DNA from: Pseudodesulfovibrio sediminis
Lineage (GTDB): Bacteria > Desulfobacterota > Desulfovibrionia > Desulfovibrionales > Desulfovibrionaceae
Direction of reading: 5' to 3'
DNA length: 64,000 nucleotides
Assembly: GCF_020886695.1 (NCBI RefSeq)
Contig: NZ_AP024485.1
Coordinates: 2,179,001-2,243,000, forward strand
Part shown: piece by piece, positions 1-64,000 of the stretch
Layout of the letters: each line of letters starts with the position of its first letter
Numbering within the stretch: the stretch's first letter is position 1
Position numbers and translations under genes: made by a program
Notes under the pieces: model-generated
Told to the model about the DNA's origin: nothing
The model's input: the letters and a program-made list of their open reading frames with translations, nothing else
Database searches by the model: none

Positions 1-1055
1 TGTCCGTGCTGTGGGCGGTTGTAGGCTATTCTCTCTCTTTCGGCTCCGATATCGGCGGCGTCATCGGCGGCCTGGATTTCGCCTTTCTGGAAGGCGTCGG
101 CATGGACGCCACCAATTCCCCGGCAAGTAATCTGCCCCACCTGACATTCATGATCTTTCAGTGCATGTTCGCGGTCATTACGCCCGCGCTCATCTCAGGC
201 GCCTTTGCCGAGCGCATGAAGTTCGCAGGATTCATGGTTTTTTCCGCGCTCTGGCTTATCCTCGTGTACGCCCCCATGTGCCATTGGGTCTGGGGCGGCG
301 GCTGGATGGGCGAAATGGGCGCTCTCGACTTCGCCGGCGGCGCGGTCGTTCACATGAGCTCCGGCGCTGCCGCGCTATGCTGTGCCATCCTCATCGGCAA
401 GCGCAAGGGACACGGTTCCACGGCGTTCATCCCCCACAACCTGCCCATGACCATTCTCGGCGCAGGCATCCTCTGGTTCGGCTGGTTCGGCTTCAATGCC
501 GGCTCTGCCCTGGCCGCTGACGGTCTGGCCGCCAACGCCTTCGTGACCACGCACATGGCCACGGCCGCGGCTGCATTGTCCTGGATCATCGCTGAATGGG
601 TGCATGGCGGAAAAGCCACCACCCTGGGTGCGGCATCCGGTGCCGTTGCGGGCCTGGTCGCCATCACCCCGGCAGCCGGTTTCGTCACCCCCATGTGGGC
701 CATCGTGCTCGGCCTGGGCGCTGGCGTGCTCTGCTACGGCGGCATCATGATCAAGAACAAGCTGGGCTATGACGACGCACTCGATGTCGTCGGTATCCAC
801 GGCCTGGGCGGCACCTACGGCGCGCTGATGACCGGCGTGCTGGCGACTGTCGGCGAGGAAGGCCTCATCGCAGGCAACGCTCACCAGTTGTGGGTCCAGT
901 TCGTCTCCGTGGTCGCCACCTGGGCATTCTGTTTTGCCATGACCTTCATCATCTTCAAGGTTGTTGACGCCACCATCGGCCTCAAGGCCAGCGGAGAGGA
1001 TCAGGACAAGGGCATGGATATCGCCGAACACAGCGAAACCGGGTACCAGTGGTAG
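1..1055 (+). CDS. amtB: Ammonium transporter AmtB (5' end cut by window)
   Basis: Inner-membrane channel for ammonium/ammonia of the Amt/MEP/Rh family. The reading frame is open from the first base, so the start lies upstream; about 350 residues are visible. The Amt signature FAGGAVVHMSSG and the later GIHGLGG segment carry the two pore histidines of the family, and hydrophobic helices run through the whole fragment. The C-terminal tail ends in GYQW. The glnB gene follows 21 bases downstream, the classical amtB-glnB pairing in which the PII protein plugs the channel when nitrogen is plentiful. Family assignment is secure; only the N-terminus is unseen. Confidence 0.96.
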   Translation, partial: SVLWAVVGYSLSFGSDIGGVIGGLDFAFLEGVGMDATNSPASNLPHLTFMIFQCMFAVITPALISGAFAERMKFAGFMVFSALWLILVYAPMCHWVWGGGWMGEMGALDFAGGAVVHMSSGAAALCCAILIGKRKGHGSTAFIPHNLPMTILGAGILWFGWFGFNAGSALAADGLAANAFVTTHMATAAAALSWIIAEWVHGGKATTLGAASGAVAGLVAITPAAGFVTPMWAIVLGLGAGVLCYGGIMIKNKLGYDDALDVVGIHGLGGTYGALMTGVLATVGEEGLIAGNAHQLWVQFVSVVATWAFCFAMTFIIFKVVDATIGLKASGEDQDKGMDIAEHSETGYQW

Positions 1056-1415
<360 letters not shown>

Positions 1416-1457
1416 CGGCTTCGCTCCGCCTGACGGGCGAGACACCTTAGAAATAAT

Positions 1458-1483
1458 CCGGCCCGGACTTCTGTCCGGGCCGG
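1458..1483 (+). terminator. Hairpin after glnB
   Basis: Perfect 11-bp stem (1458-1468 with 1473-1483) and a TTCT loop. It is followed only by TTATACC, so the U-tract is weak. It lies 43 bases after the glnB stop and probably ends the amtB-glnB transcript before glnD. Confidence 0.6.
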
Positions 1484-1636
1484 TTATACCGGGCCTGCGA
1501 GGTTTGAGAGTCCCTGTACCGCCCGGTACACACCAGTTGCCCCCATGACTGGTACAACGGCCGGGAGAGTGGAAAGGCTTCCGGCCGTTTCTTCATCCAT
1601 CTTGATCAATACACACGGACCGACTAAAGTGACGCC

Positions 1637-4246
1637 ATGCAGCCAGACAGCCATCTCCCGAAATCCGCCAAGAGCCTGAAACAAGCCAAGCTGGGGCTGT
1701 GGGAACGCGCCAAGGCCGGGTCGGTAGGCGGGTTCGCCTGGGAATACACCCACCTGGTCGATCACTACTTCGAAGACCGTATTCGGGAAGCCGGACCCCA
1801 AAAATTCGCGTTCACTTTGGTGGCCGTGGGAGGCTACGGACGCGGACGGCTCTGTCCCGGCTCTGACGTGGACATCCTCGTGCTCTTCAAACGGCGCATC
1901 CCGTCCGGGGCTGACGCCTTCATCAAGACCCTGCTCTTCCCGCTCTGGGACCTTGGTCTGGACATCGGCCACGGTGTGCGCACGGTCGCGGACTGCGTCT
2001 CCCTCGCAAAGAAGGATTTTCAGGTCCTGGCTTCGCTCCTCGATGCCCGCCCGCTTGCCGGTGACGCCGAGGTCTTTGACGCGTTTCGCGCCGCGTATGA
2101 CAAGAAAGTCCTCAAAAAAACCGGCGACATCTTTGCCACCAGTCTGCGCGAACACAACGAGACCCGGCTGGTCCAATATGGCGACGCCACCGGCATGCTC
2201 GAACCGGAGATCAAGAACGGACTGGGCGGACTGCGCGACGGACAACAGGTCTTCTGGCTGACCCGCGTACTTGAAGCGAGCGGCCGCACAGGAATTTTTC
2301 TGCCCGAAGAGCTGTCCAGACTCCGTGACGACCTGGCGTTTCTCAATCGGGTCCGCACCGCCCTGCATCTGGCGGCAGGCCGCAAGAACGACCGCCTCTT
2401 TTTCGATCTGCAACCGCCCACGGCACGGCTCATGGGGTTCGCTTCCAAGGACGCGACCCCGGAAGCCATGGGTCGGGGCGTCGAGTTTTTCCTCTCCCGC
2501 CTGCATCAGGCCATGACCCGCATCAAGACTATGCGCGAGGCGCTCTTTCAGGAACGGTTTGCCTTACGGCGGCACGCTCCGGTACCGGAGATGTCCATCC
2601 GCAACATCAACGCCGGGCCTGAAGGCATCTTTTTCCAAAGCCAATCCGCGGTTACGCCGGGCAACGCCCTGGGCGCGTTTCTGGAGTCAGCCCGCAGCGG
2701 CCTCCCCCTGACCTGGGGCGCGCGCCGCATCATCCGGCAGAACCCGGGCAGGTTCGCAAGCAGACTCATCGACCATCCCGAGACCCTGTCCATGCTGGTC
2801 GAAATATTCATGGCCCCTCACAGCGAGGTGGCCTGCGAAGGGTTGCTTGAGACCCGCCTGCTCCCGGCGATTTTCCCTGAATTCGGCGATGTGGAGCATC
2901 TCATTCAGTTCAATGACTACCACGTGCATCCCGTTGGTCGGCACACCCTGACCACTATTGCCCTGCTCGCCGGATTTCTGGCCGGAAACAACTCCTGGAC
3001 TGGCAGAATCGGCTCCAACATCGGCCACAGGGACCGGATCATACTCATCCTCGCCGGATTCTTCCACGACCTCGGCAAGGGAGAACAACACCATTCAAGA
3101 GCCGGGGCGGACATCACCCGCGAGGTGCTGGAGCGCTATGGCCGGGAGACCACCCTCATAGAGGAAGTCGCTTTTCTGGTGGAGCACCATCTGCTCATCC
3201 CCAAGATCGCCACCCGCCGCGACCTCTCCGATGAACGGGCGGCATCCGAAGTGGCCGCCACCGTAGGCAAGATGGACCGTCTGGACACGCTCTACCTGCT
3301 CTCGGTAGCCGACTCCATGGCCACCGGTCCGCGCGCCTGGAACAGCTGGACCCAGTCCCTGTTCGGCGAACTCTATTTCAAGGTCAGGAATCAGCTTGAG
3401 CACGGCCCGCTCTCCGAACCGGAAAACGCCAAGCGCATGCTGGATGTGAAGGCCGGAGTGCTGGCAGCGGCCTCGGATCTGGACGCGGACTTCGTCAAGG
3501 CCGCGACCGAGGCCATGCCGCCCCGCACTTTTCTCGCCCTTGAACCACAGACCATTGCCGAACAGATCAAGCTGGTAGAACAGCTCTGGAAAGACGTGGC
3601 CCAAGACCGTATGCGCAAGCCTTCCTCCATCGGCGGCAAAGGGGTGAACATCATCAACGCCGCCCCAGGCAAGGCCAAAGGCACCTACGAGCTGACCATC
3701 GTCGCCCTGGACCAGCCCAGATTGTTCGTCAACGTGGCCGGGGCCATCTCCCTGCACGGACTGAATATTCTGGCCGCCGAGATCTTCACGTGGAAGGACG
3801 GCACCGCCATTGACGTCTTCACGGTCACCGAGCCGCCGGAGAATCTCTATGCCGATGAAGTATGGGCGCGCATCAGCCGATCCATCAGCTATGCCATGGT
3901 GGACAAGCTCGATCTGGCCGCCCGGCTGGAGGAACGCCGCAATTCCCCGCTCACCAAGGGACGCTCGGGACCGAAGCTGAACCCCATCGTGACCATAGAC
4001 AACACCATCAGCGACTACCACACCGTCATCGAGGTTGCGGCCACGGACCGCACCGGGTTCCTCTTTGATCTGGCCAGCACGCTGGCAGACCACGCGCTCG
4101 CCATCCACATGGCCAAGATCACCACCATCAAGGGCCGCGCCGCCGACATTTTCCATGTGCGCGAGCTGGATGGACAGCGCGTGCAGGATGAAGAACGCAT
4201 AACGTCCCTACGCAAAGCCCTGCTCACAGCGGCCACGGCCACATAA
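1637..4246 (+). CDS. glnD: PII uridylyltransferase / uridylyl-removing enzyme GlnD
   Basis: Bifunctional enzyme that uridylylates PII under nitrogen limitation and removes UMP when glutamine is high. At 869 residues it is full length. The nucleotidyltransferase motif GGYGRGRLCPGSDVDI is near residues 57-72. The HD hydrolase motif FFHDLGKGEQHH is near residue 475. Two C-terminal ACT domains follow; the second begins near residue 795 (YHTVIEVAATDRTGFLFDL). The target glnB lies 221 bases upstream, separated by a hairpin, so glnD probably has its own promoter. No strong Shine-Dalgarno precedes the ATG, but the NT domain spacing from it fits the family. Confidence 0.96.
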   Translation: MQPDSHLPKSAKSLKQAKLGLWERAKAGSVGGFAWEYTHLVDHYFEDRIREAGPQKFAFTLVAVGGYGRGRLCPGSDVDILVLFKRRIPSGADAFIKTLLFPLWDLGLDIGHGVRTVADCVSLAKKDFQVLASLLDARPLAGDAEVFDAFRAAYDKKVLKKTGDIFATSLREHNETRLVQYGDATGMLEPEIKNGLGGLRDGQQVFWLTRVLEASGRTGIFLPEELSRLRDDLAFLNRVRTALHLAAGRKNDRLFFDLQPPTARLMGFASKDATPEAMGRGVEFFLSRLHQAMTRIKTMREALFQERFALRRHAPVPEMSIRNINAGPEGIFFQSQSAVTPGNALGAFLESARSGLPLTWGARRIIRQNPGRFASRLIDHPETLSMLVEIFMAPHSEVACEGLLETRLLPAIFPEFGDVEHLIQFNDYHVHPVGRHTLTTIALLAGFLAGNNSWTGRIGSNIGHRDRIILILAGFFHDLGKGEQHHSRAGADITREVLERYGRETTLIEEVAFLVEHHLLIPKIATRRDLSDERAASEVAATVGKMDRLDTLYLLSVADSMATGPRAWNSWTQSLFGELYFKVRNQLEHGPLSEPENAKRMLDVKAGVLAAASDLDADFVKAATEAMPPRTFLALEPQTIAEQIKLVEQLWKDVAQDRMRKPSSIGGKGVNIINAAPGKAKGTYELTIVALDQPRLFVNVAGAISLHGLNILAAEIFTWKDGTAIDVFTVTEPPENLYADEVWARISRSISYAMVDKLDLAARLEERRNSPLTKGRSGPKLNPIVTIDNTISDYHTVIEVAATDRTGFLFDLASTLADHALAIHMAKITTIKGRAADIFHVRELDGQRVQDEERITSLRKALLTAATAT

Positions 4247-4304
4247 TCCCTTTACTTTCAAGACGCCGTCCTTACACTGGTGAAAACCGCAACAAGGAAC
4301 TCCC

Positions 4305-4919
4305 ATGGCGCTCAAACTCACCATATTTTCCGATTTTATCTGACCGTTCTGTTTTGTCGGCAAGGGAATTGTCGACCACTTCACAGAGGAATTCGACATC
4401 GAAGCGACGTGGGTCCCTCATGAAATCCACCCTGAGACCCCACCTGAAGGACGGGACATGGCCGACCTTTTCGACCGAAGAGACATCGATCAGGTGACCC
4501 AGACCTGCAACGAGCGGGGCAAACCGTACGGCATCAAGTTCGGCGAGATACGCCGACTGAGCAATTCGCATCGTGCCCTGGAAGCCGCTGAATTTGCCCG
4601 GGTGAAAGGACGATATGACGCCCTGCACTCAGCGTTGTTCACGGCCTATTTTACCCATGGCCGCGACATCGGGAACATGCCGGTGCTCAGAGAACTCGCC
4701 GCCGAGAACGGGCTTGACCCGGATGCGATGGAGACCGCCATCGTGGAGGGCCGGTTCAGCGAACAGGTGGCCCTCGGCTCCGAGCAGGCCGGACAGGTCG
4801 GGGTGACAGCTATCCCCACTTTCCTTATAGAGGGGGCTGCACCAATTACCGGTGCGGTCAATGAATCCCTGTTCCGCGAAGCCCTGCAAGCTGCGGCTGC
4901 ACGGCAGGCAGAGAGCTGA
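4305..4919 (+). CDS. FrnE/DsbA-family oxidoreductase with in-frame UGA (probable selenoprotein)
   Basis: Thioredoxin-fold protein of the DsbA/FrnE family, 204 residues if UGA is read. The ATG at 4305 has an AAGGAA ribosome site 8 bases upstream. Codon 13 is TGA (4341-4343), exactly where the family has the first cysteine of its active site: the translation reads SDFI-U-PFCFVGKG, against the usual DF(I/V)CPxCxxGK. Reading resumes in frame through to a normal stop at 4917-4919. Downstream family features are intact, including the cis-proline segment TAIPTFLIEG near residue 170. An 8-bp hairpin with loop GGGAA lies 20 bases after the UGA. A conventional caller would start at 4458 and lose the active site. 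A point nonsense mutation is the alternative, but the position and the hairpin favour selenocysteine. Confidence 0.85.
4341..4376 (+). promoter_or_regulatory. Candidate bacterial SECIS element with its UGA codon
   Basis: The UGA (4341-4343) is followed by an 8-bp stem, 4356-4363 with 4369-4376 (one G-U pair), closing a five-base loop GGGAA. The loop starts 20 bases after the UGA. The first two loop bases are G. Bacterial SECIS elements are known to sit within coding sequence just after UGA, with an apical loop roughly 16-37 bases away and an early loop G. Confidence 0.75.
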
Positions 4920-4957
4920 ACAGCAAACAACCACAACGAACTACAAGAATAGATTAT

Positions 4958-5953
4958 ATGCCTGAAAACAATGAAATAGTTGTATTTTTCACTGGCGGCA
5001 CCATTGGGATGGCTCCGACTGAAGGGGTGACCGGCGTTGCCCCTGGCGGCAACTTTGAAAAGCTGCTCAACCAGTTCAAACCGCAGGACTGTGCCGTGGG
5101 CCTGCGGCCCGTGCTCTGGTCCGACAAACCCAGCCCCCACATGACCCCGGAGGACATGTTCAGGCTGGCCCGTAATGTGGAGACGGTGCTCGAAGAGCCC
5201 TCTGTTCTCGGCGCCATCATTCTGCACGGCACGGACACGTTGGCCGAAACCGCGTATATGTGTGATCTGGTCATCGAGTCGGACAAGCCGGTGATCCTGA
5301 CCGGCTCCATGCGCTACTACTCGGAGTCGGGGTATGACGGCATCCGCAACCTGACTAACGCGGTCCGCGCCTGCCTGCTGCCTCTGCCGACCTCGCTGGG
5401 AGCCTGCATCATGATGACCGACCGCATCTTCGCGGCTCGCGAAGCGGTCAAGGTGAACTCCCTGAACGTCGACGCCTTCGAATCCCGCGAAGCTGGCATC
5501 ATCGGGTATGTGGCCGGTGACTCCGTCATCCTGGCCAGACCCCGTTCCACCCCCACGCCCCGACACAAGATCAGCCCGAAGACGCTCGTCACCGACGTCA
5601 CCTTGCTGGCCGCATACACGGGGATGGATCGCTCCCTCATCGACCATGCAAAGGCTACCGGGACACGCGGCATTGTCATCGAAGGATTCGGCGCCGGCAA
5701 CATCCCGCCCGAGGCAGTCTCCGGTCTTGAGGCGTGCATGGACGCAGGCATTCCGGTTGTCCTATCCACCCGCTGCATCGAAGGAGGCGTCTGGCCCATC
5801 TACGGATACCCCGGAGGAGGGGCCGACCTCAAAAACAAGGGCGTGATAATGTGCGGACGACTGGGCGGTCCAAAGGCCCGCATCCGCCTCATGTGCGCCC
5901 TGGGCATGACCACCGACATGGAAGAGATTCGCGCCTTGTTCGACGAAATTTGA
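4958..5953 (+). CDS. Asparaginase
   Basis: Class I/II-type L-asparaginase, hydrolysing L-asparagine to aspartate and ammonia. It has 331 residues. The first catalytic motif FTGGTIGM puts the nucleophilic threonine at residue 15. The second, ILHGTDTLAETAYM, gives Thr92-Asp93. There is no signal peptide, so a cytoplasmic type I enzyme is likely, although glutaminase or glutamyl-tRNA amidotransferase D-like relatives share these motifs. It starts 38 bases after the FrnE-like gene, in the same direction as the nitrogen genes upstream, which fits a role in nitrogen supply. Confidence 0.9.
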   Translation: MPENNEIVVFFTGGTIGMAPTEGVTGVAPGGNFEKLLNQFKPQDCAVGLRPVLWSDKPSPHMTPEDMFRLARNVETVLEEPSVLGAIILHGTDTLAETAYMCDLVIESDKPVILTGSMRYYSESGYDGIRNLTNAVRACLLPLPTSLGACIMMTDRIFAAREAVKVNSLNVDAFESREAGIIGYVAGDSVILARPRSTPTPRHKISPKTLVTDVTLLAAYTGMDRSLIDHAKATGTRGIVIEGFGAGNIPPEAVSGLEACMDAGIPVVLSTRCIEGGVWPIYGYPGGGADLKNKGVIMCGRLGGPKARIRLMCALGMTTDMEEIRALFDEI

Positions 5954-5983
5954 ACCGGACACACGTGCCCGACAGCACAAGTT

Positions 5984-6040
5984 GCACCACGCAGAACCGC
6001 CGCCTTCCTCATACCGGAAGGCGGCGGTTCTGCGTGGTGC
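5984..6040. terminator. 25-bp perfect palindromic hairpin between convergent genes
   Basis: Arms 5984-6008 and 6016-6040 match perfectly over 25 bp around a 7-base loop. It lies between the convergent asparaginase and HD-GYP genes. Neither side has a T-run, so it is either a bidirectional factor-aided terminator or an mRNA 3' end stabiliser. Confidence 0.6.
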
Positions 6041-6163
6041 CGGAGACACGGCTCCCCCTTGGCTGACACACCTCAATCGGACCACGATATTGCAGCCATA
6101 GGATTCAACAGAGAACCGTTTCACCCACATTATATCGGAAAGCTATCGATAATTGGCCTACCG

Positions 6164-7450
6164 CTAACCCTCGAACATATTAAGATTTACCATCGACGAT
6201 GACCACTGGTCCGGTTGCTCGGCAAAAAGCTTGAAGGCTGCGGCGGCGCGGTTCTGCGCCAGGCGGCGCACCGCGTTGATCTGTATGTGATTGTCAATGG
6301 CAAGGTCCACGATATCCGCGTCCAGAAAACCGTTATCGGCCATGGACCGGAGCACCTTGCACGTCTTTTCCGTGGACATGCCCTTGCGATAGGGACGGTC
6401 TTCCGTGATGGCTGTATGCACGTCCGCCACCTGCATGATCCGACTCCCCAACGAAAGCTCGTCCGCGCTCAGGCCATGCGGATACCCTTTGCCGTTGAGC
6501 CGTTCATGATGCTGGCAGGCCCAGTCCGTCACGTCTGACAATCCGGGCACGGAGCGCAGCAGGATTTCTCCGACAGTCGCATGTGCCTTGATGGCCTCAT
6601 ATTCACTGACATCCAAACCGGAGGGCTTGTCCAACAACCAAGAAGAGACCGCCAGCTTGCCGATGTCGTGCAGGTTCCCGGCCAGACGCATCTTCTTCTG
6701 CTCTTCTTCATCCATGCCCGCCAGTATGGCCAACTGGACGGCGGTCTCGGCCACGCCCTGTGAATGAGTGGCCGTGTGACTGCTTCGGAAATCAATAATA
6801 TGGGCGAAAAACACGGAAAAACCGAGGAGCTGATCCTTGGGAATCAGCCGGTCCTGCGTCCAGTCTTTGAACAGGGATCGAAGGTCGCTATCCTTGTCCT
6901 CCACCAGCTTCCAGAAATCCGCGTCTTCTGAAAAAGAAGCGAAGGCTTCTGTCACCTCTGAGGTGTAATAATCCTCGGAATAGTCGGCGACCATATTGCG
7001 GATGGTCTGTCGATCATGGCCCGATTCCCCTCGCCACCGGAGGATATCCACCCGATCAGCAAGGTTGACCACATTGCACAGAATCGCCTCTTTTCGGTCT
7101 TCTGCGCCCGCAAGATGCTTCCATTGCGTATGGTGATGCTTCACGAAATATGCGGCCCGCTCCAGCAACGGATGGCCGCCCAGCAACCGACTGCCCACCG
7201 TAGCATGGGCGGTGAGATGCACATCAAAATCAAGACCATCGATAGACATGTCACGGGTGAAAGCGCCGATGTCGTGCATCAGCCCTGCCATGAACAGATC
7301 CGTGACATCGGCTCTATCAAACCCCATATGCCTGCCCATGGCGGCAGCGACAATACCAACCCGCCTATGGTGACCGTTGATTGCAGGCGAAACATAGTCG
7401 AGAGCGGCTGAAATAGCGTAGACCAGATTGAGCAAATAAACATCTTTCAT
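6164..7450 (-). CDS. Tandem HD / HD-GYP domain protein
   Basis: Protein of 428 residues with two HD-type phosphohydrolase domains. The N-terminal one carries HHRRVG and LMHDIGAF, with a later HHH. The C-terminal one is HD-GYP-like, with NLHDIGKLA and then HHERLNGKGYP, the metal and GYP motifs of cyclic-di-GMP phosphodiesterases. No receiver, PAS or membrane segment is visible, so input sensing is unknown. It is probably a soluble c-di-GMP phosphodiesterase. The gene is single, transcribed leftward, and converges on the asparaginase gene with a long hairpin between them. The upstream gap is shared with the divergent phage tail gene at 7805. Confidence 0.88.
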   Translation of the reverse strand: MKDVYLLNLVYAISAALDYVSPAINGHHRRVGIVAAAMGRHMGFDRADVTDLFMAGLMHDIGAFTRDMSIDGLDFDVHLTAHATVGSRLLGGHPLLERAAYFVKHHHTQWKHLAGAEDRKEAILCNVVNLADRVDILRWRGESGHDRQTIRNMVADYSEDYYTSEVTEAFASFSEDADFWKLVEDKDSDLRSLFKDWTQDRLIPKDQLLGFSVFFAHIIDFRSSHTATHSQGVAETAVQLAILAGMDEEEQKKMRLAGNLHDIGKLAVSSWLLDKPSGLDVSEYEAIKAHATVGEILLRSVPGLSDVTDWACQHHERLNGKGYPHGLSADELSLGSRIMQVADVHTAITEDRPYRKGMSTEKTCKVLRSMADNGFLDADIVDLAIDNHIQINAVRRLAQNRAAAAFKLFAEQPDQWSSSMVNLNMFEG

Positions 7451-7804
7451 ATATAATTCCAGGTAGATAAAACATCTGAAGTCGCTGCATCCTGCAAATG
7501 ATAGCGCGTGAAATCACAAAGTACAGGGCAACAGGCCAGGCATTTCTCCAGTCAAAGCCGTACTCACTCTATTTTTTTTCATATCAAGTCAATCCTTTGA
7601 TATCACGGATTGTCGAATCTGTGAAAACGACACAGACAGACCCTGTCAAGCTGTTTCCAGCTACCTCTGACCTGATTTTACCTGCATTTCTCTGCATATT
7701 CACGGTTTCACCCAAAACCCGTGTTATGCTTTTCACGCTCGTGGCCATGGCTCCGGGTGACACGGGATGCACCCATCAACTTTTGACAACACGAGGTAAC
7801 TGAA
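7451..7804. other. Intergenic region between HD-GYP gene and tail tubular A-like gene
   Basis: A 354-base gap between divergent genes. The right half holds one copy of the shared phage-island control block (7645-7730). The left half is AT-rich with a T-run at 7572-7579 and a 7-bp inverted repeat, ATATCAA at 7581-7587 with TTGATAT at 7597-7603. No coding sequence is convincing here. Confidence 0.7.
7645..7730 (+). promoter_or_regulatory. Shared phage-island control block, copy 1
   Basis: GTCAAGC at 7645-7651 and CAAAACC-N5-TATGCT at 7713-7730. The starts of GTCAAG and TATGCT are 80 bp apart. After GTCAAGC it shares CTGTTTC with the copy before 25200, and TACCTCT at the same offset as the copy before 37265. 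TATGCT resembles a -10 element and ends 74 bases before the ATG at 7805. A GGGTG/CACCC hairpin lies between it and the gene. Confidence 0.7.
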
Positions 7805-8389
7805 ATGGCAACAAGCGTTATCGAAATCTGTAACAACGCCCTGCTTGATCTGGGTGAGGATGCGATCATGTCATTGGGCGACGAGACCAAAGCTGCCGGG
7901 CTGTGCAACCACCGCTGGCCGGCCATCCGCGATGCCGTGCTCCGTGCGCATCCCTGGAACTGTGCCATGGCTCAGGCCGAACTGGCCGCCGCATCCGCTG
8001 CCCCGCTCTGGAAATGGGAGTACAAATACATCCTGCCCACCGATTTCCTGCGGATCATCCAGATAGTCAGCACGGGCGGCGACACGATCGAGGACTGGGA
8101 AATCCAGAGCGGCACCATCTTCTGCAACGAGGAAGCCCCCATCTTTATTTCCTATGTCCGGTGCGAAAAAGACTCCAAGAAATATGATGCCCTGCTCACC
8201 GAAGCGTTCTCGGCCAGACTGGCCGCAGCTCTGGCGTATCCGCTCTCCGGCTCAACCGCGCTGGCGCAATCCTACTGGAAGACATATCAGGAGAAACTGA
8301 CCGAAGCTCGCGGCGTGGATGCACGCGAAGGCGTCCCGGAATCCGTCACCCCCACCAATTGGCTCGGCGCAAAAATGGGCGTGTTGTAG
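7805..8389 (+). CDS. Phage tail tubular protein A-like (T7 gp11-type)
   Basis: Protein of 194 residues resembling the head-tail adaptor family of podoviruses (T7 gp11, tail tubular protein A). Typical features are the N-terminal SVIEICNNALLDLGEDAI, the segment RWPAIRDAVLRAHPWNCA and the mid-protein WKWEYKYILPTDFLRII. In a virion this protein would form the ring between portal and tail nozzle. It stands alone between a core HD-GYP gene and rsmB, with no other phage gene within 11 kb. A good GAGG ribosome site precedes the ATG. The frame is intact and full length, so it does not look like a decaying relic. The upstream control block matches those before other phage islands in the window. Confidence 0.75.
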   Translation: MATSVIEICNNALLDLGEDAIMSLGDETKAAGLCNHRWPAIRDAVLRAHPWNCAMAQAELAAASAAPLWKWEYKYILPTDFLRIIQIVSTGGDTIEDWEIQSGTIFCNEEAPIFISYVRCEKDSKKYDALLTEAFSARLAAALAYPLSGSTALAQSYWKTYQEKLTEARGVDAREGVPESVTPTNWLGAKMGVL

Positions 8390-8498
8390 ATACGGCCATG
8401 TCCCAACACTGCATCCGCTCTCCTTTCCAAAACGCTCTGCACCGCCACGAGGAGAGGGCTATGGAGGGTTCTGAACCGCGGTAAAACGGGAAAAACAA

Positions 8499-8529
8499 AA
8501 GGCGCACTTTGTTACACAAAGTGCGCCTT
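8499..8529 (-). terminator. Rho-independent terminator of rsmB
   Basis: 14-bp perfect stem (8499-8512 with 8516-8529) and a 3-base loop. Read on the minus strand it is followed by TTTTGTTTTT. It could also stop transcripts from the tail gene on the plus strand. Confidence 0.8.
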
Positions 8530-8549
8530 GGTTAATATCGCCAGCAGTA

Positions 8550-9821
8550 TTATGTGGTCAGCAGTGCAGCGTAGAAGAACTCTCCCAGGGGCGAGTCCTC
8601 CGGGGTGGTCCATTCCGTCTTGAGCGCGACCTTGGGGTTGTGCTCGATAAACTGCTCGATGAGCTTTTCGTTTTCCTCGGGATTGAGCGTGCAGGTAATG
8701 ACGGCAATCCGCCCTCCGGGTTGCAGCGAATCAAGAGCATTCTGCAGGATTTCCATTTGAAGCTTTGTCAGGTCAACCAGATCGGATGGCTTGCGCTTCC
8801 ACTTGGTATCCGGACGACGGGAGAGCACGCCAAGGCCGGAGCAGGGCAGATCCAGCAGGATACTGCCGGGTTGACGCGGCGGACTGTCTGTGGCCGCATT
8901 GGCAACAAACGTCTCCACCTCGGACAATTCGCGGGTGAGCGCTGCCAGCCGCCCCTTGTGAGGATCTGAGGCAAAGACGTCCAGCCCTTTTTCGAGCAGG
9001 ATACGGGTCTTGCCGCCACGCCCGGCGCAGGCATCCCAAACCGGTGTGGGCCAGGATTCAGGAGAAAGGGCTTCGATGGCCTGACGGGCCGCAAAGGATT
9101 GGCGCGCCATGGGCTGGTCCGGCTCGTCCTCGAAAGCTGTACCCGCGGGCAGGGCAAAGCTGTACCCTTCGATATCAAGTATCTCCGGCCAGCCTGCGAT
9201 TTCAGGATAGATTTCATCCGCTTCGGGGTGGCCAAAGAGATTGAATCCCAGTGCCGGAGGGTGCAGTTGCGCTTCAAGATAGTGGATGGCGGCTTCTTCG
9301 CCATACTCCCTCCACCACATGTCCACCAGCCATTGTGGACAGGAATACCAACGCTTGAAAAATTCAGGCAGGGAAGCGTCCTTGCGATAATAATCGGGGT
9401 CGTGGGCGGCCTCGCCCAGCTCGGACACCCGTCTGAGCACGGCGTTGAACAACCCCGCCAGACGCGCCCCCGGTTTGGACTTGGAAAATTCAACGGCCCA
9501 GTCCACGGACGCATACGCCGGAACCTTGTCCAGAAACAAGATCTCGTAGGCGGCCACTCCCATGGCCAGACGCATTTTCGGATTGAGTTTGCCCGGGTCC
9601 TTGAGAAACCGGGACAGAACATACTCGATACGTCCCTTGAGCCGCATGTAGCCATAGGTCAGCTCCGTGGCCAACCCCGCATCGCGGGGGTCGATCTGAC
9701 CGGAGGAGAGCGCCACGTCAAGTGCAGCCTGGATATCCTGCTTGTCCATTAGGCAGCGGAAAAGTGCTTCGAGGGCCACCCGTCTCGCCGGAGGCAGGGG
9801 CTTAATGTAAGGTGCTTTCAT
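8550..9821 (-). CDS. rsmB: 16S rRNA (cytosine-5) methyltransferase, RsmB-like
   Basis: SAM-dependent m5C RNA methyltransferase of 423 residues. An N-terminal NusB-like RNA-binding domain (about residues 10-150) is followed by a Rossmann catalytic domain. The SAM-binding loop is DACAGRGGKT. The two catalytic cysteines are in LLDLPCSGLG (motif IV) and VITCTLNPEEN (motif VI). The NusB-plus-MTase layout is that of RsmB, which modifies C967 of 16S rRNA in E. coli; another m5C specificity cannot be excluded. It is monocistronic with its own terminator. Confidence 0.88.
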   Translation of the reverse strand: MKAPYIKPLPPARRVALEALFRCLMDKQDIQAALDVALSSGQIDPRDAGLATELTYGYMRLKGRIEYVLSRFLKDPGKLNPKMRLAMGVAAYEILFLDKVPAYASVDWAVEFSKSKPGARLAGLFNAVLRRVSELGEAAHDPDYYRKDASLPEFFKRWYSCPQWLVDMWWREYGEEAAIHYLEAQLHPPALGFNLFGHPEADEIYPEIAGWPEILDIEGYSFALPAGTAFEDEPDQPMARQSFAARQAIEALSPESWPTPVWDACAGRGGKTRILLEKGLDVFASDPHKGRLAALTRELSEVETFVANAATDSPPRQPGSILLDLPCSGLGVLSRRPDTKWKRKPSDLVDLTKLQMEILQNALDSLQPGGRIAVITCTLNPEENEKLIEQFIEHNPKVALKTEWTTPEDSPLGEFFYAALLTT

Positions 9822-9880
9822 GGGTATATCAGTTACGCCTACCGAAACGGCATTGCAAGCGACAACTTGCGAACAGAAAA

Positions 9881-9918
9881 CACCCCCTGTGACAATTCAG
9901 TGAAATTCACAGGGGGTG
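9881..9918 (-). terminator. Terminator of the small lipoprotein gene
   Basis: 12-bp perfect stem (9881-9892 with 9907-9918). On the minus strand it is followed by TTTTCTGTTC. It lies just after the stop of the lipoprotein gene at 9932. Confidence 0.75.
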
Positions 9919-9931
9919 CGGATTTTCCAGG

Positions 9932-10093
9932 CTAGTCAAGCATCTTCTTGGCAGCGTCACCGGCATCGTCAGCAGCCTTGTCCAACTGCTTGCCGGCTTT
10001 CTCCATGGGACCTTCTTCACTGCATCCGCTGAATGCCGGAACCATGAAGGCAAGAATACACGCCACAACAACAATCTTCTTCCAAACTTTCAT
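9932..10093 (-). CDS. Small entericidin-like lipoprotein
   Basis: A short gene of 53 codons. The translation begins MKVWKKIVVVACILAF, a lysine-plus-hydrophobic signal, and runs into the lipobox FSGC, giving a predicted mature lipoprotein of about 30 residues rich in Lys, Asp and Ala (AGKQLDKAADDAGDAAKK). This amphipathic, Ala/Asp/Lys-rich tail recalls entericidin-type lipoproteins. The ribosome site AGGAG is 7 bases before the ATG and a T-tailed terminator follows the stop, so the unit is complete. No function can be assigned beyond envelope location. Confidence 0.75.
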   Translation of the reverse strand: MKVWKKIVVVACILAFMVPAFSGCSEEGPMEKAGKQLDKAADDAGDAAKKMLD

Positions 10094-10249
10094 ATTAATC
10101 TCCTCTTAGTGTTTTCAGTATCTTCCCCATACCACAGCTTGTGAGAGTGGGACAGGTATGTTTTTTTTCGGGCAGCCCGACCGGAGGCGGAGTTCCTCTA
10201 CGGCGAGGATGAGATCTGTCCGAGAAATGTCCAGATGCCAAATCAAAGA

Positions 10250-12148
10250 CTATCTGTTCTCCAGTCGACAACTCTGGCTGTAATACGCCGTGCCGTTGCC
10301 CATATCGGTTGTCATCGGCTTGATGATCACATTGGCACAATGGCCGAACTTCATCCACCCCCCACGACGCATGACCACGGCCCGGTTGTGCAGCTCCTTG
10401 ACGGTCTCCATCTGGACCTGCATGGCCCCCTGCTCCGTGACCAGATAGACGTCCTCAGCCGGGTTCAGAGCAGCCCAGGCCGGGTTCTGCTTGGAAACAT
10501 AGATCACGGGCACGCCCCGTTGGTCTTCTTCGCGTATCTGTGAATGCAGGAACTTGCCACTCACCAATGTGAGCAGTTGCAGGGGGTAATCGGAGTCACG
10601 GGCAGGCTCCGGGTGCAGTGTTTCCGGGAATCGGTACAGCCCGTCAGGATGCCCGAATTCCATATTCCTGAAGGCGATAAACGGATGCTTCACCTTGACG
10701 AACCCGTTATCCATCAGCTCGTCATAGGAAATATCGGCTTTTTTCAAGCCCTCTCGGATACAGGTCTCACTGTCGGGAAAGAGCAATGGCTCACGTAGCC
10801 GAGCGGCCAGATCAGCGATGATTTCAAGATCGGACCGACATTCTCCACGCGGCTCCACGGCCTTGGCGCAATGGTTCACGCAGTTATGAACAAAGGAACC
10901 GAGGACGTCCTCGCGCTCGAACATGAACGCTGGAGGCAGGATCACGTCCGCCTGCATGGCCGTGTCATTCATGAACCCTTCCACCACGACCACAAAGGGC
11001 TTGCGGAAGGCGTCGACCACGGACAGGCAGTCCGGCACCTGATTGACCACATTGTGACCATCCACCCAGATGAAATCAATGGGCGGGTCTGCTTTTTTTA
11101 TTTCTGCCCCCATGTTCTGGATCAACAACTCGCGGCGGCTGCCGGAAGAGGCTCCGCCCTTGACCAGATGTGCCCAGGTGCCGAGGTTGCGACCTGATGA
11201 GATGTTGAAATACGCCCCGCCGCCACGGACACCGATATTGCCTGAGATCATGGCCAGGGCATTGATGAAGCGGACGTTCTCGCCGCCGAACAGATGACGC
11301 TGCAATCCCCAGCCGATGAGCGTGGCCACGTTGCCTGTGTCCGCGTACCAGTCATAGAGCATCTCCACGTCATCAGAAGACACCTCGCAGGCCATGCAGA
11401 GTTCCGCAAAATTCAGGCCGTCGACAAGACCGCGCAGGGTCGGCCAGTTGGCAGTGCGGTTGAGCACCCAGGGGTTGAGATCTCCGGCTTCCAGATAGAG
11501 CTTGAGCACGGCAGCGGCCAGAAAACGGTCCGTGCCTGGACGAATGACGATGTTGACGTCGGAAAATTCGGCTGTCTCGTCCCCGCCGGGGGAAATGGTC
11601 AGCACCTCGGTGCCGTTTTTGCGGGCCTTGGCAATGAGCGCATGCTGGTGGATGGAGCAGCGGGTCACGTCCCGGCCCCAGTTGATGATCCGGCTGGCGT
11701 TCAGGAGGTCCTCGGGATCATTGTGATTCAACACCCCGAAATCGCGCTGGCTGGCGACGATACCGGTATCATCGCACACGCTGCCGTAACTGGTGCTGGA
11801 CCCCAGCCGCTCGAACAGAACGGAACTCGCCGTGCCCACGATGCCTCGATATCCATGCCCGTGAATATGCAGGATGGACTCCGGGACTGCGCGCGCCGCG
11901 TCGAGCTTCTCCGCGATCACCCCCATGGCCTCATCCCAGCTCGCCTGCCGGAACGCGCCATTTTCCTTGACCAACGGCGTGACAAGCCGCTCCTCAGCGT
12001 CTATACGCTCAAAATAACGGGTGCCTTTCTTGCAGATAAAACCCTTGGTAAACGGATGCCTGGGGTTGCCCTTGATGGACTTCTTTTCTCCGTCCACAAT
12101 GAGCGAACAGGCATCGCCACAATCCATGGTGCAGGCGGTAATGGTCAT
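10250..12148 (-). CDS. Molybdopterin-dependent oxidoreductase (DMSO reductase family)
   Basis: Catalytic subunit-like protein of 632 residues. The N-terminus holds a [4Fe-4S] motif, C6-x3-C10-x3-C14 and C39 followed by KKG, as in the CxxDCxDxC subgroup of the family. It continues into the bis-MGD fold (WDEAMGVIAEKL, INWGRDVTRC, a C-terminal dinucleotide-binding domain ending near RRGGWMKFG). There is no twin-arginine signal, so it is probably cytoplasmic. No electron-transfer or membrane subunit is adjacent, and the substrate cannot be inferred. A GGAGGA ribosome site supports the start. The cofactor genes mobB and moeA are 14 kb away. Confidence 0.88.
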   Translation of the reverse strand: MTITACTMDCGDACSLIVDGEKKSIKGNPRHPFTKGFICKKGTRYFERIDAEERLVTPLVKENGAFRQASWDEAMGVIAEKLDAARAVPESILHIHGHGYRGIVGTASSVLFERLGSSTSYGSVCDDTGIVASQRDFGVLNHNDPEDLLNASRIINWGRDVTRCSIHQHALIAKARKNGTEVLTISPGGDETAEFSDVNIVIRPGTDRFLAAAVLKLYLEAGDLNPWVLNRTANWPTLRGLVDGLNFAELCMACEVSSDDVEMLYDWYADTGNVATLIGWGLQRHLFGGENVRFINALAMISGNIGVRGGGAYFNISSGRNLGTWAHLVKGGASSGSRRELLIQNMGAEIKKADPPIDFIWVDGHNVVNQVPDCLSVVDAFRKPFVVVVEGFMNDTAMQADVILPPAFMFEREDVLGSFVHNCVNHCAKAVEPRGECRSDLEIIADLAARLREPLLFPDSETCIREGLKKADISYDELMDNGFVKVKHPFIAFRNMEFGHPDGLYRFPETLHPEPARDSDYPLQLLTLVSGKFLHSQIREEDQRGVPVIYVSKQNPAWAALNPAEDVYLVTEQGAMQVQMETVKELHNRAVVMRRGGWMKFGHCANVIIKPMTTDMGNGTAYYSQSCRLENR

Positions 12149-12351
12149 GATTCTCGTCCTCCGGCCCTGAGAGTGGAGGAGTTTGCCAAGCAGGTCAAAT
12201 GCTAAAGTGGAGAAAATACCCCTTTACCCATCTCGGCAGATAACGCGAAAAACAAGGGCATCAGCCACTCTTTTTTTGACAATCACACGCGTATGGTCTA
12301 ACCAGATTCGGTTCCAGCCATCTGATAATTAGTAAGGATTATATATACACC

Positions 12352-13593
12352 ATGGCCAAAGTACAAAAAATCAAAGGATTCGTGGACCTCTTTCCGGAAG
12401 AGGCCAGCAAATTCACGTTCATGGAAACCAGTGCCCGTGAAGTGTTCTCTCGCTACGGATTCGGCGAGCTGCGCACGCCCGTCCTCGAAAAGACCGAGCT
12501 CTTCCAGAAGTCCATCGGTGAAGACACCGACGTGGTGGGCAAGGAAATGTTCACCTTCCCGGACCGCAAGAATCGCCTGCTGACCATGCGTCCTGAGGCC
12601 ACCGCCGGCGTTGTCCGTGCGTTCATCGACTCCAAGACCCACCAGCCGGGCAAGATTTCCAAATTTTTCACGTTCGGCCCCATGTTCCGCTACGAACGCC
12701 CGCAAAAAGGACGCCAGCGTCAATTCTATCAGCTCGACGCCGAGATTTTCGGCGCTCCCGAAGCGCAGGCCGACGCCGAACTGATCCTGATGCTCATGAC
12801 TTTCCTGAACGGGATCGGGCTGAACAAGTTGACCGTTGAGCTGAACTCCCTCGGCTGCCACGAATGCCGCCCCACGTACAAGCAGGCTCTGGTGGACTAC
12901 TACAAGGCCAAGGACAAGGACAGTTTCTGCGAAGACTGCCAGCGCCGCATGGAGACCAACCCGCTGCGCGTGCTCGATTGCAAGGTCCCGACCTGCAAAG
13001 AGCTGGTGGCAGACGCCCCGAACATCACGGATCACCTGTGCGAGGAGTGCGAGACCCATTTCATGGACGTCAAGACCATCCTCGACGGTGCGGGTATCGA
13101 GTATGTGCTCAACCCCCGACTGGTGCGCGGCCTGGATTACTATGTACGCACCTGTTTCGAAGTGGCCTCCTTCGACATCGGCTCCCAGACCGCGGTGGCG
13201 GGTGGCGGCCGGTATGACGGCCTGGTCAAGAACCTCGGCGGCCCCGACTGCTCGGCCACGGGTTTTGCCTGTGGTATGGAGCGGCTGGCCATGCTGCTCG
13301 ACCAGTTGGAAGCCGAGCAACCGGATTTCTATCTTGCCGTGGTGGACAACGACGCAGCCAATGCGGCCATGCTCTTTGCCCAGGAACTGCGCGACAAGGG
13401 CTTGAAGGGCGAAGTCAGTTTTTCCGGCGGGTCCATGAAGTCCCGCATGCGCGCAGCCAACAAGACCGGCGCAAAGGTCTGCCTGATCATGGGCGGCGAC
13501 GAGCTGGCAAACAAGACTATCACCGTCAAGGACATGGTGGGCGATCGCGAACAGGAAACACTGGATCGCGCCCTGTACCTGGCGAGTTTGTAA
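12352..13593 (+). CDS. hisS: Histidyl-tRNA synthetase
   Basis: Class II aminoacyl-tRNA synthetase, 413 residues, charging tRNA-His. Class II motif 2 is visible as FRYERPQKGRQRQFYQLDAE, preceded by the TMRPEATAGVVRAF segment. The HisRS signature LVRGLDYYVRTCFEV is near residue 260, and motif 3 GFACGMERLAM near 305. The C-terminal anticodon-binding domain runs from about residue 320. It begins the hisS-aspS pair, with 52 bases between the genes, a common arrangement in bacteria. Confidence 0.97.
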   Translation: MAKVQKIKGFVDLFPEEASKFTFMETSAREVFSRYGFGELRTPVLEKTELFQKSIGEDTDVVGKEMFTFPDRKNRLLTMRPEATAGVVRAFIDSKTHQPGKISKFFTFGPMFRYERPQKGRQRQFYQLDAEIFGAPEAQADAELILMLMTFLNGIGLNKLTVELNSLGCHECRPTYKQALVDYYKAKDKDSFCEDCQRRMETNPLRVLDCKVPTCKELVADAPNITDHLCEECETHFMDVKTILDGAGIEYVLNPRLVRGLDYYVRTCFEVASFDIGSQTAVAGGGRYDGLVKNLGGPDCSATGFACGMERLAMLLDQLEAEQPDFYLAVVDNDAANAAMLFAQELRDKGLKGEVSFSGGSMKSRMRAANKTGAKVCLIMGGDELANKTITVKDMVGDREQETLDRALYLASL

Positions 13594-13645
13594 CGAATAT
13601 CACGGCCGGTCTGTACCAGCCGACATCATTTGAGACGGAGAGAGA

Positions 13646-15469
13646 ATGTCTGAACAAGAAAGAGATTACGACGAGTTTCGCGTCATTGAAGACCTTGGTG
13701 GCTGGAGACGGACCCACCATAACAACGAGCTGACCGCAGCCAACATGGATGAGGAAGTCTGCCTCATGGGCTGGGTTCAGTTCAGACGCGACCACGGCGG
13801 GCTGATTTTCCTGGACCTGCGTGACCGCGAAGGCCTGACCCAGGTTGTGTTCAACCCTGAAGACAACACCGAGGTGCACGAACGCGCCCACGCCATCCGT
13901 CCCGAATACGTCATTGCCATCAAGGGCAAGGTCCGCCCCCGTCCCGAGGGCATGGCCAACCCGAACATGGTCACCGGCGAAGTGGAGATCGAGGTCACCG
14001 AGTACAAGCTGCTCAACACCTCCGAGACTCCGCCGTTCTCCATCGAGGATCGCGTCGAGGTCGGTGAGAACCTGCGCCTCAAGTACCGCTTCCTGGACCT
14101 GCGCCGCCCCTCCCTTGCCCGGAATTTCATCATCCGCAACAAGGCTGCCCAGTCGGTCCGCCGCTATCTGGACGGCCTCGGTTTCCTTGAAATCGAAACG
14201 CCCATGCTGACCAAGTCCACGCCCGAAGGCGCCCGTGACTTCCTGGTCCCCAGCCGCGTCAATCTGGGCGAGTTCTACGCCCTGCCGCAGTCCCCGCAGC
14301 TGTTCAAGCAGATGCTCATGGTCTCCGGCATGGACCGCTACTTCCAGATCGTCAAATGTTTCCGCGACGAAGACCTGCGCGCCGACCGCCAGCCCGAGTT
14401 CACACAGATCGATATCGAGATGAGCTTCCCGGACGAGGCCCTCATTCAGGACATGGCCGAAGGCATGATCAAGAAGCTCTTCAAGGAGACTATTGATGTG
14501 GACCTGCCTGCCGAGTTCCCGCGCATGACCTTCAACGACGCCATGCGCGACTACGGCGTGGACAAGCCCGACCTCCGCTTCGAGCTCAAGCACATCGACA
14601 TCACCGATGTGTTCAAGGAATCCGGGTTCAAGGTCTTTGCCTCTTCGGAGCTGGTCAAGGTCATGGTTGTCCCCGGCGGCGCCAAGCTGTCCCGCAAGGA
14701 AATCGACCAGTACACCAAATACGTTGAAATTTACGGTTCCAAGGGCCTTGCCTGGATCAAGGTCAAGGAAGACGGCGAATGGCAGTCGCCCATCGTCAAG
14801 TTCTTCTCCGAAGAAGAGATCGCCACTCTGCGCGAGCGTTCCGGCTGCCAGCCCGGCGACATCCTCTTCTTCCAGGCCGGTCCCGCCGATATCGCCAACG
14901 CCGCGCTGGGCAACCTGCGCTGCGAGATCGCCAAGGACACCGGACTCATCGACGACTCCGTGTTCAAGCCGGTCTGGATCACCGACTTCCCCCTGCTCGA
15001 GTACGACGCCGAGGAGAAACGCTACGTTGCCCGTCACCATCCCTTTACTTCGGCCCGGCCGGAGCAGATGGAAGTGCTCAAGAACGATCCGGGCAGCGCC
15101 ATTGCCCGCGCCTATGACCTGGTCATGAACGGCTACGAGGTTGGCGGCGGTTCCATCCGCATCCACACCCCGGAACAGCAGGAGAGCATGTTTGCCGCAC
15201 TCGGCATCGGAGAAGAGGAAGCCCGCGAAAAGTTCGGTTTCCTTATGGACGCCCTCAAGTTCGGCGCACCGCCCCACGGCGGCATCGCCTTTGGTCTGGA
15301 TCGACTGATCATGATCCTTACCGGCTCCAAGTCCATCCGCGACGTCATCGCCTTCCCCAAGACGCAGAAGGCGACCTGCCTGATGACTGAGGCACCGTCC
15401 GAAGTTCCCAACAAACAACTTCGGGAACTCGGCGTGCGGCTACGGGAAAAGAAAAAAACCGAAGAATAA
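13646..15469 (+). CDS. aspS: Aspartyl-tRNA synthetase
   Basis: Class II synthetase of 607 residues, the length expected for the bacterial type with an insertion domain. It has an N-terminal OB-fold anticodon-binding domain ([20 protein letters not shown]). The catalytic core includes [14 protein letters not shown], motif 2 [20 protein letters not shown] and motif 3 [15 protein letters not shown] near the C-terminus. Whether it is discriminating or also charges tRNA-Asn is not clear; no gatCAB genes are in view. It is followed by a strong terminator. Confidence 0.97.
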
Positions 15470-15476
15470 TCAAGCC

Positions 15477-15511
15477 GCGAGGGGAAAACGAAAGTTTTCC
15501 CCTCGCTTTTT
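15477..15511 (+). terminator. Rho-independent terminator of aspS
   Basis: 13-bp perfect stem (15477-15489 with 15494-15506), GAAA tetraloop, then TTTTT at 15507-15511. Confidence 0.92.
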
Positions 15512-15665
15512 GAAAAAGAAATCTTAATACTAGAACGTATCCACCTATCCGTCGCCTATGGGTCTCATGCATGATTCACCCTCAGCACGGCGCGATATAA
15601 AGTTTTGGAAGATTCTCAAGCGCCCCTTTTTTCAGCAAAGGGCTTGAGCCGCCGGAGGCAAAAAA

Positions 15666-16163
15666 ATGAAATTGGAAATATGCACATGGCCCGATGACGT
15701 GCTGGCTGCCAAGGCCGAGCCCATCACCGAGGTCACTCCTGAGCTCAAAGAGCTCATCGAAGATATGATCGAAACCATGTACGAGTCCGATGGTGTTGGC
15801 CTGGCCGCACCGCAGGTGGGTAAGCCCATTCGTTTGATCTGTGTGGACCAGACCGGTCCCAAAATCAGAGGCGACCTGCGCATACTGATCAATCCGGAGA
15901 TCACCGCATGCGACGGCGCAGTCGACTCCGAAGAAGGATGTTTGAGCTGCCCGGAACTGAACCTGAAGGTCAAACGCAAAGAGCGTGTCTCGGTCAAGGC
16001 ACTGGACCAAAACGGTAAGGAAGTCTGCATCGACGCAGATGGATTCCTGGCCATTGTCCTGCAACATGAGATCGACCATCTTGAGGGTGTCACTCTGGCT
16101 GACCGCGCTGGTCGGCTGAAGCAGACCCTGTATCGAAAAAAAGCCCTGAAGTGGAAAGCGTAG
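15666..16163 (+). CDS. def: Peptide deformylase
   Basis: Metallo-hydrolase of 165 residues that removes the N-formyl group from nascent proteins. All three family motifs are present: GVGLAAPQVG (motif 1), EEGCLSCPE (motif 2, with the metal-binding cysteine) and QHEIDHLEG (motif 3, with the two histidines and catalytic glutamate). It is followed at once by fmt, the enzyme adding the formyl group, a standard pair. The C-terminus is basic (LYRKKALKWKA). Confidence 0.97.
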   Translation: MKLEICTWPDDVLAAKAEPITEVTPELKELIEDMIETMYESDGVGLAAPQVGKPIRLICVDQTGPKIRGDLRILINPEITACDGAVDSEEGCLSCPELNLKVKRKERVSVKALDQNGKEVCIDADGFLAIVLQHEIDHLEGVTLADRAGRLKQTLYRKKALKWKA

Positions 16164-16177
16164 CGGGAAGGAACAAC

Positions 16178-17182
16178 GTGGAAGATAGCAATCAAAAGCA
16201 GCTCAGCTCCCCGGAATCCTGGGGCGCAGTGGATTTGAAGTCCCTGCGCACCGTATTCATGGGCACCCCGGATTTCGCGGCCGAAGCCCTCAGCATACTG
16301 CTTCAATTCGATGCAGCCGAAGTGGTGGGCGTGTACACACAGCCCGACCGCCCGTGCGGCCGTGGTCGTCAGTGCAAGCCTTCCGCGGTCAAAGAGGTGG
16401 CCCTGAAAAACGACATCCCCGTTTTTCAGCCAGTGAATTTCAAGGAGCAGGCCGACATTGACGAACTGGCCGCGCTCAAGCCTGACGTGCTCGTGGTGGC
16501 CGCCTACGGATTGATCCTGCCCCAGGCCGTGCTCGACATCCCCACCATCCACCCGCTCAACATCCACGCCTCGCTCCTGCCCCAGTGGCGCGGAGCAGCC
16601 CCTATCCAACGGGCCATCGAGAACGGCGATGTGGTCACCGGCATCTCCATCATGAAAATGGAGGCAGGGCTGGACACCGGACCCGTCATGGTCCAGCGGG
16701 CGCTCCGCATCGGTCACAACGACCACGCGGGCACCATCCACGACGAGCTGGCCAAGCTCGGCGGTATCTGCATCTGCGAGGCCATGGCCCGCCTGCAGAC
16801 CGGAGCCTATGATTTCAAGGAACAGGATCACGACATCGCCACCTACGCCAAAAAACTGGAAAAGAAGGAAGGCGAAATCGACTGGAACCGACCCGCCAAG
16901 GCCATCCACAACCAGATTCGCGCCATGTACCCGTGGCCCGGTGCCTTCTTTGACTGGACCAACCCGGACGGCAAGACCATCCGCCTGAACGTCACACCCG
17001 GCGAAGTGTCCGAAGAGGCCGCACCCAAGGTCGACCCCGGCACCATTCTCGGCGAAATGGACGGCAAGCTCGGCATTGTCACCGCAGACACGATCTACCT
17101 GACCCCCGAAGTGAAGCCGCAGGGCAAGAAAGCCATGGACGCCACCGCTTTTTCCTGCGGATACATGAGGGAATGCAAATAA
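16178..17182 (+). CDS. fmt: Methionyl-tRNA formyltransferase
   Basis: Transfers a formyl group from 10-formyl-THF to initiator Met-tRNA. The catalytic domain begins LRTVFMGTPDFAAEAL, and the active-site segment LNIHASLLPQWRGAAPIQRAI is near residues 127-147. The C-terminal tRNA-binding domain follows residue 200. I place the start at the GTG at 16178, about 6 bases after a GGAAGGAA ribosome site, giving 334 residues. An in-frame ATG at 16151 overlaps the end of def and would add nine residues. Both leave an unusually long leader of more than 20 residues before the family's normal N-terminus. Confidence 0.94.
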   Translation: MEDSNQKQLSSPESWGAVDLKSLRTVFMGTPDFAAEALSILLQFDAAEVVGVYTQPDRPCGRGRQCKPSAVKEVALKNDIPVFQPVNFKEQADIDELAALKPDVLVVAAYGLILPQAVLDIPTIHPLNIHASLLPQWRGAAPIQRAIENGDVVTGISIMKMEAGLDTGPVMVQRALRIGHNDHAGTIHDELAKLGGICICEAMARLQTGAYDFKEQDHDIATYAKKLEKKEGEIDWNRPAKAIHNQIRAMYPWPGAFFDWTNPDGKTIRLNVTPGEVSEEAAPKVDPGTILGEMDGKLGIVTADTIYLTPEVKPQGKKAMDATAFSCGYMRECK

Positions 17183-17192
17183 AGGGCACAGC

Positions 17193-18014
17193 GTGAAACA
17201 GCCGCACGCCATAAGCAAGGCGCGCAAGCGCCTCTTCATCGGACTCATTTCCGGATCTTGTCTGGTGGTCTGCCTCTTTCTAATGGCCCTGTGGCTGGTC
17301 CCGTTCATCGGGCTGGACGCCATTCACCCCTATGCCAAATGGGCGCTGGGCGGCGTGGTGCTCCTCGGCATCGGGTTTGTCTGCGTTGGCTATTGGGGCC
17401 TGTTCCTCAACATCATCACCAAAAAGCAGATCCTCGGCTCCAAACGATTCCGCGGACTGACCATAAAGCTCTTCCTGCCGCTCATGGTCCTGCTGGGCAG
17501 GCTCATCGGCTTTGAAAAGCAACACATCATGCTCTCGTTCATCTCCGTGAACAACGAGCTGGTGCTGGCCGAAGCAGGCCGCTACGCCCCCAAGGACATA
17601 CTGCTGCTCATGCCGCACTGCCTCCAAAATTCCCGGTGCGACAAACGCCTGACCTATGACATCAACAACTGCGACCGGTGCGGCAAGTGTCCTATCGCCG
17701 GGCTGCTCGAACTGCACGACACCTATGGCGTAAATCTGGCCGTGGCCACGGGCGGCACTGTTGCCCGACGCATCGTGGTCCAGCTCAGGCCGAAGCTGAT
17801 CATTGCCGTTGCCTGCTACCGCGACCTTTCCAGCGGCATTCAGGATACCTACCCCCTGCCGGTCTACGGCGTGCTCAACGAACGGCCTCACGGTCCCTGT
17901 CTCGACACCACGGTGGCCCTCGATCAGGTGGAGGAAATGCTCCACAGATTCATTGACCCGAACACGGCCAAGTCCGGCAAGACCATCTCCACCGGCCAGG
18001 CAGCCCAAAGCTGA
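17193..18014 (+). CDS. DUF116 family membrane-anchored protein
   Basis: Protein of 273 residues starting with GTG. Two N-terminal transmembrane segments (about residues 15-37 and 48-75) anchor a cytoplasmic domain of the DUF116 type. That domain has a cysteine cluster (HCLQNSRC, then NCDRCGKCPI) likely to hold a metal or Fe-S centre, and a later GGTVARR motif. Such proteins often follow def-fmt in Deltaproteobacteria, as here, 10 bases after fmt, so cotranscription is likely. The biochemical role is unknown. Confidence 0.85.
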   Translation: MKQPHAISKARKRLFIGLISGSCLVVCLFLMALWLVPFIGLDAIHPYAKWALGGVVLLGIGFVCVGYWGLFLNIITKKQILGSKRFRGLTIKLFLPLMVLLGRLIGFEKQHIMLSFISVNNELVLAEAGRYAPKDILLLMPHCLQNSRCDKRLTYDINNCDRCGKCPIAGLLELHDTYGVNLAVATGGTVARRIVVQLRPKLIIAVACYRDLSSGIQDTYPLPVYGVLNERPHGPCLDTTVALDQVEEMLHRFIDPNTAKSGKTISTGQAAQS

Positions 18015-18037
18015 TTCGGGCAAGGCTCTCCACCCCC

Positions 18038-18922
18038 ATGCACAAATCGCTCTCCTACACCTATTTCCTGCTCATCCTCAGCATGATCCTCTGGGGCGGC
18101 ACCTGGATCGCCGGACGCATTCTGGCTCAAGCCATCAACCCCATGACCGCGGCTTTCCTCCGTTTCACCCTTGCTTCCGCCACCCTCGCCTTCATATCCT
18201 GGCGCAAGGACGGGGGCATGCCCCGGCTGCAAAAACGCGATATCCTGCCCGTGGCCTTTCTCGGGGCCACCGGCGTGTTCATGTACAGCTATTTCTTCTT
18301 CACCGGGCTGCAAACCACCTCGGCCGGTCGCGCCGCCCTTATCGTGGCCTGTATTCCGGTCTGCATCTCGGTGCTTTCCGCACTGTTTTACAAGGAGAAA
18401 TTCGGCCCGGTACGCATAATGGGTGCGGTGACCTCCCTGATTGGCGTGTCGGTGGTCATTGCGGACGGCAGCCCGCTGACGCTCATCTCCGAAGGCATGA
18501 GCCGAGGCGACCTGATGATTCTCGGCTGCGTTGCCAGTTGGACCGCCTACACCCTTGGCGGACGCTCGGTCATGAAGACCCTGCCTCCGCTGACCGCCGT
18601 GACATGGTCCTGCATCTTCGGCGCGGTCATGCTCCTGCCTGCGGCCCTGGCCGACGGCTTCATGACCGACATGCTGCGTGTCGACCTGCTGGATTGGGCC
18701 TGCATCATCTACCTCGGCATCCTGGCCACCGGGTTCGCATACCTCTGGTATTATCAGGCCATCGCCATTATCGGCGCATCCCGCGCAGGCATCTTCATCA
18801 ATACGGTGCCGGTTTTCGCCGTGCTCATGGGCTTCCTCTTTCTGGGTGAACCCATCCACCTCTCCCTGGCTGTGGGCGGTCTCATGGTCATCACCGGCGT
18901 TTACCTGACCAACAAACAATAG
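18038..18922 (+). CDS. DMT-superfamily (EamA) exporter
   Basis: Inner-membrane transporter of 294 residues with ten predicted helices in two EamA repeats. The first begins ILWGGTWIAGRILAQAINP, and the second near residue 165 (MILGCVASWTAYTLGGR). The substrate is unknown; EamA proteins export amino acids, sugars or metabolites. It lies 23 bases after the DUF116 gene in the same direction and may be the last gene of the def operon. Confidence 0.88.
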   Translation: MHKSLSYTYFLLILSMILWGGTWIAGRILAQAINPMTAAFLRFTLASATLAFISWRKDGGMPRLQKRDILPVAFLGATGVFMYSYFFFTGLQTTSAGRAALIVACIPVCISVLSALFYKEKFGPVRIMGAVTSLIGVSVVIADGSPLTLISEGMSRGDLMILGCVASWTAYTLGGRSVMKTLPPLTAVTWSCIFGAVMLLPAALADGFMTDMLRVDLLDWACIIYLGILATGFAYLWYYQAIAIIGASRAGIFINTVPVFAVLMGFLFLGEPIHLSLAVGGLMVITGVYLTNKQ

Positions 18923-18979
18923 TACGATTCATACGCCCGCACCGTTGACGCGGACGATTCTCTCCCAAAGGAGGAAGCC

Positions 18980-19189
18980 ATGGAAGAACGTTTGGAACGA
19001 TTGGAAAGCCTTGTCGCCCTTCAGGACAGGACAATGGAAAAGTTGAACGACCAGTTGATCGAACAGCAGCAACAGATTTCGGACCTCGAACAACTCGTGA
19101 TCCGTCTGGCCGGAAAAATCCGCGAACTGGACGCGGACATGGAGCAGTCCGGTGCCGTGGATGTTCCCCCACCCCATTACAACGGATAA
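18980..19189 (+). CDS. slyX: SlyX-like coiled-coil protein
   Basis: Short acidic protein of 69 residues. The N-terminal half is a continuous coiled coil (ERLERLESLVALQDRTMEKL, then QQQQISDLEQLVIRLAGKI). The C-terminus ends in a proline-histidine motif, PPPHYNG, as in the SlyX family. AGGAGGAAG lies upstream of the ATG. Its role is unknown in the family. It is 9 bases before a cupin gene and likely cotranscribed with it. Confidence 0.88.
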   Translation: MEERLERLESLVALQDRTMEKLNDQLIEQQQQISDLEQLVIRLAGKIRELDADMEQSGAVDVPPPHYNG

Positions 19190-19198
19190 GGAAGACAC

Positions 19199-19711
19199 AT
19201 GACCACCCCCTCTGCTCAGGAGATCATCGAGCATCTCGGCCTCATTCCCCACCCGGAAGAAGGTGGCTGGTTCAGGGAAACCCACCGCTCCAGCGAACAG
19301 TTTGCCAAGGCCATACTGCCTGGACGGTATACCGGCGACCGCTGTCACTCCACGGCCATCTACTATCTGCTCACCCCGGAGACTTACTCCCACATGCACC
19401 TGTTGCAGACAGACGAGATATTTCATTTCTATGCAGGCGATCCGTGTGAGATGCTCCAGCTTCACCCGGACGGCTCCGGTGCAGTGCTGACCTTCGGCAG
19501 CGACCTGCTGGCCGGTAACACCCCGCAGATCGTCGTGCCGTGCGGCTCCTGGCAGGGCATGGCCCTCAAACCAGGAGGCTCCTTTGCCCTCATGGGCTGC
19601 ACTGTGGCACCGGGATTCGAATTCGCGGACTATGCCCACGGCACCAGAGACGCCCTCGTCAATCAATACCCTGATTTCGCCGATCGCATCACCACGCTGA
19701 CTGCCGGATAG
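19199..19711 (+). CDS. Cupin-domain protein (DUF985)
   Basis: Single-domain cupin of 170 residues. The family start EIIEHLGLIPHPEEGGWFRET and the core TYSHMHLLQTDEIFHFYAGD match the DUF985 group, whose fold is an RmlC-like jelly roll. A metal or sugar ligand is plausible through the His/Glu residues, but the substrate is unknown. It converges on the phage tail operon, whose last gene ends 81 bases away. Confidence 0.88.
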   Translation: MTTPSAQEIIEHLGLIPHPEEGGWFRETHRSSEQFAKAILPGRYTGDRCHSTAIYYLLTPETYSHMHLLQTDEIFHFYAGDPCEMLQLHPDGSGAVLTFGSDLLAGNTPQIVVPCGSWQGMALKPGGSFALMGCTVAPGFEFADYAHGTRDALVNQYPDFADRITTLTAG

Positions 19712-19792
19712 CACAACGGGCGTCCTCCGCAGAGAACGCCCGTAAATGGAAGGCATGGACACGCCGCGCCCGCCCATGCCTGTGAACGATAG

Positions 19793-20230
19793 TCAGGCAA
19801 CAGGGCTGTCCGGCCACTGGATGGCGTCCGGGAATGCCGCCTGTTGCGGGATATTTCTGAGTTCCCCACGATAGTCGGCCCACGCCAGCCGCGCTGTCTC
19901 ATCAAGCGGAGAATCTGCCATCTGTGTCCAATCGGATTCGGCCAGCAATCGGTCGCGTTCAGCCCGCACCTGCGTGGCGTCGTGTTCCGCCCTGGCATCT
20001 TCATCCACCACAGCAGACACAACCTCCTCGCGGTAGATCAAATCATCACCCTTGACCCACGCCGTGGTGTACTCGGTAAAGGCATCACGCTTCAAGGGCA
20101 CCGCCTCATTGTACCCAGCCTCATCCAACTCCTCGGGGGTCAGCTCCGCGAAAGAGCGGAGAAAACCGTTGATCTCCACGGTTGTCGGCGGCATACGTTT
20201 GATGCTTCCATCTTTGTATCTGTACATCAT
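19793..20230 (-). CDS. Phage tail-fibre assembly chaperone-like
   Basis: Protein of 145 residues. The C-terminal part is the recognisable one: RDRLLAESDWTQMAD, then LAWADYRGELRNIPQQAAFP and IQWPDSP, the pattern of phage tail assembly chaperones that accompany fibre genes. It is the last gene of the five-gene minus-strand tail operon, 5 bases after the fibre-like gene. In phages this protein helps fold or trimerise the fibre and is not part of the virion. Confidence 0.75.
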   Translation of the reverse strand: MMYRYKDGSIKRMPPTTVEINGFLRSFAELTPEELDEAGYNEAVPLKRDAFTEYTTAWVKGDDLIYREEVVSAVVDEDARAEHDATQVRAERDRLLAESDWTQMADSPLDETARLAWADYRGELRNIPQQAAFPDAIQWPDSPVA

Positions 20231-20235
20231 ATCTC

Positions 20236-21642
20236 CTAGTTTGGTTGTGCGTTGGAGGTATTGGCCGGATACAGCAATGTCCCGGTCCAGTCATATACTG
20301 TGTTACTAACGTTGCTAATGGCACTGACAAGCTTAAAACCATTGCTCAAGAATTTGACGACGGCACTATCAGTCCCATCATTGGTATAGGTGATGCCGTT
20401 GATAGTCAGTGTATCCAAGGCGCATCTAGTGCAGATGCACATACCATTAGCACTGCCGTTGCCCTTGTACGAACCGGAGAGGTCATATACCCCATCCTCA
20501 ATGTTAGAGGGAGCTAAAGCGACGAATCCATCAGGCGCTGGATATTCAAGGTCGGCCTCAGAGAAATGACCGGTTATCCTGGTCCCACTTGTATACACGC
20601 TGGCAACATGGATAAAATCCTTGAGCGTTGGGACGGTATACACAGGGTCAGTTCCAGTTGCAGGGGCAGGAGAGCCTGTGCCTAACCACGTCTCATTTTG
20701 ACGTACCCACGCTTTCCCTGTGTCTGTGTCGTATGCAATACCGATTGTATGTCCGGCACTAAGAGTAGTAGCTGAACACAAAACCACCGCGCTGCTACCA
20801 TTGGCAATTAACTGCAACTGGTTTGAAGTGAGCATAAAGGCATAGGAACCTGTTCCACCAGCCACCGGACCGGGCCATAAGAAATGATCTTCAAACCCAA
20901 ACCGCACACCAACTGACTGGGAGAGAGTATCAACATGAAACTCCATATACCATTTGCCGGTACTGAGCAGGGTACTCCGTGAGGCTCCCCACCCGCCCGG
21001 ACCTTGGATAGATACATTACCATCATGATACACAGGCGAAGTCGTAGCAGTCAGCACATTATAAGTCGTTCCGTTGTTCGTCGGCGTGTCCACGGATTGA
21101 TCAGCAGACACGAAAGTCCAGTCATTACCATTGCCAGAGGTGTCTGCCCCTAAGTCTACTGCGTTGCCAAATTCAAGCCGCGTGTGCAACGTCAGGCCGG
21201 AAATACCTCTTGGTACCCACAGGCCTGGAACCGCCGTCGAAGCCCGCCAGAAGCTCGTGTAATCCAGCGCACTCTCAACAATGGCCAGCCGCGAATAATA
21301 CCCTTTGTCGCTCCCGCAATACTCGGTCAGGACATTGCTCACGAACTCAGCGTAAGTGGTACCGACTGCCCCACCAAAAGACGAGAGCTGGACGTCCTGC
21401 GCCCACACAGTCACAGCAGTGCCCACCTTGCGGATGGTCATCAGGTAGTGGTTGGTGACGTCCACAAGCGCATGTTCGGTGTCAACGATCGGATCAGTGG
21501 GCTTAAATCCAAAGGCAATGGTGCAGTCCGTGGCCACGGCTCCGGTGGAGGAAAAGCCTGACTCGAGCAGGGCCGAGTAAGGCAACGGAACCGGATACAG
21601 CCCCCTGTCAACATTTTTCAACATACCAGCAGGCTGCATCAT
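20236..21642 (-). CDS. Phage tail appendage protein with SPRY-like domain
   Basis: Protein of 468 residues rich in Thr, Ser, Gly and Asn. A central region from about 165 (DTSGNGNDWTFVSADQSVDT) through KWYMEFHV and GVRFGFED resembles the SPRY/concanavalin-like modules used in phage receptor-binding proteins. Its ATG overlaps the stop of the upstream fibre gene by 4 bases, so the two are translationally coupled. It is likely the distal fibre or spike. GC content is visibly lower than in the rest of the operon, as is common for receptor-binding genes that exchange between phages. Confidence 0.65.
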   Translation of the reverse strand: MMQPAGMLKNVDRGLYPVPLPYSALLESGFSSTGAVATDCTIAFGFKPTDPIVDTEHALVDVTNHYLMTIRKVGTAVTVWAQDVQLSSFGGAVGTTYAEFVSNVLTEYCGSDKGYYSRLAIVESALDYTSFWRASTAVPGLWVPRGISGLTLHTRLEFGNAVDLGADTSGNGNDWTFVSADQSVDTPTNNGTTYNVLTATTSPVYHDGNVSIQGPGGWGASRSTLLSTGKWYMEFHVDTLSQSVGVRFGFEDHFLWPGPVAGGTGSYAFMLTSNQLQLIANGSSAVVLCSATTLSAGHTIGIAYDTDTGKAWVRQNETWLGTGSPAPATGTDPVYTVPTLKDFIHVASVYTSGTRITGHFSEADLEYPAPDGFVALAPSNIEDGVYDLSGSYKGNGSANGMCICTRCALDTLTINGITYTNDGTDSAVVKFLSNGFKLVSAISNVSNTVYDWTGTLLYPANTSNAQPN

Positions 21643-22607
21643 GCCGACACTCCGTTGACAATGGTCAGGAAATGATTGGTCCCGTCGCTGACGATCTCAC
21701 CTTGCGCCAGCCCGATGACAGTATCGTACTCACCGTCTATGGAGCCATAGCTGGCCGAGGGATTGAGCGCGTTGTCGCCTGAAGCGACAAAACGGATCAC
21801 ACCGGCAGCCACAGGCACACCAAGGTCAACCGCCCCGCCGGACGTGTCAATGGTCTGGAGTGCGCCAGTGGCCGGGGAAGGCGTAGCCGTGGTCATGGCG
21901 GTGGCCGTGGCCGTAAAGCCCACCTCCAGTTCCTTGGAGACATCCGCGCGGAGCAGCGTGTCTTCGCCATCTATAATGTTCAGGATATCATCGATCAGCT
22001 CGCACCCGGCAACAGCCTTCCCGACAGCACCGAATCCAAGATTGGTCAACGCACTGACCGGTGTTATCGCGCCGGTTCCGCCCTGGGAAACGGAAACCGG
22101 CAGTATGAGGGCGTCCATTGCGGCCACATCCCTGTTCACGAGGTTGTCTCCGTCCCCATTCCAGGCCAGGAATCGGTCAGAACTCGGTTCCGGCAGCGCC
22201 ACGCCCGAGACAGCGGACGACACCCGAAAGGAGATGGTCCGGTCCAGACGCTCTGACAAGGCCTGACAGATCATGGTCAGCTTATCCAGAGCGGCCTCGT
22301 GGGTGGCGGCGGGAAAGGCGTCATTCTCCACATAATCAACCTCCTGCACCATGTTCGGTGAGCGTCGGATAACCAAAATCTGCCCGCCTTCGGGGGGCAC
22401 GGTCAAGGTGCAGGTGCCGCCGTTCTGTTCCCCGGCACCGGAGAGCTGGTAGTCCGTTCCCGGCACCTGCGTGTATTCAATCCCTTCGGCATCCGTGAGC
22501 ACGACTTCGATATCGTCGTCACACAGGAACATGAAGGGGATGGCAAAGGTTCCGGTGGCCCCGTTGCCGCCATAGATGGTCTTTGTCTCAGTGGATGAAA
22601 TGGTCAC
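21639..22607 (-). CDS. Phage tail fibre protein (T7 gp17 N-terminal-like)
   Basis: Protein of 322 residues. The N-terminal 150 residues match the virion-attachment domain of T7-type fibres: YGGNGATGTFAIPFMFLCDD, the DYQLSG turn, LTVPPEGGQILVIRRSPN and DALDKL-like helix (HEAALDKLTMICQALSERLD). The distal part is Gly/Ala/Thr-rich without similarity I recognise. It sits between the tail tubular B-like and internal protein genes and the SPRY-like appendage, the same relative order as T7 genes 12, 14 and 17. Confidence 0.75.
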   Translation of the reverse strand: MTISSTETKTIYGGNGATGTFAIPFMFLCDDDIEVVLTDAEGIEYTQVPGTDYQLSGAGEQNGGTCTLTVPPEGGQILVIRRSPNMVQEVDYVENDAFPAATHEAALDKLTMICQALSERLDRTISFRVSSAVSGVALPEPSSDRFLAWNGDGDNLVNRDVAAMDALILPVSVSQGGTGAITPVSALTNLGFGAVGKAVAGCELIDDILNIIDGEDTLLRADVSKELEVGFTATATAMTTATPSPATGALQTIDTSGGAVDLGVPVAAGVIRFVASGDNALNPSASYGSIDGEYDTVIGLAQGEIVSDGTNHFLTIVNGVSA

Positions 22608-22610
22608 TGT

Positions 22611-23075
22611 CTAGCTCCTTGCGCCATAGATTTTCGACCCAAGGGACAGGATGGATCGTTCCGGTGCCCCCCCGGAATTGATACGCAGGGCGTTGGCGCG
22701 CTGCTGGCCCTGTTCCAAAAGGGTCTCCGCTTCAAGATCACCGTCAAAGAGCGCATCCTCTTCAGCCTGCCTGTCCTTGATGCGACGGGCATCCCGGATG
22801 AGTTTCTTGGACCCGGACATGGTCAGGTTCGCGCCTCCCCACGAGGTATTCTCCTTGCCTCGCTCCTGCTCGCGCGCCTCACGGATCTCCTGCGCCTTTC
22901 CGGCCGCATCCTGCTGACTGTCCCAGGCATCGCTCCGGGCCTGCACTTCCACAAGCCCGGCCTGCGCGGACGCCTTGGCCTTATCCGTTGTCATTCCTCC
23001 AGACATTTCCTGCAGATCCTGTACAAAACCGAGACCTTGCTGAAACATCTGTGCTGTCTGTTGATTCATTCCCAT
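22611..23075 (-). CDS. Putative phage internal or structural protein
   Basis: Protein of 154 residues, predicted mostly helical and charged. It opens MGMNQQTAQMFQQGLGFVQD and has a long Gln/Ala/Glu helix (residues 30-75) followed by KKLIRDARRIKDRQAEED. Position between gp12-like and gp17-like genes, size and helix content suggest an equivalent of T7 internal virion protein gp14, but similarity is too weak to be certain. The intergenic spacing on either side is under 30 bases. Confidence 0.5.
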   Translation of the reverse strand: MGMNQQTAQMFQQGLGFVQDLQEMSGGMTTDKAKASAQAGLVEVQARSDAWDSQQDAAGKAQEIREAREQERGKENTSWGGANLTMSGSKKLIRDARRIKDRQAEEDALFDGDLEAETLLEQGQQRANALRINSGGAPERSILSLGSKIYGARS

Positions 23076-23103
23076 ACTCTTTCTCCCTATTTTCAGCGTT
23101 ATG

Positions 23104-25200
23104 TTAGTTGTTGACGATAAGGTGCGGCACGATCATCAAAACGGTCATGGGGAGCGGCTGATCCTGAACAATGGTCAGCACGCCGTCCCGATTCCATCCC
23201 TTGGGAAAATTGACGATCTTGTCTCCGCAGAAAATACCGGGGGCCTGCCCCATGGGCATGGCCGAAGTCCTGAAATAGACCGGCTCAAGATGACTCTCGT
23301 CCGGGCCTATCTTGCCGCCCAGAGTGTTGTGGAACCGGGCCGCGACCTTGGTGATCCGTTTGATTTTCGTCTGCGCCGTGCCGCGCTGGCTTCCGGCCTC
23401 GATACGCATGGGTTGCAGGGTGGAGACATACGGCAGCCCCACCTGTACCTTTGACGCCGGACGATCCAGAAGCAAACTGCCGTCCTGTCCCACGACCTTG
23501 TCGGACAACACGGCTCCGTCAGCCAGGACCGAAACGGTTTTCCCGACCAGATGGTCCAGCCCCAGCACGGAGACTGTCGGCTCTCCGTCGTAGGTCAACC
23601 CGCTGTCCACAAAGAATCCGTCCTCGATGCTCCCATCGAAGTGGCCTTCCAAAAACTCGATATAGCGTTTCTCCCGACCATCCACCGTGCGGCGGACAAC
23701 GGCCCATAACTCATCGCGTTTGTCGGTGTCGTTATAGATCGAGGTCACACTCTCCACGCTGCCGTCAGTGATGATCCTCGCCCAGGCAGCCACCTCCTGA
23801 TCCGGCACATAGGTCAAGGCCACAAGGGCACCGTCCGCACGCACGGCGTAGAGAATGGAATCCGGCTCCTGCACATAGGCGAGTCCGGTCAGTCCTCCTT
23901 CGGAGATATGTTCGGAGAGGATTGTCAGATCCTTGGAGACATAGGCGTCGGCTTCAAAGCGATATGACATTTCCCGTATCTTCTTGCCTGCCCGCTGAAT
24001 ATACAGCGTGGCGAACCCAACCGCTTCCGGGCGGGTGGAGGACGCGCCGCAGGAGCCTTCATGATTGGCCTTGACGGTCGCCGGAGATATCGGGTCGCTG
24101 GAGGAACCGGACACGGTCCACTCTCCCCCGGCCGTGCCGATCCACAACCGACTGCGCGACACGATGAATTCAATGCCGTTGGCCTGTCTGCCAGCCAGGG
24201 TGACCTCTATGCCGTCATCATCCAGAGGCAGCTCTCCAGCCGGAGCCTCGGTACGGTCGCCCGGCTCGAAACACTCCCAGAACGCAGCATTGAGCTCCCC
24301 TTCCGCATCCCAGATGGATTCGATCTGCGTGCTCGTGGGCTCATCGGCAAAATACACCGCCACGTCCGCTGTGGCGGCGATGAAATTCCGGGTGCCCTTG
24401 TACCGATAGTAGCGGGTCGTTCCGTCGGCATGCTGCCCTTTGAGACCGTCCAGCTTCTCGAAACCACCACCCATGAGCAGCAGAAACCGATCTCCTGCTT
24501 TTCCGTCTCTGACAGCATCGCCGTTCTTGTCTTCGATTTCCATATCCCGCCAGCCATCAAGCGGGACTTCGCGCGTCTTGAGCCGGAAATCCGTGGTTTC
24601 GCCTGTCCGGGACATCCAGATGGTGCCGGGCTTGTCCGGTGTACTGGCCAGCACGAGCCGCTGTTCGTAAAACCCTACGCAGGAAGGATAATTACCCGTG
24701 TCCCAACTCTCCGGCCGCCCGGTGAAGTCCATCTCTTCGATGATCCATTCATCATGATCGACCCGCGCCAGTGTACGCGGAGGATGATCCGGATGAACCA
24801 GTATGAGTTCTCCGGCAGACTGGGCGTAACGCAGTTGATCGAATTCATTCACGGTGTACGGGATCTCACGCCTGTACTCGCTCTCACCGGACAGAACAAC
24901 GCCGTGATCGGAAAAGACTCGCATGCGTCCCTGCCCGGACTCGTCTTCGCCAAACTCCAGCACATAGGTCTGGGACGAGTTGAATTCGAATGGAATAAGC
25001 AAAACCCGCTTATCGGAATTCATGGCCTCGGTCACGAACCGGAAACCGGACCGCCGGGAAGTGCCGCCATGGGGATGCACCTGGAAGTTCTCCAGGGTCC
25101 GACAGCCGTTGAAGTACTTTGAAATGTCAGTCCGGCCTTCAAGCCGGGGACTGATCTCCCCGGCTGTGAAACTGGTGACCGCTGGTGTTGCAATGCTCAT
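23104..25200 (-). CDS. Phage tail tubular protein B-like / tail nozzle protein
   Basis: Large structural protein of 698 residues, first gene of the tail operon. The N-terminus SFTAGEISPRLEGRTDISKY, followed by GCRTLENFQVHPHGGTSRRSG, is characteristic of podovirus tail nozzle proteins (T7 gp12 group). Beta-rich segments follow, including FYEQRLVLASTPDKPGTIWMS. In a particle it would extend the adaptor ring made by the gp11-like protein encoded 15 kb away at 7805. GGAG lies upstream of the ATG, and a copy of the shared control block ends 47 bases before the start. No frameshift is visible. Confidence 0.75.
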   Translation of the reverse strand: MSIATPAVTSFTAGEISPRLEGRTDISKYFNGCRTLENFQVHPHGGTSRRSGFRFVTEAMNSDKRVLLIPFEFNSSQTYVLEFGEDESGQGRMRVFSDHGVVLSGESEYRREIPYTVNEFDQLRYAQSAGELILVHPDHPPRTLARVDHDEWIIEEMDFTGRPESWDTGNYPSCVGFYEQRLVLASTPDKPGTIWMSRTGETTDFRLKTREVPLDGWRDMEIEDKNGDAVRDGKAGDRFLLLMGGGFEKLDGLKGQHADGTTRYYRYKGTRNFIAATADVAVYFADEPTSTQIESIWDAEGELNAAFWECFEPGDRTEAPAGELPLDDDGIEVTLAGRQANGIEFIVSRSRLWIGTAGGEWTVSGSSSDPISPATVKANHEGSCGASSTRPEAVGFATLYIQRAGKKIREMSYRFEADAYVSKDLTILSEHISEGGLTGLAYVQEPDSILYAVRADGALVALTYVPDQEVAAWARIITDGSVESVTSIYNDTDKRDELWAVVRRTVDGREKRYIEFLEGHFDGSIEDGFFVDSGLTYDGEPTVSVLGLDHLVGKTVSVLADGAVLSDKVVGQDGSLLLDRPASKVQVGLPYVSTLQPMRIEAGSQRGTAQTKIKRITKVAARFHNTLGGKIGPDESHLEPVYFRTSAMPMGQAPGIFCGDKIVNFPKGWNRDGVLTIVQDQPLPMTVLMIVPHLIVNN

Positions 25201-25247
25201 CGCTTTCTGGCTCCTTTTTTCGGGGGCGTGCCCCGGACATGCGACAC

Positions 25248-25323
25248 AGCATACCCCCGGTTCTGCGCCGTGGAGGGCACAGGCTACTGAACGGATTCAG
25301 GAAGTATGCAGAAACAGCTTGAC
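25248..25323 (-). promoter_or_regulatory. Shared phage-island control block, copy 2
   Basis: Read on the minus strand: GTCAAGC (25323-25317), interior AGTAGCCTGTGCCCTCC, then CAGAACC-GGGGG-TATGCT ending at 25248. The starts of GTCAAG and TATGCT are 70 bp apart, exactly 10 less than in the other three copies. Fifty-three bases at the upstream end align without gaps to the copies before 36755 and 37265. It is followed by a CCGGGG-type hairpin and the start of the tail nozzle gene. Confidence 0.7.
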
Positions 25324-25540
25324 GGGGTACAAAAAGAGAGGCGGCCGCAACACGGCGCGCAACAAAGAAATTTATTCAATTAATATAAGCATATCCGCTG
25401 TATCATTTCCCGAAACTGCTTCTCGGGAAAGCGCACCTGGAGGCTGGAGGAGGGCCATGGGACAACAAATGACATACAAATGCCACCCGCTGGAAACAGC
25501 CGATTCAGGCAGTGCCGTATCATTCGATCAGAAGACGCAA

Positions 25541-25582
25541 AAAAGCCCTTATTTCGATATGTTATGCGAAACAAGGGCTTTT
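25541..25582 (-). terminator. Terminator of the zinc-ribbon gene
   Basis: Stem 25541-25550 with 25573-25582, extended by an inner TTTCG/CGAAA pairing. The minus-strand reading ends in TTTTTT. It lies 24 bases after the stop codon at 25606. Confidence 0.75.
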
Positions 25583-25605
25583 GATTTGTCAGCAGGCTAC
25601 CGGGC

Positions 25606-25863
25606 TTAATTGGCCACGGCAGACATGGGTGGAGCGTCTTCCTTTTCACTGTTCAGGCGGACGACCTGGGTCGTGAAGGACGTTTCCCCCGGGATACAGG
25701 TAGGACATCCTTCGGACAGGATGACACACCGCTCATCCAACGTGGATGGGTCGATGTTGGCCAGTTTCAACAATTTCGTTGTCATCCCATACCGCCAGAG
25801 AACCGGCTGGCCACACCGGTGACATTCGACATACAGCATTTCAGGATCAAATTTTCTCGTCAT
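25606..25863 (-). CDS. Small protein with paired cysteine motifs
   Basis: Protein of 85 residues. Two CxxC motifs (CHRC near residue 14 and CPTC near residue 53) suggest a zinc-ribbon or rubredoxin-like metal site. No recognised family. It is followed by a terminator and lies 79 bases downstream of mobB on the same strand, so it could share the mobB transcript. Confidence 0.65.
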   Translation of the reverse strand: MTRKFDPEMLYVECHRCGQPVLWRYGMTTKLLKLANIDPSTLDERCVILSEGCPTCIPGETSFTTQVVRLNSEKEDAPPMSAVAN

Positions 25864-25942
25864 ATCTAGAGAATAATCCTCAAGAGAATGCTTGGCAAGG
25901 CGCTATCCGGTTATAACTGTTATTATCTCCGCTTCAACGGGG

Positions 25943-26473
25943 TTACTCCCACATGCGATTCTGGACCCATCCGAGACTGGATCGTGCGATCCATGCCGCC
26001 ACATCTCTGGCGTCATCCAGGTCAAAACGGGGGACATCCGCCTCCACTCCCCAGTCCGAAACCATGGCCAGAAGCTTCTTCTCTGCCTGGTTCTGGTTGG
26101 TACACAGAGGCCGATCATGCACTTCCCGCCGATGCACTTCGATTTTGGGCTGATCGGAATTGAAATAGCCCTCAGCCAGAACAATCTGCTTGTCACGAAA
26201 CAGGGAATCCACCAGTTCAGGCAATGTCTGTTCCTGATTCACGGTCCTGATCATGGCCACGCGATTGGGTGAAGAGATGACCACGGTTTCGGCTCCGGCC
26301 TGCTTCAGCCGCCAGGAATCCTTGCCCTCATGATCCATCTCAAAGGCGTGCGCGTCATGCTTGATCGCGCCCACAGAGACTCCGAGCTTCAACAGTTCGG
26401 GAATGAGTTTCTCCATGAATGTGGTCTTGCCCGATTTTTTCTTGCCAATAATACAAATGATGTGTGGTGCCAT
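25943..26473 (-). CDS. mobB: Molybdopterin-guanine dinucleotide biosynthesis protein B
   Basis: GTP-binding adaptor of molybdenum cofactor maturation, 176 residues. The Walker A motif IIGKKKSGKTTFMEKLIPEL opens the protein, followed by the family's KHDAHAFEMDHEGKDSWR and SPNRVAMI segments. It assists MobA in attaching GMP to molybdopterin, needed for bis-MGD enzymes such as the oxidoreductase at 10250. It is divergent from moeA, with 166 bases between starts holding both promoters. Confidence 0.93.
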   Translation of the reverse strand: MAPHIICIIGKKKSGKTTFMEKLIPELLKLGVSVGAIKHDAHAFEMDHEGKDSWRLKQAGAETVVISSPNRVAMIRTVNQEQTLPELVDSLFRDKQIVLAEGYFNSDQPKIEVHRREVHDRPLCTNQNQAEKKLLAMVSDWGVEADVPRFDLDDARDVAAWIARSSLGWVQNRMWE

Positions 26474-26639
26474 TCATTCCTCATATACTCATTGGATTTC
26501 ACCTGACCTACAGGTGGTCAGCAACCATACGACAAGCACGGTATAATTGTCACCACTCCTTCATTATAAATATAGGTGCCAATTCTTTACAATGATTCGA
26601 CCGGGTGCCACTATGGCACATTGAGGACTACCACCAAGG

Positions 26640-27851
26640 ATGAACATGACCACACCACAGACGCGCACACAGGCGATCCAGGAAATACTGAAACACCTCA
26701 CACCGCTCACCGGCACAGCCACCCCGCCCGAAGAAGCCGAGGGCCGGGTTGCCGCAGAAAATGTGACAGCGGCGTGCAATGTGCCGGAACACGCGTGTTC
26801 TGTCCGGGATGGGTATGCCCTCAAGGTCTCGGACATTGAAAAGGCGCGTTCCATGAAGCCGGTTCGCCTCAAGGTCAATCAATGCATCCGGGCCGAATCC
26901 CGGGACCCTGAGCCCATACAAGCCGGAGAAGCCGCCCGCGTGCTCACCGGCGGGCCGGTGCCTCCCGGCGCAGATGCCGTGCTGGCAGAAGAGGATATCG
27001 AACAGGACGGAGACACCATTCTTGTCACCACCCCTGTCCGGTCGGGGTGGTTTGTCCGGGCCGCCGGAGGCGAGATCGCACACGGCACGACCATCACCCC
27101 AAAGGGAACGGTAATTTCTCCCCAGGCCGCAGCGGTCATGACCCGCACGCGCCTGACGACCATCATGACCCACCCGCGCCCCGCGGTCAGCATACTGGCC
27201 CTGGGGTCCGAGCTCGCAGTACCGGGCACCACGGATCCGGACCGCTTTCCGGCTGACAACCTTGTGCTCTCAAGAGGGTTGCTGGAACACAGCGGGGCCG
27301 CTGTCATCCGCACCGACGTGCTCCCGGATAAAGAGTCCACGCTCATCGAAACCCTGTCGGCCGATGACCTCCCGGACGTGGTCATCACCTCCGGCGGCAC
27401 AGGCAGAAGCGAACGGGATTTCGCCCGCATGGGTGCGGGGGAGAGCGGCTTCACCATTCTGGTTGACCGGGTGAACATGCGTCCGGGCCGAAACATGTTC
27501 GTGGCCCAGCGCGACCAGACCCTGCTCTTTGGCCTGCCAGGCCCACCGGCAGCCGTGTTCACCTGCTTTCACGCCATCATCCTGCCTGTCATTCGCCACT
27601 TGCGCGGGCTGCCCGCAGCGCCCCCGGTCATGGCCAGATTCACCAAGCCTCTCAATGCCAAACCCGGCTCGGAATGGCTGGTCCAGTGCGAGCTGGCCCT
27701 TGCAGGCTCACAGCTCACGGCCACCCCGTTGGCCGGAAAAGATGTCCCGCCCATGCTCGGAATGGCCAAAGCGCTGGGCATGGCCCTCTTGCACGGCGGT
27801 GACACCATTGATGCCGGCGATGAAGTGGAGATACTGACCACGGCGTACTAG
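26640..27851 (+). CDS. moeA: Molybdopterin molybdenumtransferase MoeA
   Basis: Inserts molybdenum into adenylated molybdopterin. 403 residues, normal length. Typical segments are AACNVPEHACSVRDGYAL (substrate loop), RVLTGGPVPPGADAVL, then the MoCF domain with TSGGTGRSERDF near residue 250 and the segment NMRPGRNMFVAQRDQTLLFGL. The C-terminal domain IV follows residue 325. It is divergent from mobB, forming a small cofactor locus. An ATG two codons downstream is an equally possible start. Confidence 0.94.
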   Translation: MNMTTPQTRTQAIQEILKHLTPLTGTATPPEEAEGRVAAENVTAACNVPEHACSVRDGYALKVSDIEKARSMKPVRLKVNQCIRAESRDPEPIQAGEAARVLTGGPVPPGADAVLAEEDIEQDGDTILVTTPVRSGWFVRAAGGEIAHGTTITPKGTVISPQAAAVMTRTRLTTIMTHPRPAVSILALGSELAVPGTTDPDRFPADNLVLSRGLLEHSGAAVIRTDVLPDKESTLIETLSADDLPDVVITSGGTGRSERDFARMGAGESGFTILVDRVNMRPGRNMFVAQRDQTLLFGLPGPPAAVFTCFHAIILPVIRHLRGLPAAPPVMARFTKPLNAKPGSEWLVQCELALAGSQLTATPLAGKDVPPMLGMAKALGMALLHGGDTIDAGDEVEILTTAY

Positions 27852-27949
27852 CCCTCACTCCAACAGCCCGATTCCTCTCTGTTTTCCCGGTAAGGGAACG
27901 CACTCTTCCGCCATGGCCTTTTTTTCATAACAGGTGACACCAGTTCAAA

Positions 27950-27989
27950 CTGTCACCCAGCTTTCTATTGTCCGTCACGAAACCGTAAC
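27950..27989 (+). promoter_or_regulatory. Pho box array upstream of pstS
   Basis: Heptamers in strict 11-bp register: CTGTCAC (27950), CTTTCTA (27961, degenerate), CCGTCAC (27972) and CCGTAAC (27983). This matches the direct-repeat structure of PhoB sites, CTGTCAY with 4-base spacers. It ends 76 bases before the pstS ATG. Phosphate starvation control is inferred. Confidence 0.72.
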
Positions 27990-28065
27990 ATGCCGGGCAT
28001 ATCACTAGCACTCAAGTCAACGAGGACTGCATTTCAATTTCGCATAATTCAAGGAAGGTAACACA

Positions 28066-28875
28066 ATGAAAAAAAGTCTGATCGCTCTCGTCGCCCTGGC
28101 AATTCTGAGTATTTCTGTCGTGGCCAACGCCGCTGACATCCGCGTCAAAGGTTCCACCACTGTTGATCCGGCCATGAAAAAACTGGTCGCAGCATACCAG
28201 GCCGCTCACCCCGGCGTGAATTTCTCCATCTCCGCCACCGGTTCCGGTGACGGCGCCAAGGCTGTTATCAACAAGACCGCCGACATCGGCATGATGTCCC
28301 GTGACATGAAGCCCGCTGAAATCAAAAAGTGCAAGGCCAACGGCATCGAGCCCGTCCAGTTCATCATCGCTCTGGACTGCCTGGTTCCCATCGTTAACCC
28401 CTCCAACCCTGTTTCCGCAATCACCACCGCACAGCTGAAAGACATGTACCAGGACAAGATCCGCAACTGGTCTGAAGTCGGCGGCGAAAAGGGCATGATC
28501 GCCCTGTTCTCCCGTGAGACCAACTCCGGCACCTACGAAGTGTGGCACAAGAAAGTCATGAAGAAGGAAGATGAGTTCGACCTCGTTTCCCGCATGCCTT
28601 CCAACGCTGCCATGGCTGCCAAAATCTCCGGCAACAAGAAGGGCATCGGCTATGTCGGTCTCGGTTTCCTGAACCCCAAGATCAAGGCACTGACCGTGAA
28701 CGGCGTGGTCGCTTCCGTTGCCACCGGCAAGGACGGTTCCTACCCTCTGTCCCGCGGCCTGAACCTGTACACAGGTGGTCAGCCCACTGGCGAAACCAAG
28801 ACCTTCATCGACTTCGTCATGTCCCCCGCCGGTCAGAAGATCATCGCTGAAGTCGGCTTCGTTCCTGTAAAGTAA
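28066..28875 (+). CDS. pstS: Phosphate ABC transporter substrate-binding protein PstS
   Basis: Periplasmic phosphate-binding protein, 269 residues. A cleavable signal peptide (MKKSLIALVALAIL to VANA, then ADIRVKGSTTVDP) precedes a PBP fold. Phosphate-contacting motifs include GSTTV, ATGSGDGAKAV, SRDMKP and FSRETNSGTYEVW. It is the first gene of pstSCA and is preceded by a Pho box array. A hairpin between it and pstC probably lets it be made in excess over the permeases. Confidence 0.95.
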   Translation: MKKSLIALVALAILSISVVANAADIRVKGSTTVDPAMKKLVAAYQAAHPGVNFSISATGSGDGAKAVINKTADIGMMSRDMKPAEIKKCKANGIEPVQFIIALDCLVPIVNPSNPVSAITTAQLKDMYQDKIRNWSEVGGEKGMIALFSRETNSGTYEVWHKKVMKKEDEFDLVSRMPSNAAMAAKISGNKKGIGYVGLGFLNPKIKALTVNGVVASVATGKDGSYPLSRGLNLYTGGQPTGETKTFIDFVMSPAGQKIIAEVGFVPVK

Positions 28876-28910
28876 GTGAATTGAACCGACACACCGAACA
28901 AGTCATCAAC

Positions 28911-28940
28911 TCCCGTCGGGGTGCCATCACCCCGACGGGA
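28911..28940 (+). promoter_or_regulatory. Hairpin between pstS and pstC
   Basis: 13-bp perfect stem (28911-28923 with 28928-28940) and a CCAT loop, with no T-run. It sits 35 bases after the pstS stop. Such elements commonly protect the upstream message, raising binding protein over permease levels; leaky termination is the other option. Confidence 0.65.
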
Positions 28941-28965
28941 TAATGCGTGTAAAGAGGCGAACATA

Positions 28966-29889
28966 ATGCTCTCACGTTCCAATAAGGAAAAGGTCATCAA
29001 ATCAGGGTTCCTGATTGCGGCCAGCGCTTCCATCATCGCTCTTGGCCTGATCATGTACTTCCTGGTGAGCGAAGCCCTGCCCACATTCACCGGATTCGAC
29101 GCCATGGGCGAACATATCCAGGGTCTGGGCATCTTCGAATTCATCTTCGGCCAACAGTGGAAGCCTGTTTCCGAACTGCCTCAGTGGGGCATACTCCCCC
29201 TGATCATGGGGTCGGTCTGGGTCACACTCCTTTCCTCGCTTCTGGCCATTCCGCTGGGCATCATGACCGCAGTATACCTGGCTGAAATCGCCCCCAACAA
29301 GGTGCGCGAGATCATCAAGCCCATGGTCGAGCTGCTCGCGTCCCTGCCCTCCGTGGTCATCGGCTTCTTCGGCCTGGCCGTGGTTGCCCCCATTCTCCTG
29401 GAATGTTTTGATATCCGCTTTGGCGTCAACATGCTCAACGCATCCATCATGCTCGCCTTCATGGCCGTTCCGACCATCACGTCCATTGCGGAAGACGCCA
29501 TTCATTCGGTTCCCTCGGAGCTGCGCGAAGGCTCCCTGGCGCTGGGCGCCACCCGATTCGAAACAATCTGGCGCGTGGTCATCCCCGCCTCCCTGTCAGG
29601 GCTGTCCACCGCGGTTATCCTCGGCATGTCCCGCTCCATCGGCGAAACCATGGTCGTACTCATGGTGGCTGGCGGTGCGGCCCGCATCCCGACCTCCCTG
29701 TTCGATCCGGTCCGCCCCATGCCCGCATCCATCGCCGCAGAAATGGGCGAGACCAGCTTTGGCCTCGAAATGCACTACTTCTCCCTGTTCGCCATTGCCA
29801 TGGTCCTGTTCCTCATCACGTTTCTTTTCAACCTTCTGGCCGACCACATAGCCCACAAATACAAGCAAGTCGGCTCTGCAAGTCTCTAA
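28966..29889 (+). CDS. pstC: Phosphate ABC transporter permease PstC
   Basis: Inner-membrane permease of 307 residues from the ATG at 28966. An in-frame GTG at 28921 exists, but it lies inside the intergenic hairpin and adds no hydrophobic residues. Six helices follow the N-terminal one. The ABC permease loop is EGSLALGATRFETIWRVVIP near residue 185, which contacts the ATPase. The stop is 9 bases before pstA. Confidence 0.94.
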   Translation: MLSRSNKEKVIKSGFLIAASASIIALGLIMYFLVSEALPTFTGFDAMGEHIQGLGIFEFIFGQQWKPVSELPQWGILPLIMGSVWVTLLSSLLAIPLGIMTAVYLAEIAPNKVREIIKPMVELLASLPSVVIGFFGLAVVAPILLECFDIRFGVNMLNASIMLAFMAVPTITSIAEDAIHSVPSELREGSLALGATRFETIWRVVIPASLSGLSTAVILGMSRSIGETMVVLMVAGGAARIPTSLFDPVRPMPASIAAEMGETSFGLEMHYFSLFAIAMVLFLITFLFNLLADHIAHKYKQVGSASL

Positions 29890-29898
29890 GGAAAGGAT

Positions 29899-30834
29899 AT
29901 GTCTGAAATGGTAAGCAATGAAATGGTCTTCAGCGGCTCCAATATACCTGACTCCCCGGCAACGCGCTTTCGCCGCAAACTGACACAGGAGCTGTGGTTC
30001 ACCCTGTTCAGAATCGCTGTGGCCATCAACGCCCTCGCGCTCATTATCATCGTGGGGTACATGGTCTATTACGGACTCCCGGCCATATCCTGGGATTTCC
30101 TTACCGGGCAGCCCACTGAGGGCGGCCTGGCCGGCGGCATTTTCCCGTGCATCGTCGGCACGTTCTATCTCTCCATCGGGTCCATGGCCCTGGCTCTGCC
30201 GCTGGGCGTATCCGCCGCCATCTACCTGCATGAATATGCGCAACCCGGTCTGTTCATGCGCATTGTCCGCCTGTGCATCAACAACCTGGCCGGTGTACCT
30301 TCCGTGGTCTTCGGCCTGTTCGGCATGGCCTTTTTCGTGGCCGCACGCGATCTGGGCGGACTCGGCATGGGCGTCTCCATCGCCGCCGGTTGCATGACGC
30401 TGGCCGTGCTCATCCTGCCGGTCATCATCGGCACCAGCGAAGAAGCCCTGCGCAGTGTCCCGGACACCTACCGCGAGGCCTCCCTCGGCCTGGGCGCCAC
30501 CAAATGGCAGACCATCTTCAAGGTTGTCCTGCCCTCGGCCATGCCCGGTATCCTGACCGGCTGTATCCTGTCCATCTCCCGCGCGGCAGGCGAAACCGCG
30601 GCCATCATGTTCACCGCAGCGGCCAGCTACAACCCGACCCTGCCTTCTTCCATCTTCGATGAAGTCATGGCCCTGCCCTACCAGATATACTCGCTGTCCG
30701 TTTCCTCCACCGACCCGGAAGCAACGCTTCCGCTCCAGTACGGCACCTCGCTTGTTCTAGTCGCCCTTGTCCTGGGCATGAACCTGGTTGCGATCCTGCT
30801 CCGCTCCCACCTCCGCAAGAAACTCAGCAAATAG
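29899..30834 (+). CDS. pstA: Phosphate ABC transporter permease PstA
   Basis: Partner permease, 311 residues, with six or seven membrane segments. The coupling loop is REASLGLGATKWQTIFKVVLP near residue 192. The AAGGA ribosome site precedes the ATG. The expected next gene, pstB for the ATPase, is absent: a strong terminator and an oppositely oriented glycosyltransferase follow. The ATPase and PhoU must be encoded elsewhere. Confidence 0.94.
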   Translation: MSEMVSNEMVFSGSNIPDSPATRFRRKLTQELWFTLFRIAVAINALALIIIVGYMVYYGLPAISWDFLTGQPTEGGLAGGIFPCIVGTFYLSIGSMALALPLGVSAAIYLHEYAQPGLFMRIVRLCINNLAGVPSVVFGLFGMAFFVAARDLGGLGMGVSIAAGCMTLAVLILPVIIGTSEEALRSVPDTYREASLGLGATKWQTIFKVVLPSAMPGILTGCILSISRAAGETAAIMFTAAASYNPTLPSSIFDEVMALPYQIYSLSVSSTDPEATLPLQYGTSLVLVALVLGMNLVAILLRSHLRKKLSK

Positions 30835-30851
30835 ACAACACCACACACTTC

Positions 30852-30902
30852 CCAAACAGACAGGCCCTGCACCGAGTATCGGTGCAGGGCCTGTCTGTTT
30901 GG
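30852..30902. terminator. 24-bp perfect hairpin between pstA and glycosyltransferase
   Basis: Arms 30852-30875 and 30879-30902 pair perfectly, with a GTA loop. The gene ends on both sides converge on it. Short T/A runs inside the arm ends (TGTTT / AAACA) allow bidirectional termination. Confidence 0.8.
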
Positions 30903-30915
30903 CTCAGAGGGCGAA

Positions 30916-32007
30916 CTACTCGCCGATCAAAGACTTGTAGACGGACATATACCCCTCGACCATCCGTTCGGAATCGAACCGCTTGCGGCCCGAGTCAAAG
31001 GCATCCACTCCCATCTGACGGATCATCGCGGGATCGGAGAGCAACAGCTCCGCTGCGTCTATGAACACCTTGTTCCTGCCGGATGGCACCAGCAATCCCG
31101 TGTACTGGTCGGTCACCTGCTCCGGGATGCCGCCCACACTGTAGGCGACCACGGGCAGGGAGCAGGACATGGCCTCCAGCACGACCAGTGAATGATTGTC
31201 CGCTCTGGTGGGATAGAGCAAGACGTCCGCGGCGTTCATGAGCAGGGAGAGCCGGGCCCGATCCACATAGGGCCACAGTATGAGGTCTCCCTGCTGCTCT
31301 TCCCTGTCCCCTCCCACGGCAAAACAGACCAGCCGGGGCATACGGGCCTTGAGTGCGGTCCAGATATCTTTCCAGGCGTCTCCTGATTTGTAGGCAGCGT
31401 TCATCCCTCCATGGGCCGCGAACACGGCCACACGGGCTGCGTTATGCAACCCGAGTTTCCGCCTGGCCACGCGCTTTGAGACAGGCTGTTCCGGCCATGG
31501 GATACCATTGGGGACAACGGTAACCGACCGGTACAAATGTGTTTTTGCCAACCGGGCCATCCAGCGTGACGGCGCCACCAGGGCTGGCTCAAGACGCTGC
31601 ACCTGATGCAACTTCTGCTTTTTCAGGCTCTCGGCTTCAGGAAAATTGCGGGAACAGGGATCAGCGCATTTTTCGTCCAGATCAGCACAGTCCAGCGGGT
31701 AGGGACAGCCTCCGGTAAAGAGTTCGCAATCATGCATGGTGATGACAACTCTGGCGCGTGCCGAAATGGATGTCAGCAAATCGGGCCAGTTACCCGTAGA
31801 GTGCAGGTGTCCGATGGCATTACCCGGCAGATATCGTCCGAAATCATTGGGGAGGATGGCTGTCCCATCCTGCTTTTCGGCCAACTCGAAACTGTGATTG
31901 GTCTCCACATTACGACGGCGCAACCCGTCGACGACAAGTTGGGCCACCCGCGTGGCGCCACCGCTCGTCTCCAACCCCGTATGATGATAAATGGGTGGGA
32001 AAACCAT
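30916..32007 (-). CDS. Glycosyltransferase, GT4 type
   Basis: Retaining glycosyltransferase of 363 residues with the GT-B fold. The N-terminal domain holds GGATRVAQLVVDGLRRR. The C-terminal nucleotide-sugar site includes PTRADNHSLVVLEAMSCSLP (the E-x7-E-like motif) and VVAYSVGGIPEQV. A cysteine-rich insert (CELFTGGCPYPLDCADLDEKC) in the N-terminal half matches a subgroup of polysaccharide transferases that carry a metal-like cluster. The gene starts 3 bases after the acyl-CoA synthetase stop, so the two are cotranscribed. The acceptor sugar is unknown. Confidence 0.88.
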   Translation of the reverse strand: MVFPPIYHHTGLETSGGATRVAQLVVDGLRRRNVETNHSFELAEKQDGTAILPNDFGRYLPGNAIGHLHSTGNWPDLLTSISARARVVITMHDCELFTGGCPYPLDCADLDEKCADPCSRNFPEAESLKKQKLHQVQRLEPALVAPSRWMARLAKTHLYRSVTVVPNGIPWPEQPVSKRVARRKLGLHNAARVAVFAAHGGMNAAYKSGDAWKDIWTALKARMPRLVCFAVGGDREEQQGDLILWPYVDRARLSLLMNAADVLLYPTRADNHSLVVLEAMSCSLPVVAYSVGGIPEQVTDQYTGLLVPSGRNKVFIDAAELLLSDPAMIRQMGVDAFDSGRKRFDSERMVEGYMSVYKSLIGE

Positions 32008-32010
32008 GGA

Positions 32011-34716
32011 TCAGCCTTCCACCTTCTCCATATCAAGCACCATCTCCACCAGATCCTCGTCATAGGGATCAGGCTTGATCACGAAACCGAATTTCTTGGA
32101 AAGCCCCTGCATGGCCTTGTTCTCGGCCATAGTCTGTCCGGTCAAGCGGGACGTGCCGCGCAGCTTGGTATATTGGATACCCTTGTGAAAGAGCATGGAC
32201 CCCAGCCCTTCGCCCTTCTGGTCGGAGCGGACCACGATGGCGAATTCGGCTTCGGTATTATCCGGCTTGGTGTTGGTGCGCATGACTCCGAGAGTCTCCG
32301 GCTCGCCCCTTTCATCCAGTGCGGTGGCGATGAAGGCCATCTCACGGTCATAATCGATCTGGGTGAACCCGGCGATATCCTTGTGGTCAAAATCACGCTG
32401 CACCACGCCGAAGAACCGCAGGCGCAGATCTTCGTCCGACAGATTTGCCAGGAAGACCCGATGGGTCTCTTCGTCTTCGGGACGAATGGGACGCAAGGTG
32501 ACATTGCGTCCGGTCTTGAGCGTGACACACTCTTCCAGCTCCCTCGGATAGGGCCTGATGGCCAGCCGGGCCTCGCCATGTCCGTCAAAGGGGGCAATGT
32601 CGATCTTACCGCTCAGGGCCAGCACGCCTTCGGCGTCGGCATAAAGCGGGTTGATGTCGATATAGGTGATCTGCGGGACATCAACGATCAACTGGGAAAG
32701 CTGAATGAGGGTCAGACAGATGTCATCAATGTCAACAGGCGGTTGCGAAGGCGTTCCCTTGAGCAGCGTCGAGATGCGAGTGCGTTCCACCAGCTCCTTG
32801 GCCAGACTCATGGAGAGCGGCGGCAGGGTAAGGGCCTGATCCTGAATGACTTCACGGGCCATGCCGCCATGTCCGAAGTGGATCACCGGACCAAAGACCG
32901 AGTCCACGGTCGCGCTCACGGAAAGTTCATGTGCGCCGGGTCTGCGACCCATTTTCTGGACCGTGAACCCCTCGATATAGGCGTCGGGCCGCTCACGAGT
33001 GCAGCGGGCCAGTATTGACGCCCCGCCTTCCCAGACGCGCTCCGGCGTTTCCAGATCAAGCAGCACGCCGCCCACGTCAAAGGGTTGGGGAATCTGGGGA
33101 CTCCTGAGCTTCAGCGCCACGGGGTAGCCGATCTCGTCAGCGGCTATGACGGCTTCCTTGGCCGACACCGCGATGCGGGTCTCGACAACGGGGATGCCGT
33201 ATGCCGCCAGAATGGCCTTGGCCTCCGGTTCGGTCAGGGACGTGCGCTCTTCCTGCAACGCCTTGTCCACGATGGCGCGTGCGCCCGAGGTATCCGGGAA
33301 AAAGTCGGAAGGCAGGGAATCCGGGGTCTCGATGAGCATGTCCTGATTTCGCAGATACTCGGCCATGTACAGAAAGGCCCGCACCGCATGGGTGGGCGAA
33401 TCATATGTAGGAATGCCCGCATCACGAAAGACCTCGCGGGAGTGCTCTGCCGCGCCGATACCGAGCCAGGCGGTCAGCACCATGCGCTTGACCCGTTTGA
33501 GGGAATCACGCAGGGCCTCGGCCACCTCCACGTCAGGCTGTGCCGTCCACGGCACATGCATGACCAGGATGCCGTTTGAAGTCTTGTCCTTGATCAAAAG
33601 TTTGAGGACTTCCGAGTACTGTTTGCCATCCGCGTTGAACGGGATATCCACGGGATTGGCCCGAGACCAGTTCTCTTCGCCGAGTACGCCGTCAATGGCC
33701 TTGATGGTGTCCTCGGACAGGGGAGCCAGCTTGCCGCCGCCAGAGAGCAGTCTGTCCGCCGCCAGAATACCGGCGGAGGTGCCGTTGGTCAGGATGGCGA
33801 GATTCTTGCCATAGACCTGCCTCGGCGTACCCAGTGTCTGGGCCGCGTCAAAAAGGCCGTCGATGTTCTCCACCCGGAGCATGCCCGCACGCCGGAAGGC
33901 CACGTCATAGACCGCGTCCATGAGGTGATGGTCGCCGGTTTCACGCAGTTTCAGGTCGCCCAGCACCGTATCCAGGGCCTGCCCGGGCCGGATGACCAGC
34001 ACGGGTTTGTTGCGCGAGGCGGCTCGGGCCGCGGACATGAACTCGCGGGCGTCCTTGATGGACTCCACATAGAGCATGATCGACCGTGTCAGCGGGTCCG
34101 AGCCGAGATAGTCCAGAATATCGGAAAAAGAGACATCAATACGACTGCCAAGGGCGATCATGTGGGAAAAGCCCACGCCCTTGGCTATGGCCCAGTCAAG
34201 GACCGTGGCGAACAGGGAGTCTGACTGCGAAATGAAAGCGACCTTGCCCGGCTCCACCGCCGCGTGGGCCAGGGAAGCGTTGAGATTCAACGAAGGGACC
34301 ATGAACCCCAATGATTTCGGGCCGATAATACGAATATCCGGTGGTTTGGCAATGCCGAGAATAGTGGCTTTGATGTCATCCCGTTCCTCTTTGCTCATGG
34401 AAGCGAAGCCCGCGCCCATGAGCACGGCGCCGCGTGTGCCGCGCTCCTTGAGCGAGTGAATGATCTCCGGCACTTCGTCCAGAGGAGAACAGACCACTGC
34501 CAGATCCGGGGTCTTTGGCAGATGCTTGACCGACGGATGGGTAAGCACGCCGGAAATGGCCTCGGCTTCGTTTGAGACGGGCATGACCGGTCCGAGAAAA
34601 CCGCTTGCCATAATGTTGCGCATGACAATATTGCCCGCGTTCTTGGGGTCATTGGTGGCGCCGATGACCGCCACGGACCTGGGCTTGAAGAGATATTGAA
34701 GATTGGTGACGCTCAT
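32011..34716 (-). CDS. Acyl-CoA synthetase (NDP-forming) fused to GNAT acetyltransferase
   Basis: Protein of 901 residues from the ATG at 34716, which has AAGGAG 5 bases upstream; a longer frame to 34788 lacks this. The order is CoA-binding domain (AVIGATNDPKNAGNIV), succinyl-CoA ligase-like domain, ATP-grasp domain (LTEPEAKAILAAYGIPV, about residue 495 on), then a C-terminal GNAT domain from about 735 (NVTLRPIRPEDEETHRVFL). This architecture is that of Pat-type protein lysine acetyltransferases or ADP-forming acetyl-CoA synthetases. It may make acetyl-CoA or acetylate metabolic enzymes. The synthetase catalytic histidine could not be verified by eye. Confidence 0.88.
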   Translation of the reverse strand: MSVTNLQYLFKPRSVAVIGATNDPKNAGNIVMRNIMASGFLGPVMPVSNEAEAISGVLTHPSVKHLPKTPDLAVVCSPLDEVPEIIHSLKERGTRGAVLMGAGFASMSKEERDDIKATILGIAKPPDIRIIGPKSLGFMVPSLNLNASLAHAAVEPGKVAFISQSDSLFATVLDWAIAKGVGFSHMIALGSRIDVSFSDILDYLGSDPLTRSIMLYVESIKDAREFMSAARAASRNKPVLVIRPGQALDTVLGDLKLRETGDHHLMDAVYDVAFRRAGMLRVENIDGLFDAAQTLGTPRQVYGKNLAILTNGTSAGILAADRLLSGGGKLAPLSEDTIKAIDGVLGEENWSRANPVDIPFNADGKQYSEVLKLLIKDKTSNGILVMHVPWTAQPDVEVAEALRDSLKRVKRMVLTAWLGIGAAEHSREVFRDAGIPTYDSPTHAVRAFLYMAEYLRNQDMLIETPDSLPSDFFPDTSGARAIVDKALQEERTSLTEPEAKAILAAYGIPVVETRIAVSAKEAVIAADEIGYPVALKLRSPQIPQPFDVGGVLLDLETPERVWEGGASILARCTRERPDAYIEGFTVQKMGRRPGAHELSVSATVDSVFGPVIHFGHGGMAREVIQDQALTLPPLSMSLAKELVERTRISTLLKGTPSQPPVDIDDICLTLIQLSQLIVDVPQITYIDINPLYADAEGVLALSGKIDIAPFDGHGEARLAIRPYPRELEECVTLKTGRNVTLRPIRPEDEETHRVFLANLSDEDLRLRFFGVVQRDFDHKDIAGFTQIDYDREMAFIATALDERGEPETLGVMRTNTKPDNTEAEFAIVVRSDQKGEGLGSMLFHKGIQYTKLRGTSRLTGQTMAENKAMQGLSKKFGFVIKPDPYDEDLVEMVLDMEKVEG

Positions 34717-34952
34717 GAGGCTCCTTGGGCGTAGCATGGGGTACGGGGTCGTGAGGAGACGGTAACGTTTTTTACACAGGTCAGGCAATAGAATGATTCT
34801 ATCATCTCAAGCTTTACGCCGAATTTTCATCACGCGAAACTCCAATCGAAAAAAAAATGATAAAAAACGTTTATGACCCTAAAGTTTTCTTTCCAAATAC
34901 CGATAGACCCCTGTGAGGGGTAATTTTATCCTGTAAAAAGGAGCGTTTTGTC

Positions 34953-35414
34953 ATGGCAATAGAATCATTGGCACAACAAACATCGGTATTTGTGGATTCC
35001 TTGGGAATCAAACCCACCGCTACGGAAAAAAAAGCGGATGACGCAAGTCAGGAAGCCAAGACTCCTGAACAGGGGGATACCATCACCATCTCCGAAGAAG
35101 CCCGCGCTCTGGCGGCCATGGAAAAGCCCGACGAATCCAGCAGCAACTCTTCTGAAGAAGGCAACACCATGGATTCCACCATCCAGATGCTCAAGAAGCA
35201 GATCGAAGAGCTGGAGGAGGATATCAAGGAGCTGGAGGATGGCGACCTGCCTGAAAAGGAGAAGTTGACCCAACTCCAGGACAAGCAGGTCCAGCTCATG
35301 CAGCTCAAGGACCAGCTCCTCAAGGCCCAGCAGGAACAACTCGGAATTGAAGGCATGGCCGATGGCGGCGGCACCCGCGCCAACGGAGCCGGCAACAGCG
35401 CGGCGTCCTTCTAG
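34953..35414 (+). CDS. FlxA-like coiled-coil protein
   Basis: Acidic protein of 153 residues. The N-terminus looks disordered (DSLGIKPTATEKKADDAS), with a segment TITISEEARALAAM that resembles those in flagellar-hook-associated and FlxA-like proteins. Residues 70-130 form a long coiled coil (IQMLKKQIEELEEDIKELED, QLQDKQVQLMQLKDQLLKAQ). A Gly/Asn-rich tail follows. No flagellar genes are near. AAGGAG precedes the ATG and a strong terminator follows. Confidence 0.72.
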   Translation: MAIESLAQQTSVFVDSLGIKPTATEKKADDASQEAKTPEQGDTITISEEARALAAMEKPDESSSNSSEEGNTMDSTIQMLKKQIEELEEDIKELEDGDLPEKEKLTQLQDKQVQLMQLKDQLLKAQQEQLGIEGMADGGGTRANGAGNSAASF

Positions 35415-35438
35415 CCCACCGAAATATATACACGCAAA

Positions 35439-35472
35439 AGACGCGTCAGGCTGAACCTGACGCGTCTCTTTT
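35439..35472 (+). terminator. Terminator of the FlxA-like gene
   Basis: 12-bp perfect stem (35439-35450 with 35456-35467), 5-base loop, then CTTTTT. Confidence 0.88.
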
Positions 35473-35534
35473 TGCCGTTCTCTCACTGTGAACGCATGCC
35501 GCAAAAACCATGCCTCCTGATCTCAGAGGGTACG

Positions 35535-36755
35535 TCAGTCCGCACCACAAAGACTTCGTAACAGGCAAGACCGGGCCGCCAGGTTGACGGGATCATCCAG
35601 ACAACACCCAAGCCGATCTGCACGCCCGCTGCGCTCTCCACATGATGCAGGACCGATCCATCGACCCGTGTCCGGATCATAGTCGTGATGCCCGAACCGG
35701 ACAAACCCGGTATCAGGGTCATACAATCCACCGGCAAAACCGAGCGGCATGCGCAGGCCCGGATTGGAATCCCACAGGATGTCACCAAACGGCCCGTATT
35801 GCGTCATTTTGACCATGTCGCCATTTTCAGCGACAACCGCTTTCAGTGAACCGACCTGATCATAACCGAGTTGAAACAAGGCTGAACCGATGGTCACGGC
35901 CTGCGGCAGCCGCGCCTCTCCTTCATACAGGAAAACGTATTCTGTTTCGCCGTCAAAAAAACGGCCCAGACGATCCCGATCAAGCCAGTCGTATGCTTCC
36001 AAAGGCGAACCATTCACCAGCTTCTGCGCGCGCAGATTGTCTTCGTCATGCTGGTAGGCAATCACATGCCCAGACGGCATATGCACGGCCTGAAGGCACA
36101 ACTCTGGCCCATAGTGATACTCGGTTCTGGTGTTTCCTTCGATCCTGGCTGATCGAAAGCCCCGGTCATCATGCGCATACTGCACCTGCTCCACGGACAA
36201 CAGACGGTCGTCATCCGTGTAGGAGAACACGCGCATGAACGGAGTCCGTCCCATACGATAATCGGCTTTGCGGCGACCTCTTCCATCGTACTCGAAATCC
36301 TCGCACCACCCCGTGTCGGCAATGACCGACGTCAGACGCCCCGCATGATCATACACAAAACGCCATTGCTCACGCCGGCCATCAAGCCGTTCGGTGCGGG
36401 ACTCCACGCGCCTATCCGCCGCTTTTTTCAGCTCGATGAAGTAGGGCGCGTCACCGGCGGCCAGCTCTGCCTTGCTCTTGTCGCCCCATGTCGCGGGTTT
36501 GCCCTGTTCACCCAGGGAATGATTCCACGAAAAGCCGAACCCTTCATGCCAGGGACGCCACTCCACCGGTTTGCGAACCGCCCACCAGTTGGCATTTGCC
36601 CGCTCAGTCTTCCATTTCTTTGACAATGCGCCGACACGGCGCACAGGCTCAAACGTACCGTCCGCATAGTGAATCCACTCCCGCTCATAGCAGTCGCAAT
36701 CAGGGTTGTAGGTGAATGCGCAATACCGATCGTGCATATGATCGTCATACAACAT
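35535..36755 (-). CDS. RHS-repeat core protein in a phage island
   Basis: Protein of 406 residues from the ATG at 36755, which has AAGGAT 8 bases upstream. The N-terminal 130 residues are unlike known families (YDDHMHDRYCAFTYNPDCDC, many aromatic residues). Residues 130-350 carry YD/RHS-type repeats (FVYDHAGRLTSVIADTG, FEYDGRGRRKADYRMG, LGYDQVGSLKAVVAENG). The RHS core is recognisable as GLYDPDTGFVRFGHHDYDPD. After it the usual DPIGFAGG-NLYGYxxNDP part is diverged but in frame, and the protein ends soon after without a toxin domain. The gene is headed by the shared control block, so I treat it as a tail or decoration component of the phage set. Confidence 0.65.
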   Translation of the reverse strand: MLYDDHMHDRYCAFTYNPDCDCYEREWIHYADGTFEPVRRVGALSKKWKTERANANWWAVRKPVEWRPWHEGFGFSWNHSLGEQGKPATWGDKSKAELAAGDAPYFIELKKAADRRVESRTERLDGRREQWRFVYDHAGRLTSVIADTGWCEDFEYDGRGRRKADYRMGRTPFMRVFSYTDDDRLLSVEQVQYAHDDRGFRSARIEGNTRTEYHYGPELCLQAVHMPSGHVIAYQHDEDNLRAQKLVNGSPLEAYDWLDRDRLGRFFDGETEYVFLYEGEARLPQAVTIGSALFQLGYDQVGSLKAVVAENGDMVKMTQYGPFGDILWDSNPGLRMPLGFAGGLYDPDTGFVRFGHHDYDPDTGRWIGPASCGERSGRADRLGCCLDDPVNLAARSCLLRSLCGAD

Positions 36756-36853
36756 GAAATATATCCTTGGTTGCCGGTGTTCAGGAGAGGGGCGGACCAC
36801 TCCGCCCCAAACCTGGGATGCATGTTCCGGGGCCGTTCCCCGAAATCACCACC

Positions 36854-36939
36854 ACCATACCCCCGGTTTTGACCGACTCAGCCAATCGGAGCCCACAGGC
36901 TACTCAAAGGATAATAAAAGCATACGATCAGCGCTTGAC
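36854..36939 (-). promoter_or_regulatory. Shared phage-island control block, copy 3
   Basis: Minus-strand reading: GTCAAGC (36939-36933), interior AGTAGCCTGTGGGCTCC, then CAAAACC-GGGGG-TATGGT ending at 36854. The starts of GTCAAG and TATGGT are 80 bp apart. It ends 98 bases before the RHS-core ATG; two GC hairpins lie in the leader. Confidence 0.7.
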
Positions 36940-37125
36940 ACCTTTTCCGGTTCCCCGACACGCCCCGCCATTTTTGCCACCAAAAGGACGGTCAAATTTC
37001 AACATAAGCATACTTCAACAATCCGGAAAAACTGGAAATAAACAGGAACAACAACAGACTACAAACCATCCTTCCCGCATATGCTCCTCAAGCGTCCCAT
37101 GGTCCGGGGCCACCCCCCGATTCCT

Positions 37126-37211
37126 GTCAAGGACTCATCCCATACCTCTCAACTCCTCTCGGTATCCCCTGCCCTCCATTTGCGCGTCGCGACCAAAACA
37201 GGGTGTATGGT
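37126..37211 (+). promoter_or_regulatory. Shared phage-island control block, copy 4
   Basis: GTCAAGG (37126-37132), interior CATACCTCT and TGCCCTCCA at the same offsets as copy 2, then CAAAACA-GGGTG-TATGGT ending at 37211. The starts of GTCAAG and TATGGT are 80 bp apart. It ends 53 bases before the holin ATG at 37265. Confidence 0.7.
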
Positions 37212-37264
37212 GTGCCGAACCTGGGTGCGCTCTGTGTGACCCTCAAATATTTGGAGAAATGGAC

Positions 37265-37681
37265 ATGGCGATACCTCTCATCAGCGCACTGGTCGGCTTG
37301 ATTTCCACGGTGGTGGACGGCGTAACAGGCCACGTGAAGCAGAAACAGGAATTGAAAAAGGCGGTCATGGAAAACCGCATGCGGCTGGCCAAGAGCGACC
37401 AGCAGTTCAACCACGAATGGGAAATGAAACAGTTGGAGAATGCGGGCTGGAAGGATGATGTGCTGTTCTTTGCCTGGATCGGGTTCTTCATCTGGTCCGG
37501 CGTGGACCCGACCCGCGCCGCTGAAGTTATCCGGTCATGGGAGGCGCTGCCTGACTGGTTTTTACAGGTGACCTTCTGGATCGTGGCCGCGGTGCTCGGC
37601 GTCAAGAAGATCGGCGATTACCTGCCCGGCGCAGTGCGCGGTCTCAAGGATGCGTTGGGAGGCGGAAATGACCGCGCTTGA
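37265..37681 (+). CDS. Phage holin-like protein (3TM / GTA holin type)
   Basis: Protein of 138 residues. It has a hydrophobic N-terminus (MAIPLISALVGLISTVVDGV), a charged linker helix (QKQELKKAVMENRMRLAKSD), then two membrane segments around DDVLFFAWIGFFIWSG and DWFLQVTFWIVAAVLGVKKI. This layout fits holins of the 3-transmembrane group, which includes the family named for gene-transfer release. It would permeabilise the inner membrane to free particles. GGAG is present upstream of the ATG. The next gene overlaps it by 14 bases, as in phage lysis cassettes. Confidence 0.65.
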   Translation: MAIPLISALVGLISTVVDGVTGHVKQKQELKKAVMENRMRLAKSDQQFNHEWEMKQLENAGWKDDVLFFAWIGFFIWSGVDPTRAAEVIRSWEALPDWFLQVTFWIVAAVLGVKKIGDYLPGAVRGLKDALGGGNDRA

Positions 37682-37880
37682 ACGAATGGATTTGCAGGAC
37701 CTGCTGGTCCGCATCGATGAACGGGTCAAAGCGATTCAGGAGGATATTCGGGAAATCAACGAAGTGCGGCGCTGCTCCGGCAATCTGGTGAAGATCCAGA
37801 CATTGGAAAAAGTGGTCTGGGGCTGCATGGCGGGTGTGGCTGCCATGGCGGTACGACTGATTGTCGAGGCCATGCGATGA
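37668..37880 (+). CDS. Small lysis-accessory protein (XhlA-like)
   Basis: Protein of 70 residues from the ATG at 37668, with GGAGGCGG just upstream; an in-frame earlier ATG at 37650 lacks this. A coiled-coil N-terminal part (LLVRIDERVKAIQEDIREIN) leads into one C-terminal membrane segment (VVWGCMAGVAAMAVRLIV). This resembles XhlA-type haemolysin/holin helpers that sit beside holins. It overlaps the holin gene, and no endolysin gene follows directly. Confidence 0.62.
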   Translation: MTALERMDLQDLLVRIDERVKAIQEDIREINEVRRCSGNLVKIQTLEKVVWGCMAGVAAMAVRLIVEAMR

Positions 37881-37885
37881 CCCGG

Positions 37886-38806
37886 TTATTTATAGACCCA
37901 GGCCCGAAAGATGGTGAGCTGCTCGTCGTAGATGGCGATCATGCGTGCATCCCCGTAGGCACGGGCAAGCCGCAGTGCCTGCTCTACGGCCGTGATCGCG
38001 TTGGCCTTGTCTCCAGAGGCCAGCAGGACGTCTCCCAGGCTGGAATAGTACCGCGCAACACCGGGGCTGAGCACGATGGCGCGCCTGTAGTCGGCGGCCG
38101 CCAGATCATACTCCTTGAGCTTGCGTGCCACCTGCGCCCGCCCCTCGATGATACGGACATTGTGAGAGGCAAGGACAAAGGCCTCGGTCAGATCATGAAG
38201 CGCCCCCTCCAGATTGCCGGTGTCCTCCAGCGCTTTTCCTCGAAAATAATGGGCGTCGACATGGGCCGGATTCAAGGCCAGGGCGCTGGTAAAGTCGGCG
38301 ACGGCCTCGGTCTTCCTATTCAACTCCGAGTAGCAGATCCCCCTCCGGGCATAGGCTTCGGCAATATTGGGGTCGATTTCAATGACCTTGGTGTAGTCCT
38401 TGATAGCCTGCTCGAACTCCGAGTTCTGCAGCATCAGCCCACCCCGGATGAAATGGGCTTCCTTGAAGTCCGGCCTGGCTTTGATGACCGTATCCACATC
38501 GGCCAACCCCTCGGCGCCCCGTCCCTTCTGCACCAGCAGCGTTGCCCGATAATAATGCGCGTTGACCAATGTCGGATCCAGCTCAAGCGCATGATTGAGC
38601 AGCTCAAGCGCGGCGTCCGGCTCCAGAAATTCCCCACCATGCATGAGCAGCATGGCCTGATCATAGATCTCGGCCGCTTCTGCATGACGCGCATGGTCGC
38701 TCTGTTCTTCCTTGGAAAACGATCTGACGTGGGGACTGGTCTGCCCCAGGCAACCTGAGCACATCAGTGCCGCGGACAGAAACAGTATTAAGGGGAAACA
38801 ACGCAT
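37886..38806 (-). CDS. TPR-repeat lipoprotein
   Basis: Protein of 306 residues. A signal peptide with lipobox CSGC (cysteine at residue 19) predicts a lipoprotein. From about residue 40 on, at least five tetratricopeptide repeats are visible (for example AEAYARRGICYSELNRKTEA and VDAHYFRGKALEDTGNLEGA). It may scaffold an envelope complex. It is convergent with the lysis pair (5-base gap) and divergent from the terminase gene (49-base gap), so it separates two phage islands. Nothing in it looks phage-derived. Confidence 0.85.
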   Translation of the reverse strand: MRCFPLILFLSAALMCSGCLGQTSPHVRSFSKEEQSDHARHAEAAEIYDQAMLLMHGGEFLEPDAALELLNHALELDPTLVNAHYYRATLLVQKGRGAEGLADVDTVIKARPDFKEAHFIRGGLMLQNSEFEQAIKDYTKVIEIDPNIAEAYARRGICYSELNRKTEAVADFTSALALNPAHVDAHYFRGKALEDTGNLEGALHDLTEAFVLASHNVRIIEGRAQVARKLKEYDLAAADYRRAIVLSPGVARYYSSLGDVLLASGDKANAITAVEQALRLARAYGDARMIAIYDEQLTIFRAWVYK

Positions 38807-38855
38807 TGGACAGAGATACTCCGGGCGATCACGCCCGTCAACATAAGGGAAATCA

Positions 38856-40142
38856 ATGACAAATGAACTCTATACACCTCGAAAACACCAAGCGGAAATA
38901 GAAGGGAGTCTGGCCCGATTTTCGGTGCTTGTCTGCCACCGACGGTTCGGCAAGACCGTGCTCTCGGTTAACCGACTCATCAAGGCCGCTCGTTCAACCA
39001 AGCGTTCTGATTGGCGCGGGGCCTATATCGCACCCCTCTACCGGCAGGCAAAAACCGTGGTCTGGGATGAACTAAAACGGTACTGCGGTCAGGGCAGCGA
39101 CGAGTGTACCGTGAAATTCAACGAGACCGAACTGCGGGCCGACTTCGAGAACGGGGCACGCATCCGTCTGTTCGGGGCCAACAACCCGGACTCCCTGCGC
39201 GGCATGTATCTGGATGGCGTGGTCTTTGACGAGGTGGCGCAGATGCCGCACCGCGTCTGGACGGAAGTCATCCGGCCCGCCCTGTCGGACCGCAACGGAT
39301 GGGCCATGTTCATCGGCACTCCGCGCGGCAAGAACGCCCTGTACGAGATATGGGAGAAAGCCAAGGCGGACCCGGACTGGTTCACGGCCCTGTACCGGGC
39401 TTCGGAAACCGGTATCATCCACCCGGACGAGTTGGCCGCCAGTGGCCGGGAGATGTCTCCCGAAGAATATGAACAGGAGTTCGAGTGTTCGTTCACTGCG
39501 GCCATCAGGGGCGCGTATTTCGGCCAGCTCCTGGCAGACGCGGACCGGGACGGACGGGTAACGACCATACGGCACGACCCGACCATGCCGGTGCATACGG
39601 CCTGGGACCTCGGCATGTCGGACTCCACCTCCATCTGGTTCGCCCAAGCCAAGCCAGGCGGCACCTACGCCATCATCGACTACTACGAAGCCAGCGGAGA
39701 AGGGCTGGATCATTATGCCCGCGTTCTTGATCAGAAGGGGTATAAATACGGCACGCACATCGCGCCTCACGACATCCGGGTGCGGGAGCTCGGCACCGGC
39801 AAATCACGGCTGGAAGTGGCCCGTTCGCTGGGCATCCGCTTTGACATCGCGCCGAACATCCCCATACAGGACGGCATCAATGCCGTGCGCACCATCCTGT
39901 CCCAGTGCTGGTTCGACCAGAAACGATGCGCACCGGGGATCGAAGCGTTGCGGCACTATCGCCGCTCCTTCAACGACCGTACAGCCAACTTCTCGACACG
40001 GCCGATCCACGACTGGACCAGCCACGCGGCTGACGGATTCCGCTACTTTGCCGTGGGATTCCGGCAGCCGGATACCGGCAGACGCCCGAGCAAGACCAGC
40101 AATGATTACAATCCTTTCGGGAGGAAACATGGCCGTCCATGA
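38856..40142 (+). CDS. Phage terminase large subunit
   Basis: DNA-packaging motor of 428 residues with ATPase and nuclease domains. The Walker A-like motif CHRRFGKT is at residues 27-34, Walker B GVVFDEVAQ near 119-127 and the coupling motif IGTPRGKN near 150. The RNase H-like nuclease starts at TAWDLGMSDSTSIWF near 248, with a late acidic segment HDWTSHAADGFRYF near 390. All key motifs are intact, so the enzyme should be active. No small terminase, portal or capsid gene is adjacent. The upstream 49 bases hold a CGGGCG/CGCCCG inverted repeat but no copy of the shared block. Confidence 0.9.
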   Translation: MTNELYTPRKHQAEIEGSLARFSVLVCHRRFGKTVLSVNRLIKAARSTKRSDWRGAYIAPLYRQAKTVVWDELKRYCGQGSDECTVKFNETELRADFENGARIRLFGANNPDSLRGMYLDGVVFDEVAQMPHRVWTEVIRPALSDRNGWAMFIGTPRGKNALYEIWEKAKADPDWFTALYRASETGIIHPDELAASGREMSPEEYEQEFECSFTAAIRGAYFGQLLADADRDGRVTTIRHDPTMPVHTAWDLGMSDSTSIWFAQAKPGGTYAIIDYYEASGEGLDHYARVLDQKGYKYGTHIAPHDIRVRELGTGKSRLEVARSLGIRFDIAPNIPIQDGINAVRTILSQCWFDQKRCAPGIEALRHYRRSFNDRTANFSTRPIHDWTSHAADGFRYFAVGFRQPDTGRRPSKTSNDYNPFGRKHGRP

Positions 40143-40491
40143 GCTTGCCGTTCGCCCTGAAACCTACGCGCATTTCAGTGCCCGAGACCGCTACCGATGG
40201 CTGGAGTTGCGCGTTGGCGACACGGTCTATGGCCATGCGGCCATTGCCGAACGAGGAACGGTGCTTGAGCTCCACCTCACCCTGCATTGCTGGGGGGGCA
40301 CGACCCTTCGAAGAATTCGGGAGGATCTGAAATGGCTCAAGGATGAAGCCCGGCGGCTTGGCAAGACCAGCATCATGGGCATCCGCGCCAACGGGGAGGA
40401 GGAGTTTGACCCCAGACTCTTCAAGTTCGCCCGTCTGTGCGGGTTCACGGAAACCTGTATCTTCCAGACAGCGACCATGCCGATCGCATAA
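40129..40491 (+). CDS. Phage GNAT-like protein
   Basis: Protein of 120 residues starting at the ATG at 40129, 4 bases after GGGAGGA and overlapping the terminase stop by 14 bases. The C-terminal half (LKWLKDEARRLGKTSIMGIR, then RLCGFTETCIFQ) resembles the GNAT-like fold of T7 gp13-type proteins that accompany podovirus internal genes. Acetyl-CoA-binding residues are not evident, so an enzymatic role is doubtful. Cotranscribed with terminase. Confidence 0.55.
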   Translation: MAVHELAVRPETYAHFSARDRYRWLELRVGDTVYGHAAIAERGTVLELHLTLHCWGGTTLRRIREDLKWLKDEARRLGKTSIMGIRANGEEEFDPRLFKFARLCGFTETCIFQTATMPIA

Positions 40492-40531
40492 GACAGCCCC
40501 GCACCACGGTCATGGGAAAATATACAAGGCC

Positions 40532-40564
40532 AGGCGCACACTCATCAGAAAAGAGTGTGCGCCT
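40532..40564. terminator. Hairpin between terminase unit and repeat-protein gene
   Basis: 12-bp perfect stem (40532-40543 with 40553-40564) and a 9-base loop, between two convergent transcription units. There is no strong T-run on either side. Confidence 0.7.
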
Positions 40565-40584
40565 TGTCAATACATCAAAGTGAG

Positions 40585-42705
40585 TTACGCATTACCGATT
40601 ACGATGTTGCCACCGGCCCGTTCCGGGGCCTGGAAGCTCATGTTCACGCTGGTGGACGAATCGAAGATATACGTGGGGTCATCAATGGAAATCAGGTGAA
40701 CCTCACTCTCATCCACGAAGTTGGTGACCGAGTTGTCCTGCGTGATCGAATTGAAATTGGAGATCTGGTCTATATTCGACGACTGGTCGAACGTGTTTTG
40801 CGATGAGACCGTGTTTTCAAAGGACAGGTTGGTGTTCTCAACTATGTTTGTCTGATTGGTATCAACGAAGTTCTGCACCGAGTTGTCCTGATCAATGAAG
40901 TGGAACGAACTGGATTGATCGATGATCCGCGACTGGTCGAAGTTGTTCTCCAGGTTGTTGTTGTAGACAACGGACATCTCGTTGCTGTCGTTGATGTTCG
41001 TCTCGTTGTTATTCACGAAGTTCTCGACCGAATTATCCACCTGAGCAGTGGAATACGAGGTGTTGCTTTCCACGGTACTGGAGTTGTCGTTTTGACTGAT
41101 GCGGGTCTCGTTGTAGGCCAGCTCGGACGTATACTCGTTGGCGATGGTCGTGTGGGTGTTATCCACCTGCTCGTGCACGGAGTTGTCAACGGTATCGTAG
41201 TTGGCCTCGCTCACATGCTGCGTGGATGTGGAGTGATCCTCGGTCCTGTGTACGGAGTTGTCGTTTTGCAACGTCATGTCCTGCTGCGTGACGTTATTGA
41301 CCGTGGTGGACCGCTCTTCGGTGTTGTCTACCGAACTGTTTTCATTGGTGGTCTGTCGCGCGTCAATATTACGCACATCCACGTTTTCGGTGGAATTGGA
41401 CACCTGCGTATTCTGCGGATTGTTGAATTCCCGCGAGTTGTCCTGTTGCGTGACCACCTGGGTCTCGGAATTGGTGACGTTTTCCTGATTGGTCACCTGA
41501 TTGACGGTCTGCGCATTTTCCGTGGTCTGCTGTGTGCTCAAGTCCAGATTGCGCGTGATGGAATTATCCAGACTGTTCTGGGCAATATAGTCGTCGCTGC
41601 GATGAATGGTGGAATTCATGGATTGGTCAAGGGACCGGTCCACGGACTCGTTGTTCGTGATCAGATGGGAATTCTGGATATCCTGGGCCTGATCCACGTT
41701 CATGGTGTAGCTGGTGCTGAAATCGAGTTCCGCGCCCTTGCCGCTGCTGCCTTCGAATTCGCTCTTGGGCGACTCAAAGGGTTCCGCATAGCCGTCTGCC
41801 GTGGGAATCCACGGAGCCATATTCACTTTGGCCGGGGAATAGGGAGCGGAATGTCTGGTATGATTGATGACATCATTGGGCCAGCCCTGCGTATGCCCGA
41901 GGGCCATGCCGCGAGGACGGGTCTGCCTGAATGCCTGAATTGATCCGGCTGGCGAGATGGGTACAAACCCGGTCAAAGAGGGCATGGAGAAGCCCACCTT
42001 GGGCGTCATGGGCACCGACCCGGCCGGAGAAATGGGCTGCACTCCCAGCGCAGGGGCTATGGGCACCTTGCCGGTTGTATCGGCCGGGACATGCATGGAG
42101 GGCGGCGTGATGTATCCTCCACCGCCACCACCCGAGCTGCCGCCCGTGGAGGCGGAAACAGGCGGCTTGCCGCTTTCCGTGGATATGGGAACATTGGCCC
42201 CACCGGATGTGCCGCCGGAACCGGTGTTGTTGCTGATGGGATTGCCGCTGCCGGTCTGCCCGGAGCTGCCGCCACCCGTGGTCTGCCCCACTCCGGGATT
42301 GCCGCCGGTGTTGTTGACGGGACCGGCACCACCACCGGGCGTACCGCCGATGGGAGCCTGTGTTCCGCTGCCGCCAGCCGAACTGCCGCCTCCGCCTCCG
42401 CCACCTATGTGAGCAGCACTGGAGCCGCCACCCAGAGAGCCGCCTCCGAACGAACTTCCGGTACTGCTCGTCCCGGCTCCGCCCAAGCCTCCGGCACCAC
42501 CGGCACCACCCGACCCGCCAAGGGCCGAATAGGGTATCCGGGCCATGGACGTGTCAATGTCCACACGCGCAGGCGTGGTATCAATGGGCACATGGCCCGC
42601 TTCCCCAGTGATGAGATGTCCGGCCGGTCCGGCCTGAAAAGAGCCTGCAGGACCAGCTGTCACCTGACCGGCTGGTCCGGCCACGATGAAGTCGGTTAAG
42701 CTCAT
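40585..42705 (-). CDS. Low-complexity repeat protein, 706 residues, function unknown
   Basis: Start set at the ATG at 42705 with GGGGAG 8 bases upstream. The N-terminal 40 residues have collagen-like GPAG repeats (VAGPAGQVTAGPAGSFQAGP). A Gly/Ser/Thr-rich zone follows to about 220, then a VP/SPAG repeat zone (VPISPAGSIQ) to about 265. From 330 to the end the protein is Asn/Gln/Ser/Thr/Val-rich with few charged lysines. Its last part holds near 50-residue tandem repeats, each beginning DNSVxNFV (near residues 577, 627 and 677). There is no signal peptide. The composition suggests a fibrous beta-solenoid or trimeric fibre; its position next to terminase suggests a particle fibre, but a phage origin is not proven. 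Confidence 0.6.
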   Translation of the reverse strand: MSLTDFIVAGPAGQVTAGPAGSFQAGPAGHLITGEAGHVPIDTTPARVDIDTSMARIPYSALGGSGGAGGAGGLGGAGTSSTGSSFGGGSLGGGSSAAHIGGGGGGGSSAGGSGTQAPIGGTPGGGAGPVNNTGGNPGVGQTTGGGSSGQTGSGNPISNNTGSGGTSGGANVPISTESGKPPVSASTGGSSGGGGGGYITPPSMHVPADTTGKVPIAPALGVQPISPAGSVPMTPKVGFSMPSLTGFVPISPAGSIQAFRQTRPRGMALGHTQGWPNDVINHTRHSAPYSPAKVNMAPWIPTADGYAEPFESPKSEFEGSSGKGAELDFSTSYTMNVDQAQDIQNSHLITNNESVDRSLDQSMNSTIHRSDDYIAQNSLDNSITRNLDLSTQQTTENAQTVNQVTNQENVTNSETQVVTQQDNSREFNNPQNTQVSNSTENVDVRNIDARQTTNENSSVDNTEERSTTVNNVTQQDMTLQNDNSVHRTEDHSTSTQHVSEANYDTVDNSVHEQVDNTHTTIANEYTSELAYNETRISQNDNSSTVESNTSYSTAQVDNSVENFVNNNETNINDSNEMSVVYNNNLENNFDQSRIIDQSSSFHFIDQDNSVQNFVDTNQTNIVENTNLSFENTVSSQNTFDQSSNIDQISNFNSITQDNSVTNFVDESEVHLISIDDPTYIFDSSTSVNMSFQAPERAGGNIVIGNA

Positions 42706-42779
42706 GGGTGTCTCCCCGCCAAAAGCCGACCCTCCCTGGTCCGCATGATCCCGCAAAACGGGCACTCTGGCATATATAA

Positions 42780-42837
42780 TATATACGCCCTCACGAAATG
42801 ACGTCAACCCTCATATTCGTTCACTCACCCGAACGAA
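42780..42837 (-). promoter_or_regulatory. Sigma70-type promoter and inverted repeat for the repeat-protein gene
   Basis: Minus strand: -35 TTGACG (42807-42802), 16-base spacer, -10 TATATA (42785-42780) inside an AT-rich run. Just upstream, TTCGTTC and GAACGAA (42816-42822 and 42831-42837) form an inverted repeat with an 8-base spacer, a possible operator. The gene's ATG is 75 bases downstream of the -10. Confidence 0.6.
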
Positions 42838-42980
42838 CAAAAAGGGGCAATCAATTGCTCGGACTCCGCATGAAATTCACTCTTCGGGGGTAGCCAAAGC
42901 CTCACTGAGTCGCTATGGTTTATCCTGCTATCTCGTATACAACTGGCCGAGCCGGGCTGGACAAAGAGGAGGAATACCCC

Positions 42981-43655
42981 ATGTTGATAGAAAACTGGAT
43001 GACCAAAGACGTCATCACCATCACACCCGACCGTTCCATGATGAAGGCCTCCAAGGTCATGAAGGACAAAAATATCAGCCGTATCCCTGTCGTGGACGAT
43101 AACGGCAAGCTGATTGGCATCGTTTCTGACCGCGATATCAAGGACGCCTCGCCGTCCAAAGCCACGACGCTGGATATGCACGAACTGTATTACCTGCTCT
43201 CGGAGATCAAAATTCAGGACATCATGACCAAGAAGGTCAAGTCCATCAAGGAAACCGAAACCGTTGAAAAAGCAGCCGTACTCATGCTCGAAGGGAACTT
43301 CGGCGGACTGCCCGTCCTTGATGAAGAGGAAAAAGTTGTCGGCATAATCACCGACACCGACATCTTCAAGGTGCTGGTGGAAATCTCCGGCGTCTACGAG
43401 GGCGGCACACAGGTTTGTCTGAGCATCAAGACCGCCTCGGGCAGCCTCTCGCCTGTCATTGAATTTCTCAAGAATCACAACGCTCGCGTCATGTCCATCA
43501 TGACCCAGAACGTGCCTGCGGAAGCACCGATAAAGGACATCTATATCCGTCTCCGCGACATGGAAAAGCCGGAATTCAAACGTCTCCAGGAAGCCATGGC
43601 CAAGGAATTCGACGTCAAATACTGGACCATTGATTCAGTCCATACCGTGCTGTAA
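42981..43655 (+). CDS. CBS-pair protein with ACT-like C-terminus
   Basis: Protein of 224 residues from the ATG at 42981, preceded by GAGGAGGAA; a longer frame to 42915 has no ribosome site. Two CBS motifs (residues 1-60, MTKDVITITPDRSM and GIVSDRDI; residues 77-135, IMTKKVKSI and GIITDTDIF) form a Bateman module, probably binding adenine nucleotides. Residues 145-224 look ACT-like. A paralogue with the same layout is at 60515. The target is unknown. A terminator follows. Confidence 0.88.
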   Translation: MLIENWMTKDVITITPDRSMMKASKVMKDKNISRIPVVDDNGKLIGIVSDRDIKDASPSKATTLDMHELYYLLSEIKIQDIMTKKVKSIKETETVEKAAVLMLEGNFGGLPVLDEEEKVVGIITDTDIFKVLVEISGVYEGGTQVCLSIKTASGSLSPVIEFLKNHNARVMSIMTQNVPAEAPIKDIYIRLRDMEKPEFKRLQEAMAKEFDVKYWTIDSVHTVL

Positions 43656-43955
43656 CGGCACCGCGCATCACGACATACATCAGGACCAAAGCCTTGGCTT
43701 TGGTCCTTTTTCTTGGCTTGGCCAGAGAGAAAGCCAGCCACGAACTGACACTTATCGACAAGCAAATGAATTTATAACATACTGAAATACAGCTTCTTCC
43801 AAGTGCCGATACAGCAATATCACGTCTGTCATGACAAGACATGCTTCCTTGCCGCAGGACGCTGACCGCCCGCGAGTAAAAACATCAAGACATATAAAGC
43901 TATTCCTGAAACCTGCCGAAGAGAGTGATGAGAGAACACGAGATAAGGAGTAGGC
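43656..43955. other. Intergenic region after the CBS gene
   Basis: 300 bases holding the CBS-gene terminator at its left end and the AAGGAG ribosome site of the next gene at its right end. The middle is moderately AT-rich; I see no gene or repeat in it. Confidence 0.6.
43682..43711 (+). terminator. Terminator of the CBS-ACT gene
   Basis: 12-bp perfect stem (43682-43693 with 43696-43707), followed by TTTT and a further pyrimidine run. Confidence 0.88.
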
Positions 43956-44342
43956 ATGGGAAGTGTTGTTGCACTGGAAGAATTCAGACAGACCATTGAA
44001 AAAAAGGCACTGGTTCCGCCAGTTCAAAAACGACCTGAGATCCGTGGCGGAGAAATCTGGGGTCGGAACTACACGGACATCGAAGCCATCGTTTTCGGCC
44101 TGCTCAAGATCCGGGACATAGTGGCCTACCATGTTGGACAACAGGACCAGGCATTTGACCAGTTGTGCATGGACGGCCTTGAAGCGGCCTACCTGATCAA
44201 CGAACGCGGCCCGGCCCGACTCAAGGAGAGCCTCAAGCCTATCAAGGAATGGATTCTGGACGAAATGACTGAAGACAACAAGCGGGACATGTCCTGGGCG
44301 CTGGTCATCACAGACCTTATCGAAAAATCGCCGACAAAATAA
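43956..44342 (+). CDS. Hypothetical protein, 128 residues
   Basis: No family recognised. The protein is helical and soluble: an N-terminal helix (VVALEEFRQTIEKKAL), the segment RPEIRGGEIWGRNYTDIEAI, and a C-terminal helical half ending ALVITDLIEKSPTK. AAGGAG lies 8 bases before the ATG and a T-tailed hairpin follows, so it is a complete single-gene unit. Confidence 0.78.
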   Translation: MGSVVALEEFRQTIEKKALVPPVQKRPEIRGGEIWGRNYTDIEAIVFGLLKIRDIVAYHVGQQDQAFDQLCMDGLEAAYLINERGPARLKESLKPIKEWILDEMTEDNKRDMSWALVITDLIEKSPTK

Positions 44343-44412
44343 CCGTCGATAGCTGACGATTATGTATTCTCTTCATTAAATCGGATAGATATACTCCAAA
44401 TGATAAGTTGAC

Positions 44413-44441
44413 GGTCATGCTCACAGGCATGACCTTTTTTT
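44413..44441 (+). terminator. Terminator of the 128-residue protein gene
   Basis: 8-bp perfect stem (44413-44420 with 44427-44434), TCACAG loop, then seven Ts. Confidence 0.88.
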
Positions 44442-44619
44442 CGCAATACCCCCTCGCATTTCCGCTCTGCCGTGACGCCACAGACTGAGCTGCTCTTGAC
44501 TCCGAACGCCTGTGCGATGACAGAAACGCCTTCAGCGCCAACACCGTTTACCCGTTCGTTTACACCCTTCCCCGATTAATACGTGGCTCCCGGGTTCAAC
44601 TCCCTTTATAGTTCCTGAC

Positions 44620-45459
44620 ATGGATGCTCCATCGCCTGACCATGTAGGTCCCCGTATTCTGCTTTCGGCAGGCTGTCTTTTCCACCTCCCCCTGAAGCTC
44701 ATTGCGCGCATCGGGCGGGACGCAGGATTCTTTGGTATGGAGCTGATCATGAACTCGCCCACGCTCACCCCTGAATCCGAGCTGGAAAAAGTCAATGAAG
44801 TCCTGCCTATACGCAGTATTCATGCCCCATTCCGCGACTGGGCCGCCTGGGGCGGACACCTGAACTCATGGAAGGCCACCACCGCGCTGGCCAACTCCCT
44901 GCCCCATGCTGACCACATCACCATGCACCCCCCGGGCACCAGGCTGGCCAACATGATCCAGAACCGCTGGTTCGAAAAAGCCTGCGACCTTCCCCTGCTG
45001 CTCGACGCCAAGGGGCGCATCCGGTTTTCCCTGGAAAACATGCCCTGGGCCGAGGGCTCTCCCTTTGGCAGAGACCCGCTGGACAAACTCATCGGCCAGT
45101 GCAGGGACAAAAACGTGGGACTGACCTTTGATGTCTGCCACATGGGTGTCTCCGGCAGGAATGTTCTCGAGTCGTTAGACAGAGTGCCATACGAATTGTT
45201 ATACAATGTGCATTACTCAGATGCTGTCGGGTATACAGAACACCTGACTCCCGGCAAGGGATCCCTTCCACTGAAACAGTTTCTCAAACGGCTTGGCAAA
45301 CGCGGCTATGACCGGTACATAACCCTGGAACTTGAACCGGCCGCCTTTCCCGACGATCTGGATGAGACCATCACGACGCTGGTGAATATCCGGGAATCCA
45401 TGGAAGCGCAGCTTGTGGCCGAACAGGGAGGATCAACGCATGCCGCAGACATATCTTGA
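44620..45459 (+). CDS. Sugar phosphate isomerase/epimerase-like TIM barrel
   Basis: Protein of 279 residues of the xylose isomerase-like/AP endonuclease 2 superfamily. Barrel-strand motifs with potential metal ligands are visible: FFGMELIM, SIHAPFRDW, HITMHPPG, SLENMPW, TFDVCHMG, NVHYSD and ITLELEP. The Glu, Asp, His and Glu residues in these strands fit a divalent metal site. The substrate is unknown. The hotdog thioesterase gene begins inside its last 20 bases. The ATG has no obvious ribosome site, so the start is less sure. Confidence 0.85.
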   Translation: MDAPSPDHVGPRILLSAGCLFHLPLKLIARIGRDAGFFGMELIMNSPTLTPESELEKVNEVLPIRSIHAPFRDWAAWGGHLNSWKATTALANSLPHADHITMHPPGTRLANMIQNRWFEKACDLPLLLDAKGRIRFSLENMPWAEGSPFGRDPLDKLIGQCRDKNVGLTFDVCHMGVSGRNVLESLDRVPYELLYNVHYSDAVGYTEHLTPGKGSLPLKQFLKRLGKRGYDRYITLELEPAAFPDDLDETITTLVNIRESMEAQLVAEQGGSTHAADIS

Positions 45460-45862
45460 AGCGGTTCGCAAGCCGAACCAGTCCGTCAATCCGCTGCTCG
45501 CCTTTCTGGGCATGATTGTGAACGAAGTCGACAAAGACCGGGCCATGCTGACCCTGCCCACCAGGCCGGAGCTCATTCAGGGTGTTGGCGTGGTCGGCGG
45601 CGGCATACTGGCCACGCTCATTGACGAGACCATGGCGCACGCCATTCTGGGCGGCAACAAGTCCGGCGAACGCACCACCACGATAGACATGAACATCAGC
45701 TACCTGCGGGCCGTGAAGGCTGGCGAACAACTCTCCTGCGAAGCCCGTGTCGCCAAAAGAGGGAGCCGGGTCATCTTTGTCGAGGCCATCGCCCGAACCG
45801 GCGACCGGGAAGTCGCCCGAGGGACGGGGACGTTTCTTGCCATCTCCCCTTGCTCCCGATAA
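45440..45862 (+). CDS. Hotdog-fold thioesterase (PaaI-like)
   Basis: Acyl-CoA thioesterase family protein of 140 residues. The core GVGVVGGGILATLIDETMAHAI carries the glycine turn and the acidic residue (DET) of PaaI-type active sites; TTTIDMNISYLRAVKAGEQL is the following beta-helix region. The ATG at 45440 has GGGAGG upstream and overlaps the preceding gene by 20 bases, so the two are coupled. Substrate unknown. Confidence 0.88.
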   Translation: MPQTYLEAVRKPNQSVNPLLAFLGMIVNEVDKDRAMLTLPTRPELIQGVGVVGGGILATLIDETMAHAILGGNKSGERTTTIDMNISYLRAVKAGEQLSCEARVAKRGSRVIFVEAIARTGDREVARGTGTFLAISPCSR

Positions 45863-45900
45863 TCGAGTTATTATCCTATACAATCACGGAGGATATTCAC

Positions 45901-46338
45901 ATGACCAATGATTCCCGACTCATCGTCTGCCCTGATTGCCGAGCCATCAATCGCGTCCAGCAAGGCCGCGAATCCGAAGCCGTGTGCGGCAAGTGCAAGG
46001 CCACGGTCTTTCCCCCCAGCCCCGTAGAACTGGTCGGAACCACTTTTGATCGACACATAGCCAAGAACAAACTGCCCGTTCTGGTCGACTTCTATTCCCC
46101 GACCTGCGGCCCGTGCCTGATGATGGGACCACAATTCGACGAAGCCGCAAAGACCCTGCATCCCCAGGCCCGACTGGCCAAGATCGACACCTCTGCGGAG
46201 CAGGCCATCGCCTCCCGGTTCAATGTCATGGCCGTTCCCACCCTGATCCTTTTCAGCAATGGCCGGGAGATCGCCCGACAGCCCGGAGCCATGAGCAGCG
46301 GCGACATTGTCAACTGGGTACGCAGCAAGATCACCTAA
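45901..46338 (+). CDS. Thioredoxin 2-like protein with zinc ribbon
   Basis: Protein of 145 residues. An N-terminal zinc ribbon (C10-x2-C13 and C29-x2-C32) precedes a thioredoxin fold with active site PTCGPC (C69 and C72). This is TrxC architecture. The tryptophan normally before the first cysteine is threonine here. The cis-proline VPTLILF is present. It probably reduces cytosolic disulfides under oxidative stress. GGAGG precedes the start. Confidence 0.92.
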   Translation: MTNDSRLIVCPDCRAINRVQQGRESEAVCGKCKATVFPPSPVELVGTTFDRHIAKNKLPVLVDFYSPTCGPCLMMGPQFDEAAKTLHPQARLAKIDTSAEQAIASRFNVMAVPTLILFSNGREIARQPGAMSSGDIVNWVRSKIT

Positions 46339-46381
46339 CCATTATCACTGACGTTCAGTCCTCTTCTGGAGAAAAAAGATC

Positions 46382-47437
46382 ATGCTTACATTGGACGTTC
46401 CGTTTCTCCCGGATGGAGAATACCCCGATTTTCTGTCACGCCATGCCGACCGGATACACTCAGTCCACTTTCCCCTTTTCAATCCGAACCTAGCTGACTC
46501 CCGCCACCGCACCACGAGCCATTCCATCAACGAGGTCATCAACGGCCTGAACACGCTGGACGGCGTGGATAAATACGTGCTCATGAACGCACGGTTTCAT
46601 ACCCCCACCAAATACTTTGACTCCGACAGTCTCTCCAAGACAGCCACCATCCTGGAGCACCTGCTCAACAAGACCGATCTCTCCGGGCTCATTTTCGCCG
46701 ACCCCTATTTCCTGCAATCGCTATCCGACAACCACCCGCAAACGACAAAAAAGCTCGAAGCCATCCCCAGCATCAACGCGGCCCTCGGTTCGACTGAGGC
46801 TGTCTACGCCATGCTGTCCATGATCGAAAAGACCACTTTCAAGCCCCCGTCCAAGCTGGTACTGGATCGCACCCTGAACCGGAACCTTGCCCGGCTCGAA
46901 AGCGTGAGCAAGGCCCTCCGCAAAACCCACCCCGAGATACACCTCAACCTCATCGCCAATGAGGGATGTCTGTTGTGCTGTCCATACAAACCCGCCCATG
47001 ACGCCCACATTTCCCTTGGCGTCGAGGGACTGTGCCGGGAGCGCACCTTTGCCATGAACCGCGACTTAGGGTGCGTTCGCCGCATGTTCGATGAACCCGG
47101 CGCCATACTCTCCTCGCCGTTCATCAGGCCGGAAGACATGAGCAGGTACGAAGGACTGGTGGACGGCATCAAGATATGCGGTCGCACCAAGGGCACCACG
47201 TTCCTTTCACAGACGATCACCGCCTATTTCAACGGCTCCTACACGGGCAACCTGCTGGACCTCATGGATGCCATGGGCGACCTCGGCGACAGGATACACA
47301 TCCCGAACCAGGCATTGCCCGACACCTTTTTCGATCAGGTCGCCCACTGCGACAAACTCTGCGCGGCCTGCGGGCTGTGCGCCTCCATCATGGATGTGGC
47401 CGCCACGCGCATAGCTCCGGGCCTGCCGCGTCTGTAA
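46382..47437 (+). CDS. U32-like cysteine-rich TIM-barrel protein
   Basis: Protein of 351 residues. The central segment HLNLIANEGCLLCCPYKPAH and the downstream cysteines (GCVRR, KICGR, then CDKLCAACGLC near the C-terminus) recall peptidase U32-type proteins such as UbiU/UbiV and RlhA, in which cysteines hold a [4Fe-4S] cluster in RNA or ubiquinone hydroxylation. The match is partial, and I cannot tell which reaction it supports. GGAGAA precedes the ATG. It follows the thioredoxin gene by 43 bases and may be cotranscribed. Confidence 0.6.
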   Translation: MLTLDVPFLPDGEYPDFLSRHADRIHSVHFPLFNPNLADSRHRTTSHSINEVINGLNTLDGVDKYVLMNARFHTPTKYFDSDSLSKTATILEHLLNKTDLSGLIFADPYFLQSLSDNHPQTTKKLEAIPSINAALGSTEAVYAMLSMIEKTTFKPPSKLVLDRTLNRNLARLESVSKALRKTHPEIHLNLIANEGCLLCCPYKPAHDAHISLGVEGLCRERTFAMNRDLGCVRRMFDEPGAILSSPFIRPEDMSRYEGLVDGIKICGRTKGTTFLSQTITAYFNGSYTGNLLDLMDAMGDLGDRIHIPNQALPDTFFDQVAHCDKLCAACGLCASIMDVAATRIAPGLPRL

Positions 47438-47509
47438 ATGTAAATTGGCCATTCCCATTCATGCTGGATTTGGGTAGATTGGATCGATCAACCAATCGAG
47501 GAGACTCCC

Positions 47510-48082
47510 ATGAAAAAATCACTTGGGGCCATAACGCTGGCCCAACCCACCCCTGTCTGGGCCGTGGGCGCATATGACGAAGACGGCAAACCCAACGCCA
47601 TGATCGCTGCCTGGGGCGGCATTGCCAGCTCAGACCCCGCATCCATGGTCGTTTCCCTGCGCCCATCTCGGCACACGTATGCCGGAATCCTCAAACACAA
47701 GGCGTTCACCATCTCCGTGTGTCCGGCCAACCTGGCTGCTGAGTCCGACTATCTGGGCATGGTCTCGGGGAAAAATGTGGACAAGTTCACGGAAGCCGGC
47801 CTCACCCCGGTGAGAAGCAACTGCGTCGACGCACCGTATATCGACGAATGCCCGCTCGTCATCGAGTGCGAGTTGTCCGAAATCGTGGAACTGGGCGTCC
47901 ACAACATGGTCATCGGTGCAATCATCGACGTAAAATGCGATGACGACAAACTCGTCAATGGCAAGCATCCGGACATAACCAAAGTCGCCCCCATGATCTT
48001 CGCCCCCGGCTCCCGCGCCTACCACACCATAGGCGAGCATGTGGGACAGGCCTTCAATATCGGTAAAAAATTCATGAAATAG
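47510..48082 (+). CDS. Flavin reductase-like domain protein
   Basis: FMN-binding split-barrel protein, 190 residues. Family features are PTPVWAVGAYDEDGKPNAMI near the N-terminus, SLRPSRHTY and KAFTISVC, followed by DYLGMVSGKNVDKF and the long HNMVIGAIIDV strand. Sulfate reducers carry several such flavoredoxin-like proteins that shuttle electrons or reduce flavin. GGAGA lies upstream of the ATG. The stop is 9 bases before the NlpC/P60 gene. Confidence 0.9.
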   Translation: MKKSLGAITLAQPTPVWAVGAYDEDGKPNAMIAAWGGIASSDPASMVVSLRPSRHTYAGILKHKAFTISVCPANLAAESDYLGMVSGKNVDKFTEAGLTPVRSNCVDAPYIDECPLVIECELSEIVELGVHNMVIGAIIDVKCDDDKLVNGKHPDITKVAPMIFAPGSRAYHTIGEHVGQAFNIGKKFMK

Positions 48083-48091
48083 CCTGAAAGA

Positions 48092-49393
48092 ATGTCACGT
48101 TACGCTGTCATATTTATCCTTGTCCTGATCCTGGCCGGATGTTCGGCCAGGACACAGGACGGCCCGGTTCTCGACCTGACCACGCTGGCGCAGGATACGA
48201 GCCTCTATCACGGGTTGCCCCCGGAGATCCCCCTGCTCGACGACAAGGCGCAAACGACAGCGTATGCCTATTTCCTCAGCCAACATTTCGGCCCATGGCA
48301 CAGAAAAACGGCCAAACACACAGCCGAAGAAGTGTTCTGGGGACTGACATCCTACAAGGACACCCCTCTTTTCGGCGAGAACACCCTGCAACGCGATCCA
48401 TCCTGGCTTGAAGCCATGGCGACCAACTCACGGGTTGACGCTTACCCCTCCATGGGGCGACGGGCCATTGTCGTGGCCAACACCAGCCTGCGCACCCTGC
48501 CCACCAACCAGCCCGCCTTTTTAGATTTCAAACGAGCTGGCGAGGGTTTTCCCTTCGACTACATGCAGAACTCGCTCGTCCTGGCAGGGACACCACTGTT
48601 TGCCACCCACTCCAGCGCAGATGGAGAGTGGACGCTGGTTGAATCCCGGCACGCCTTCGGCTGGGTGGAAACCCGCGACATCGGATGGGTGGACGACACG
48701 ACGGCCAGAGCGTTCGAGACCGGCACCTACGGGGCTGTTGTTGCGGACAATGTTCCCATCACCGACCAGGATGGCCGGTTCTGCTTCATGGGCCAAGTCG
48801 GCATGCTGCTGCCTTTCAAGGGCAAGGAAATCCTGATCCCGACACGGGATGCAACAGGCAATGCCCTCCTTGCAAGCGGAAAGCTCCCCGAAACAGCCAT
48901 CAATCCGGCACCCATCCCGACCACGCCTGCCAACTTCAGCCGCGTCGCCAACACAATGCTGGGCCGCCCCTATGGATGGGGAGGCCTGTACGGACACCGC
49001 GACTGCTCGGCAACCACCATGGACCTCATGGCCGCCTTCGGTATTTACCTGCCCCGCAACTCAAGCCAGCAGATAAAAAGAGGAACATTCGTGAACCTGA
49101 CCGGCCTGTCCCGCGAGACAAAAAAACAGCGCACCCTTGAGCAGGGCACGCCGTTTTTGACCCTGGTGCGCAAGCCGGGCCATATCATGCTGTATATTGG
49201 CAGCTATAAAGGACAGCCCCTTGTCATGCACTCGGCATGGGGCCTCAAGACCAAGGTGGACGGCGTCTATGGACGCAAAATCATGGGGTCCACCATCATC
49301 ACGACCCTGGAGCCGGGCATAGAGCTGAAGACGCTGGCCCGGCCCGGTGGAGACTACCTGGAAAGTGTCCAGGCCATCTCCACCCTGCCATAA
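48092..49393 (+). CDS. NlpC/P60 cell wall endopeptidase lipoprotein with SH3 domains
   Basis: Protein of 433 residues of the type structurally known as DvLysin. The signal MSRYAVIFILVLILAGC ends in a lipobox with the acylated cysteine at residue 17. SH3b-type domains occupy the middle (about 125-255). The C-terminal NlpC/P60 domain has the catalytic Cys in GHRDCSATTMDL, a His in KPGHIMLYIG and a second His in HSAWGL. It probably cleaves gamma-D-Glu-diamino acid bonds in peptidoglycan stem peptides at the envelope. It is the last gene before the phage repressor module. Confidence 0.92.
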   Translation: MSRYAVIFILVLILAGCSARTQDGPVLDLTTLAQDTSLYHGLPPEIPLLDDKAQTTAYAYFLSQHFGPWHRKTAKHTAEEVFWGLTSYKDTPLFGENTLQRDPSWLEAMATNSRVDAYPSMGRRAIVVANTSLRTLPTNQPAFLDFKRAGEGFPFDYMQNSLVLAGTPLFATHSSADGEWTLVESRHAFGWVETRDIGWVDDTTARAFETGTYGAVVADNVPITDQDGRFCFMGQVGMLLPFKGKEILIPTRDATGNALLASGKLPETAINPAPIPTTPANFSRVANTMLGRPYGWGGLYGHRDCSATTMDLMAAFGIYLPRNSSQQIKRGTFVNLTGLSRETKKQRTLEQGTPFLTLVRKPGHIMLYIGSYKGQPLVMHSAWGLKTKVDGVYGRKIMGSTIITTLEPGIELKTLARPGGDYLESVQAISTLP

Positions 49394-49406
49394 GCACGAC
49401 CTTCAC

Positions 49407-49634
49407 TCATTTATTGAAGACATAGTTGCTGATATACCTATCCCGCTGCTCGCGTATCCAACGATGCAGATCCTCGGGAAGGGCGAGCCATGACCCCTTG
49501 TCTCTCTTTTTCCAGGCCGGCAGCCCATTATCCCTGACAAGCTCATTGATCTTGCGAGGGTTCTCCCCCACGGCCTCGCAAATGGCCTGCGCTCCCTTCA
49601 GACAAATATCGAAGGTTGATTCTCCCCGTTCCAT
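49407..49634 (-). CDS. Small helix-turn-helix-like protein of the phage module
   Basis: Protein of 75 residues. The middle (AICEAVGENPRKINELVRDN, then GLPAWKKRDKGSWLALPEDL) has the pattern of a small MerR/excisionase-like HTH, ending in HRWIREQRDRYI. Its ATG overlaps the stop of the DUF5675 gene (TAATG), with AGGAGGGG just upstream, so it is translationally coupled. It may be a packaging-initiation, excisionase-like or regulatory protein; the small terminase role is an open possibility. Confidence 0.6.
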   Translation of the reverse strand: MERGESTFDICLKGAQAICEAVGENPRKINELVRDNGLPAWKKRDKGSWLALPEDLHRWIREQRDRYISNYVFNK

Positions 49635-50044
49635 TACCCCTCCTGACAGTGTTCATTAATGACAAATCCAAACCCTTCCGCGTCGCCACACCGGCTCAGG
49701 AACGCATGGAATGCATTCCGGGACTGCAAAACGCCCCGCTCCTTTCCCAGTGTACCGAAACGGGTTCCCAGCAACACGCATCCGTGCGTGTCGCTCACAA
49801 CGTTTCCCTGATGAAACAAGATATGTGATCGATTCGGGACATCGGTCACCTCGAACGTGGTCCCGAACGTGGGCGACTCCACACGCCTGCAGACATATTC
49901 ACCCGCTGGAATACAGGAAACGTCCCGCTTGTTTCCCTTGTCCGGCGGCTCCAACGTGACGCACAGCACCCGCCCGTCCAGTCGCAACACGCCGAACGTG
50001 CCGTCCTGCCCCTTTTCCAACCGTATCACTTCTACTCGCTTCAT
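49634..50044 (-). CDS. DUF5675 family phage-type protein
   Basis: Protein of 136 residues. DUF5675 features are the opening MKRVEVIRLEKGQDGTFGVL, RVLCVTLEPPDKGNKRDVSC, IPAGEYVCRRVESPTFGTTF and the HILFHQGNVVSDTHGCVLLG block with conserved His/Asp/Cys. This family occurs in phage lysis regions and is thought, not proven, to act on peptidoglycan. It could supply the lytic enzyme missing next to the holin at 37265. It is read from a leftward promoter shared with the divergent repressor. Confidence 0.7.
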   Translation of the reverse strand: MKRVEVIRLEKGQDGTFGVLRLDGRVLCVTLEPPDKGNKRDVSCIPAGEYVCRRVESPTFGTTFEVTDVPNRSHILFHQGNVVSDTHGCVLLGTRFGTLGKERGVLQSRNAFHAFLSRCGDAEGFGFVINEHCQEG

Positions 50045-50091
50045 TGACTCTCTCCGTCTTCTTGTGAAACCGTGTGCGCAAGAGATATAGC

Positions 50092-50161
50092 CAAATGTCT
50101 ACTTTATTGTCAAGATGCTTTGTCAATCAGCTTTAGACATTTGCCAATTTTTATGTATAAT
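50092..50161. promoter_or_regulatory. Divergent promoters with paired repressor operators
   Basis: Perfect 10-bp inverted repeat CAAATGTCTA (50092-50101) and TAGACATTTG (50134-50143). Rightward promoter: -35 TTAGAC (50133-50138), 17-base spacer, -10 TATAAT (50156-50161). Leftward promoter: -35 TTGACA (50113-50108), then an 18-base spacer to TATATC with one half-site inside it. Two TTGTCAA direct repeats lie between the arms. The operator halves overlap both promoters, as in phage immunity regions. Confidence 0.78.
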
Positions 50162-50195
50162 CGCCGTTAACCTTCAGCCATGAAAAGAGGCACTC

Positions 50196-50942
50196 ATGGG
50201 ATTTACAGACGACGTACGTCAGGCACTCACTGACCGCATCGGGCCAGGAAAACGGTACCCGAACAACAAACGAATGGCGGATGAACTTGACGTAGACCCT
50301 TCACAACTCAATCGATTTCTGAAGAAGGAGCGTGGCCTGAACACGGATTCTCTCGGACACATCCTCGACCGCATAGGCGCGAGCATCGTGTTTGCCGACG
50401 ATCCTGCGGACGCATCCAGAGAAGTCTGCTTTCAGCTCCCCACAAAGTCCGAAGCCGAACCCAATGCACCAGAGCCCCAACCCGATGATTACCTCGCGGT
50501 CCCGTTGACGGCCTCGTCCGTGGCTGCCGGCCCCGGCCTTGTGCCCGAAGACAGGGTCGAGGGATGGGTTCTGGTCTGGCGACATCAGGAATCGATCCGC
50601 TTCCGCTCCAACATCGTGGCCGTGGAGGTGGGCAAGAACGAACTCTCAATGGCGCCGACGCTCCATCCCGGAGACATCCTTCTTGTAGATAGAAACGATC
50701 GTGATCCCAGCCCTGTAGGAAAAATCATGCTTGTCTCCGAACCGGGTGAAGGCGGTGAAACCCTGGTCAGGCGGGTCAACACAAGACGACTTGAAGATGA
50801 TGTCGAACTCATCTTCTACTCGGACAACAGCCGCGATTATCCCCCAACCACATACAGGCTCAACCGCGATTATGGCGGAGATATTTCTCGCGCCATCGGT
50901 GGCAATGTTGTCTGGGCCTGGAATGACATGTCCCGAAAGTAG
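50196..50942 (+). CDS. Phage-type S24 repressor
   Basis: Protein of 248 residues. The N-terminal HTH (RYPNNKRMADELDVDPSQLN) binds DNA. The C-terminal half from about residue 105 is the LexA-like S24 domain: SVAAGPG near the expected cleavage region, the serine in NELSMAPTLHPGDILLVDR (Ser151), and GKIMLVSEPGEGGETLVRRV. The lysine expected in the TVKRL-type motif reads as arginine (LVRRV), so autocleavage may be impaired. It is divergent from the DUF5675 genes, with paired operators over both promoters, and is the likely regulator of that module. Confidence 0.82.
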   Translation: MGFTDDVRQALTDRIGPGKRYPNNKRMADELDVDPSQLNRFLKKERGLNTDSLGHILDRIGASIVFADDPADASREVCFQLPTKSEAEPNAPEPQPDDYLAVPLTASSVAAGPGLVPEDRVEGWVLVWRHQESIRFRSNIVAVEVGKNELSMAPTLHPGDILLVDRNDRDPSPVGKIMLVSEPGEGGETLVRRVNTRRLEDDVELIFYSDNSRDYPPTTYRLNRDYGGDISRAIGGNVVWAWNDMSRK

Positions 50943-50964
50943 ACTTTTTACAAAAGTAGTTATC

Positions 50965-51954
50965 ATGAAATTAGATAGTAAACTAAAATTGTCTATGGAC
51001 AAACTCCTTCCCATCCTGCTTACCCTGTGTGTGCTGATCGGCCCTTGCCCTGCGCTGGCCGGGACAACCACTACCACTGAAACGGCATCCATCGCCCACC
51101 TGCTCGGAAGCAAGGAGCGAACCGACCGCGACAAAGGGGGCGAACTGCTCAAGGCAGTGGGACAATCGGCCATGCCCGATCTCCTTCAGGCCCTGAAGTC
51201 GCCGGAGAATCAACAGCGACGCGGCGCCGTCTTTGGCCTCGCGCTCCTGCCCATTCCCGCGCTGACCACAGACGGCCTCATCTCTGCCCTGTCGGATAAA
51301 GACCCGGTCATTCGCCGCGTTGCCGCACTCGCACTGGCAAAGATCAGTCGGTACTCGGCAAAACCCGTGGCCCGACTTCTCGCTGATCCCAACAACGATG
51401 TCAGAGTGAGCGCCGCCTTGAGCCTCAGCAAAATGGGGGCAGACGCCGTGCTGCCGCTGGCGGACATGCTCTCAAATACTGATCCTGTCGTTGTTGCCAA
51501 AGCCGCATGGCTGCTCGGTATACTCAATGAACAGGCCCTTCCGGCGACCCCGGCCTTGGTCCGCGCTCTGGAAATAGACGACATGCGCGTTGTCCATGTC
51601 CTGGCGGAAACCATCGACCAGATCGGCCCTGATCCGGCCATGCTGCACGACCTGCTGCTGCTCCTGGGGAGCGAGCGCATGACCTGTCCCGGATCACCCA
51701 TCGGCGCTGCAGCCGCCCCCACCGTGGCCAAACTCCTTGCCCGCCCCGGTACACTGACAGCTCAGGTCGCCCTGTACACCCTGGCCCGCATGGGAAAACT
51801 GGCCATGCCGGCCTTGACTCAAATCGCGAAAACAGGCACCCCGAGCCAACAAACTGCAGCCGCACTCCTCCTCTCCGGCCTGGACCCCAAGTCGGCAAAG
51901 AAACTTCCCGACACAGTGCGCCGCTCCCTGACCGGAGCCTTTGCAACAGAATAA
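50965..51954 (+). CDS. Exported HEAT-repeat protein
   Basis: Protein of 329 residues if started at the ATG at 50965; an ATG at 50995 is equally possible and begins the hydrophobic core of a signal peptide ending PALAG. Neither start has a clear ribosome site. The rest is alpha-helical HEAT/PBS-lyase-like repeats of about 31-35 residues (KDPVIRRVAALALAKI, DVRVSAALSLSKMGADAVLP, VVAKAAWLLGILNEQALPAT). It would be a periplasmic scaffold. It starts 22 bases after the repressor stop and may be read through from the repressor promoter. Confidence 0.8.
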   Translation: MKLDSKLKLSMDKLLPILLTLCVLIGPCPALAGTTTTTETASIAHLLGSKERTDRDKGGELLKAVGQSAMPDLLQALKSPENQQRRGAVFGLALLPIPALTTDGLISALSDKDPVIRRVAALALAKISRYSAKPVARLLADPNNDVRVSAALSLSKMGADAVLPLADMLSNTDPVVVAKAAWLLGILNEQALPATPALVRALEIDDMRVVHVLAETIDQIGPDPAMLHDLLLLLGSERMTCPGSPIGAAAAPTVAKLLARPGTLTAQVALYTLARMGKLAMPALTQIAKTGTPSQQTAAALLLSGLDPKSAKKLPDTVRRSLTGAFATE

Positions 51955-51967
51955 CAACGGAGGCATC

Positions 51968-52369
51968 ATGCCCAAACTTATCTATGCCCTTATCTGCTCC
52001 GACCTGATCATCGACAAGGATTCGAGCAGCACCTCTTTCATCCGCACCATCGAGCACGCAGTCGTGCCCGATCTGCCCGCCACCCTGCCTCCTGTCTTTT
52101 TCGCCAGCCTGTGGGACCTTGAAGACAACGCCGAAGCGCCGTTTTCCGTTTCCCTAGCCATGACCACACCCACAGGAGAAACCCTGACCATTGGCGCACA
52201 GGAGATCAAACCCGCCGGCACCGTGCTCCACAAGATGAACTTTCAGGTTCCCGGCCTGCGCGTGGAAGACGAGGGCAAGCATATTCTGTCCGTCTCGCTC
52301 AAGGATGGCGACTCATGGGAAACCAAAGCAGAGCTCCCGCTTTTTGTCTTTAAAAACGTGACTCAATAA
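51968..52369 (+). CDS. Hypothetical protein, DUF6941-like
   Basis: Protein of 133 residues starting at the ATG at 51968, 7 bases after GGAGG and 13 bases after the HEAT-repeat gene, so likely cotranscribed. It is beta-rich: KLIYALICSDLIID at the start, then PATLPPVFFASLWDLED, IGAQEIKPAGTVLHKMNF and KHILSVSLKDGD. This resembles the DUF6941 group of unknown function. A long hairpin follows the stop. Confidence 0.7.
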   Translation: MPKLIYALICSDLIIDKDSSSTSFIRTIEHAVVPDLPATLPPVFFASLWDLEDNAEAPFSVSLAMTTPTGETLTIGAQEIKPAGTVLHKMNFQVPGLRVEDEGKHILSVSLKDGDSWETKAELPLFVFKNVTQ

Positions 52370-52398
52370 CAATATTTACTGCAACTCGACTGCATTTA

Positions 52399-52456
52399 AA
52401 TGCAAAAGGCCATGGAATACGCGTTCATATCGCGGCATTCCATGGCCTTTTGCATT
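52399..52456 (+). terminator. 20-bp perfect hairpin ending the repressor-side operon
   Basis: Arms 52399-52418 and 52437-52456 pair perfectly over 20 bp, extended by inner CGCG/CGCG. It is 29 bases after the preceding stop. There is no T-run after the right arm. Confidence 0.75.
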
Positions 52457-52968
52457 GAATATACATATACATGCAAAGCATACCATTCATTTGGCATTGT
52501 ATTCACTCAATATTACACAACGAGCCAATACAGAGCCCAACCTTTAAAAATAATTTACATTTTTTTCAAAGTAAAACAGGCTATTAGATACAAAAAAAGC
52601 CAATTTTAACTGGACGTTTTACACCGGTTCTCATACTCTCAAATCGCCCACTCTATATTTATAGAGCTTACGTTTATACGCGCCGTCGGCGGTGCTTCAT
52701 GATCAAGAGGAATATACATGCGCCAGATAATACTCATACTCTCTGACAGGGAGAAGCGAATACCCTCAAGCAGCGAGTTGCGGTCGCTGGGGTTTCTCGT
52801 TTCTACTGCCGTTGCCGACCCTGGTCGAAACCCATCGCGGAGAACGGAAAGAAAAGCCACCGAGTCTCCCCCTGAACAATCGGAGAGAAAGCAGACAAAA
52901 GGGCTGGGGCCTGAAACGCCCCCGGTGCAAAAACACCGAGGGCTGCTTTGTGATCAGGATCGTGCCTG
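52457..52968. other. Intergenic region, AT-rich left half
   Basis: About 510 bases. The left half (52457-52700) is strikingly AT-rich with poly-T at 52561-52568 and poly-A at 52592-52598. From 52718 an 84-codon frame has AGAGGAA before its ATG, but its protein is of low complexity, matches no family and overlaps the terminator and 3' end of the ADH synthase gene, so I do not call it. No tRNA or known riboswitch is seen. Confidence 0.6.
52918..52943 (-). terminator. Terminator of the ADH synthase gene
   Basis: 10-bp stem (52918-52927 with 52934-52943, one mismatch or wobble) and a CAAAAA loop, 25 bases beyond the stop codon. On the minus strand it is followed by GTTTC, so the U-tract is short. 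Confidence 0.65.
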
Positions 52969-53772
52969 CTAGAGGATGTCCTCGTAACCGACAAGCGCGT
53001 CATCAACGGACGCATCTTCATGAACGATTCGATTGAGCACTTCCACCAATCGGGTGGAATCCGGGTGCTGAAACACGTTGCGTCCCACGGACAGTCCCGC
53101 ACCGCCGGCGTCAATGGATGTCCGCACGATTTCGAGAAATTCACGAGTGGAGTCCATCTTGGCTCCACCGGCAATGACCACAGGCACACAGGCACATTCC
53201 ACCACATGGGCAAAGCTCTCTGCACTGCCAGGATAGTTGACCTTGACCACATCCGCGCCAAGCTCGGCTCCAACGCGCGCGCAGTGGGCCACGATGTCGG
53301 GATCGTACTCATCAGCCACTTTCGGACCTCGCGCATAGACCATGGCCAAGAGGGGAATTCCCCAATCAGCGGCACTGGCAGCCACCTGTCCCAGGTCTGT
53401 GAGCATCTGTCCTTCTGTCTCATCCCCAAGGTTTACATGCACGCTGACTCCGTCAGCACCCAGGCGAATCGCTTCTTCGACCGTGGTCACCAACCGTTTC
53501 AGATTGGGAAAAGGCGAAAGGCAGGTGCCTGCCGACAGATGAACGATACATCCGAAGTCGCGTCCCTGCATGCGGTGGCCCAATTTGACCTGTCCCTTGT
53601 GAACCAGACCGGCGTTTGCCCCGCCGGCGACAAGATTGGTGACGGTATCGCGCATCTTTTCCAGACCGGCAATGGGCCCTACGGTCACACCGTGGTCCAT
53701 GGGCACGATTATGGTCCGTCCGGTATTACGATTGAATATTCTTTCCAAACGAATGGCTTTACCTATATGCAT
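52969..53772 (-). CDS. 2-amino-3,7-dideoxy-D-threo-hept-6-ulosonate synthase (ADH synthase)
   Basis: Class I aldolase of the DeoC/FbaB group, 267 residues. It makes the first committed intermediate of the archaeal-type, DAHP-independent shikimate route also found in Desulfovibrio. The start at 53772 gives the family N-terminus MHIGKAIRLERIFNRNTGRT. Motifs are IVPMDHGVTVGP, the VVKVNYPGS strand whose lysine would form the Schiff base, VVIAGGAKMDS and GAGLSVGRNVFQHPD. The usual partner, 3-dehydroquinate synthase II, is not adjacent. A longer frame to 53841 adds a basic leader without a ribosome site. Confidence 0.85.
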   Translation of the reverse strand: MHIGKAIRLERIFNRNTGRTIIVPMDHGVTVGPIAGLEKMRDTVTNLVAGGANAGLVHKGQVKLGHRMQGRDFGCIVHLSAGTCLSPFPNLKRLVTTVEEAIRLGADGVSVHVNLGDETEGQMLTDLGQVAASAADWGIPLLAMVYARGPKVADEYDPDIVAHCARVGAELGADVVKVNYPGSAESFAHVVECACVPVVIAGGAKMDSTREFLEIVRTSIDAGGAGLSVGRNVFQHPDSTRLVEVLNRIVHEDASVDDALVGYEDIL

Positions 53773-54028
53773 CCTGTACCTCGCTCCTGGCGGTTTTCTT
53801 CTTTTAAGGCTAGATCGCGTTCTCATAATACAGTCGGACAAAAGATGAAAGTGGAAACAGAATTCAATACAGCGCGATAATGGTTCCTAATTATCTGGTG
53901 TTTGTTCCAAAGAACAGTAATTGTCATTGACTACTGTTGACGAAGTCTCATTTTCAAGATTAATATTATTCATTATCACAAAAGCCACGTTTCAGCCTTT
54001 GTGTTATCATATATAAAAGGGGCAGTTG

Positions 54029-55273
54029 ATGAGCGAGAGCACATACGAATCCGTATTCATGGCCAGACAGCCGATTCTAGATACCCAAAACGAAACATGG
54101 GGCTACATGACGCTCTTCAGGGACAGTGAAAACGCTGATCACGCCATCCTCAACAACACCTCCGAAGCGACCATGAGCCTGGTCGCGAACCTCCCTCTCT
54201 GCGGCGGGGTTGGCGGCAATCAGGCCCGTCTTCTGGTCCACTTCACCCCCGAGTCAATCATCCGGGGCGTACCGCATGCCATCCCCTGGGACAACACAGT
54301 CATCATTCTAGAAGAAATACAGACCACCGAGGAGGCCCTTATCGTCGCTCTCGGCGACCTCCTGATCGACGGCTTTGAGCTGGCCATCAACAACTTCGAG
54401 GGCAAGCCCGGATGCGAGCGACTGGCTGAGCTGGCCGACACCTTCATTGTGGATATACAGGGCAAGGATGAAGCCGACATTGAGGCCATCGTCACCAAGG
54501 GAAAGAAATTCGGCAACGCAAAAATGATCGCCAAATGCGTGGAAACCAGTGAAGAGCTGGCAAAGGCCCAAAAGGCCGGTTTCACCCTGTTCCACGGTTT
54601 CTTCTTCAAGAAACCCAAAAACGAAACAGGGCGAAAAATCAACTCGTCCAAAATAACCCGACTCAAGCTTTTCGAGATCATCGAAAAGGAAGAGCCTGAT
54701 TTTGACGCACTGGCATTGGCCATCGAGGCTGACGTGGCCATCAGCTATCGCCTGCTCAACTTTCTCAATTCAGCAAATTTCAGCTTTGCCACCAAAGTGA
54801 CGTCCATAAAGCAAGCCGTTGTCCTGACAGGGTGGAAACCGCTGCGCAACTGGCTCCGGCTCATCATCCTCACGGACCTCACCCCGTCGGACAAGACGCA
54901 GGAACTGACCTATCTCTCGGCCCATCGGGCCAAACTCTTCGAAACCGCAGCCCTTGGCAGCGGATACGAAGAGGAGTCAGACAAGCTCTTCATGGTCGGC
55001 CTGTTCTCTCTGCTGGACGCCATGCTCGACACGGACATGGAAGAAATCCTCAATCACCTGCCCGTGGACAACGACATCAAAGCGGCCCTGTGCGGAAAGA
55101 AAAACCGGTACACCCCGTGGCTGGACCTGGCGAAAGCCCTGGAAGAGTCCGACTGGGACGAAGTCAGCGTCTGCTCCCAGACTCTCAACATCCTCCCAGG
55201 CACGGTGGCTGTCAGCTATCAGCACGCCTTCACCTGGGCTGACACCTTCTTCACCACAAGTCCGGGAGAATAG
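54029..55273 (+). CDS. EAL-HDOD signalling protein with degenerate EAL
   Basis: Protein of 414 residues, YuxH type. The N-terminal EAL-like domain opens VFMARQPILDTQNETWGYMT where active enzymes have GYELL, so the catalytic glutamate is missing. Downstream metal-binding residues are also not evident. The HDOD domain begins near residue 205 (KLFEIIEKEEPDFDALALAI, then AISYRLLNFLNSANFSF and TSIKQAVVLTGW). This suggests a binding or scaffold role in c-di-GMP or stress signalling without hydrolysis. AAGGGG lies before the ATG. Confidence 0.85.
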   Translation: MSESTYESVFMARQPILDTQNETWGYMTLFRDSENADHAILNNTSEATMSLVANLPLCGGVGGNQARLLVHFTPESIIRGVPHAIPWDNTVIILEEIQTTEEALIVALGDLLIDGFELAINNFEGKPGCERLAELADTFIVDIQGKDEADIEAIVTKGKKFGNAKMIAKCVETSEELAKAQKAGFTLFHGFFFKKPKNETGRKINSSKITRLKLFEIIEKEEPDFDALALAIEADVAISYRLLNFLNSANFSFATKVTSIKQAVVLTGWKPLRNWLRLIILTDLTPSDKTQELTYLSAHRAKLFETAALGSGYEEESDKLFMVGLFSLLDAMLDTDMEEILNHLPVDNDIKAALCGKKNRYTPWLDLAKALEESDWDEVSVCSQTLNILPGTVAVSYQHAFTWADTFFTTSPGE

Positions 55274-55283
55274 CCCGAGCTCC

Positions 55284-56489
55284 ATGCCCCTGTCACGCCG
55301 TGACTTTCTCGCATCCATGGTCGGACTCGGCACACTGCTTTGCCCTTGCACCGGCACAACCGGCCCTTTGCCCAAAGGGACATTCGCTCTTACGGGCACG
55401 GTCATCACCGGCACCGGACAGCATCCCCTGAAAAACGGCACAGTGCTCGTGAACAAGGGAATCATCGAAGCCGTGCTCCCCGAAGCGCACATCACGGATC
55501 GGCCAGTGATCGCCCTGCCTGACGCGGCCATTCTGCCCGGCATAATCAACGCCCACTGCCACCGCATCCACACCCGGGAAGAAAGAAGGGACCGCTGGCT
55601 CGCAAAGGGAGTCACCAGCATCGGCGACGTGGGATCAACTCTGGACGACATGCGCCTGCTGGCACAGTCGCCAACAGGGACAACAGCAACCGCGGCATTC
55701 TGCGGCCCCATGATAGCTCCATCCGGCGGCTACCCCACCCCCATACACAAGCCGGTATACGCCCTGGTCGCAGACACCCCAAAACAAGGCAGGGAAACGG
55801 TCAGGCAGTTGGAGGGTCAGGGCGCGACCATGATCAAGATTTCCTTTGAGCCGGGCATCATGCCCAGACCATGGCCCATGTTCGACGCGGACACGGCAGA
55901 GGCTATCTGTACCGAGGCACGCCGACTCGGGCTGATCATACGCTGCCATGTGGAAGATTTCGCAGGGCTGAAACCGGCGCTGGACGCGGGAGTCAACACC
56001 GTGGAACATGTGCCGTATCGCTGGCACGAGAAGGGTGTCATCCGCCAGATCTTCAACGACAACGGGGAACTCATCCCTTCCTATATCGCCATGCTGGAGC
56101 GCATGGTCCGCGAGAACATCATTCTCACACCGACGTTGGACGTGCTCAACAGAACCCCCTGGAAAGGACCGGCGCTGTTCGAGCCGGTCAGAACGTTCAA
56201 CGCCATGGGAGGCCGCATGGCCCTGGGTAACGACTTCCCGTATCGCCGCACGGATGCGGGCATGCCGCTTGAAGAAATGCGCCTCCTGGCCTGTGCGGGG
56301 TTGTCTTCGTCTCAAATCATACAGGCAGCCACGCGGACCTCGGCAGCGGCCTGCAATCTTTCGACCAGAGGCACCCTCGCCCCAGGCATGGCCGCCGACA
56401 TCCTGGTCACTGCCGCGAACCCAGACACGACCATGACCACCCTCGAGGCACCACGGCACATCATCAAGGATGGCATTTTCATCAACTGA
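55284..56489 (+). CDS. Exported amidohydrolase-family protein
   Basis: Protein of 401 residues from the ATG at 55284, 10 bases after the EAL-HDOD stop. A twin-arginine-like motif (LSRRDFL) and a hydrophobic stretch ending LLCPC indicate Tat export, possibly as a lipoprotein. The amidohydrolase barrel starts at IINAHCHRIH (metal histidines), with RCHVEDFAG, GVNTVEHVPYRWH and LGNDFPYRR supplying later metal and substrate residues. A small composite-domain strand closes the C-terminus (APGMAADILVTAANPDTTM). Substrate unknown; it may hydrolyse cyclic amides or imidazolonepropionate-like rings. Confidence 0.85.
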   Translation: MPLSRRDFLASMVGLGTLLCPCTGTTGPLPKGTFALTGTVITGTGQHPLKNGTVLVNKGIIEAVLPEAHITDRPVIALPDAAILPGIINAHCHRIHTREERRDRWLAKGVTSIGDVGSTLDDMRLLAQSPTGTTATAAFCGPMIAPSGGYPTPIHKPVYALVADTPKQGRETVRQLEGQGATMIKISFEPGIMPRPWPMFDADTAEAICTEARRLGLIIRCHVEDFAGLKPALDAGVNTVEHVPYRWHEKGVIRQIFNDNGELIPSYIAMLERMVRENIILTPTLDVLNRTPWKGPALFEPVRTFNAMGGRMALGNDFPYRRTDAGMPLEEMRLLACAGLSSSQIIQAATRTSAAACNLSTRGTLAPGMAADILVTAANPDTTMTTLEAPRHIIKDGIFIN

Positions 56490-56579
56490 TTCAAGGGGGA
56501 TACACCAAGGCTCACCGCCTGGCCGTGCACACAATGCACGCCGAGCCGTTGCAGACGGCACCCGCGAGGAACGACTGGA

Positions 56580-57449
56580 CTACAGGCGACGGGCGGCTTC
56601 GGAGCGCAACGCCGTCTCACCGACCAGGGCCTGATCAATAAGGGCCAGCGCCTTTTCCCTGCCGGACGGCAGGCGGACCTTGAGGGGCAGATAATTTGAA
56701 GCATGATTGGCCAGAAAGAGTCCCCGCGACAGCGTCAATCCGGCCACCAGCTCACGTATTTCCGTCAAAATGGTGAAGGCGTCGGGCAGGACGAACTCCC
56801 CGCGTTCAAAGCGATCGTGCAGCGGCGTGCCCGGCACCAGCATGAGACTGAGTGCGCCGATCTGATCAGGGTCCATCGCACTCAGCGCCCGGGCGGTCTC
56901 CCGTGCATGGACCAGAGATCGCTCCACACCACCAAGACCGTTGATCACAGTGACGTTGAGTTTCAGACCAGCGGCCTTCACTCGCCGCCCCTGCGCCACA
57001 ATGAACGCACTGTCGCCATTCTTGTTCATGGCCTTGAGAATCTCGTCATCGCCGGACTCCAGTCCCATATAGACAATCCCCAAGCCCAGTTCCCGGAGGT
57101 GCCTCAACTCTGCATCGGACTTCCTGTCCAGACTCTTTGCATTGGCATAGGTGCCCACACGGGTCACCCAGGGCAGCCGCTCGCGGATGACGGTCAGAAT
57201 ATCCACCAACTGCGACTGCGGCAGAATCATGGCGTCGCCGTCACACAAAAAAACCCGGCGCTGTCTTCGGCAGTTGCGCGCAGCGAACTCGATATCGGCC
57301 AGCCACGTCTCGCGCGCCTTGATGTCGAACCGCTTCTCCAGATACGCACCGCAAAACCCGCATTTGCCATGCGAACACCCCAGGGTCACCTGCAACAGAA
57401 TAGACCCGGCTTCGCTGGGCGGACGTATAATCATACCCTGATGATCCAT
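56580..57449 (-). CDS. Radical SAM protein
   Basis: Protein of 289 residues from the ATG at 57449, with AAGGAG upstream; a longer frame to 57521 is possible. The cluster motif is GCSHGKCGFCGAY, a C-x4-C-x2-C variant of the usual C-x3-C-x2-C seen in a COG1032-like group. MGLESGDDEIL and LNVTVINGLGG are SAM-barrel strands. There is no B12 domain. The substrate is unknown. It converges with the amidohydrolase and is divergent from the sensor kinase. Confidence 0.85.
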   Translation of the reverse strand: MDHQGMIIRPPSEAGSILLQVTLGCSHGKCGFCGAYLEKRFDIKARETWLADIEFAARNCRRQRRVFLCDGDAMILPQSQLVDILTVIRERLPWVTRVGTYANAKSLDRKSDAELRHLRELGLGIVYMGLESGDDEILKAMNKNGDSAFIVAQGRRVKAAGLKLNVTVINGLGGVERSLVHARETARALSAMDPDQIGALSLMLVPGTPLHDRFERGEFVLPDAFTILTEIRELVAGLTLSRGLFLANHASNYLPLKVRLPSGREKALALIDQALVGETALRSEAARRL

Positions 57450-57650
57450 AATTCCCTGTACTCCTTCCACCGCACGATACGGAAACCCGACAAAATGGCA
57501 AGCAGGACGAGTGGAATCCAACAGTCAATACAGGTTATCATTGACCTGTTTACGCCTTTTTCCTACAGTCTCCATCATCAAGAAACTCTCTTTGGCCGAC
57601 CTCGAATTCGCACCTTGTCTTGATCGGTGCAGCGTAAAGACAAAACAAGC

Positions 57651-60089
57651 ATGACGATACAAAAAAAACCGGCACGCCCCACATCCTATGTGGCCTTGGA
57701 TGAGACATCCCAGGCCCTTCTGGACTCTTCGGTGGAATCCGCGCTTGTCATGGATGTTTCCGGGTATGTCCTCGCTGCCAATGCAGCTGCGGCCAAGCTC
57801 TTCGATCTCAAATCCGGCGAAAATCTGCACCAATCCAATTTTTTCGCTCTCCTGCCGGAGGAAGCGGCCAACTCCCGCAGGGCCAAGATAGACGAAGCCA
57901 TTCGCGATGTCCGCTCCGTGCGCTTCGAGGAGGAGGCCAATGGACGTTCACTCGTCCACTCCATCGTTCCGGTCGCCAACCCGTGGGGCGAAGTCGCCCG
58001 ACTGGCAGTTCACACGCTTGACCTGACCAAACTGCGACGCACGGATGAGGACCTCCGCCGTGAACAGCAACGCCAGATTTTCTTTATGGAGTCCCTGCCC
58101 GGTATAGTCTATCACCTGTACCCGGATCAGACCATCCGCTACGCCAACCGCTACTTCAGGCGCTATTTCGGCAGTCCCAAGGACAAAATCTGTAGCGAGG
58201 CGCTCAATTGTACAAAGGAATCCGGTGGCTGCCCGCCCATGGTGGCCATGAACTCCGACAAGGCCGTGGAGTGGGACTGGACCGATGCCAAGGGACGCAC
58301 CTTTCACCTCCAATGCTCCCCCATGACCGACTCGGCGGGCGAACGCATGATCATGGTCCTCGGCATCGATATCACAGCCAGACAGCGGGCCGAAGACGCC
58401 TTGAAAAAGGCGCGCGACAAGCTGGAAGAACGCGTGCGGCAACGCACGGAAGCCCTGGAACGGGCCAACGCCGAGTTGACACAAAAATCCACCCGTCTTG
58501 TCACCGCCATGAAAAAGGCGGACGCGGCGGCGCGGGCAAAGTCATCATTTCTGGCCAACATGAGCCATGAAATCCGCACCCCGCTCAATGCTGTGCTCGG
58601 CATGTCCGAACTCGCATTGACCGTGAACGACAAGGACAGAAAAGACGAATATCTGAAACGCGTCATGGAAGCCGGCAATTCACTGCTGTCCATCATCAAT
58701 GACATCCTCGATTTCTCCAAGATCGAAGCGCAAAAGATGTCCCTGGAAGCCATCGACTTCGACATTCGTAAAATCATCGAGGCCACGCTGGACATGCATA
58801 TGCTCTCGGCCAGCGACAAAGGGCTTCGGGTTTCGGCACAGGTGGACAAGGCCGTGCCCGCGGCACTGGTCGGCGATCCTTCCCGACTGCGCCAGGTCAT
58901 CATCAACCTGCTCTCCAATGCCATAAAATTCACGGAAAACGGCAGCGTGACCATCACCGTCTCCCTTAAAGACGCAGCCGAGACCATTACTCCGGGGGAT
59001 CCCGTCACACTCGTCGTCAAGGTCATCGACACGGGGGTGGGCATCCCGGCAAACAAACAGCGGGCCATATTCAAATCATTTCTGCAAGCCGATGATTCCG
59101 TTACCCGCAAATACGGCGGGACAGGGCTCGGCCTGGCTATCTGCAAGCTCCTTGTAGAGCTCATGAACGGCGAAATATCCATTGAAAGCCAAGAGCATAA
59201 GGGAAGCACGTTCTCCTTTTCAGTCAAACTCACAGTCGGCGACCCCAAGGTACTCAGGGAAATCAGCCCCGCTCCCGACTGTGTTGAAAAGCCGGACATC
59301 ACGCCACTCCGCATCCTGCTGGCCGATGACAACCCCCTCAACAAGGAACTGGCCATGACGCTGCTCATTGAGCAGAATCATTCGGTCCTTGCCGTGGAGA
59401 ACGGGTTTCAGGCGCTCGAAGCTGTCAAGGCAGAGGAATTCGATATCGTGCTCATGGACATTCAGATGCCCATCATGGACGGCGTCTCTGCCACCAGGGC
59501 CATCCGCGACCCCAACTCCGGCGCCCTTGATCCGACCATCCCCATCATCGCCCTGACAGCACACGCCCTGAAGGGCGACAGGGAGCGTTTCCTGGCGGTG
59601 GGCATGAATGACTACATCTCAAAGCCCATTACCATCGCTGATTTTTATGCCACCATCGCCCGTGCGGCAAACAAGGCCGAAAAAACAACCTGCACCGCCG
59701 AGGAGCAGAAGAAGTCCGGCAATTCAGGCACTCCCTTTGACCGCCAGACAGCACTGGACATGCTCGGCGGTCGCACGTACCTGCTCTCTCGCATGGATGA
59801 TATTTTCATCCGGGACGTGCCCAATGAAATGCAGGAGTTGTTCGCGTTCTTCGAACAGGGTGAGATGGACGAGGCCAAAAGAATGGCCCATTCGATCAAA
59901 GGGTCTGCCCGAACAGTCGGCGCCCAGCGTCTAGGAGCCATCGCAGAGCAACTGGAGTATCTGTGCAAACAGAAAGACACGGATTCTGCCAAACAGGAAC
60001 TCAAAATCCTTGAGTCCGAAGTCGAATTTGCGCTAGAGTATATCTCGAAAGAGGGCAGCAGTAGCCTCGCCAACGAGAAGGAGAAATGA
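57651..60089 (+). CDS. Hybrid sensor histidine kinase with PAS, receiver and Hpt domains
   Basis: Protein of 812 residues from the ATG at 57651 (a GTG at 57627 is in frame). No membrane segment. Order: PAS (about 15-125), PAS (about 135-255, IFFMESLPGIVYHLYPDQTI), coiled coil, HisKA with the phospho-His in SHEIRTPLN near 305, HATPase with GVGIPANKQ and GGTGLGLAICK, receiver (ILLADDNPLNKELA, LMDIQMPIMDG), and C-terminal Hpt (MAHSIKGSARTVGA). A soluble four-step phosphorelay. Its stop overlaps the start of the next receiver gene (ATGA), the probable partner. Confidence 0.9.
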   Translation: MTIQKKPARPTSYVALDETSQALLDSSVESALVMDVSGYVLAANAAAAKLFDLKSGENLHQSNFFALLPEEAANSRRAKIDEAIRDVRSVRFEEEANGRSLVHSIVPVANPWGEVARLAVHTLDLTKLRRTDEDLRREQQRQIFFMESLPGIVYHLYPDQTIRYANRYFRRYFGSPKDKICSEALNCTKESGGCPPMVAMNSDKAVEWDWTDAKGRTFHLQCSPMTDSAGERMIMVLGIDITARQRAEDALKKARDKLEERVRQRTEALERANAELTQKSTRLVTAMKKADAAARAKSSFLANMSHEIRTPLNAVLGMSELALTVNDKDRKDEYLKRVMEAGNSLLSIINDILDFSKIEAQKMSLEAIDFDIRKIIEATLDMHMLSASDKGLRVSAQVDKAVPAALVGDPSRLRQVIINLLSNAIKFTENGSVTITVSLKDAAETITPGDPVTLVVKVIDTGVGIPANKQRAIFKSFLQADDSVTRKYGGTGLGLAICKLLVELMNGEISIESQEHKGSTFSFSVKLTVGDPKVLREISPAPDCVEKPDITPLRILLADDNPLNKELAMTLLIEQNHSVLAVENGFQALEAVKAEEFDIVLMDIQMPIMDGVSATRAIRDPNSGALDPTIPIIALTAHALKGDRERFLAVGMNDYISKPITIADFYATIARAANKAEKTTCTAEEQKKSGNSGTPFDRQTALDMLGGRTYLLSRMDDIFIRDVPNEMQELFAFFEQGEMDEAKRMAHSIKGSARTVGAQRLGAIAEQLEYLCKQKDTDSAKQELKILESEVEFALEYISKEGSSSLANEKEK

Positions 60090-60457
60090 TGAAAACCATT
60101 CTGGTCGTAGACGATGCTCCCATGATTCGGGAGTTGCTCAAATCGGTACTTGAAGCCGAAGGCTTCAAGGTGCTTGAAGCCGCAGATGGTGAAGAAGCTA
60201 TCCGCATCTGTCAGAACGCCACGATCGACCTGTCAATCATTGATATTTTTCTGCCCAAGAAAGGTGGCCTTCAGGTCATGGGTGAACTGATAAAAGCCGA
60301 TAGCTCGCATAAGTTCATCGCCATCTCCGGCGGTGAGGCGTTCAACCCCGAATCAATTGTTGAACTGGCCAAGGTCTATGATGTCGTGGACACCTTCACC
60401 AAACCCATCGACACCAGAAAGCTGTTGCAATCCGTCAACAACGCCTTGAAGGACTAA
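60086..60457 (+). CDS. Single-domain response regulator (CheY-like)
   Basis: Receiver of 123 residues, or 122 if the second ATG at 60089 is used. The acidic pocket is VDDAP at the N-terminus, the phospho-Asp lies in LSIIDIFLPKKGG near residue 55, and the Lys is in TFTKPIDT near 109. No output domain. It overlaps the hybrid kinase by 4 bases with AAGGAG upstream, so it is translationally coupled and likely phosphorylated from the kinase's Hpt domain. A bidirectional terminator follows. Confidence 0.93.
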   Translation: MMKTILVVDDAPMIRELLKSVLEAEGFKVLEAADGEEAIRICQNATIDLSIIDIFLPKKGGLQVMGELIKADSSHKFIAISGGEAFNPESIVELAKVYDVVDTFTKPIDTRKLLQSVNNALKD

Positions 60458-60507
60458 GAACACAAAAAAGGCCGCCCAAACTGATCCGGGCGGCCTTTTT
60501 TGTGTTC
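60458..60507. terminator. 20-bp hairpin between receiver gene and CBS gene
   Basis: Arms 60458-60477 and 60488-60507 are perfectly complementary over 20 bp with CTTTTTTGTG/CACAAAAAAG ends, giving T-runs on both strands. It serves both convergent genes. Confidence 0.9.
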
Positions 60508-60514
60508 TTTTTCG

Positions 60515-61192
60515 TCACATCAAATCCACTGTGACGCCTTCGGCCACATAAAACAGCAGAAGATATTTTTTCTGCAGGATGTCCACGACCTCATCCACCG
60601 ACATGTCCCCCATGTCTTCTATGGACACATAGGCATTCGAGAACCCGGAGTTCACGGCATCATGCGCCGTGAACACACTGGAAAAAAACACACCCAGTTC
60701 GCGCAGATCACACAACAGCTCGGCCAACAGATTGGCCCGGCCATCCATCCGCACGGCAAACTGCGCCCCTCCCCGGAGAGAACCGGAGGCGGTACACAGA
60801 TAGCGCAAAACATCCTGCTGGGTGATGATCCCCATGAGCTGACCGGAATCCACGACCGGCAGCCCGCCGATCTTGTGTTTGACCTGGAGTTCGGCCACTT
60901 CGGTCATGGCCGCATCAGACGGCACCGAGATAGGGTCCATGGTCATGATGTCTTCAGCCGTCAGCGTATACAATCCGCCGCCCTGCTCTGAAATGGGATC
61001 ACCGGGAATGAACTTGGAAGGCATGGCGTCACGGATATCACGATCAGACACGATCCCGACAAGCAAACCTGCGCTGTCGATAACGGGAAACTGACGAATG
61101 TTCTTCTCGCGCAGGATTTCTGCGGCATCAAGTACCGACGAATTCACACCAAGAGAAATGACGTTGATTGTCATCCAATCTCTGACCAGCAT
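60515..61192 (-). CDS. CBS-pair protein with ACT-like C-terminus (second copy)
   Basis: Protein of 225 residues with the same design as the one at 42981: first CBS (MLVRDWMTINVISL, GIVSDRDIRDAMPSK), second CBS (DIMTMDPISVPS, IGGLPVVDSGQLMGIITQQD) and an ACT-like end from about 140. The shared block GIVSDRDI(K/R)DA(S/M)PSK shows they are paralogues. Its role is unknown but probably nucleotide or amino-acid sensing. It is separated from the hybrid kinase gene upstream by 77 bases. Confidence 0.88.
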   Translation of the reverse strand: MLVRDWMTINVISLGVNSSVLDAAEILREKNIRQFPVIDSAGLLVGIVSDRDIRDAMPSKFIPGDPISEQGGGLYTLTAEDIMTMDPISVPSDAAMTEVAELQVKHKIGGLPVVDSGQLMGIITQQDVLRYLCTASGSLRGGAQFAVRMDGRANLLAELLCDLRELGVFFSSVFTAHDAVNSGFSNAYVSIEDMGDMSVDEVVDILQKKYLLLFYVAEGVTVDLM

Positions 61193-61269
61193 CCTCTACC
61201 CCCCGCCTAGATTTCACTGTGAAAAAGGTCAGTAACGATACGCATTCACAAAACCAAACGCAATGGAAT

Positions 61270-64000
61270 TCATAACTTCTCGACTTCCTTCTTCACCAGG
61301 GTAACCAGAGCGGCAAATTGCGGCCTCATCTCTTCAATTCCTTCAATAACCTGCTCCAACTTTCCAAGATAGCAGAGCTTCTCAAGACTCCGTGACTGCG
61401 CCATGATGTCCATGGCCAACACATGACTGGCAATGTTGGTGATCGAGTGCAGTGCCACCCCCACTTTTTTGAGGGCCTGCTCCTTGATTCCAGCATCCAG
61501 CTTCTCCAGCTTTTCCTCTGCTTCAATAACGAAAAGTTCTAGGATATCCTTGAGTAATTCCATGTTGCCTTCGAACCTGTCGGTCAATGAATCCATATCC
61601 AGGCTGACGGGCACAGGAACGCTTTCCACCCGTTTGCGCAGAGGGGATTTTCCCAGCAGGTGCGGCGGAACGCCTACGGATTCCCGACCAGCCATGCAGC
61701 GGACAATGGCATCGGACAGGGCGTGCATATCCACCGGCTTGCTGACGTAATCATCCATGCCCGCATCAATCATGCGCTCCCTGTCGCCCTTCATGGCATA
61801 GGCCGTAAGGGCAATGATGGGAATCGTCCGGTCGTAGCGTTTGCCGTTGGACTCGCGGATGGCCCGAGTGGCTTCGATGCCGCTCATCTCCGGCATCTGG
61901 ACATCCATGAGTATCAGATCGATTTCCTTGCCTTTGGACTCAAGGGCCGAGAGCACTTCAAGCCCGTTCTCCACCGAGGTTACGGTGTGGCCGAACATGG
62001 TCAGAAAATGGTTGAGATACTTACGATTAAGCGGGTTATCCTCGGCAAGCAGAAGGTTCAGGTGCAACCCCTTGGCCAGCTTCGGCCTGGCCTCTTCCTC
62101 AACCAAGGTCTGATTTGCGACCACGCCGAACCAGGCGGTAAAGAAGAAGGTGCTGCCACGCCCGACCTCGCTTTCCACCCCGATCTCGCCGCCCATCATG
62201 TTGACGAGCTTTCGGGAAATGGCCAGCCCAAGGCCGGTGCCCTGATGCTTCTTGCGCAGGGAGCTGTCCGCCTGCGTAAAGTTGTCGAAAATCGTTTCCA
62301 GTTTGTCCTGGGCAATACCCACACCTGTGTCGCGGACCTTGAAGAGCAGACAAGTACGCCCGGCTTCCTGCTTGGAGACGCTCACGGTCAGTTCAACCAG
62401 CCCGCGCTCCGTGAACTTGATGGAGTTGCCGATCAGATTCCATAACACCTGCCCCAACCGGTCTGCATCGCCATTGACTCTGGCCGGTACGTCATCATCG
62501 ACGGAATATTGAAAGACAATGTTGTTCAGCTCGGCCTGCGGGCCGAAAGAGCGGACCGACGTGGACAATACGGGACGGAAGGAAAAATCGATGGGCTTCA
62601 GCTCCATCTTGCCCGCCTCGATCTTGGACAGATCGAGTATGTCGTTGACGATATGCAGCAGGGACCCGGCCGCATCTCGGATCATGTTCATATGCTCGCG
62701 CTGTTCATCTGTCAGTCCCGTGGTGACCATCATTTCCGCCATGCCGAGGATACCGCTGATAGGCGTCCTGATCTCGTGACTCATGTTGGCCAGGAACATG
62801 GATTTGGCCAGACTTGCTTCCAGTGCCGCGGCAGAGGCTTCCTCGGCGCTCTGATTGGCGGCAATGAGTTTTTCACCCATGAGCCCATGATGGATGGCGG
62901 ACCCGAACAGGTTGGCTGCCATGGTCAGCGATTCTATTTCGGCAGGCAGCCAGTCCCGCTCCATTCGATGCTCCGACAGCCCCATGAATCCCCACAGGGT
63001 GTTCCCGGCAAAAACCGGAACGATAATGATCGACTTGGCCCCACCGGTCTCGAAAAACAACTGCTCTCTCTGGTGAAAATCCTTCACATGTCCAGCCACC
63101 ACCCGCCTTCTGAGCAACGCCTTGCGCCAGGAGCTATACTCCTCAAAAGACTGGTTCTTGAAAACAGGATTGTCGATGATGGGCTCCACGCCATCCACGA
63201 CCCATTCATGTCGGATGGACAGGGTTTCGGAGTCACTGTCGCCGTGGGCCTTGCTGAACACGAAGACGCGGGTCACATCGGCGGCCTTGCCCAATGCTTC
63301 CATGGTCTTGTCTATGCCGCCTTCCCAGTCCACCTCGCGCAGGAATCGATCGGCGAACCCGGCCAGCACCTGCAGGACCGCGTCTCGACGAAAAAGGATA
63401 TCTTCAAATTCCTTGTGCAGGGAAATGTCCCTGACCATACCGAAGGCCCCGGTTATTGTTCCATCGCCCCCGGTCTCAACATGACGGACGACATGCAAAT
63501 GATGCGTCGTGCCCTTGTCATCCAGAATCCGGTACTCAAAATCCAGGGACCATCCCTCGTCAAAGGTGGCGGCGTTGGCCCTGTCATAGACTTCCAGATC
63601 TTCCGGGTGCACAAACTTCCTGCCGCTGGTAAACGATTTGGTCAATTTGCGCCCGCCGGATTCGACGATACGGCGTATGCCATCTGACCAGTGGATGTTA
63701 CCCTGATTATCCATTCGCCAACTGCCGATCTTATCGACTTTCTCCATCCAGTCGAGCAACCCCTGCTTTCGGATGAATCGGGATTCCAGAGTGCTGTATT
63801 GTTCCAGATGAAACAGGCTCCGCCCCAGCCGCTCCTCGGCAGCGGAATCCAGCTTGAAGCAATCATACGCGCCCAGTTCTATGGCCTTATTTTCCGACAG
63901 GCTTTCTTCATACAAAACAATGACATTGGTATCATATTCACGACGAACACGAATAATGGCCCGCTCCCAGGAGGAATCACTGCCGTCAGGAATCAACAGG
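61270..64000 (-). CDS. Hybrid sensor histidine kinase (N-terminus outside window)
   Basis: At least 908 residues; the frame runs off the right end of the window. The visible order is the tail of a receiver-like domain (EYDTNVIVLYEESLSENKAI), PAS with PAC (about 75-195), GAF (about 215-370, VIVPVFAGNTLWGFMGL), coiled coil, HisKA with SHEIRTPISG, HATPase (GVGIAQDKLETIF, GTGLGLAISRKLV), receiver (LLLAEDNPLNRKYL, LMDVQMPEMSG) and C-terminal Hpt (VALHSITNIASHVL). In the Hpt the motif reads HSITN where HxxKG is usual, so its histidine should be checked. No partner regulator is adjacent in the window. Confidence 0.88.
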   Translation of the reverse strand, partial: LLIPDGSDSSWERAIIRVRREYDTNVIVLYEESLSENKAIELGAYDCFKLDSAAEERLGRSLFHLEQYSTLESRFIRKQGLLDWMEKVDKIGSWRMDNQGNIHWSDGIRRIVESGGRKLTKSFTSGRKFVHPEDLEVYDRANAATFDEGWSLDFEYRILDDKGTTHHLHVVRHVETGGDGTITGAFGMVRDISLHKEFEDILFRRDAVLQVLAGFADRFLREVDWEGGIDKTMEALGKAADVTRVFVFSKAHGDSDSETLSIRHEWVVDGVEPIIDNPVFKNQSFEEYSSWRKALLRRRVVAGHVKDFHQREQLFFETGGAKSIIIVPVFAGNTLWGFMGLSEHRMERDWLPAEIESLTMAANLFGSAIHHGLMGEKLIAANQSAEEASAAALEASLAKSMFLANMSHEIRTPISGILGMAEMMVTTGLTDEQREHMNMIRDAAGSLLHIVNDILDLSKIEAGKMELKPIDFSFRPVLSTSVRSFGPQAELNNIVFQYSVDDDVPARVNGDADRLGQVLWNLIGNSIKFTERGLVELTVSVSKQEAGRTCLLFKVRDTGVGIAQDKLETIFDNFTQADSSLRKKHQGTGLGLAISRKLVNMMGGEIGVESEVGRGSTFFFTAWFGVVANQTLVEEEARPKLAKGLHLNLLLAEDNPLNRKYLNHFLTMFGHTVTSVENGLEVLSALESKGKEIDLILMDVQMPEMSGIEATRAIRESNGKRYDRTIPIIALTAYAMKGDRERMIDAGMDDYVSKPVDMHALSDAIVRCMAGRESVGVPPHLLGKSPLRKRVESVPVPVSLDMDSLTDRFEGNMELLKDILELFVIEAEEKLEKLDAGIKEQALKKVGVALHSITNIASHVLAMDIMAQSRSLEKLCYLGKLEQVIEGIEEMRPQFAALVTLVKKEVEKL

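What the first reader, a model, noticed from the sequence alone, without database searches (positions are those of the whole stretch)
7645..37211. One regulatory block heads four separate phage-gene islands
Copies at 7645-7730 (+), 25248-25323 (-), 36854-36939 (-) and 37126-37211 (+) all start with GTCAAG and end with CA(A/G)AAC(C/A)-N5-TATG(C/G)T. The two ends start 80 bp apart in three copies and 70 bp in the fourth, one helical turn less. Copies 2, 3 and 4 also align without gaps over the first 53 bases (CATAC-type box, GTAGCCTGTG box, GCCCTCC box). Every copy points at a phage-type gene with its end 47-98 bases before the start codon, and GC-rich hairpins follow in the leaders. This suggests a bipartite promoter: a distal activator site plus a -10-like TATGST with a fixed upstream hexamer. 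One factor would then switch on genes scattered over 30 kb.
Basis: seen in the sequence. Interest (0 to 1): 0.92.

Follow-up and report, generated by a model that had tools for sequence, protein, structure and literature searches.

The report
Shared late promoter of scattered phage genes
A sulfate-reducing bacterium and its relatives carry the parts of a domesticated bacterial virus scattered around the chromosome, and the pieces begin with copies of what looks like the virus's single late promoter, so that one switch could still build the particle.

Summary
The block is real. Beyond the four window copies, the closed 3.76 Mb genome has two more, ahead of the major capsid gene and the portal/scaffold genes; the next hit has E 0.22. 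A model without any sequence from this genome still finds all six. The block lies ahead of orthologous phage genes across the genus (Pseudodesulfovibrio by titles of relatives), with GTCAA and the TAnnnT box mostly 70 or 79-81 bp apart, and also in four sister genera. In the 80-bp form its interior repeats every 10-11 bp. One 37.5 kb phage contig has a single such block, ahead of one compact operon with most of the same genes. The islands therefore look like a broken-up podophage late operon whose pieces kept or gained the late promoter. The genes are near-universal in the genus and under purifying selection, suggesting a gene-transfer-agent-like or effector-carrying particle. The candidate switch is at 49407-50942: a CI/S24-type repressor divergent from DUF5675 and a small winged-helix protein whose phage homologue lies just upstream of the phage block. 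Promoter activity, the activator and DNA transfer are inferred, not shown.

The parts
7645..7730 (+). Block copy 1; TATGCT at 7725-7730
7805..8389 (+). Tail tube A-type gene (TTPA)
   Evidence: phrog_394 E 3e-53; a match in 36 of 36 genus genomes
25248..25323 (-). Block copy 2, 70-bp form; TATGCT at 25248-25253
23104..25200 (-). Tail tube B-type gene (TTPB)
   Evidence: phrog_376 E 3.9e-181; match in 36 of 36 genus genomes and 0 of 24 of other families of the order, only 47 aa in G021 and in pieces in G008, G025 and G029
22611..23075 (-). Second gene of island B, no family found; a relative follows TTPB in 5 of 6 clusters compared
21639..22607 (-). Tail fibre/spike N-terminal type gene
   Evidence: phrog_1640 E 3.2e-33
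20236..21642 (-). Gene of island B matching PHROGs of unknown function
   Evidence: phrog_27411 E 2.4e-14
19793..20230 (-). Tail fibre assembly chaperone-type gene
   Evidence: PF16778 E 1.7e-24
36854..36939 (-). Block copy 3; TATGGT at 36854-36859; not among the rows of the model
35535..36755 (-). RHS/YD-repeat protein gene
   Evidence: PF25023 E 3.3e-18, PF05593
37126..37211 (+). Block copy 4; TATGGT at 37206-37211
37265..37681 (+). Small membrane-type protein, called holin-like here by eye
   Evidence: phrog_2524 (unknown function) E 4.3e-10; match in 36 of 36 genus genomes
37668..37880 (+). 70-aa gene after it, kept in all 6 clusters compared
38856..40142 (+). Terminase large subunit (TerL)
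   Evidence: PF03237 E 2.4e-11, phrog_2 E 7.2e-43; match in 35 of 36 genus genomes, partial or in pieces in G021, G024 and G029
40129..40491 (+). 120-aa gene after TerL, kept in all 6 clusters compared, no family found
49407..49634 (-). 75-aa winged-helix (HTH_17-type) protein: candidate activator
   Evidence: PF12728 24.9 bits, below its cutoff of 27; 49% identical to the phage protein just upstream of the phage block; model pLDDT 76
49637..50044 (-). DUF5675 protein; its phage homologue is the first gene after the phage block
   Evidence: PF18925 E 9.6e-34; 55% to phage
50045..50195 (.). Divergent control region: exact inverted repeat CAAATGTCTA (50092-50101) / TAGACATTTG (50134-50143); boxes kept in relatives
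50196..50942 (+). CI/S24-type repressor: candidate repressor of the HTH gene
   Evidence: phrog_4 E 2.1e-11, PF00717 E 1.6e-5 for 50274-50942

Best explanation
The block is the late promoter, with its activator-binding array, of a domesticated podophage whose late operon has been split into islands across the chromosome, the islands carrying their own copies. Anatomy (seen): invariant GTCAA; about 50-60 bp of helically phased repeats; AAA near -20 to -22, G at -14, and TAnnnT at -12/-11/-7 (numbering assumes this is the -10), at a fixed 70 or 80 bp from GTCAA. Regulon in this genome (seen): tail tube A; tail tube B with fibre and chaperone; an RHS protein; a small membrane protein with the terminase; capsid; portal with scaffold. 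Origin (comparison seen, direction inferred): a phage relative has one block ahead of one operon with most of these genes. Mechanism (inferred): with no conserved -35, RNA polymerase would need an activator sitting along one face of the array. Best candidate: the small HTH_17-type protein at 49407-49634, of the fold type of BldC, RdfS and Xis, which line up head-to-tail on DNA. The CI/S24-type repressor at 50196-50942 would hold it off through operators in 50045-50195. On induction the islands would fire together and make a short-tailed particle that packages DNA and may carry RHS-type effectors: a gene-transfer-agent-like element (function inferred).
For: Six blocks in the genome, then a gap in E from 2.3e-5 to 0.22; leave-own-out profile and reversed control. 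Model hits in 36 of 36 genus genomes, 3-25 each, and many hits in genera g14 and g20 against 1-2 weak ones elsewhere. Spacing of 76 promoter regions scoring 3 or more: 70 in 16, 79 in 12, 80 in 47, 81 in 1, in a search that allowed 60-90. Repeat lags 10, 11, 21, 22, 31, 32 at z 5.6-14.9. Arrays in one genome resemble each other more than orthologous arrays, 0 of 500 permutations. Phage with one block and one operon. Purifying selection and congruent distances at four loci. Control genes kept in relatives and phage-derived.
Against: No transcription, binding or particle data. Fold matches of the HTH are weak (best E 0.014) and it is below the Pfam cutoff. The repressor family also occurs where the capsid does not, and several members lack the presumed catalytic Ser or Lys. 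The 70-bp form shows no periodicity above z 4 and g14 arrays show none at 10-11. The block is weak or undetected at some islands: E 0.009-0.03 for capsid of G015, tail A of G019 and capsid of G017, and no pair found for the holin-like gene of G009 and G024. Genes are broken or missing in some genomes: TerL in two frames in G024, fragments in G021, capsid in two places in G026, tail B in pieces in G025 and G029. No small terminase or ejection-type protein was found in the stretches of this genome searched. The phage operon has no RHS gene.
Confidence: 0.78

Rival explanations
1. Effector-delivery particle rather than gene transfer: the domesticated phage head and tail serve to carry RHS, MuF-like or other proteins to other cells, and DNA packaging is secondary.
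For: RHS-type genes are the commonest class under the block (24 of 75 loci examined), with MuF-like genes, a Tlde1-domain gene and others. MuF toxins are a known phage-borne family (PMC5576092, listing and start of abstract only).
Against: Terminase, portal and capsid genes are kept, and the terminase is under purifying selection, which points to DNA packaging; the two roles do not exclude each other. In this genome only one RHS gene is under a block.
Confidence: 0.25
2. Antitermination element: the conserved AAA...G.G stretch between -10 and -35 and the leaders serve to load a Q/AlpA/GafZ-like antiterminator, and control is by read-through rather than activation.
For: AlpA and GafZ elements lie between -10 and -35 (PMC9371919 and PMC11150451, passages). 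An S24-type repressor next to a small DNA-binding protein recalls AlpR/AlpA.
Against: The long conserved part is upstream of -35; 3 of 4 leaders fold no better than shuffles. The HTH protein (75 aa) is shorter than AlpA, whose DNA-contacting residues are numbered up to 142.
Confidence: 0.12
3. Repeat or mobile sequence: the block is spread by transposition or gene conversion and is not a promoter.
For: Copies are alike within a genome; RHS genes with blocks are multi-copy and three blocks of G118 lie at contig ends, as repeats do.
Against: In this genome all six blocks point at the gene start, the four in the window with their ends 47-98 bp before the start codon; the same genes have it in different genomes with fixed spacing; the -12, -11, -7 and -14 positions typical of promoters are the conserved ones.
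Confidence: 0.06
4. Decaying prophage debris: the shared block is a fossil promoter with no present role.
For: Broken or missing genes in G021, G024, G025 and G026; no small terminase or ejection-type protein found in the stretches searched.
Against: Median dN/dS 0.14-0.26, congruent distances at four loci, near-universal presence in the genus, concerted change of the arrays.
Confidence: 0.05

Closest known systems
Caulobacter crescentus CcGTA with GafY, IHF and GafZ (PMC11150451, passages)
   Same: [quoted passage not shown] a repressor (RogA) sits above it.
   Different: There the structural genes are one 14 kb cluster; here the structural operon itself is dispersed. The gene types here are podophage-like, and no Gaf homologue was looked for.
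Rhodobacter capsulatus RcGTA with GafA (PMC9638019, passages; PMC6854486, passages)
   Same: Domesticated phage with a dedicated activator and some genes at ectopic loci.
   Different: Different phage type (recalled); no shared promoter block of this kind appears in the passages seen.
FpGTA of Faecalibacterium prausnitzii (PMC12946183, passages)
   Same: [quoted passage not shown]
   Different: Two operons only; the passages seen name no shared promoter.
Dd1 of Desulfovibrio desulfuricans (PMC11841831 and PMC6854486, passages)
   Same: A GTA in the same wider group of bacteria.
   Different: Its genes were not compared here; a small terminase (Ddes_0720) has been predicted next to its large one, which is not seen in the island of this genome.
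Temperate podophage on contig IMGVR_UViG_3300009379_000034
   Same: Capsid and tail A 80%, TerL 67%, portal 66%, DUF5675 55%, HTH 49% identical; one block.
   Different: Compact operon; also has TerS, ejection-type proteins, a CI-like repressor and (by eye) integrase pieces.
BldC, RdfS and Xis wHTH proteins (PMC5859096 and PMC11963761, passages)
   Same: Small wHTH proteins that line up head-to-tail on DNA, BldC with one DNA turn between subunits on a long site.
   Different: DNA binding by the protein here is untested and the fold match is weak.

Membership tests
Gene transfer agent | Phage-derived head, tail and packaging genes present | tested here: met
   TerL, portal, capsid, tail A and B types; no small terminase found in the stretches of this genome searched, a TerS-like gene in sister-genus genome G118
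Gene transfer agent | Vertical inheritance and purifying selection | tested here: met
   Near-universal in the genus; dN/dS medians 0.14-0.26 and congruent distances; no host-gene tree was made
Gene transfer agent | Genes in several loci | tested here: met
   Six blocks over 252 kb here; four genes up to about 700 kb apart in G001
Gene transfer agent | No integration or replication genes of its own | tested here: inconclusive
   None of the phage's other genes matched this genome's islands at E 0.01 apart from a nuclease-type host homologue near the capsid, but only 184 kb of this genome was searched
Gene transfer agent | Particles package and transfer random host DNA | not testable with these tools
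   needs particles
Sigma-70 type promoter | Conserved -10 positions with or without -35 | tested here: inconclusive
   TAnnnT and G at -14 conserved, no -35; no transcription start data
BldC/Xis-type wHTH (HTH_17) | Pfam HTH_17 score above cutoff | tested here: not met
   24.9 bits against 27 for the single protein
BldC/Xis-type wHTH (HTH_17) | Winged-helix fold like BldC or Xis | tested here: inconclusive
   Foldseek: BldC 6ama E 0.12, Xis 4j2n E 0.41, best RacA 5i44 E 0.014; none at or below 0.001
LexA/CI-type self-cleaving S24 repressor | Pfam Peptidase_S24 match | tested here: met
   25.0 bits against 23.3; phrog_4 transcriptional repressor
LexA/CI-type self-cleaving S24 repressor | Catalytic Ser and Lys present (positions judged by eye, recalled from LexA/CI) | tested here: not met
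   Arg in place of Lys in this genome; Ser or Lys missing in several relatives

The most novel reading that the evidence does not exclude
An 'exploded' phage turned into a genome-wide regulon: over five genera a podophage late operon was broken into separate chromosomal islands with their own copies of the late promoter; the promoter arrays co-evolve within each genome with one small filament-forming winged-helix activator; and RHS, MuF-like, Tlde1-type and kinase genes were recruited under the same promoter. The result would be a dispersed gene transfer agent that also delivers effectors.
Probability: 0.4. Interest if true: 0.93.

Novelty: new variant of a known kind. Interest (0 to 1): 0.86.

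Why it matters
GTAs are hard to find because they resemble prophage remnants and tend to be split over loci (PMC11841831, passages). Here a shared promoter block lets one collect pieces of a dispersed element from sequence alone across a clade, and a phage with the same operon behind one block gives a before-and-after picture of domestication. It yields direct tests: a 75-aa candidate activator, a candidate repressor with operators, and a set of promoters whose sequence drifts in concert. If particles form, these sulfate reducers would have a built-in route of gene transfer, possibly joined to effector delivery. In the held library no paper holds both 'Pseudodesulfovibrio' and 'gene transfer agent'; six hold 'Pseudodesulfovibrio' and 'prophage', none about this by title (listing only).

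Tried and rejected
Exact-pattern search in relatives: 28 matches in 18 of 36 genomes; 12 of the 28 have GTCAA in the first 40 bases of the slice read, two of them (L042, L043) apparently by chance inside a coding sequence. The exact pattern was dropped for an alignment model.

GTCAAG as a divergent -35 (CTTGAC): no fitting -10 by eye; dropped.

Block as promoter of the second, related podophage prophage of this genome (L153/L154; capsid 40% identical to the window's system): no block there at E up to 5.

S24 repressor as a strict marker of the regulon: matches in 78 of 149 family genomes, so only a candidate. HTH by sequence against solved structures: best E 0.0078 to part of an unrelated protein; dropped. 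A block ahead of the DUF5675-HTH operon: none at E up to 1 in the 16 control regions.

The first congruence run gave poor values for tail A and a dN/dS of 1.47 because two misframed loci (L078, L089) were included; they were dropped and the test repeated. L035 and L038 (tail B in pieces) were left out of the upstream and selection sets. Alignment A1 uses 66 of the 83 regions with a pair. The 75 loci were taken from the best listed hits of 11 genomes, not at random, and six of its query proteins come from those same loci, so these match by construction; L251 (a misplaced slice) was left out.
Full report
What was checked. The four copies are present as described, with the stated spacing and distances to start codons. 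The window is bases 2,179,001-2,243,000 of a closed 3.76 Mb chromosome. Four contigs of same-genus genomes have the lengths of named records: three are titled Pseudodesulfovibrio, one Desulfovibrionaceae; the genus name rests on this. The islands carry podophage-type genes: tail tube A and B types, fibre and chaperone types, an RHS/YD-repeat protein, a small membrane-type protein (called holin-like by eye) and the terminase large subunit.

More than chance. A sequence-only model (R1) was built from 66 aligned upstream regions of three orthologous genes; three rows are from this genome. It finds six blocks in the whole genome at E 2.6e-12 to 2.3e-5, then 0.22 and 1.6. The two new ones lie ahead of the major capsid gene (phrog_3437 E 5.9e-66) and ahead of a small gene, the portal (phrog_332 E 2e-125) and a scaffold/protease-like gene. 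A profile without rows from this genome finds the same six in 184 kb of this genome (E 1.8e-10 to 1e-4), next 0.74; reversed control best 2. The six span 252 kb.

Relatives. Tail B has a match in 36 of 36 genus genomes and in 0 of 24 of other families of the order; in G021 it is 47 aa, and in G008, G025 and G029 it is in pieces. Tail A: 36 of 36. Small membrane protein: 36 of 36, with one TGA inside the matched stretch in 10 of 40 matches. Terminase: 35 of 36, none in G008 (82% complete), 34 aa in G021, two frames in G024, and only a distant partial match in G029. R1 matches 36 of 36 genus genomes, 3 to 25 times each at E up to 0.1; the fewest are in G017 (3) and G031 (4). In 120 genomes of the order, 56 have a match at E up to 0.1: 9 are of the genus; G060, G118 and G140 (genus g14) and G116 (g20) have 9, 20, 10 and 8 hits with best E 3.4e-9 to 2.9e-6; the other 43 have 1-2 hits with best E no better than 2.8e-4. 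E-values of this model are rough, and such weak hits are more numerous than the nominal rate; two of them lie directly ahead of the capsid gene, in G088 (g14) and G116 (the G116 one among its 8 hits). In g14 the block lies ahead of capsid (71%), portal (64%), scaffold (47%), tail A (61%), tail B (50%, with a gene in between), a different terminase, and RHS, MuF-like and Tlde1-domain genes. Four capsid loci of genera g39 (three) and g45 (one) also have it, E 1.5e-9 to 1.9e-6. A capsid of at least 66% identity occurs in 25 of 149 family genomes, all in g1, g14, g20, g39 and g45; five more genomes have 49-53%, and G000 and G016 have second copies of 40% and 46%. In G026 the capsid match is in two places.

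Anatomy. Of 88 upstream regions (28 tail B, 30 tail A, 30 small membrane protein) the script found a GTCAA-to-box pair in 83: distance 70 in 17, 79 in 13, 80 in 49, 81 in 3, 60 in 1; among the 76 scoring 3 or more: 16, 12, 47, 1 and 0. The script allowed 60-90 and took the best-looking box, so single assignments are biased, but the pile-up at 70 and 80 is not built in. Low-scoring rows (L012, L037, L074, L076, L083, L091, L092) may be misassigned. Of the five without a pair, L016 visibly has a block with an A before GTCAA, L078 and L089 are misplaced slices, and L116 (G009) and L117 (G024) have none at these spacings. In alignment A1 the invariant columns are GTCAA, one A at -21, and T-12, A-11, T-7; nearly invariant ones include the neighbouring A's and the G's at -14 and -16 (numbering takes TAnnnT as the -10). 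No -35 is conserved. The interior of the 80-bp form repeats at lags 10, 11, 21, 22, 31 and 32 (z 10.2, 6.2, 14.9, 5.9, 7.3, 5.6 against shuffles; 60 sequences); the 16 sequences of the 70-bp form show no lag beyond z 4. In g14 (18 sequences) lags 21 (z 3.8) and 32 (z 7.6) are raised, with a broad rise at 24-30, but not 10-11. So the array tends to lie on one face of the helix, and the two spacings differ by one turn.

One factor. Arrays of different genes in one genome are more alike (mean 0.677, 196 pairs) than arrays of the same gene in different genomes (0.514, 868 pairs); 0 of 500 permutations within gene class reach the observed value. Tail B was left out of this comparison (other spacing). 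19 of 22 genomes show it; G002, G010 and G026 do not. This fits one trans-acting factor whose site drifts, or gene conversion.

Origin. In viral contigs the closest relative, a 37.5 kb record, has capsid 80% and terminase 67% identical. It has one block (E 1.4e-4 for that record), 81 bp from GTCAA to the box, with lags 10, 11 and 21 raised. Gene order: HTH protein, block, DUF5675, a 159-aa membrane-type protein (no match to ours), TerS, terminase, portal, scaffold, capsid, tail A, tail B, ejection-type proteins, fibre, chaperone; a CI-like repressor lies upstream and integrase-like pieces (by eye) at both ends. The other nine virus records searched have no block, nor do the other 36 viral loci searched. 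The simplest history is a phage of this kind whose late operon was broken up while its pieces kept or received the late promoter; the direction is inferred. G017 still has small membrane protein, terminase, capsid, portal and scaffold within 10 kb. The RHS gene has no counterpart in the phage operon.

Selection. Median pairwise dN/dS is 0.15 (tail A, 28 sequences, 189 of 378 pairs used), 0.26 (tail B, 28, 178 of 378), 0.14 (small membrane protein, 30, 268 of 435) and 0.16 (terminase, 30, 228 of 435); pairs with synonymous difference 0.05-0.65 were used. Protein distances at the four loci correlate at r 0.72-0.85, each above all 999 permutations. In G001 these loci lie up to about 700 kb apart. 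No host-gene tree was made.

Candidate switch. At 49407-50942 lie an HTH protein, DUF5675 and, divergently, a CI/S24-type repressor. The first two are homologues of the phage genes on either side of its block (49% and 55%). In 16 clade regions fetched because they hold the repressor, 15 have the HTH and 12 DUF5675; the one without the HTH is cut short. Between repressor and operon, a box of type (A/T)TGTC(T/C)A and a TTGAC box are kept in all 17 sequences aligned, and this genome has an exact 10-bp inverted repeat there. The presumed catalytic Lys is Arg here, and Ser or Lys is missing in several relatives, so the repressor need not respond to DNA damage by cleavage. The HTH model (pLDDT 76) is a winged helix; top Foldseek hits are RacA, MerR-type, BldC and Xis proteins, none at E 0.001 or better. 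BldC and RdfS line up head-to-tail on DNA, BldC with one turn between subunits on a long site (passages), which would suit a phased array. This step is a proposal.

What it is called. Several GTA features are met (structural and packaging genes, inheritance and selection, dispersed loci); packaging of host DNA is untested. CcGTA shows that one activator set can serve about 18 promoters (passages), so a dispersed GTA regulon is a known kind. What differs here is that the structural operon itself is dispersed with promoter copies, and that RHS, MuF-like, kinase and other genes share the promoter. Of 75 block loci examined in 11 genomes, 65 have a recognised class downstream: RHS 24, capsid 8, portal 7, tail A 5, tail B 5, small membrane protein 4, a 491-aa family 4, kinase 4, MuF-like 3, scaffold 1. 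Of the other 10, L271 is terminase-like and L283 TerS-like by PHROGs, L277 resembles L271, L284 has a Tlde1 domain, L278-L280 are cut by contig ends, and L285, L287 and L289 are not classed. 'MuF-like' rests on weak PHROGs hits (E 0.0015 and 0.0049) and a recalled motif.

Noticed in passing
L153 (chromosome 594-614 kb) and L154: A second, related podophage prophage in the same genome, with portal, capsid, tail genes and internal virion proteins in one run, and relatives of the HTH and DUF5675 genes in L154; it has no block.
   Followed up: partly
window 50196-50942 and L290-L305: The S24-type repressor has lost the presumed catalytic Lys here, and Ser or Lys in several relatives, as if self-cleavage were being given up repeatedly.
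   Followed up: partly
L193, L202, L212, L239, L281, L287, L289 and window 35535-36755: Many block-headed or island-adjacent genes share an N-terminal stretch of the type 'W-x-x-x-KP-x-x-W-x-P' joined to different C-terminal parts (RHS repeats and others), as if it were a common particle-targeting domain (seen by eye).
   Followed up: no
L208, L200, L250, L252: A block-headed family of about 490 aa ('MFDFGKSL...') with no Pfam or PHROGs match.
   Followed up: partly
L221, L246, L209, L245: Block-headed Ser/Thr kinase with an Lcl C-terminal domain in several genomes; the link with phage genes is unexplained.
   Followed up: partly
L271, L277 (genus g14): The block-headed terminase is of a different sort from that of the genus here, as if the gene had been replaced under the same promoter.
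   Followed up: partly
window 40585-42705: A 706-aa Gly-rich, then Asn/Asp/Ser/Thr-rich protein next to the terminase, with no family match and no block of its own; relatives lie near the cluster in G003, G012, G017 and G030.
   Followed up: partly
window 37886-38806: A TPR lipoprotein-like gene lies antisense between the small membrane protein and the terminase here and in six genomes compared: a host-type gene inside the island.
   Followed up: partly
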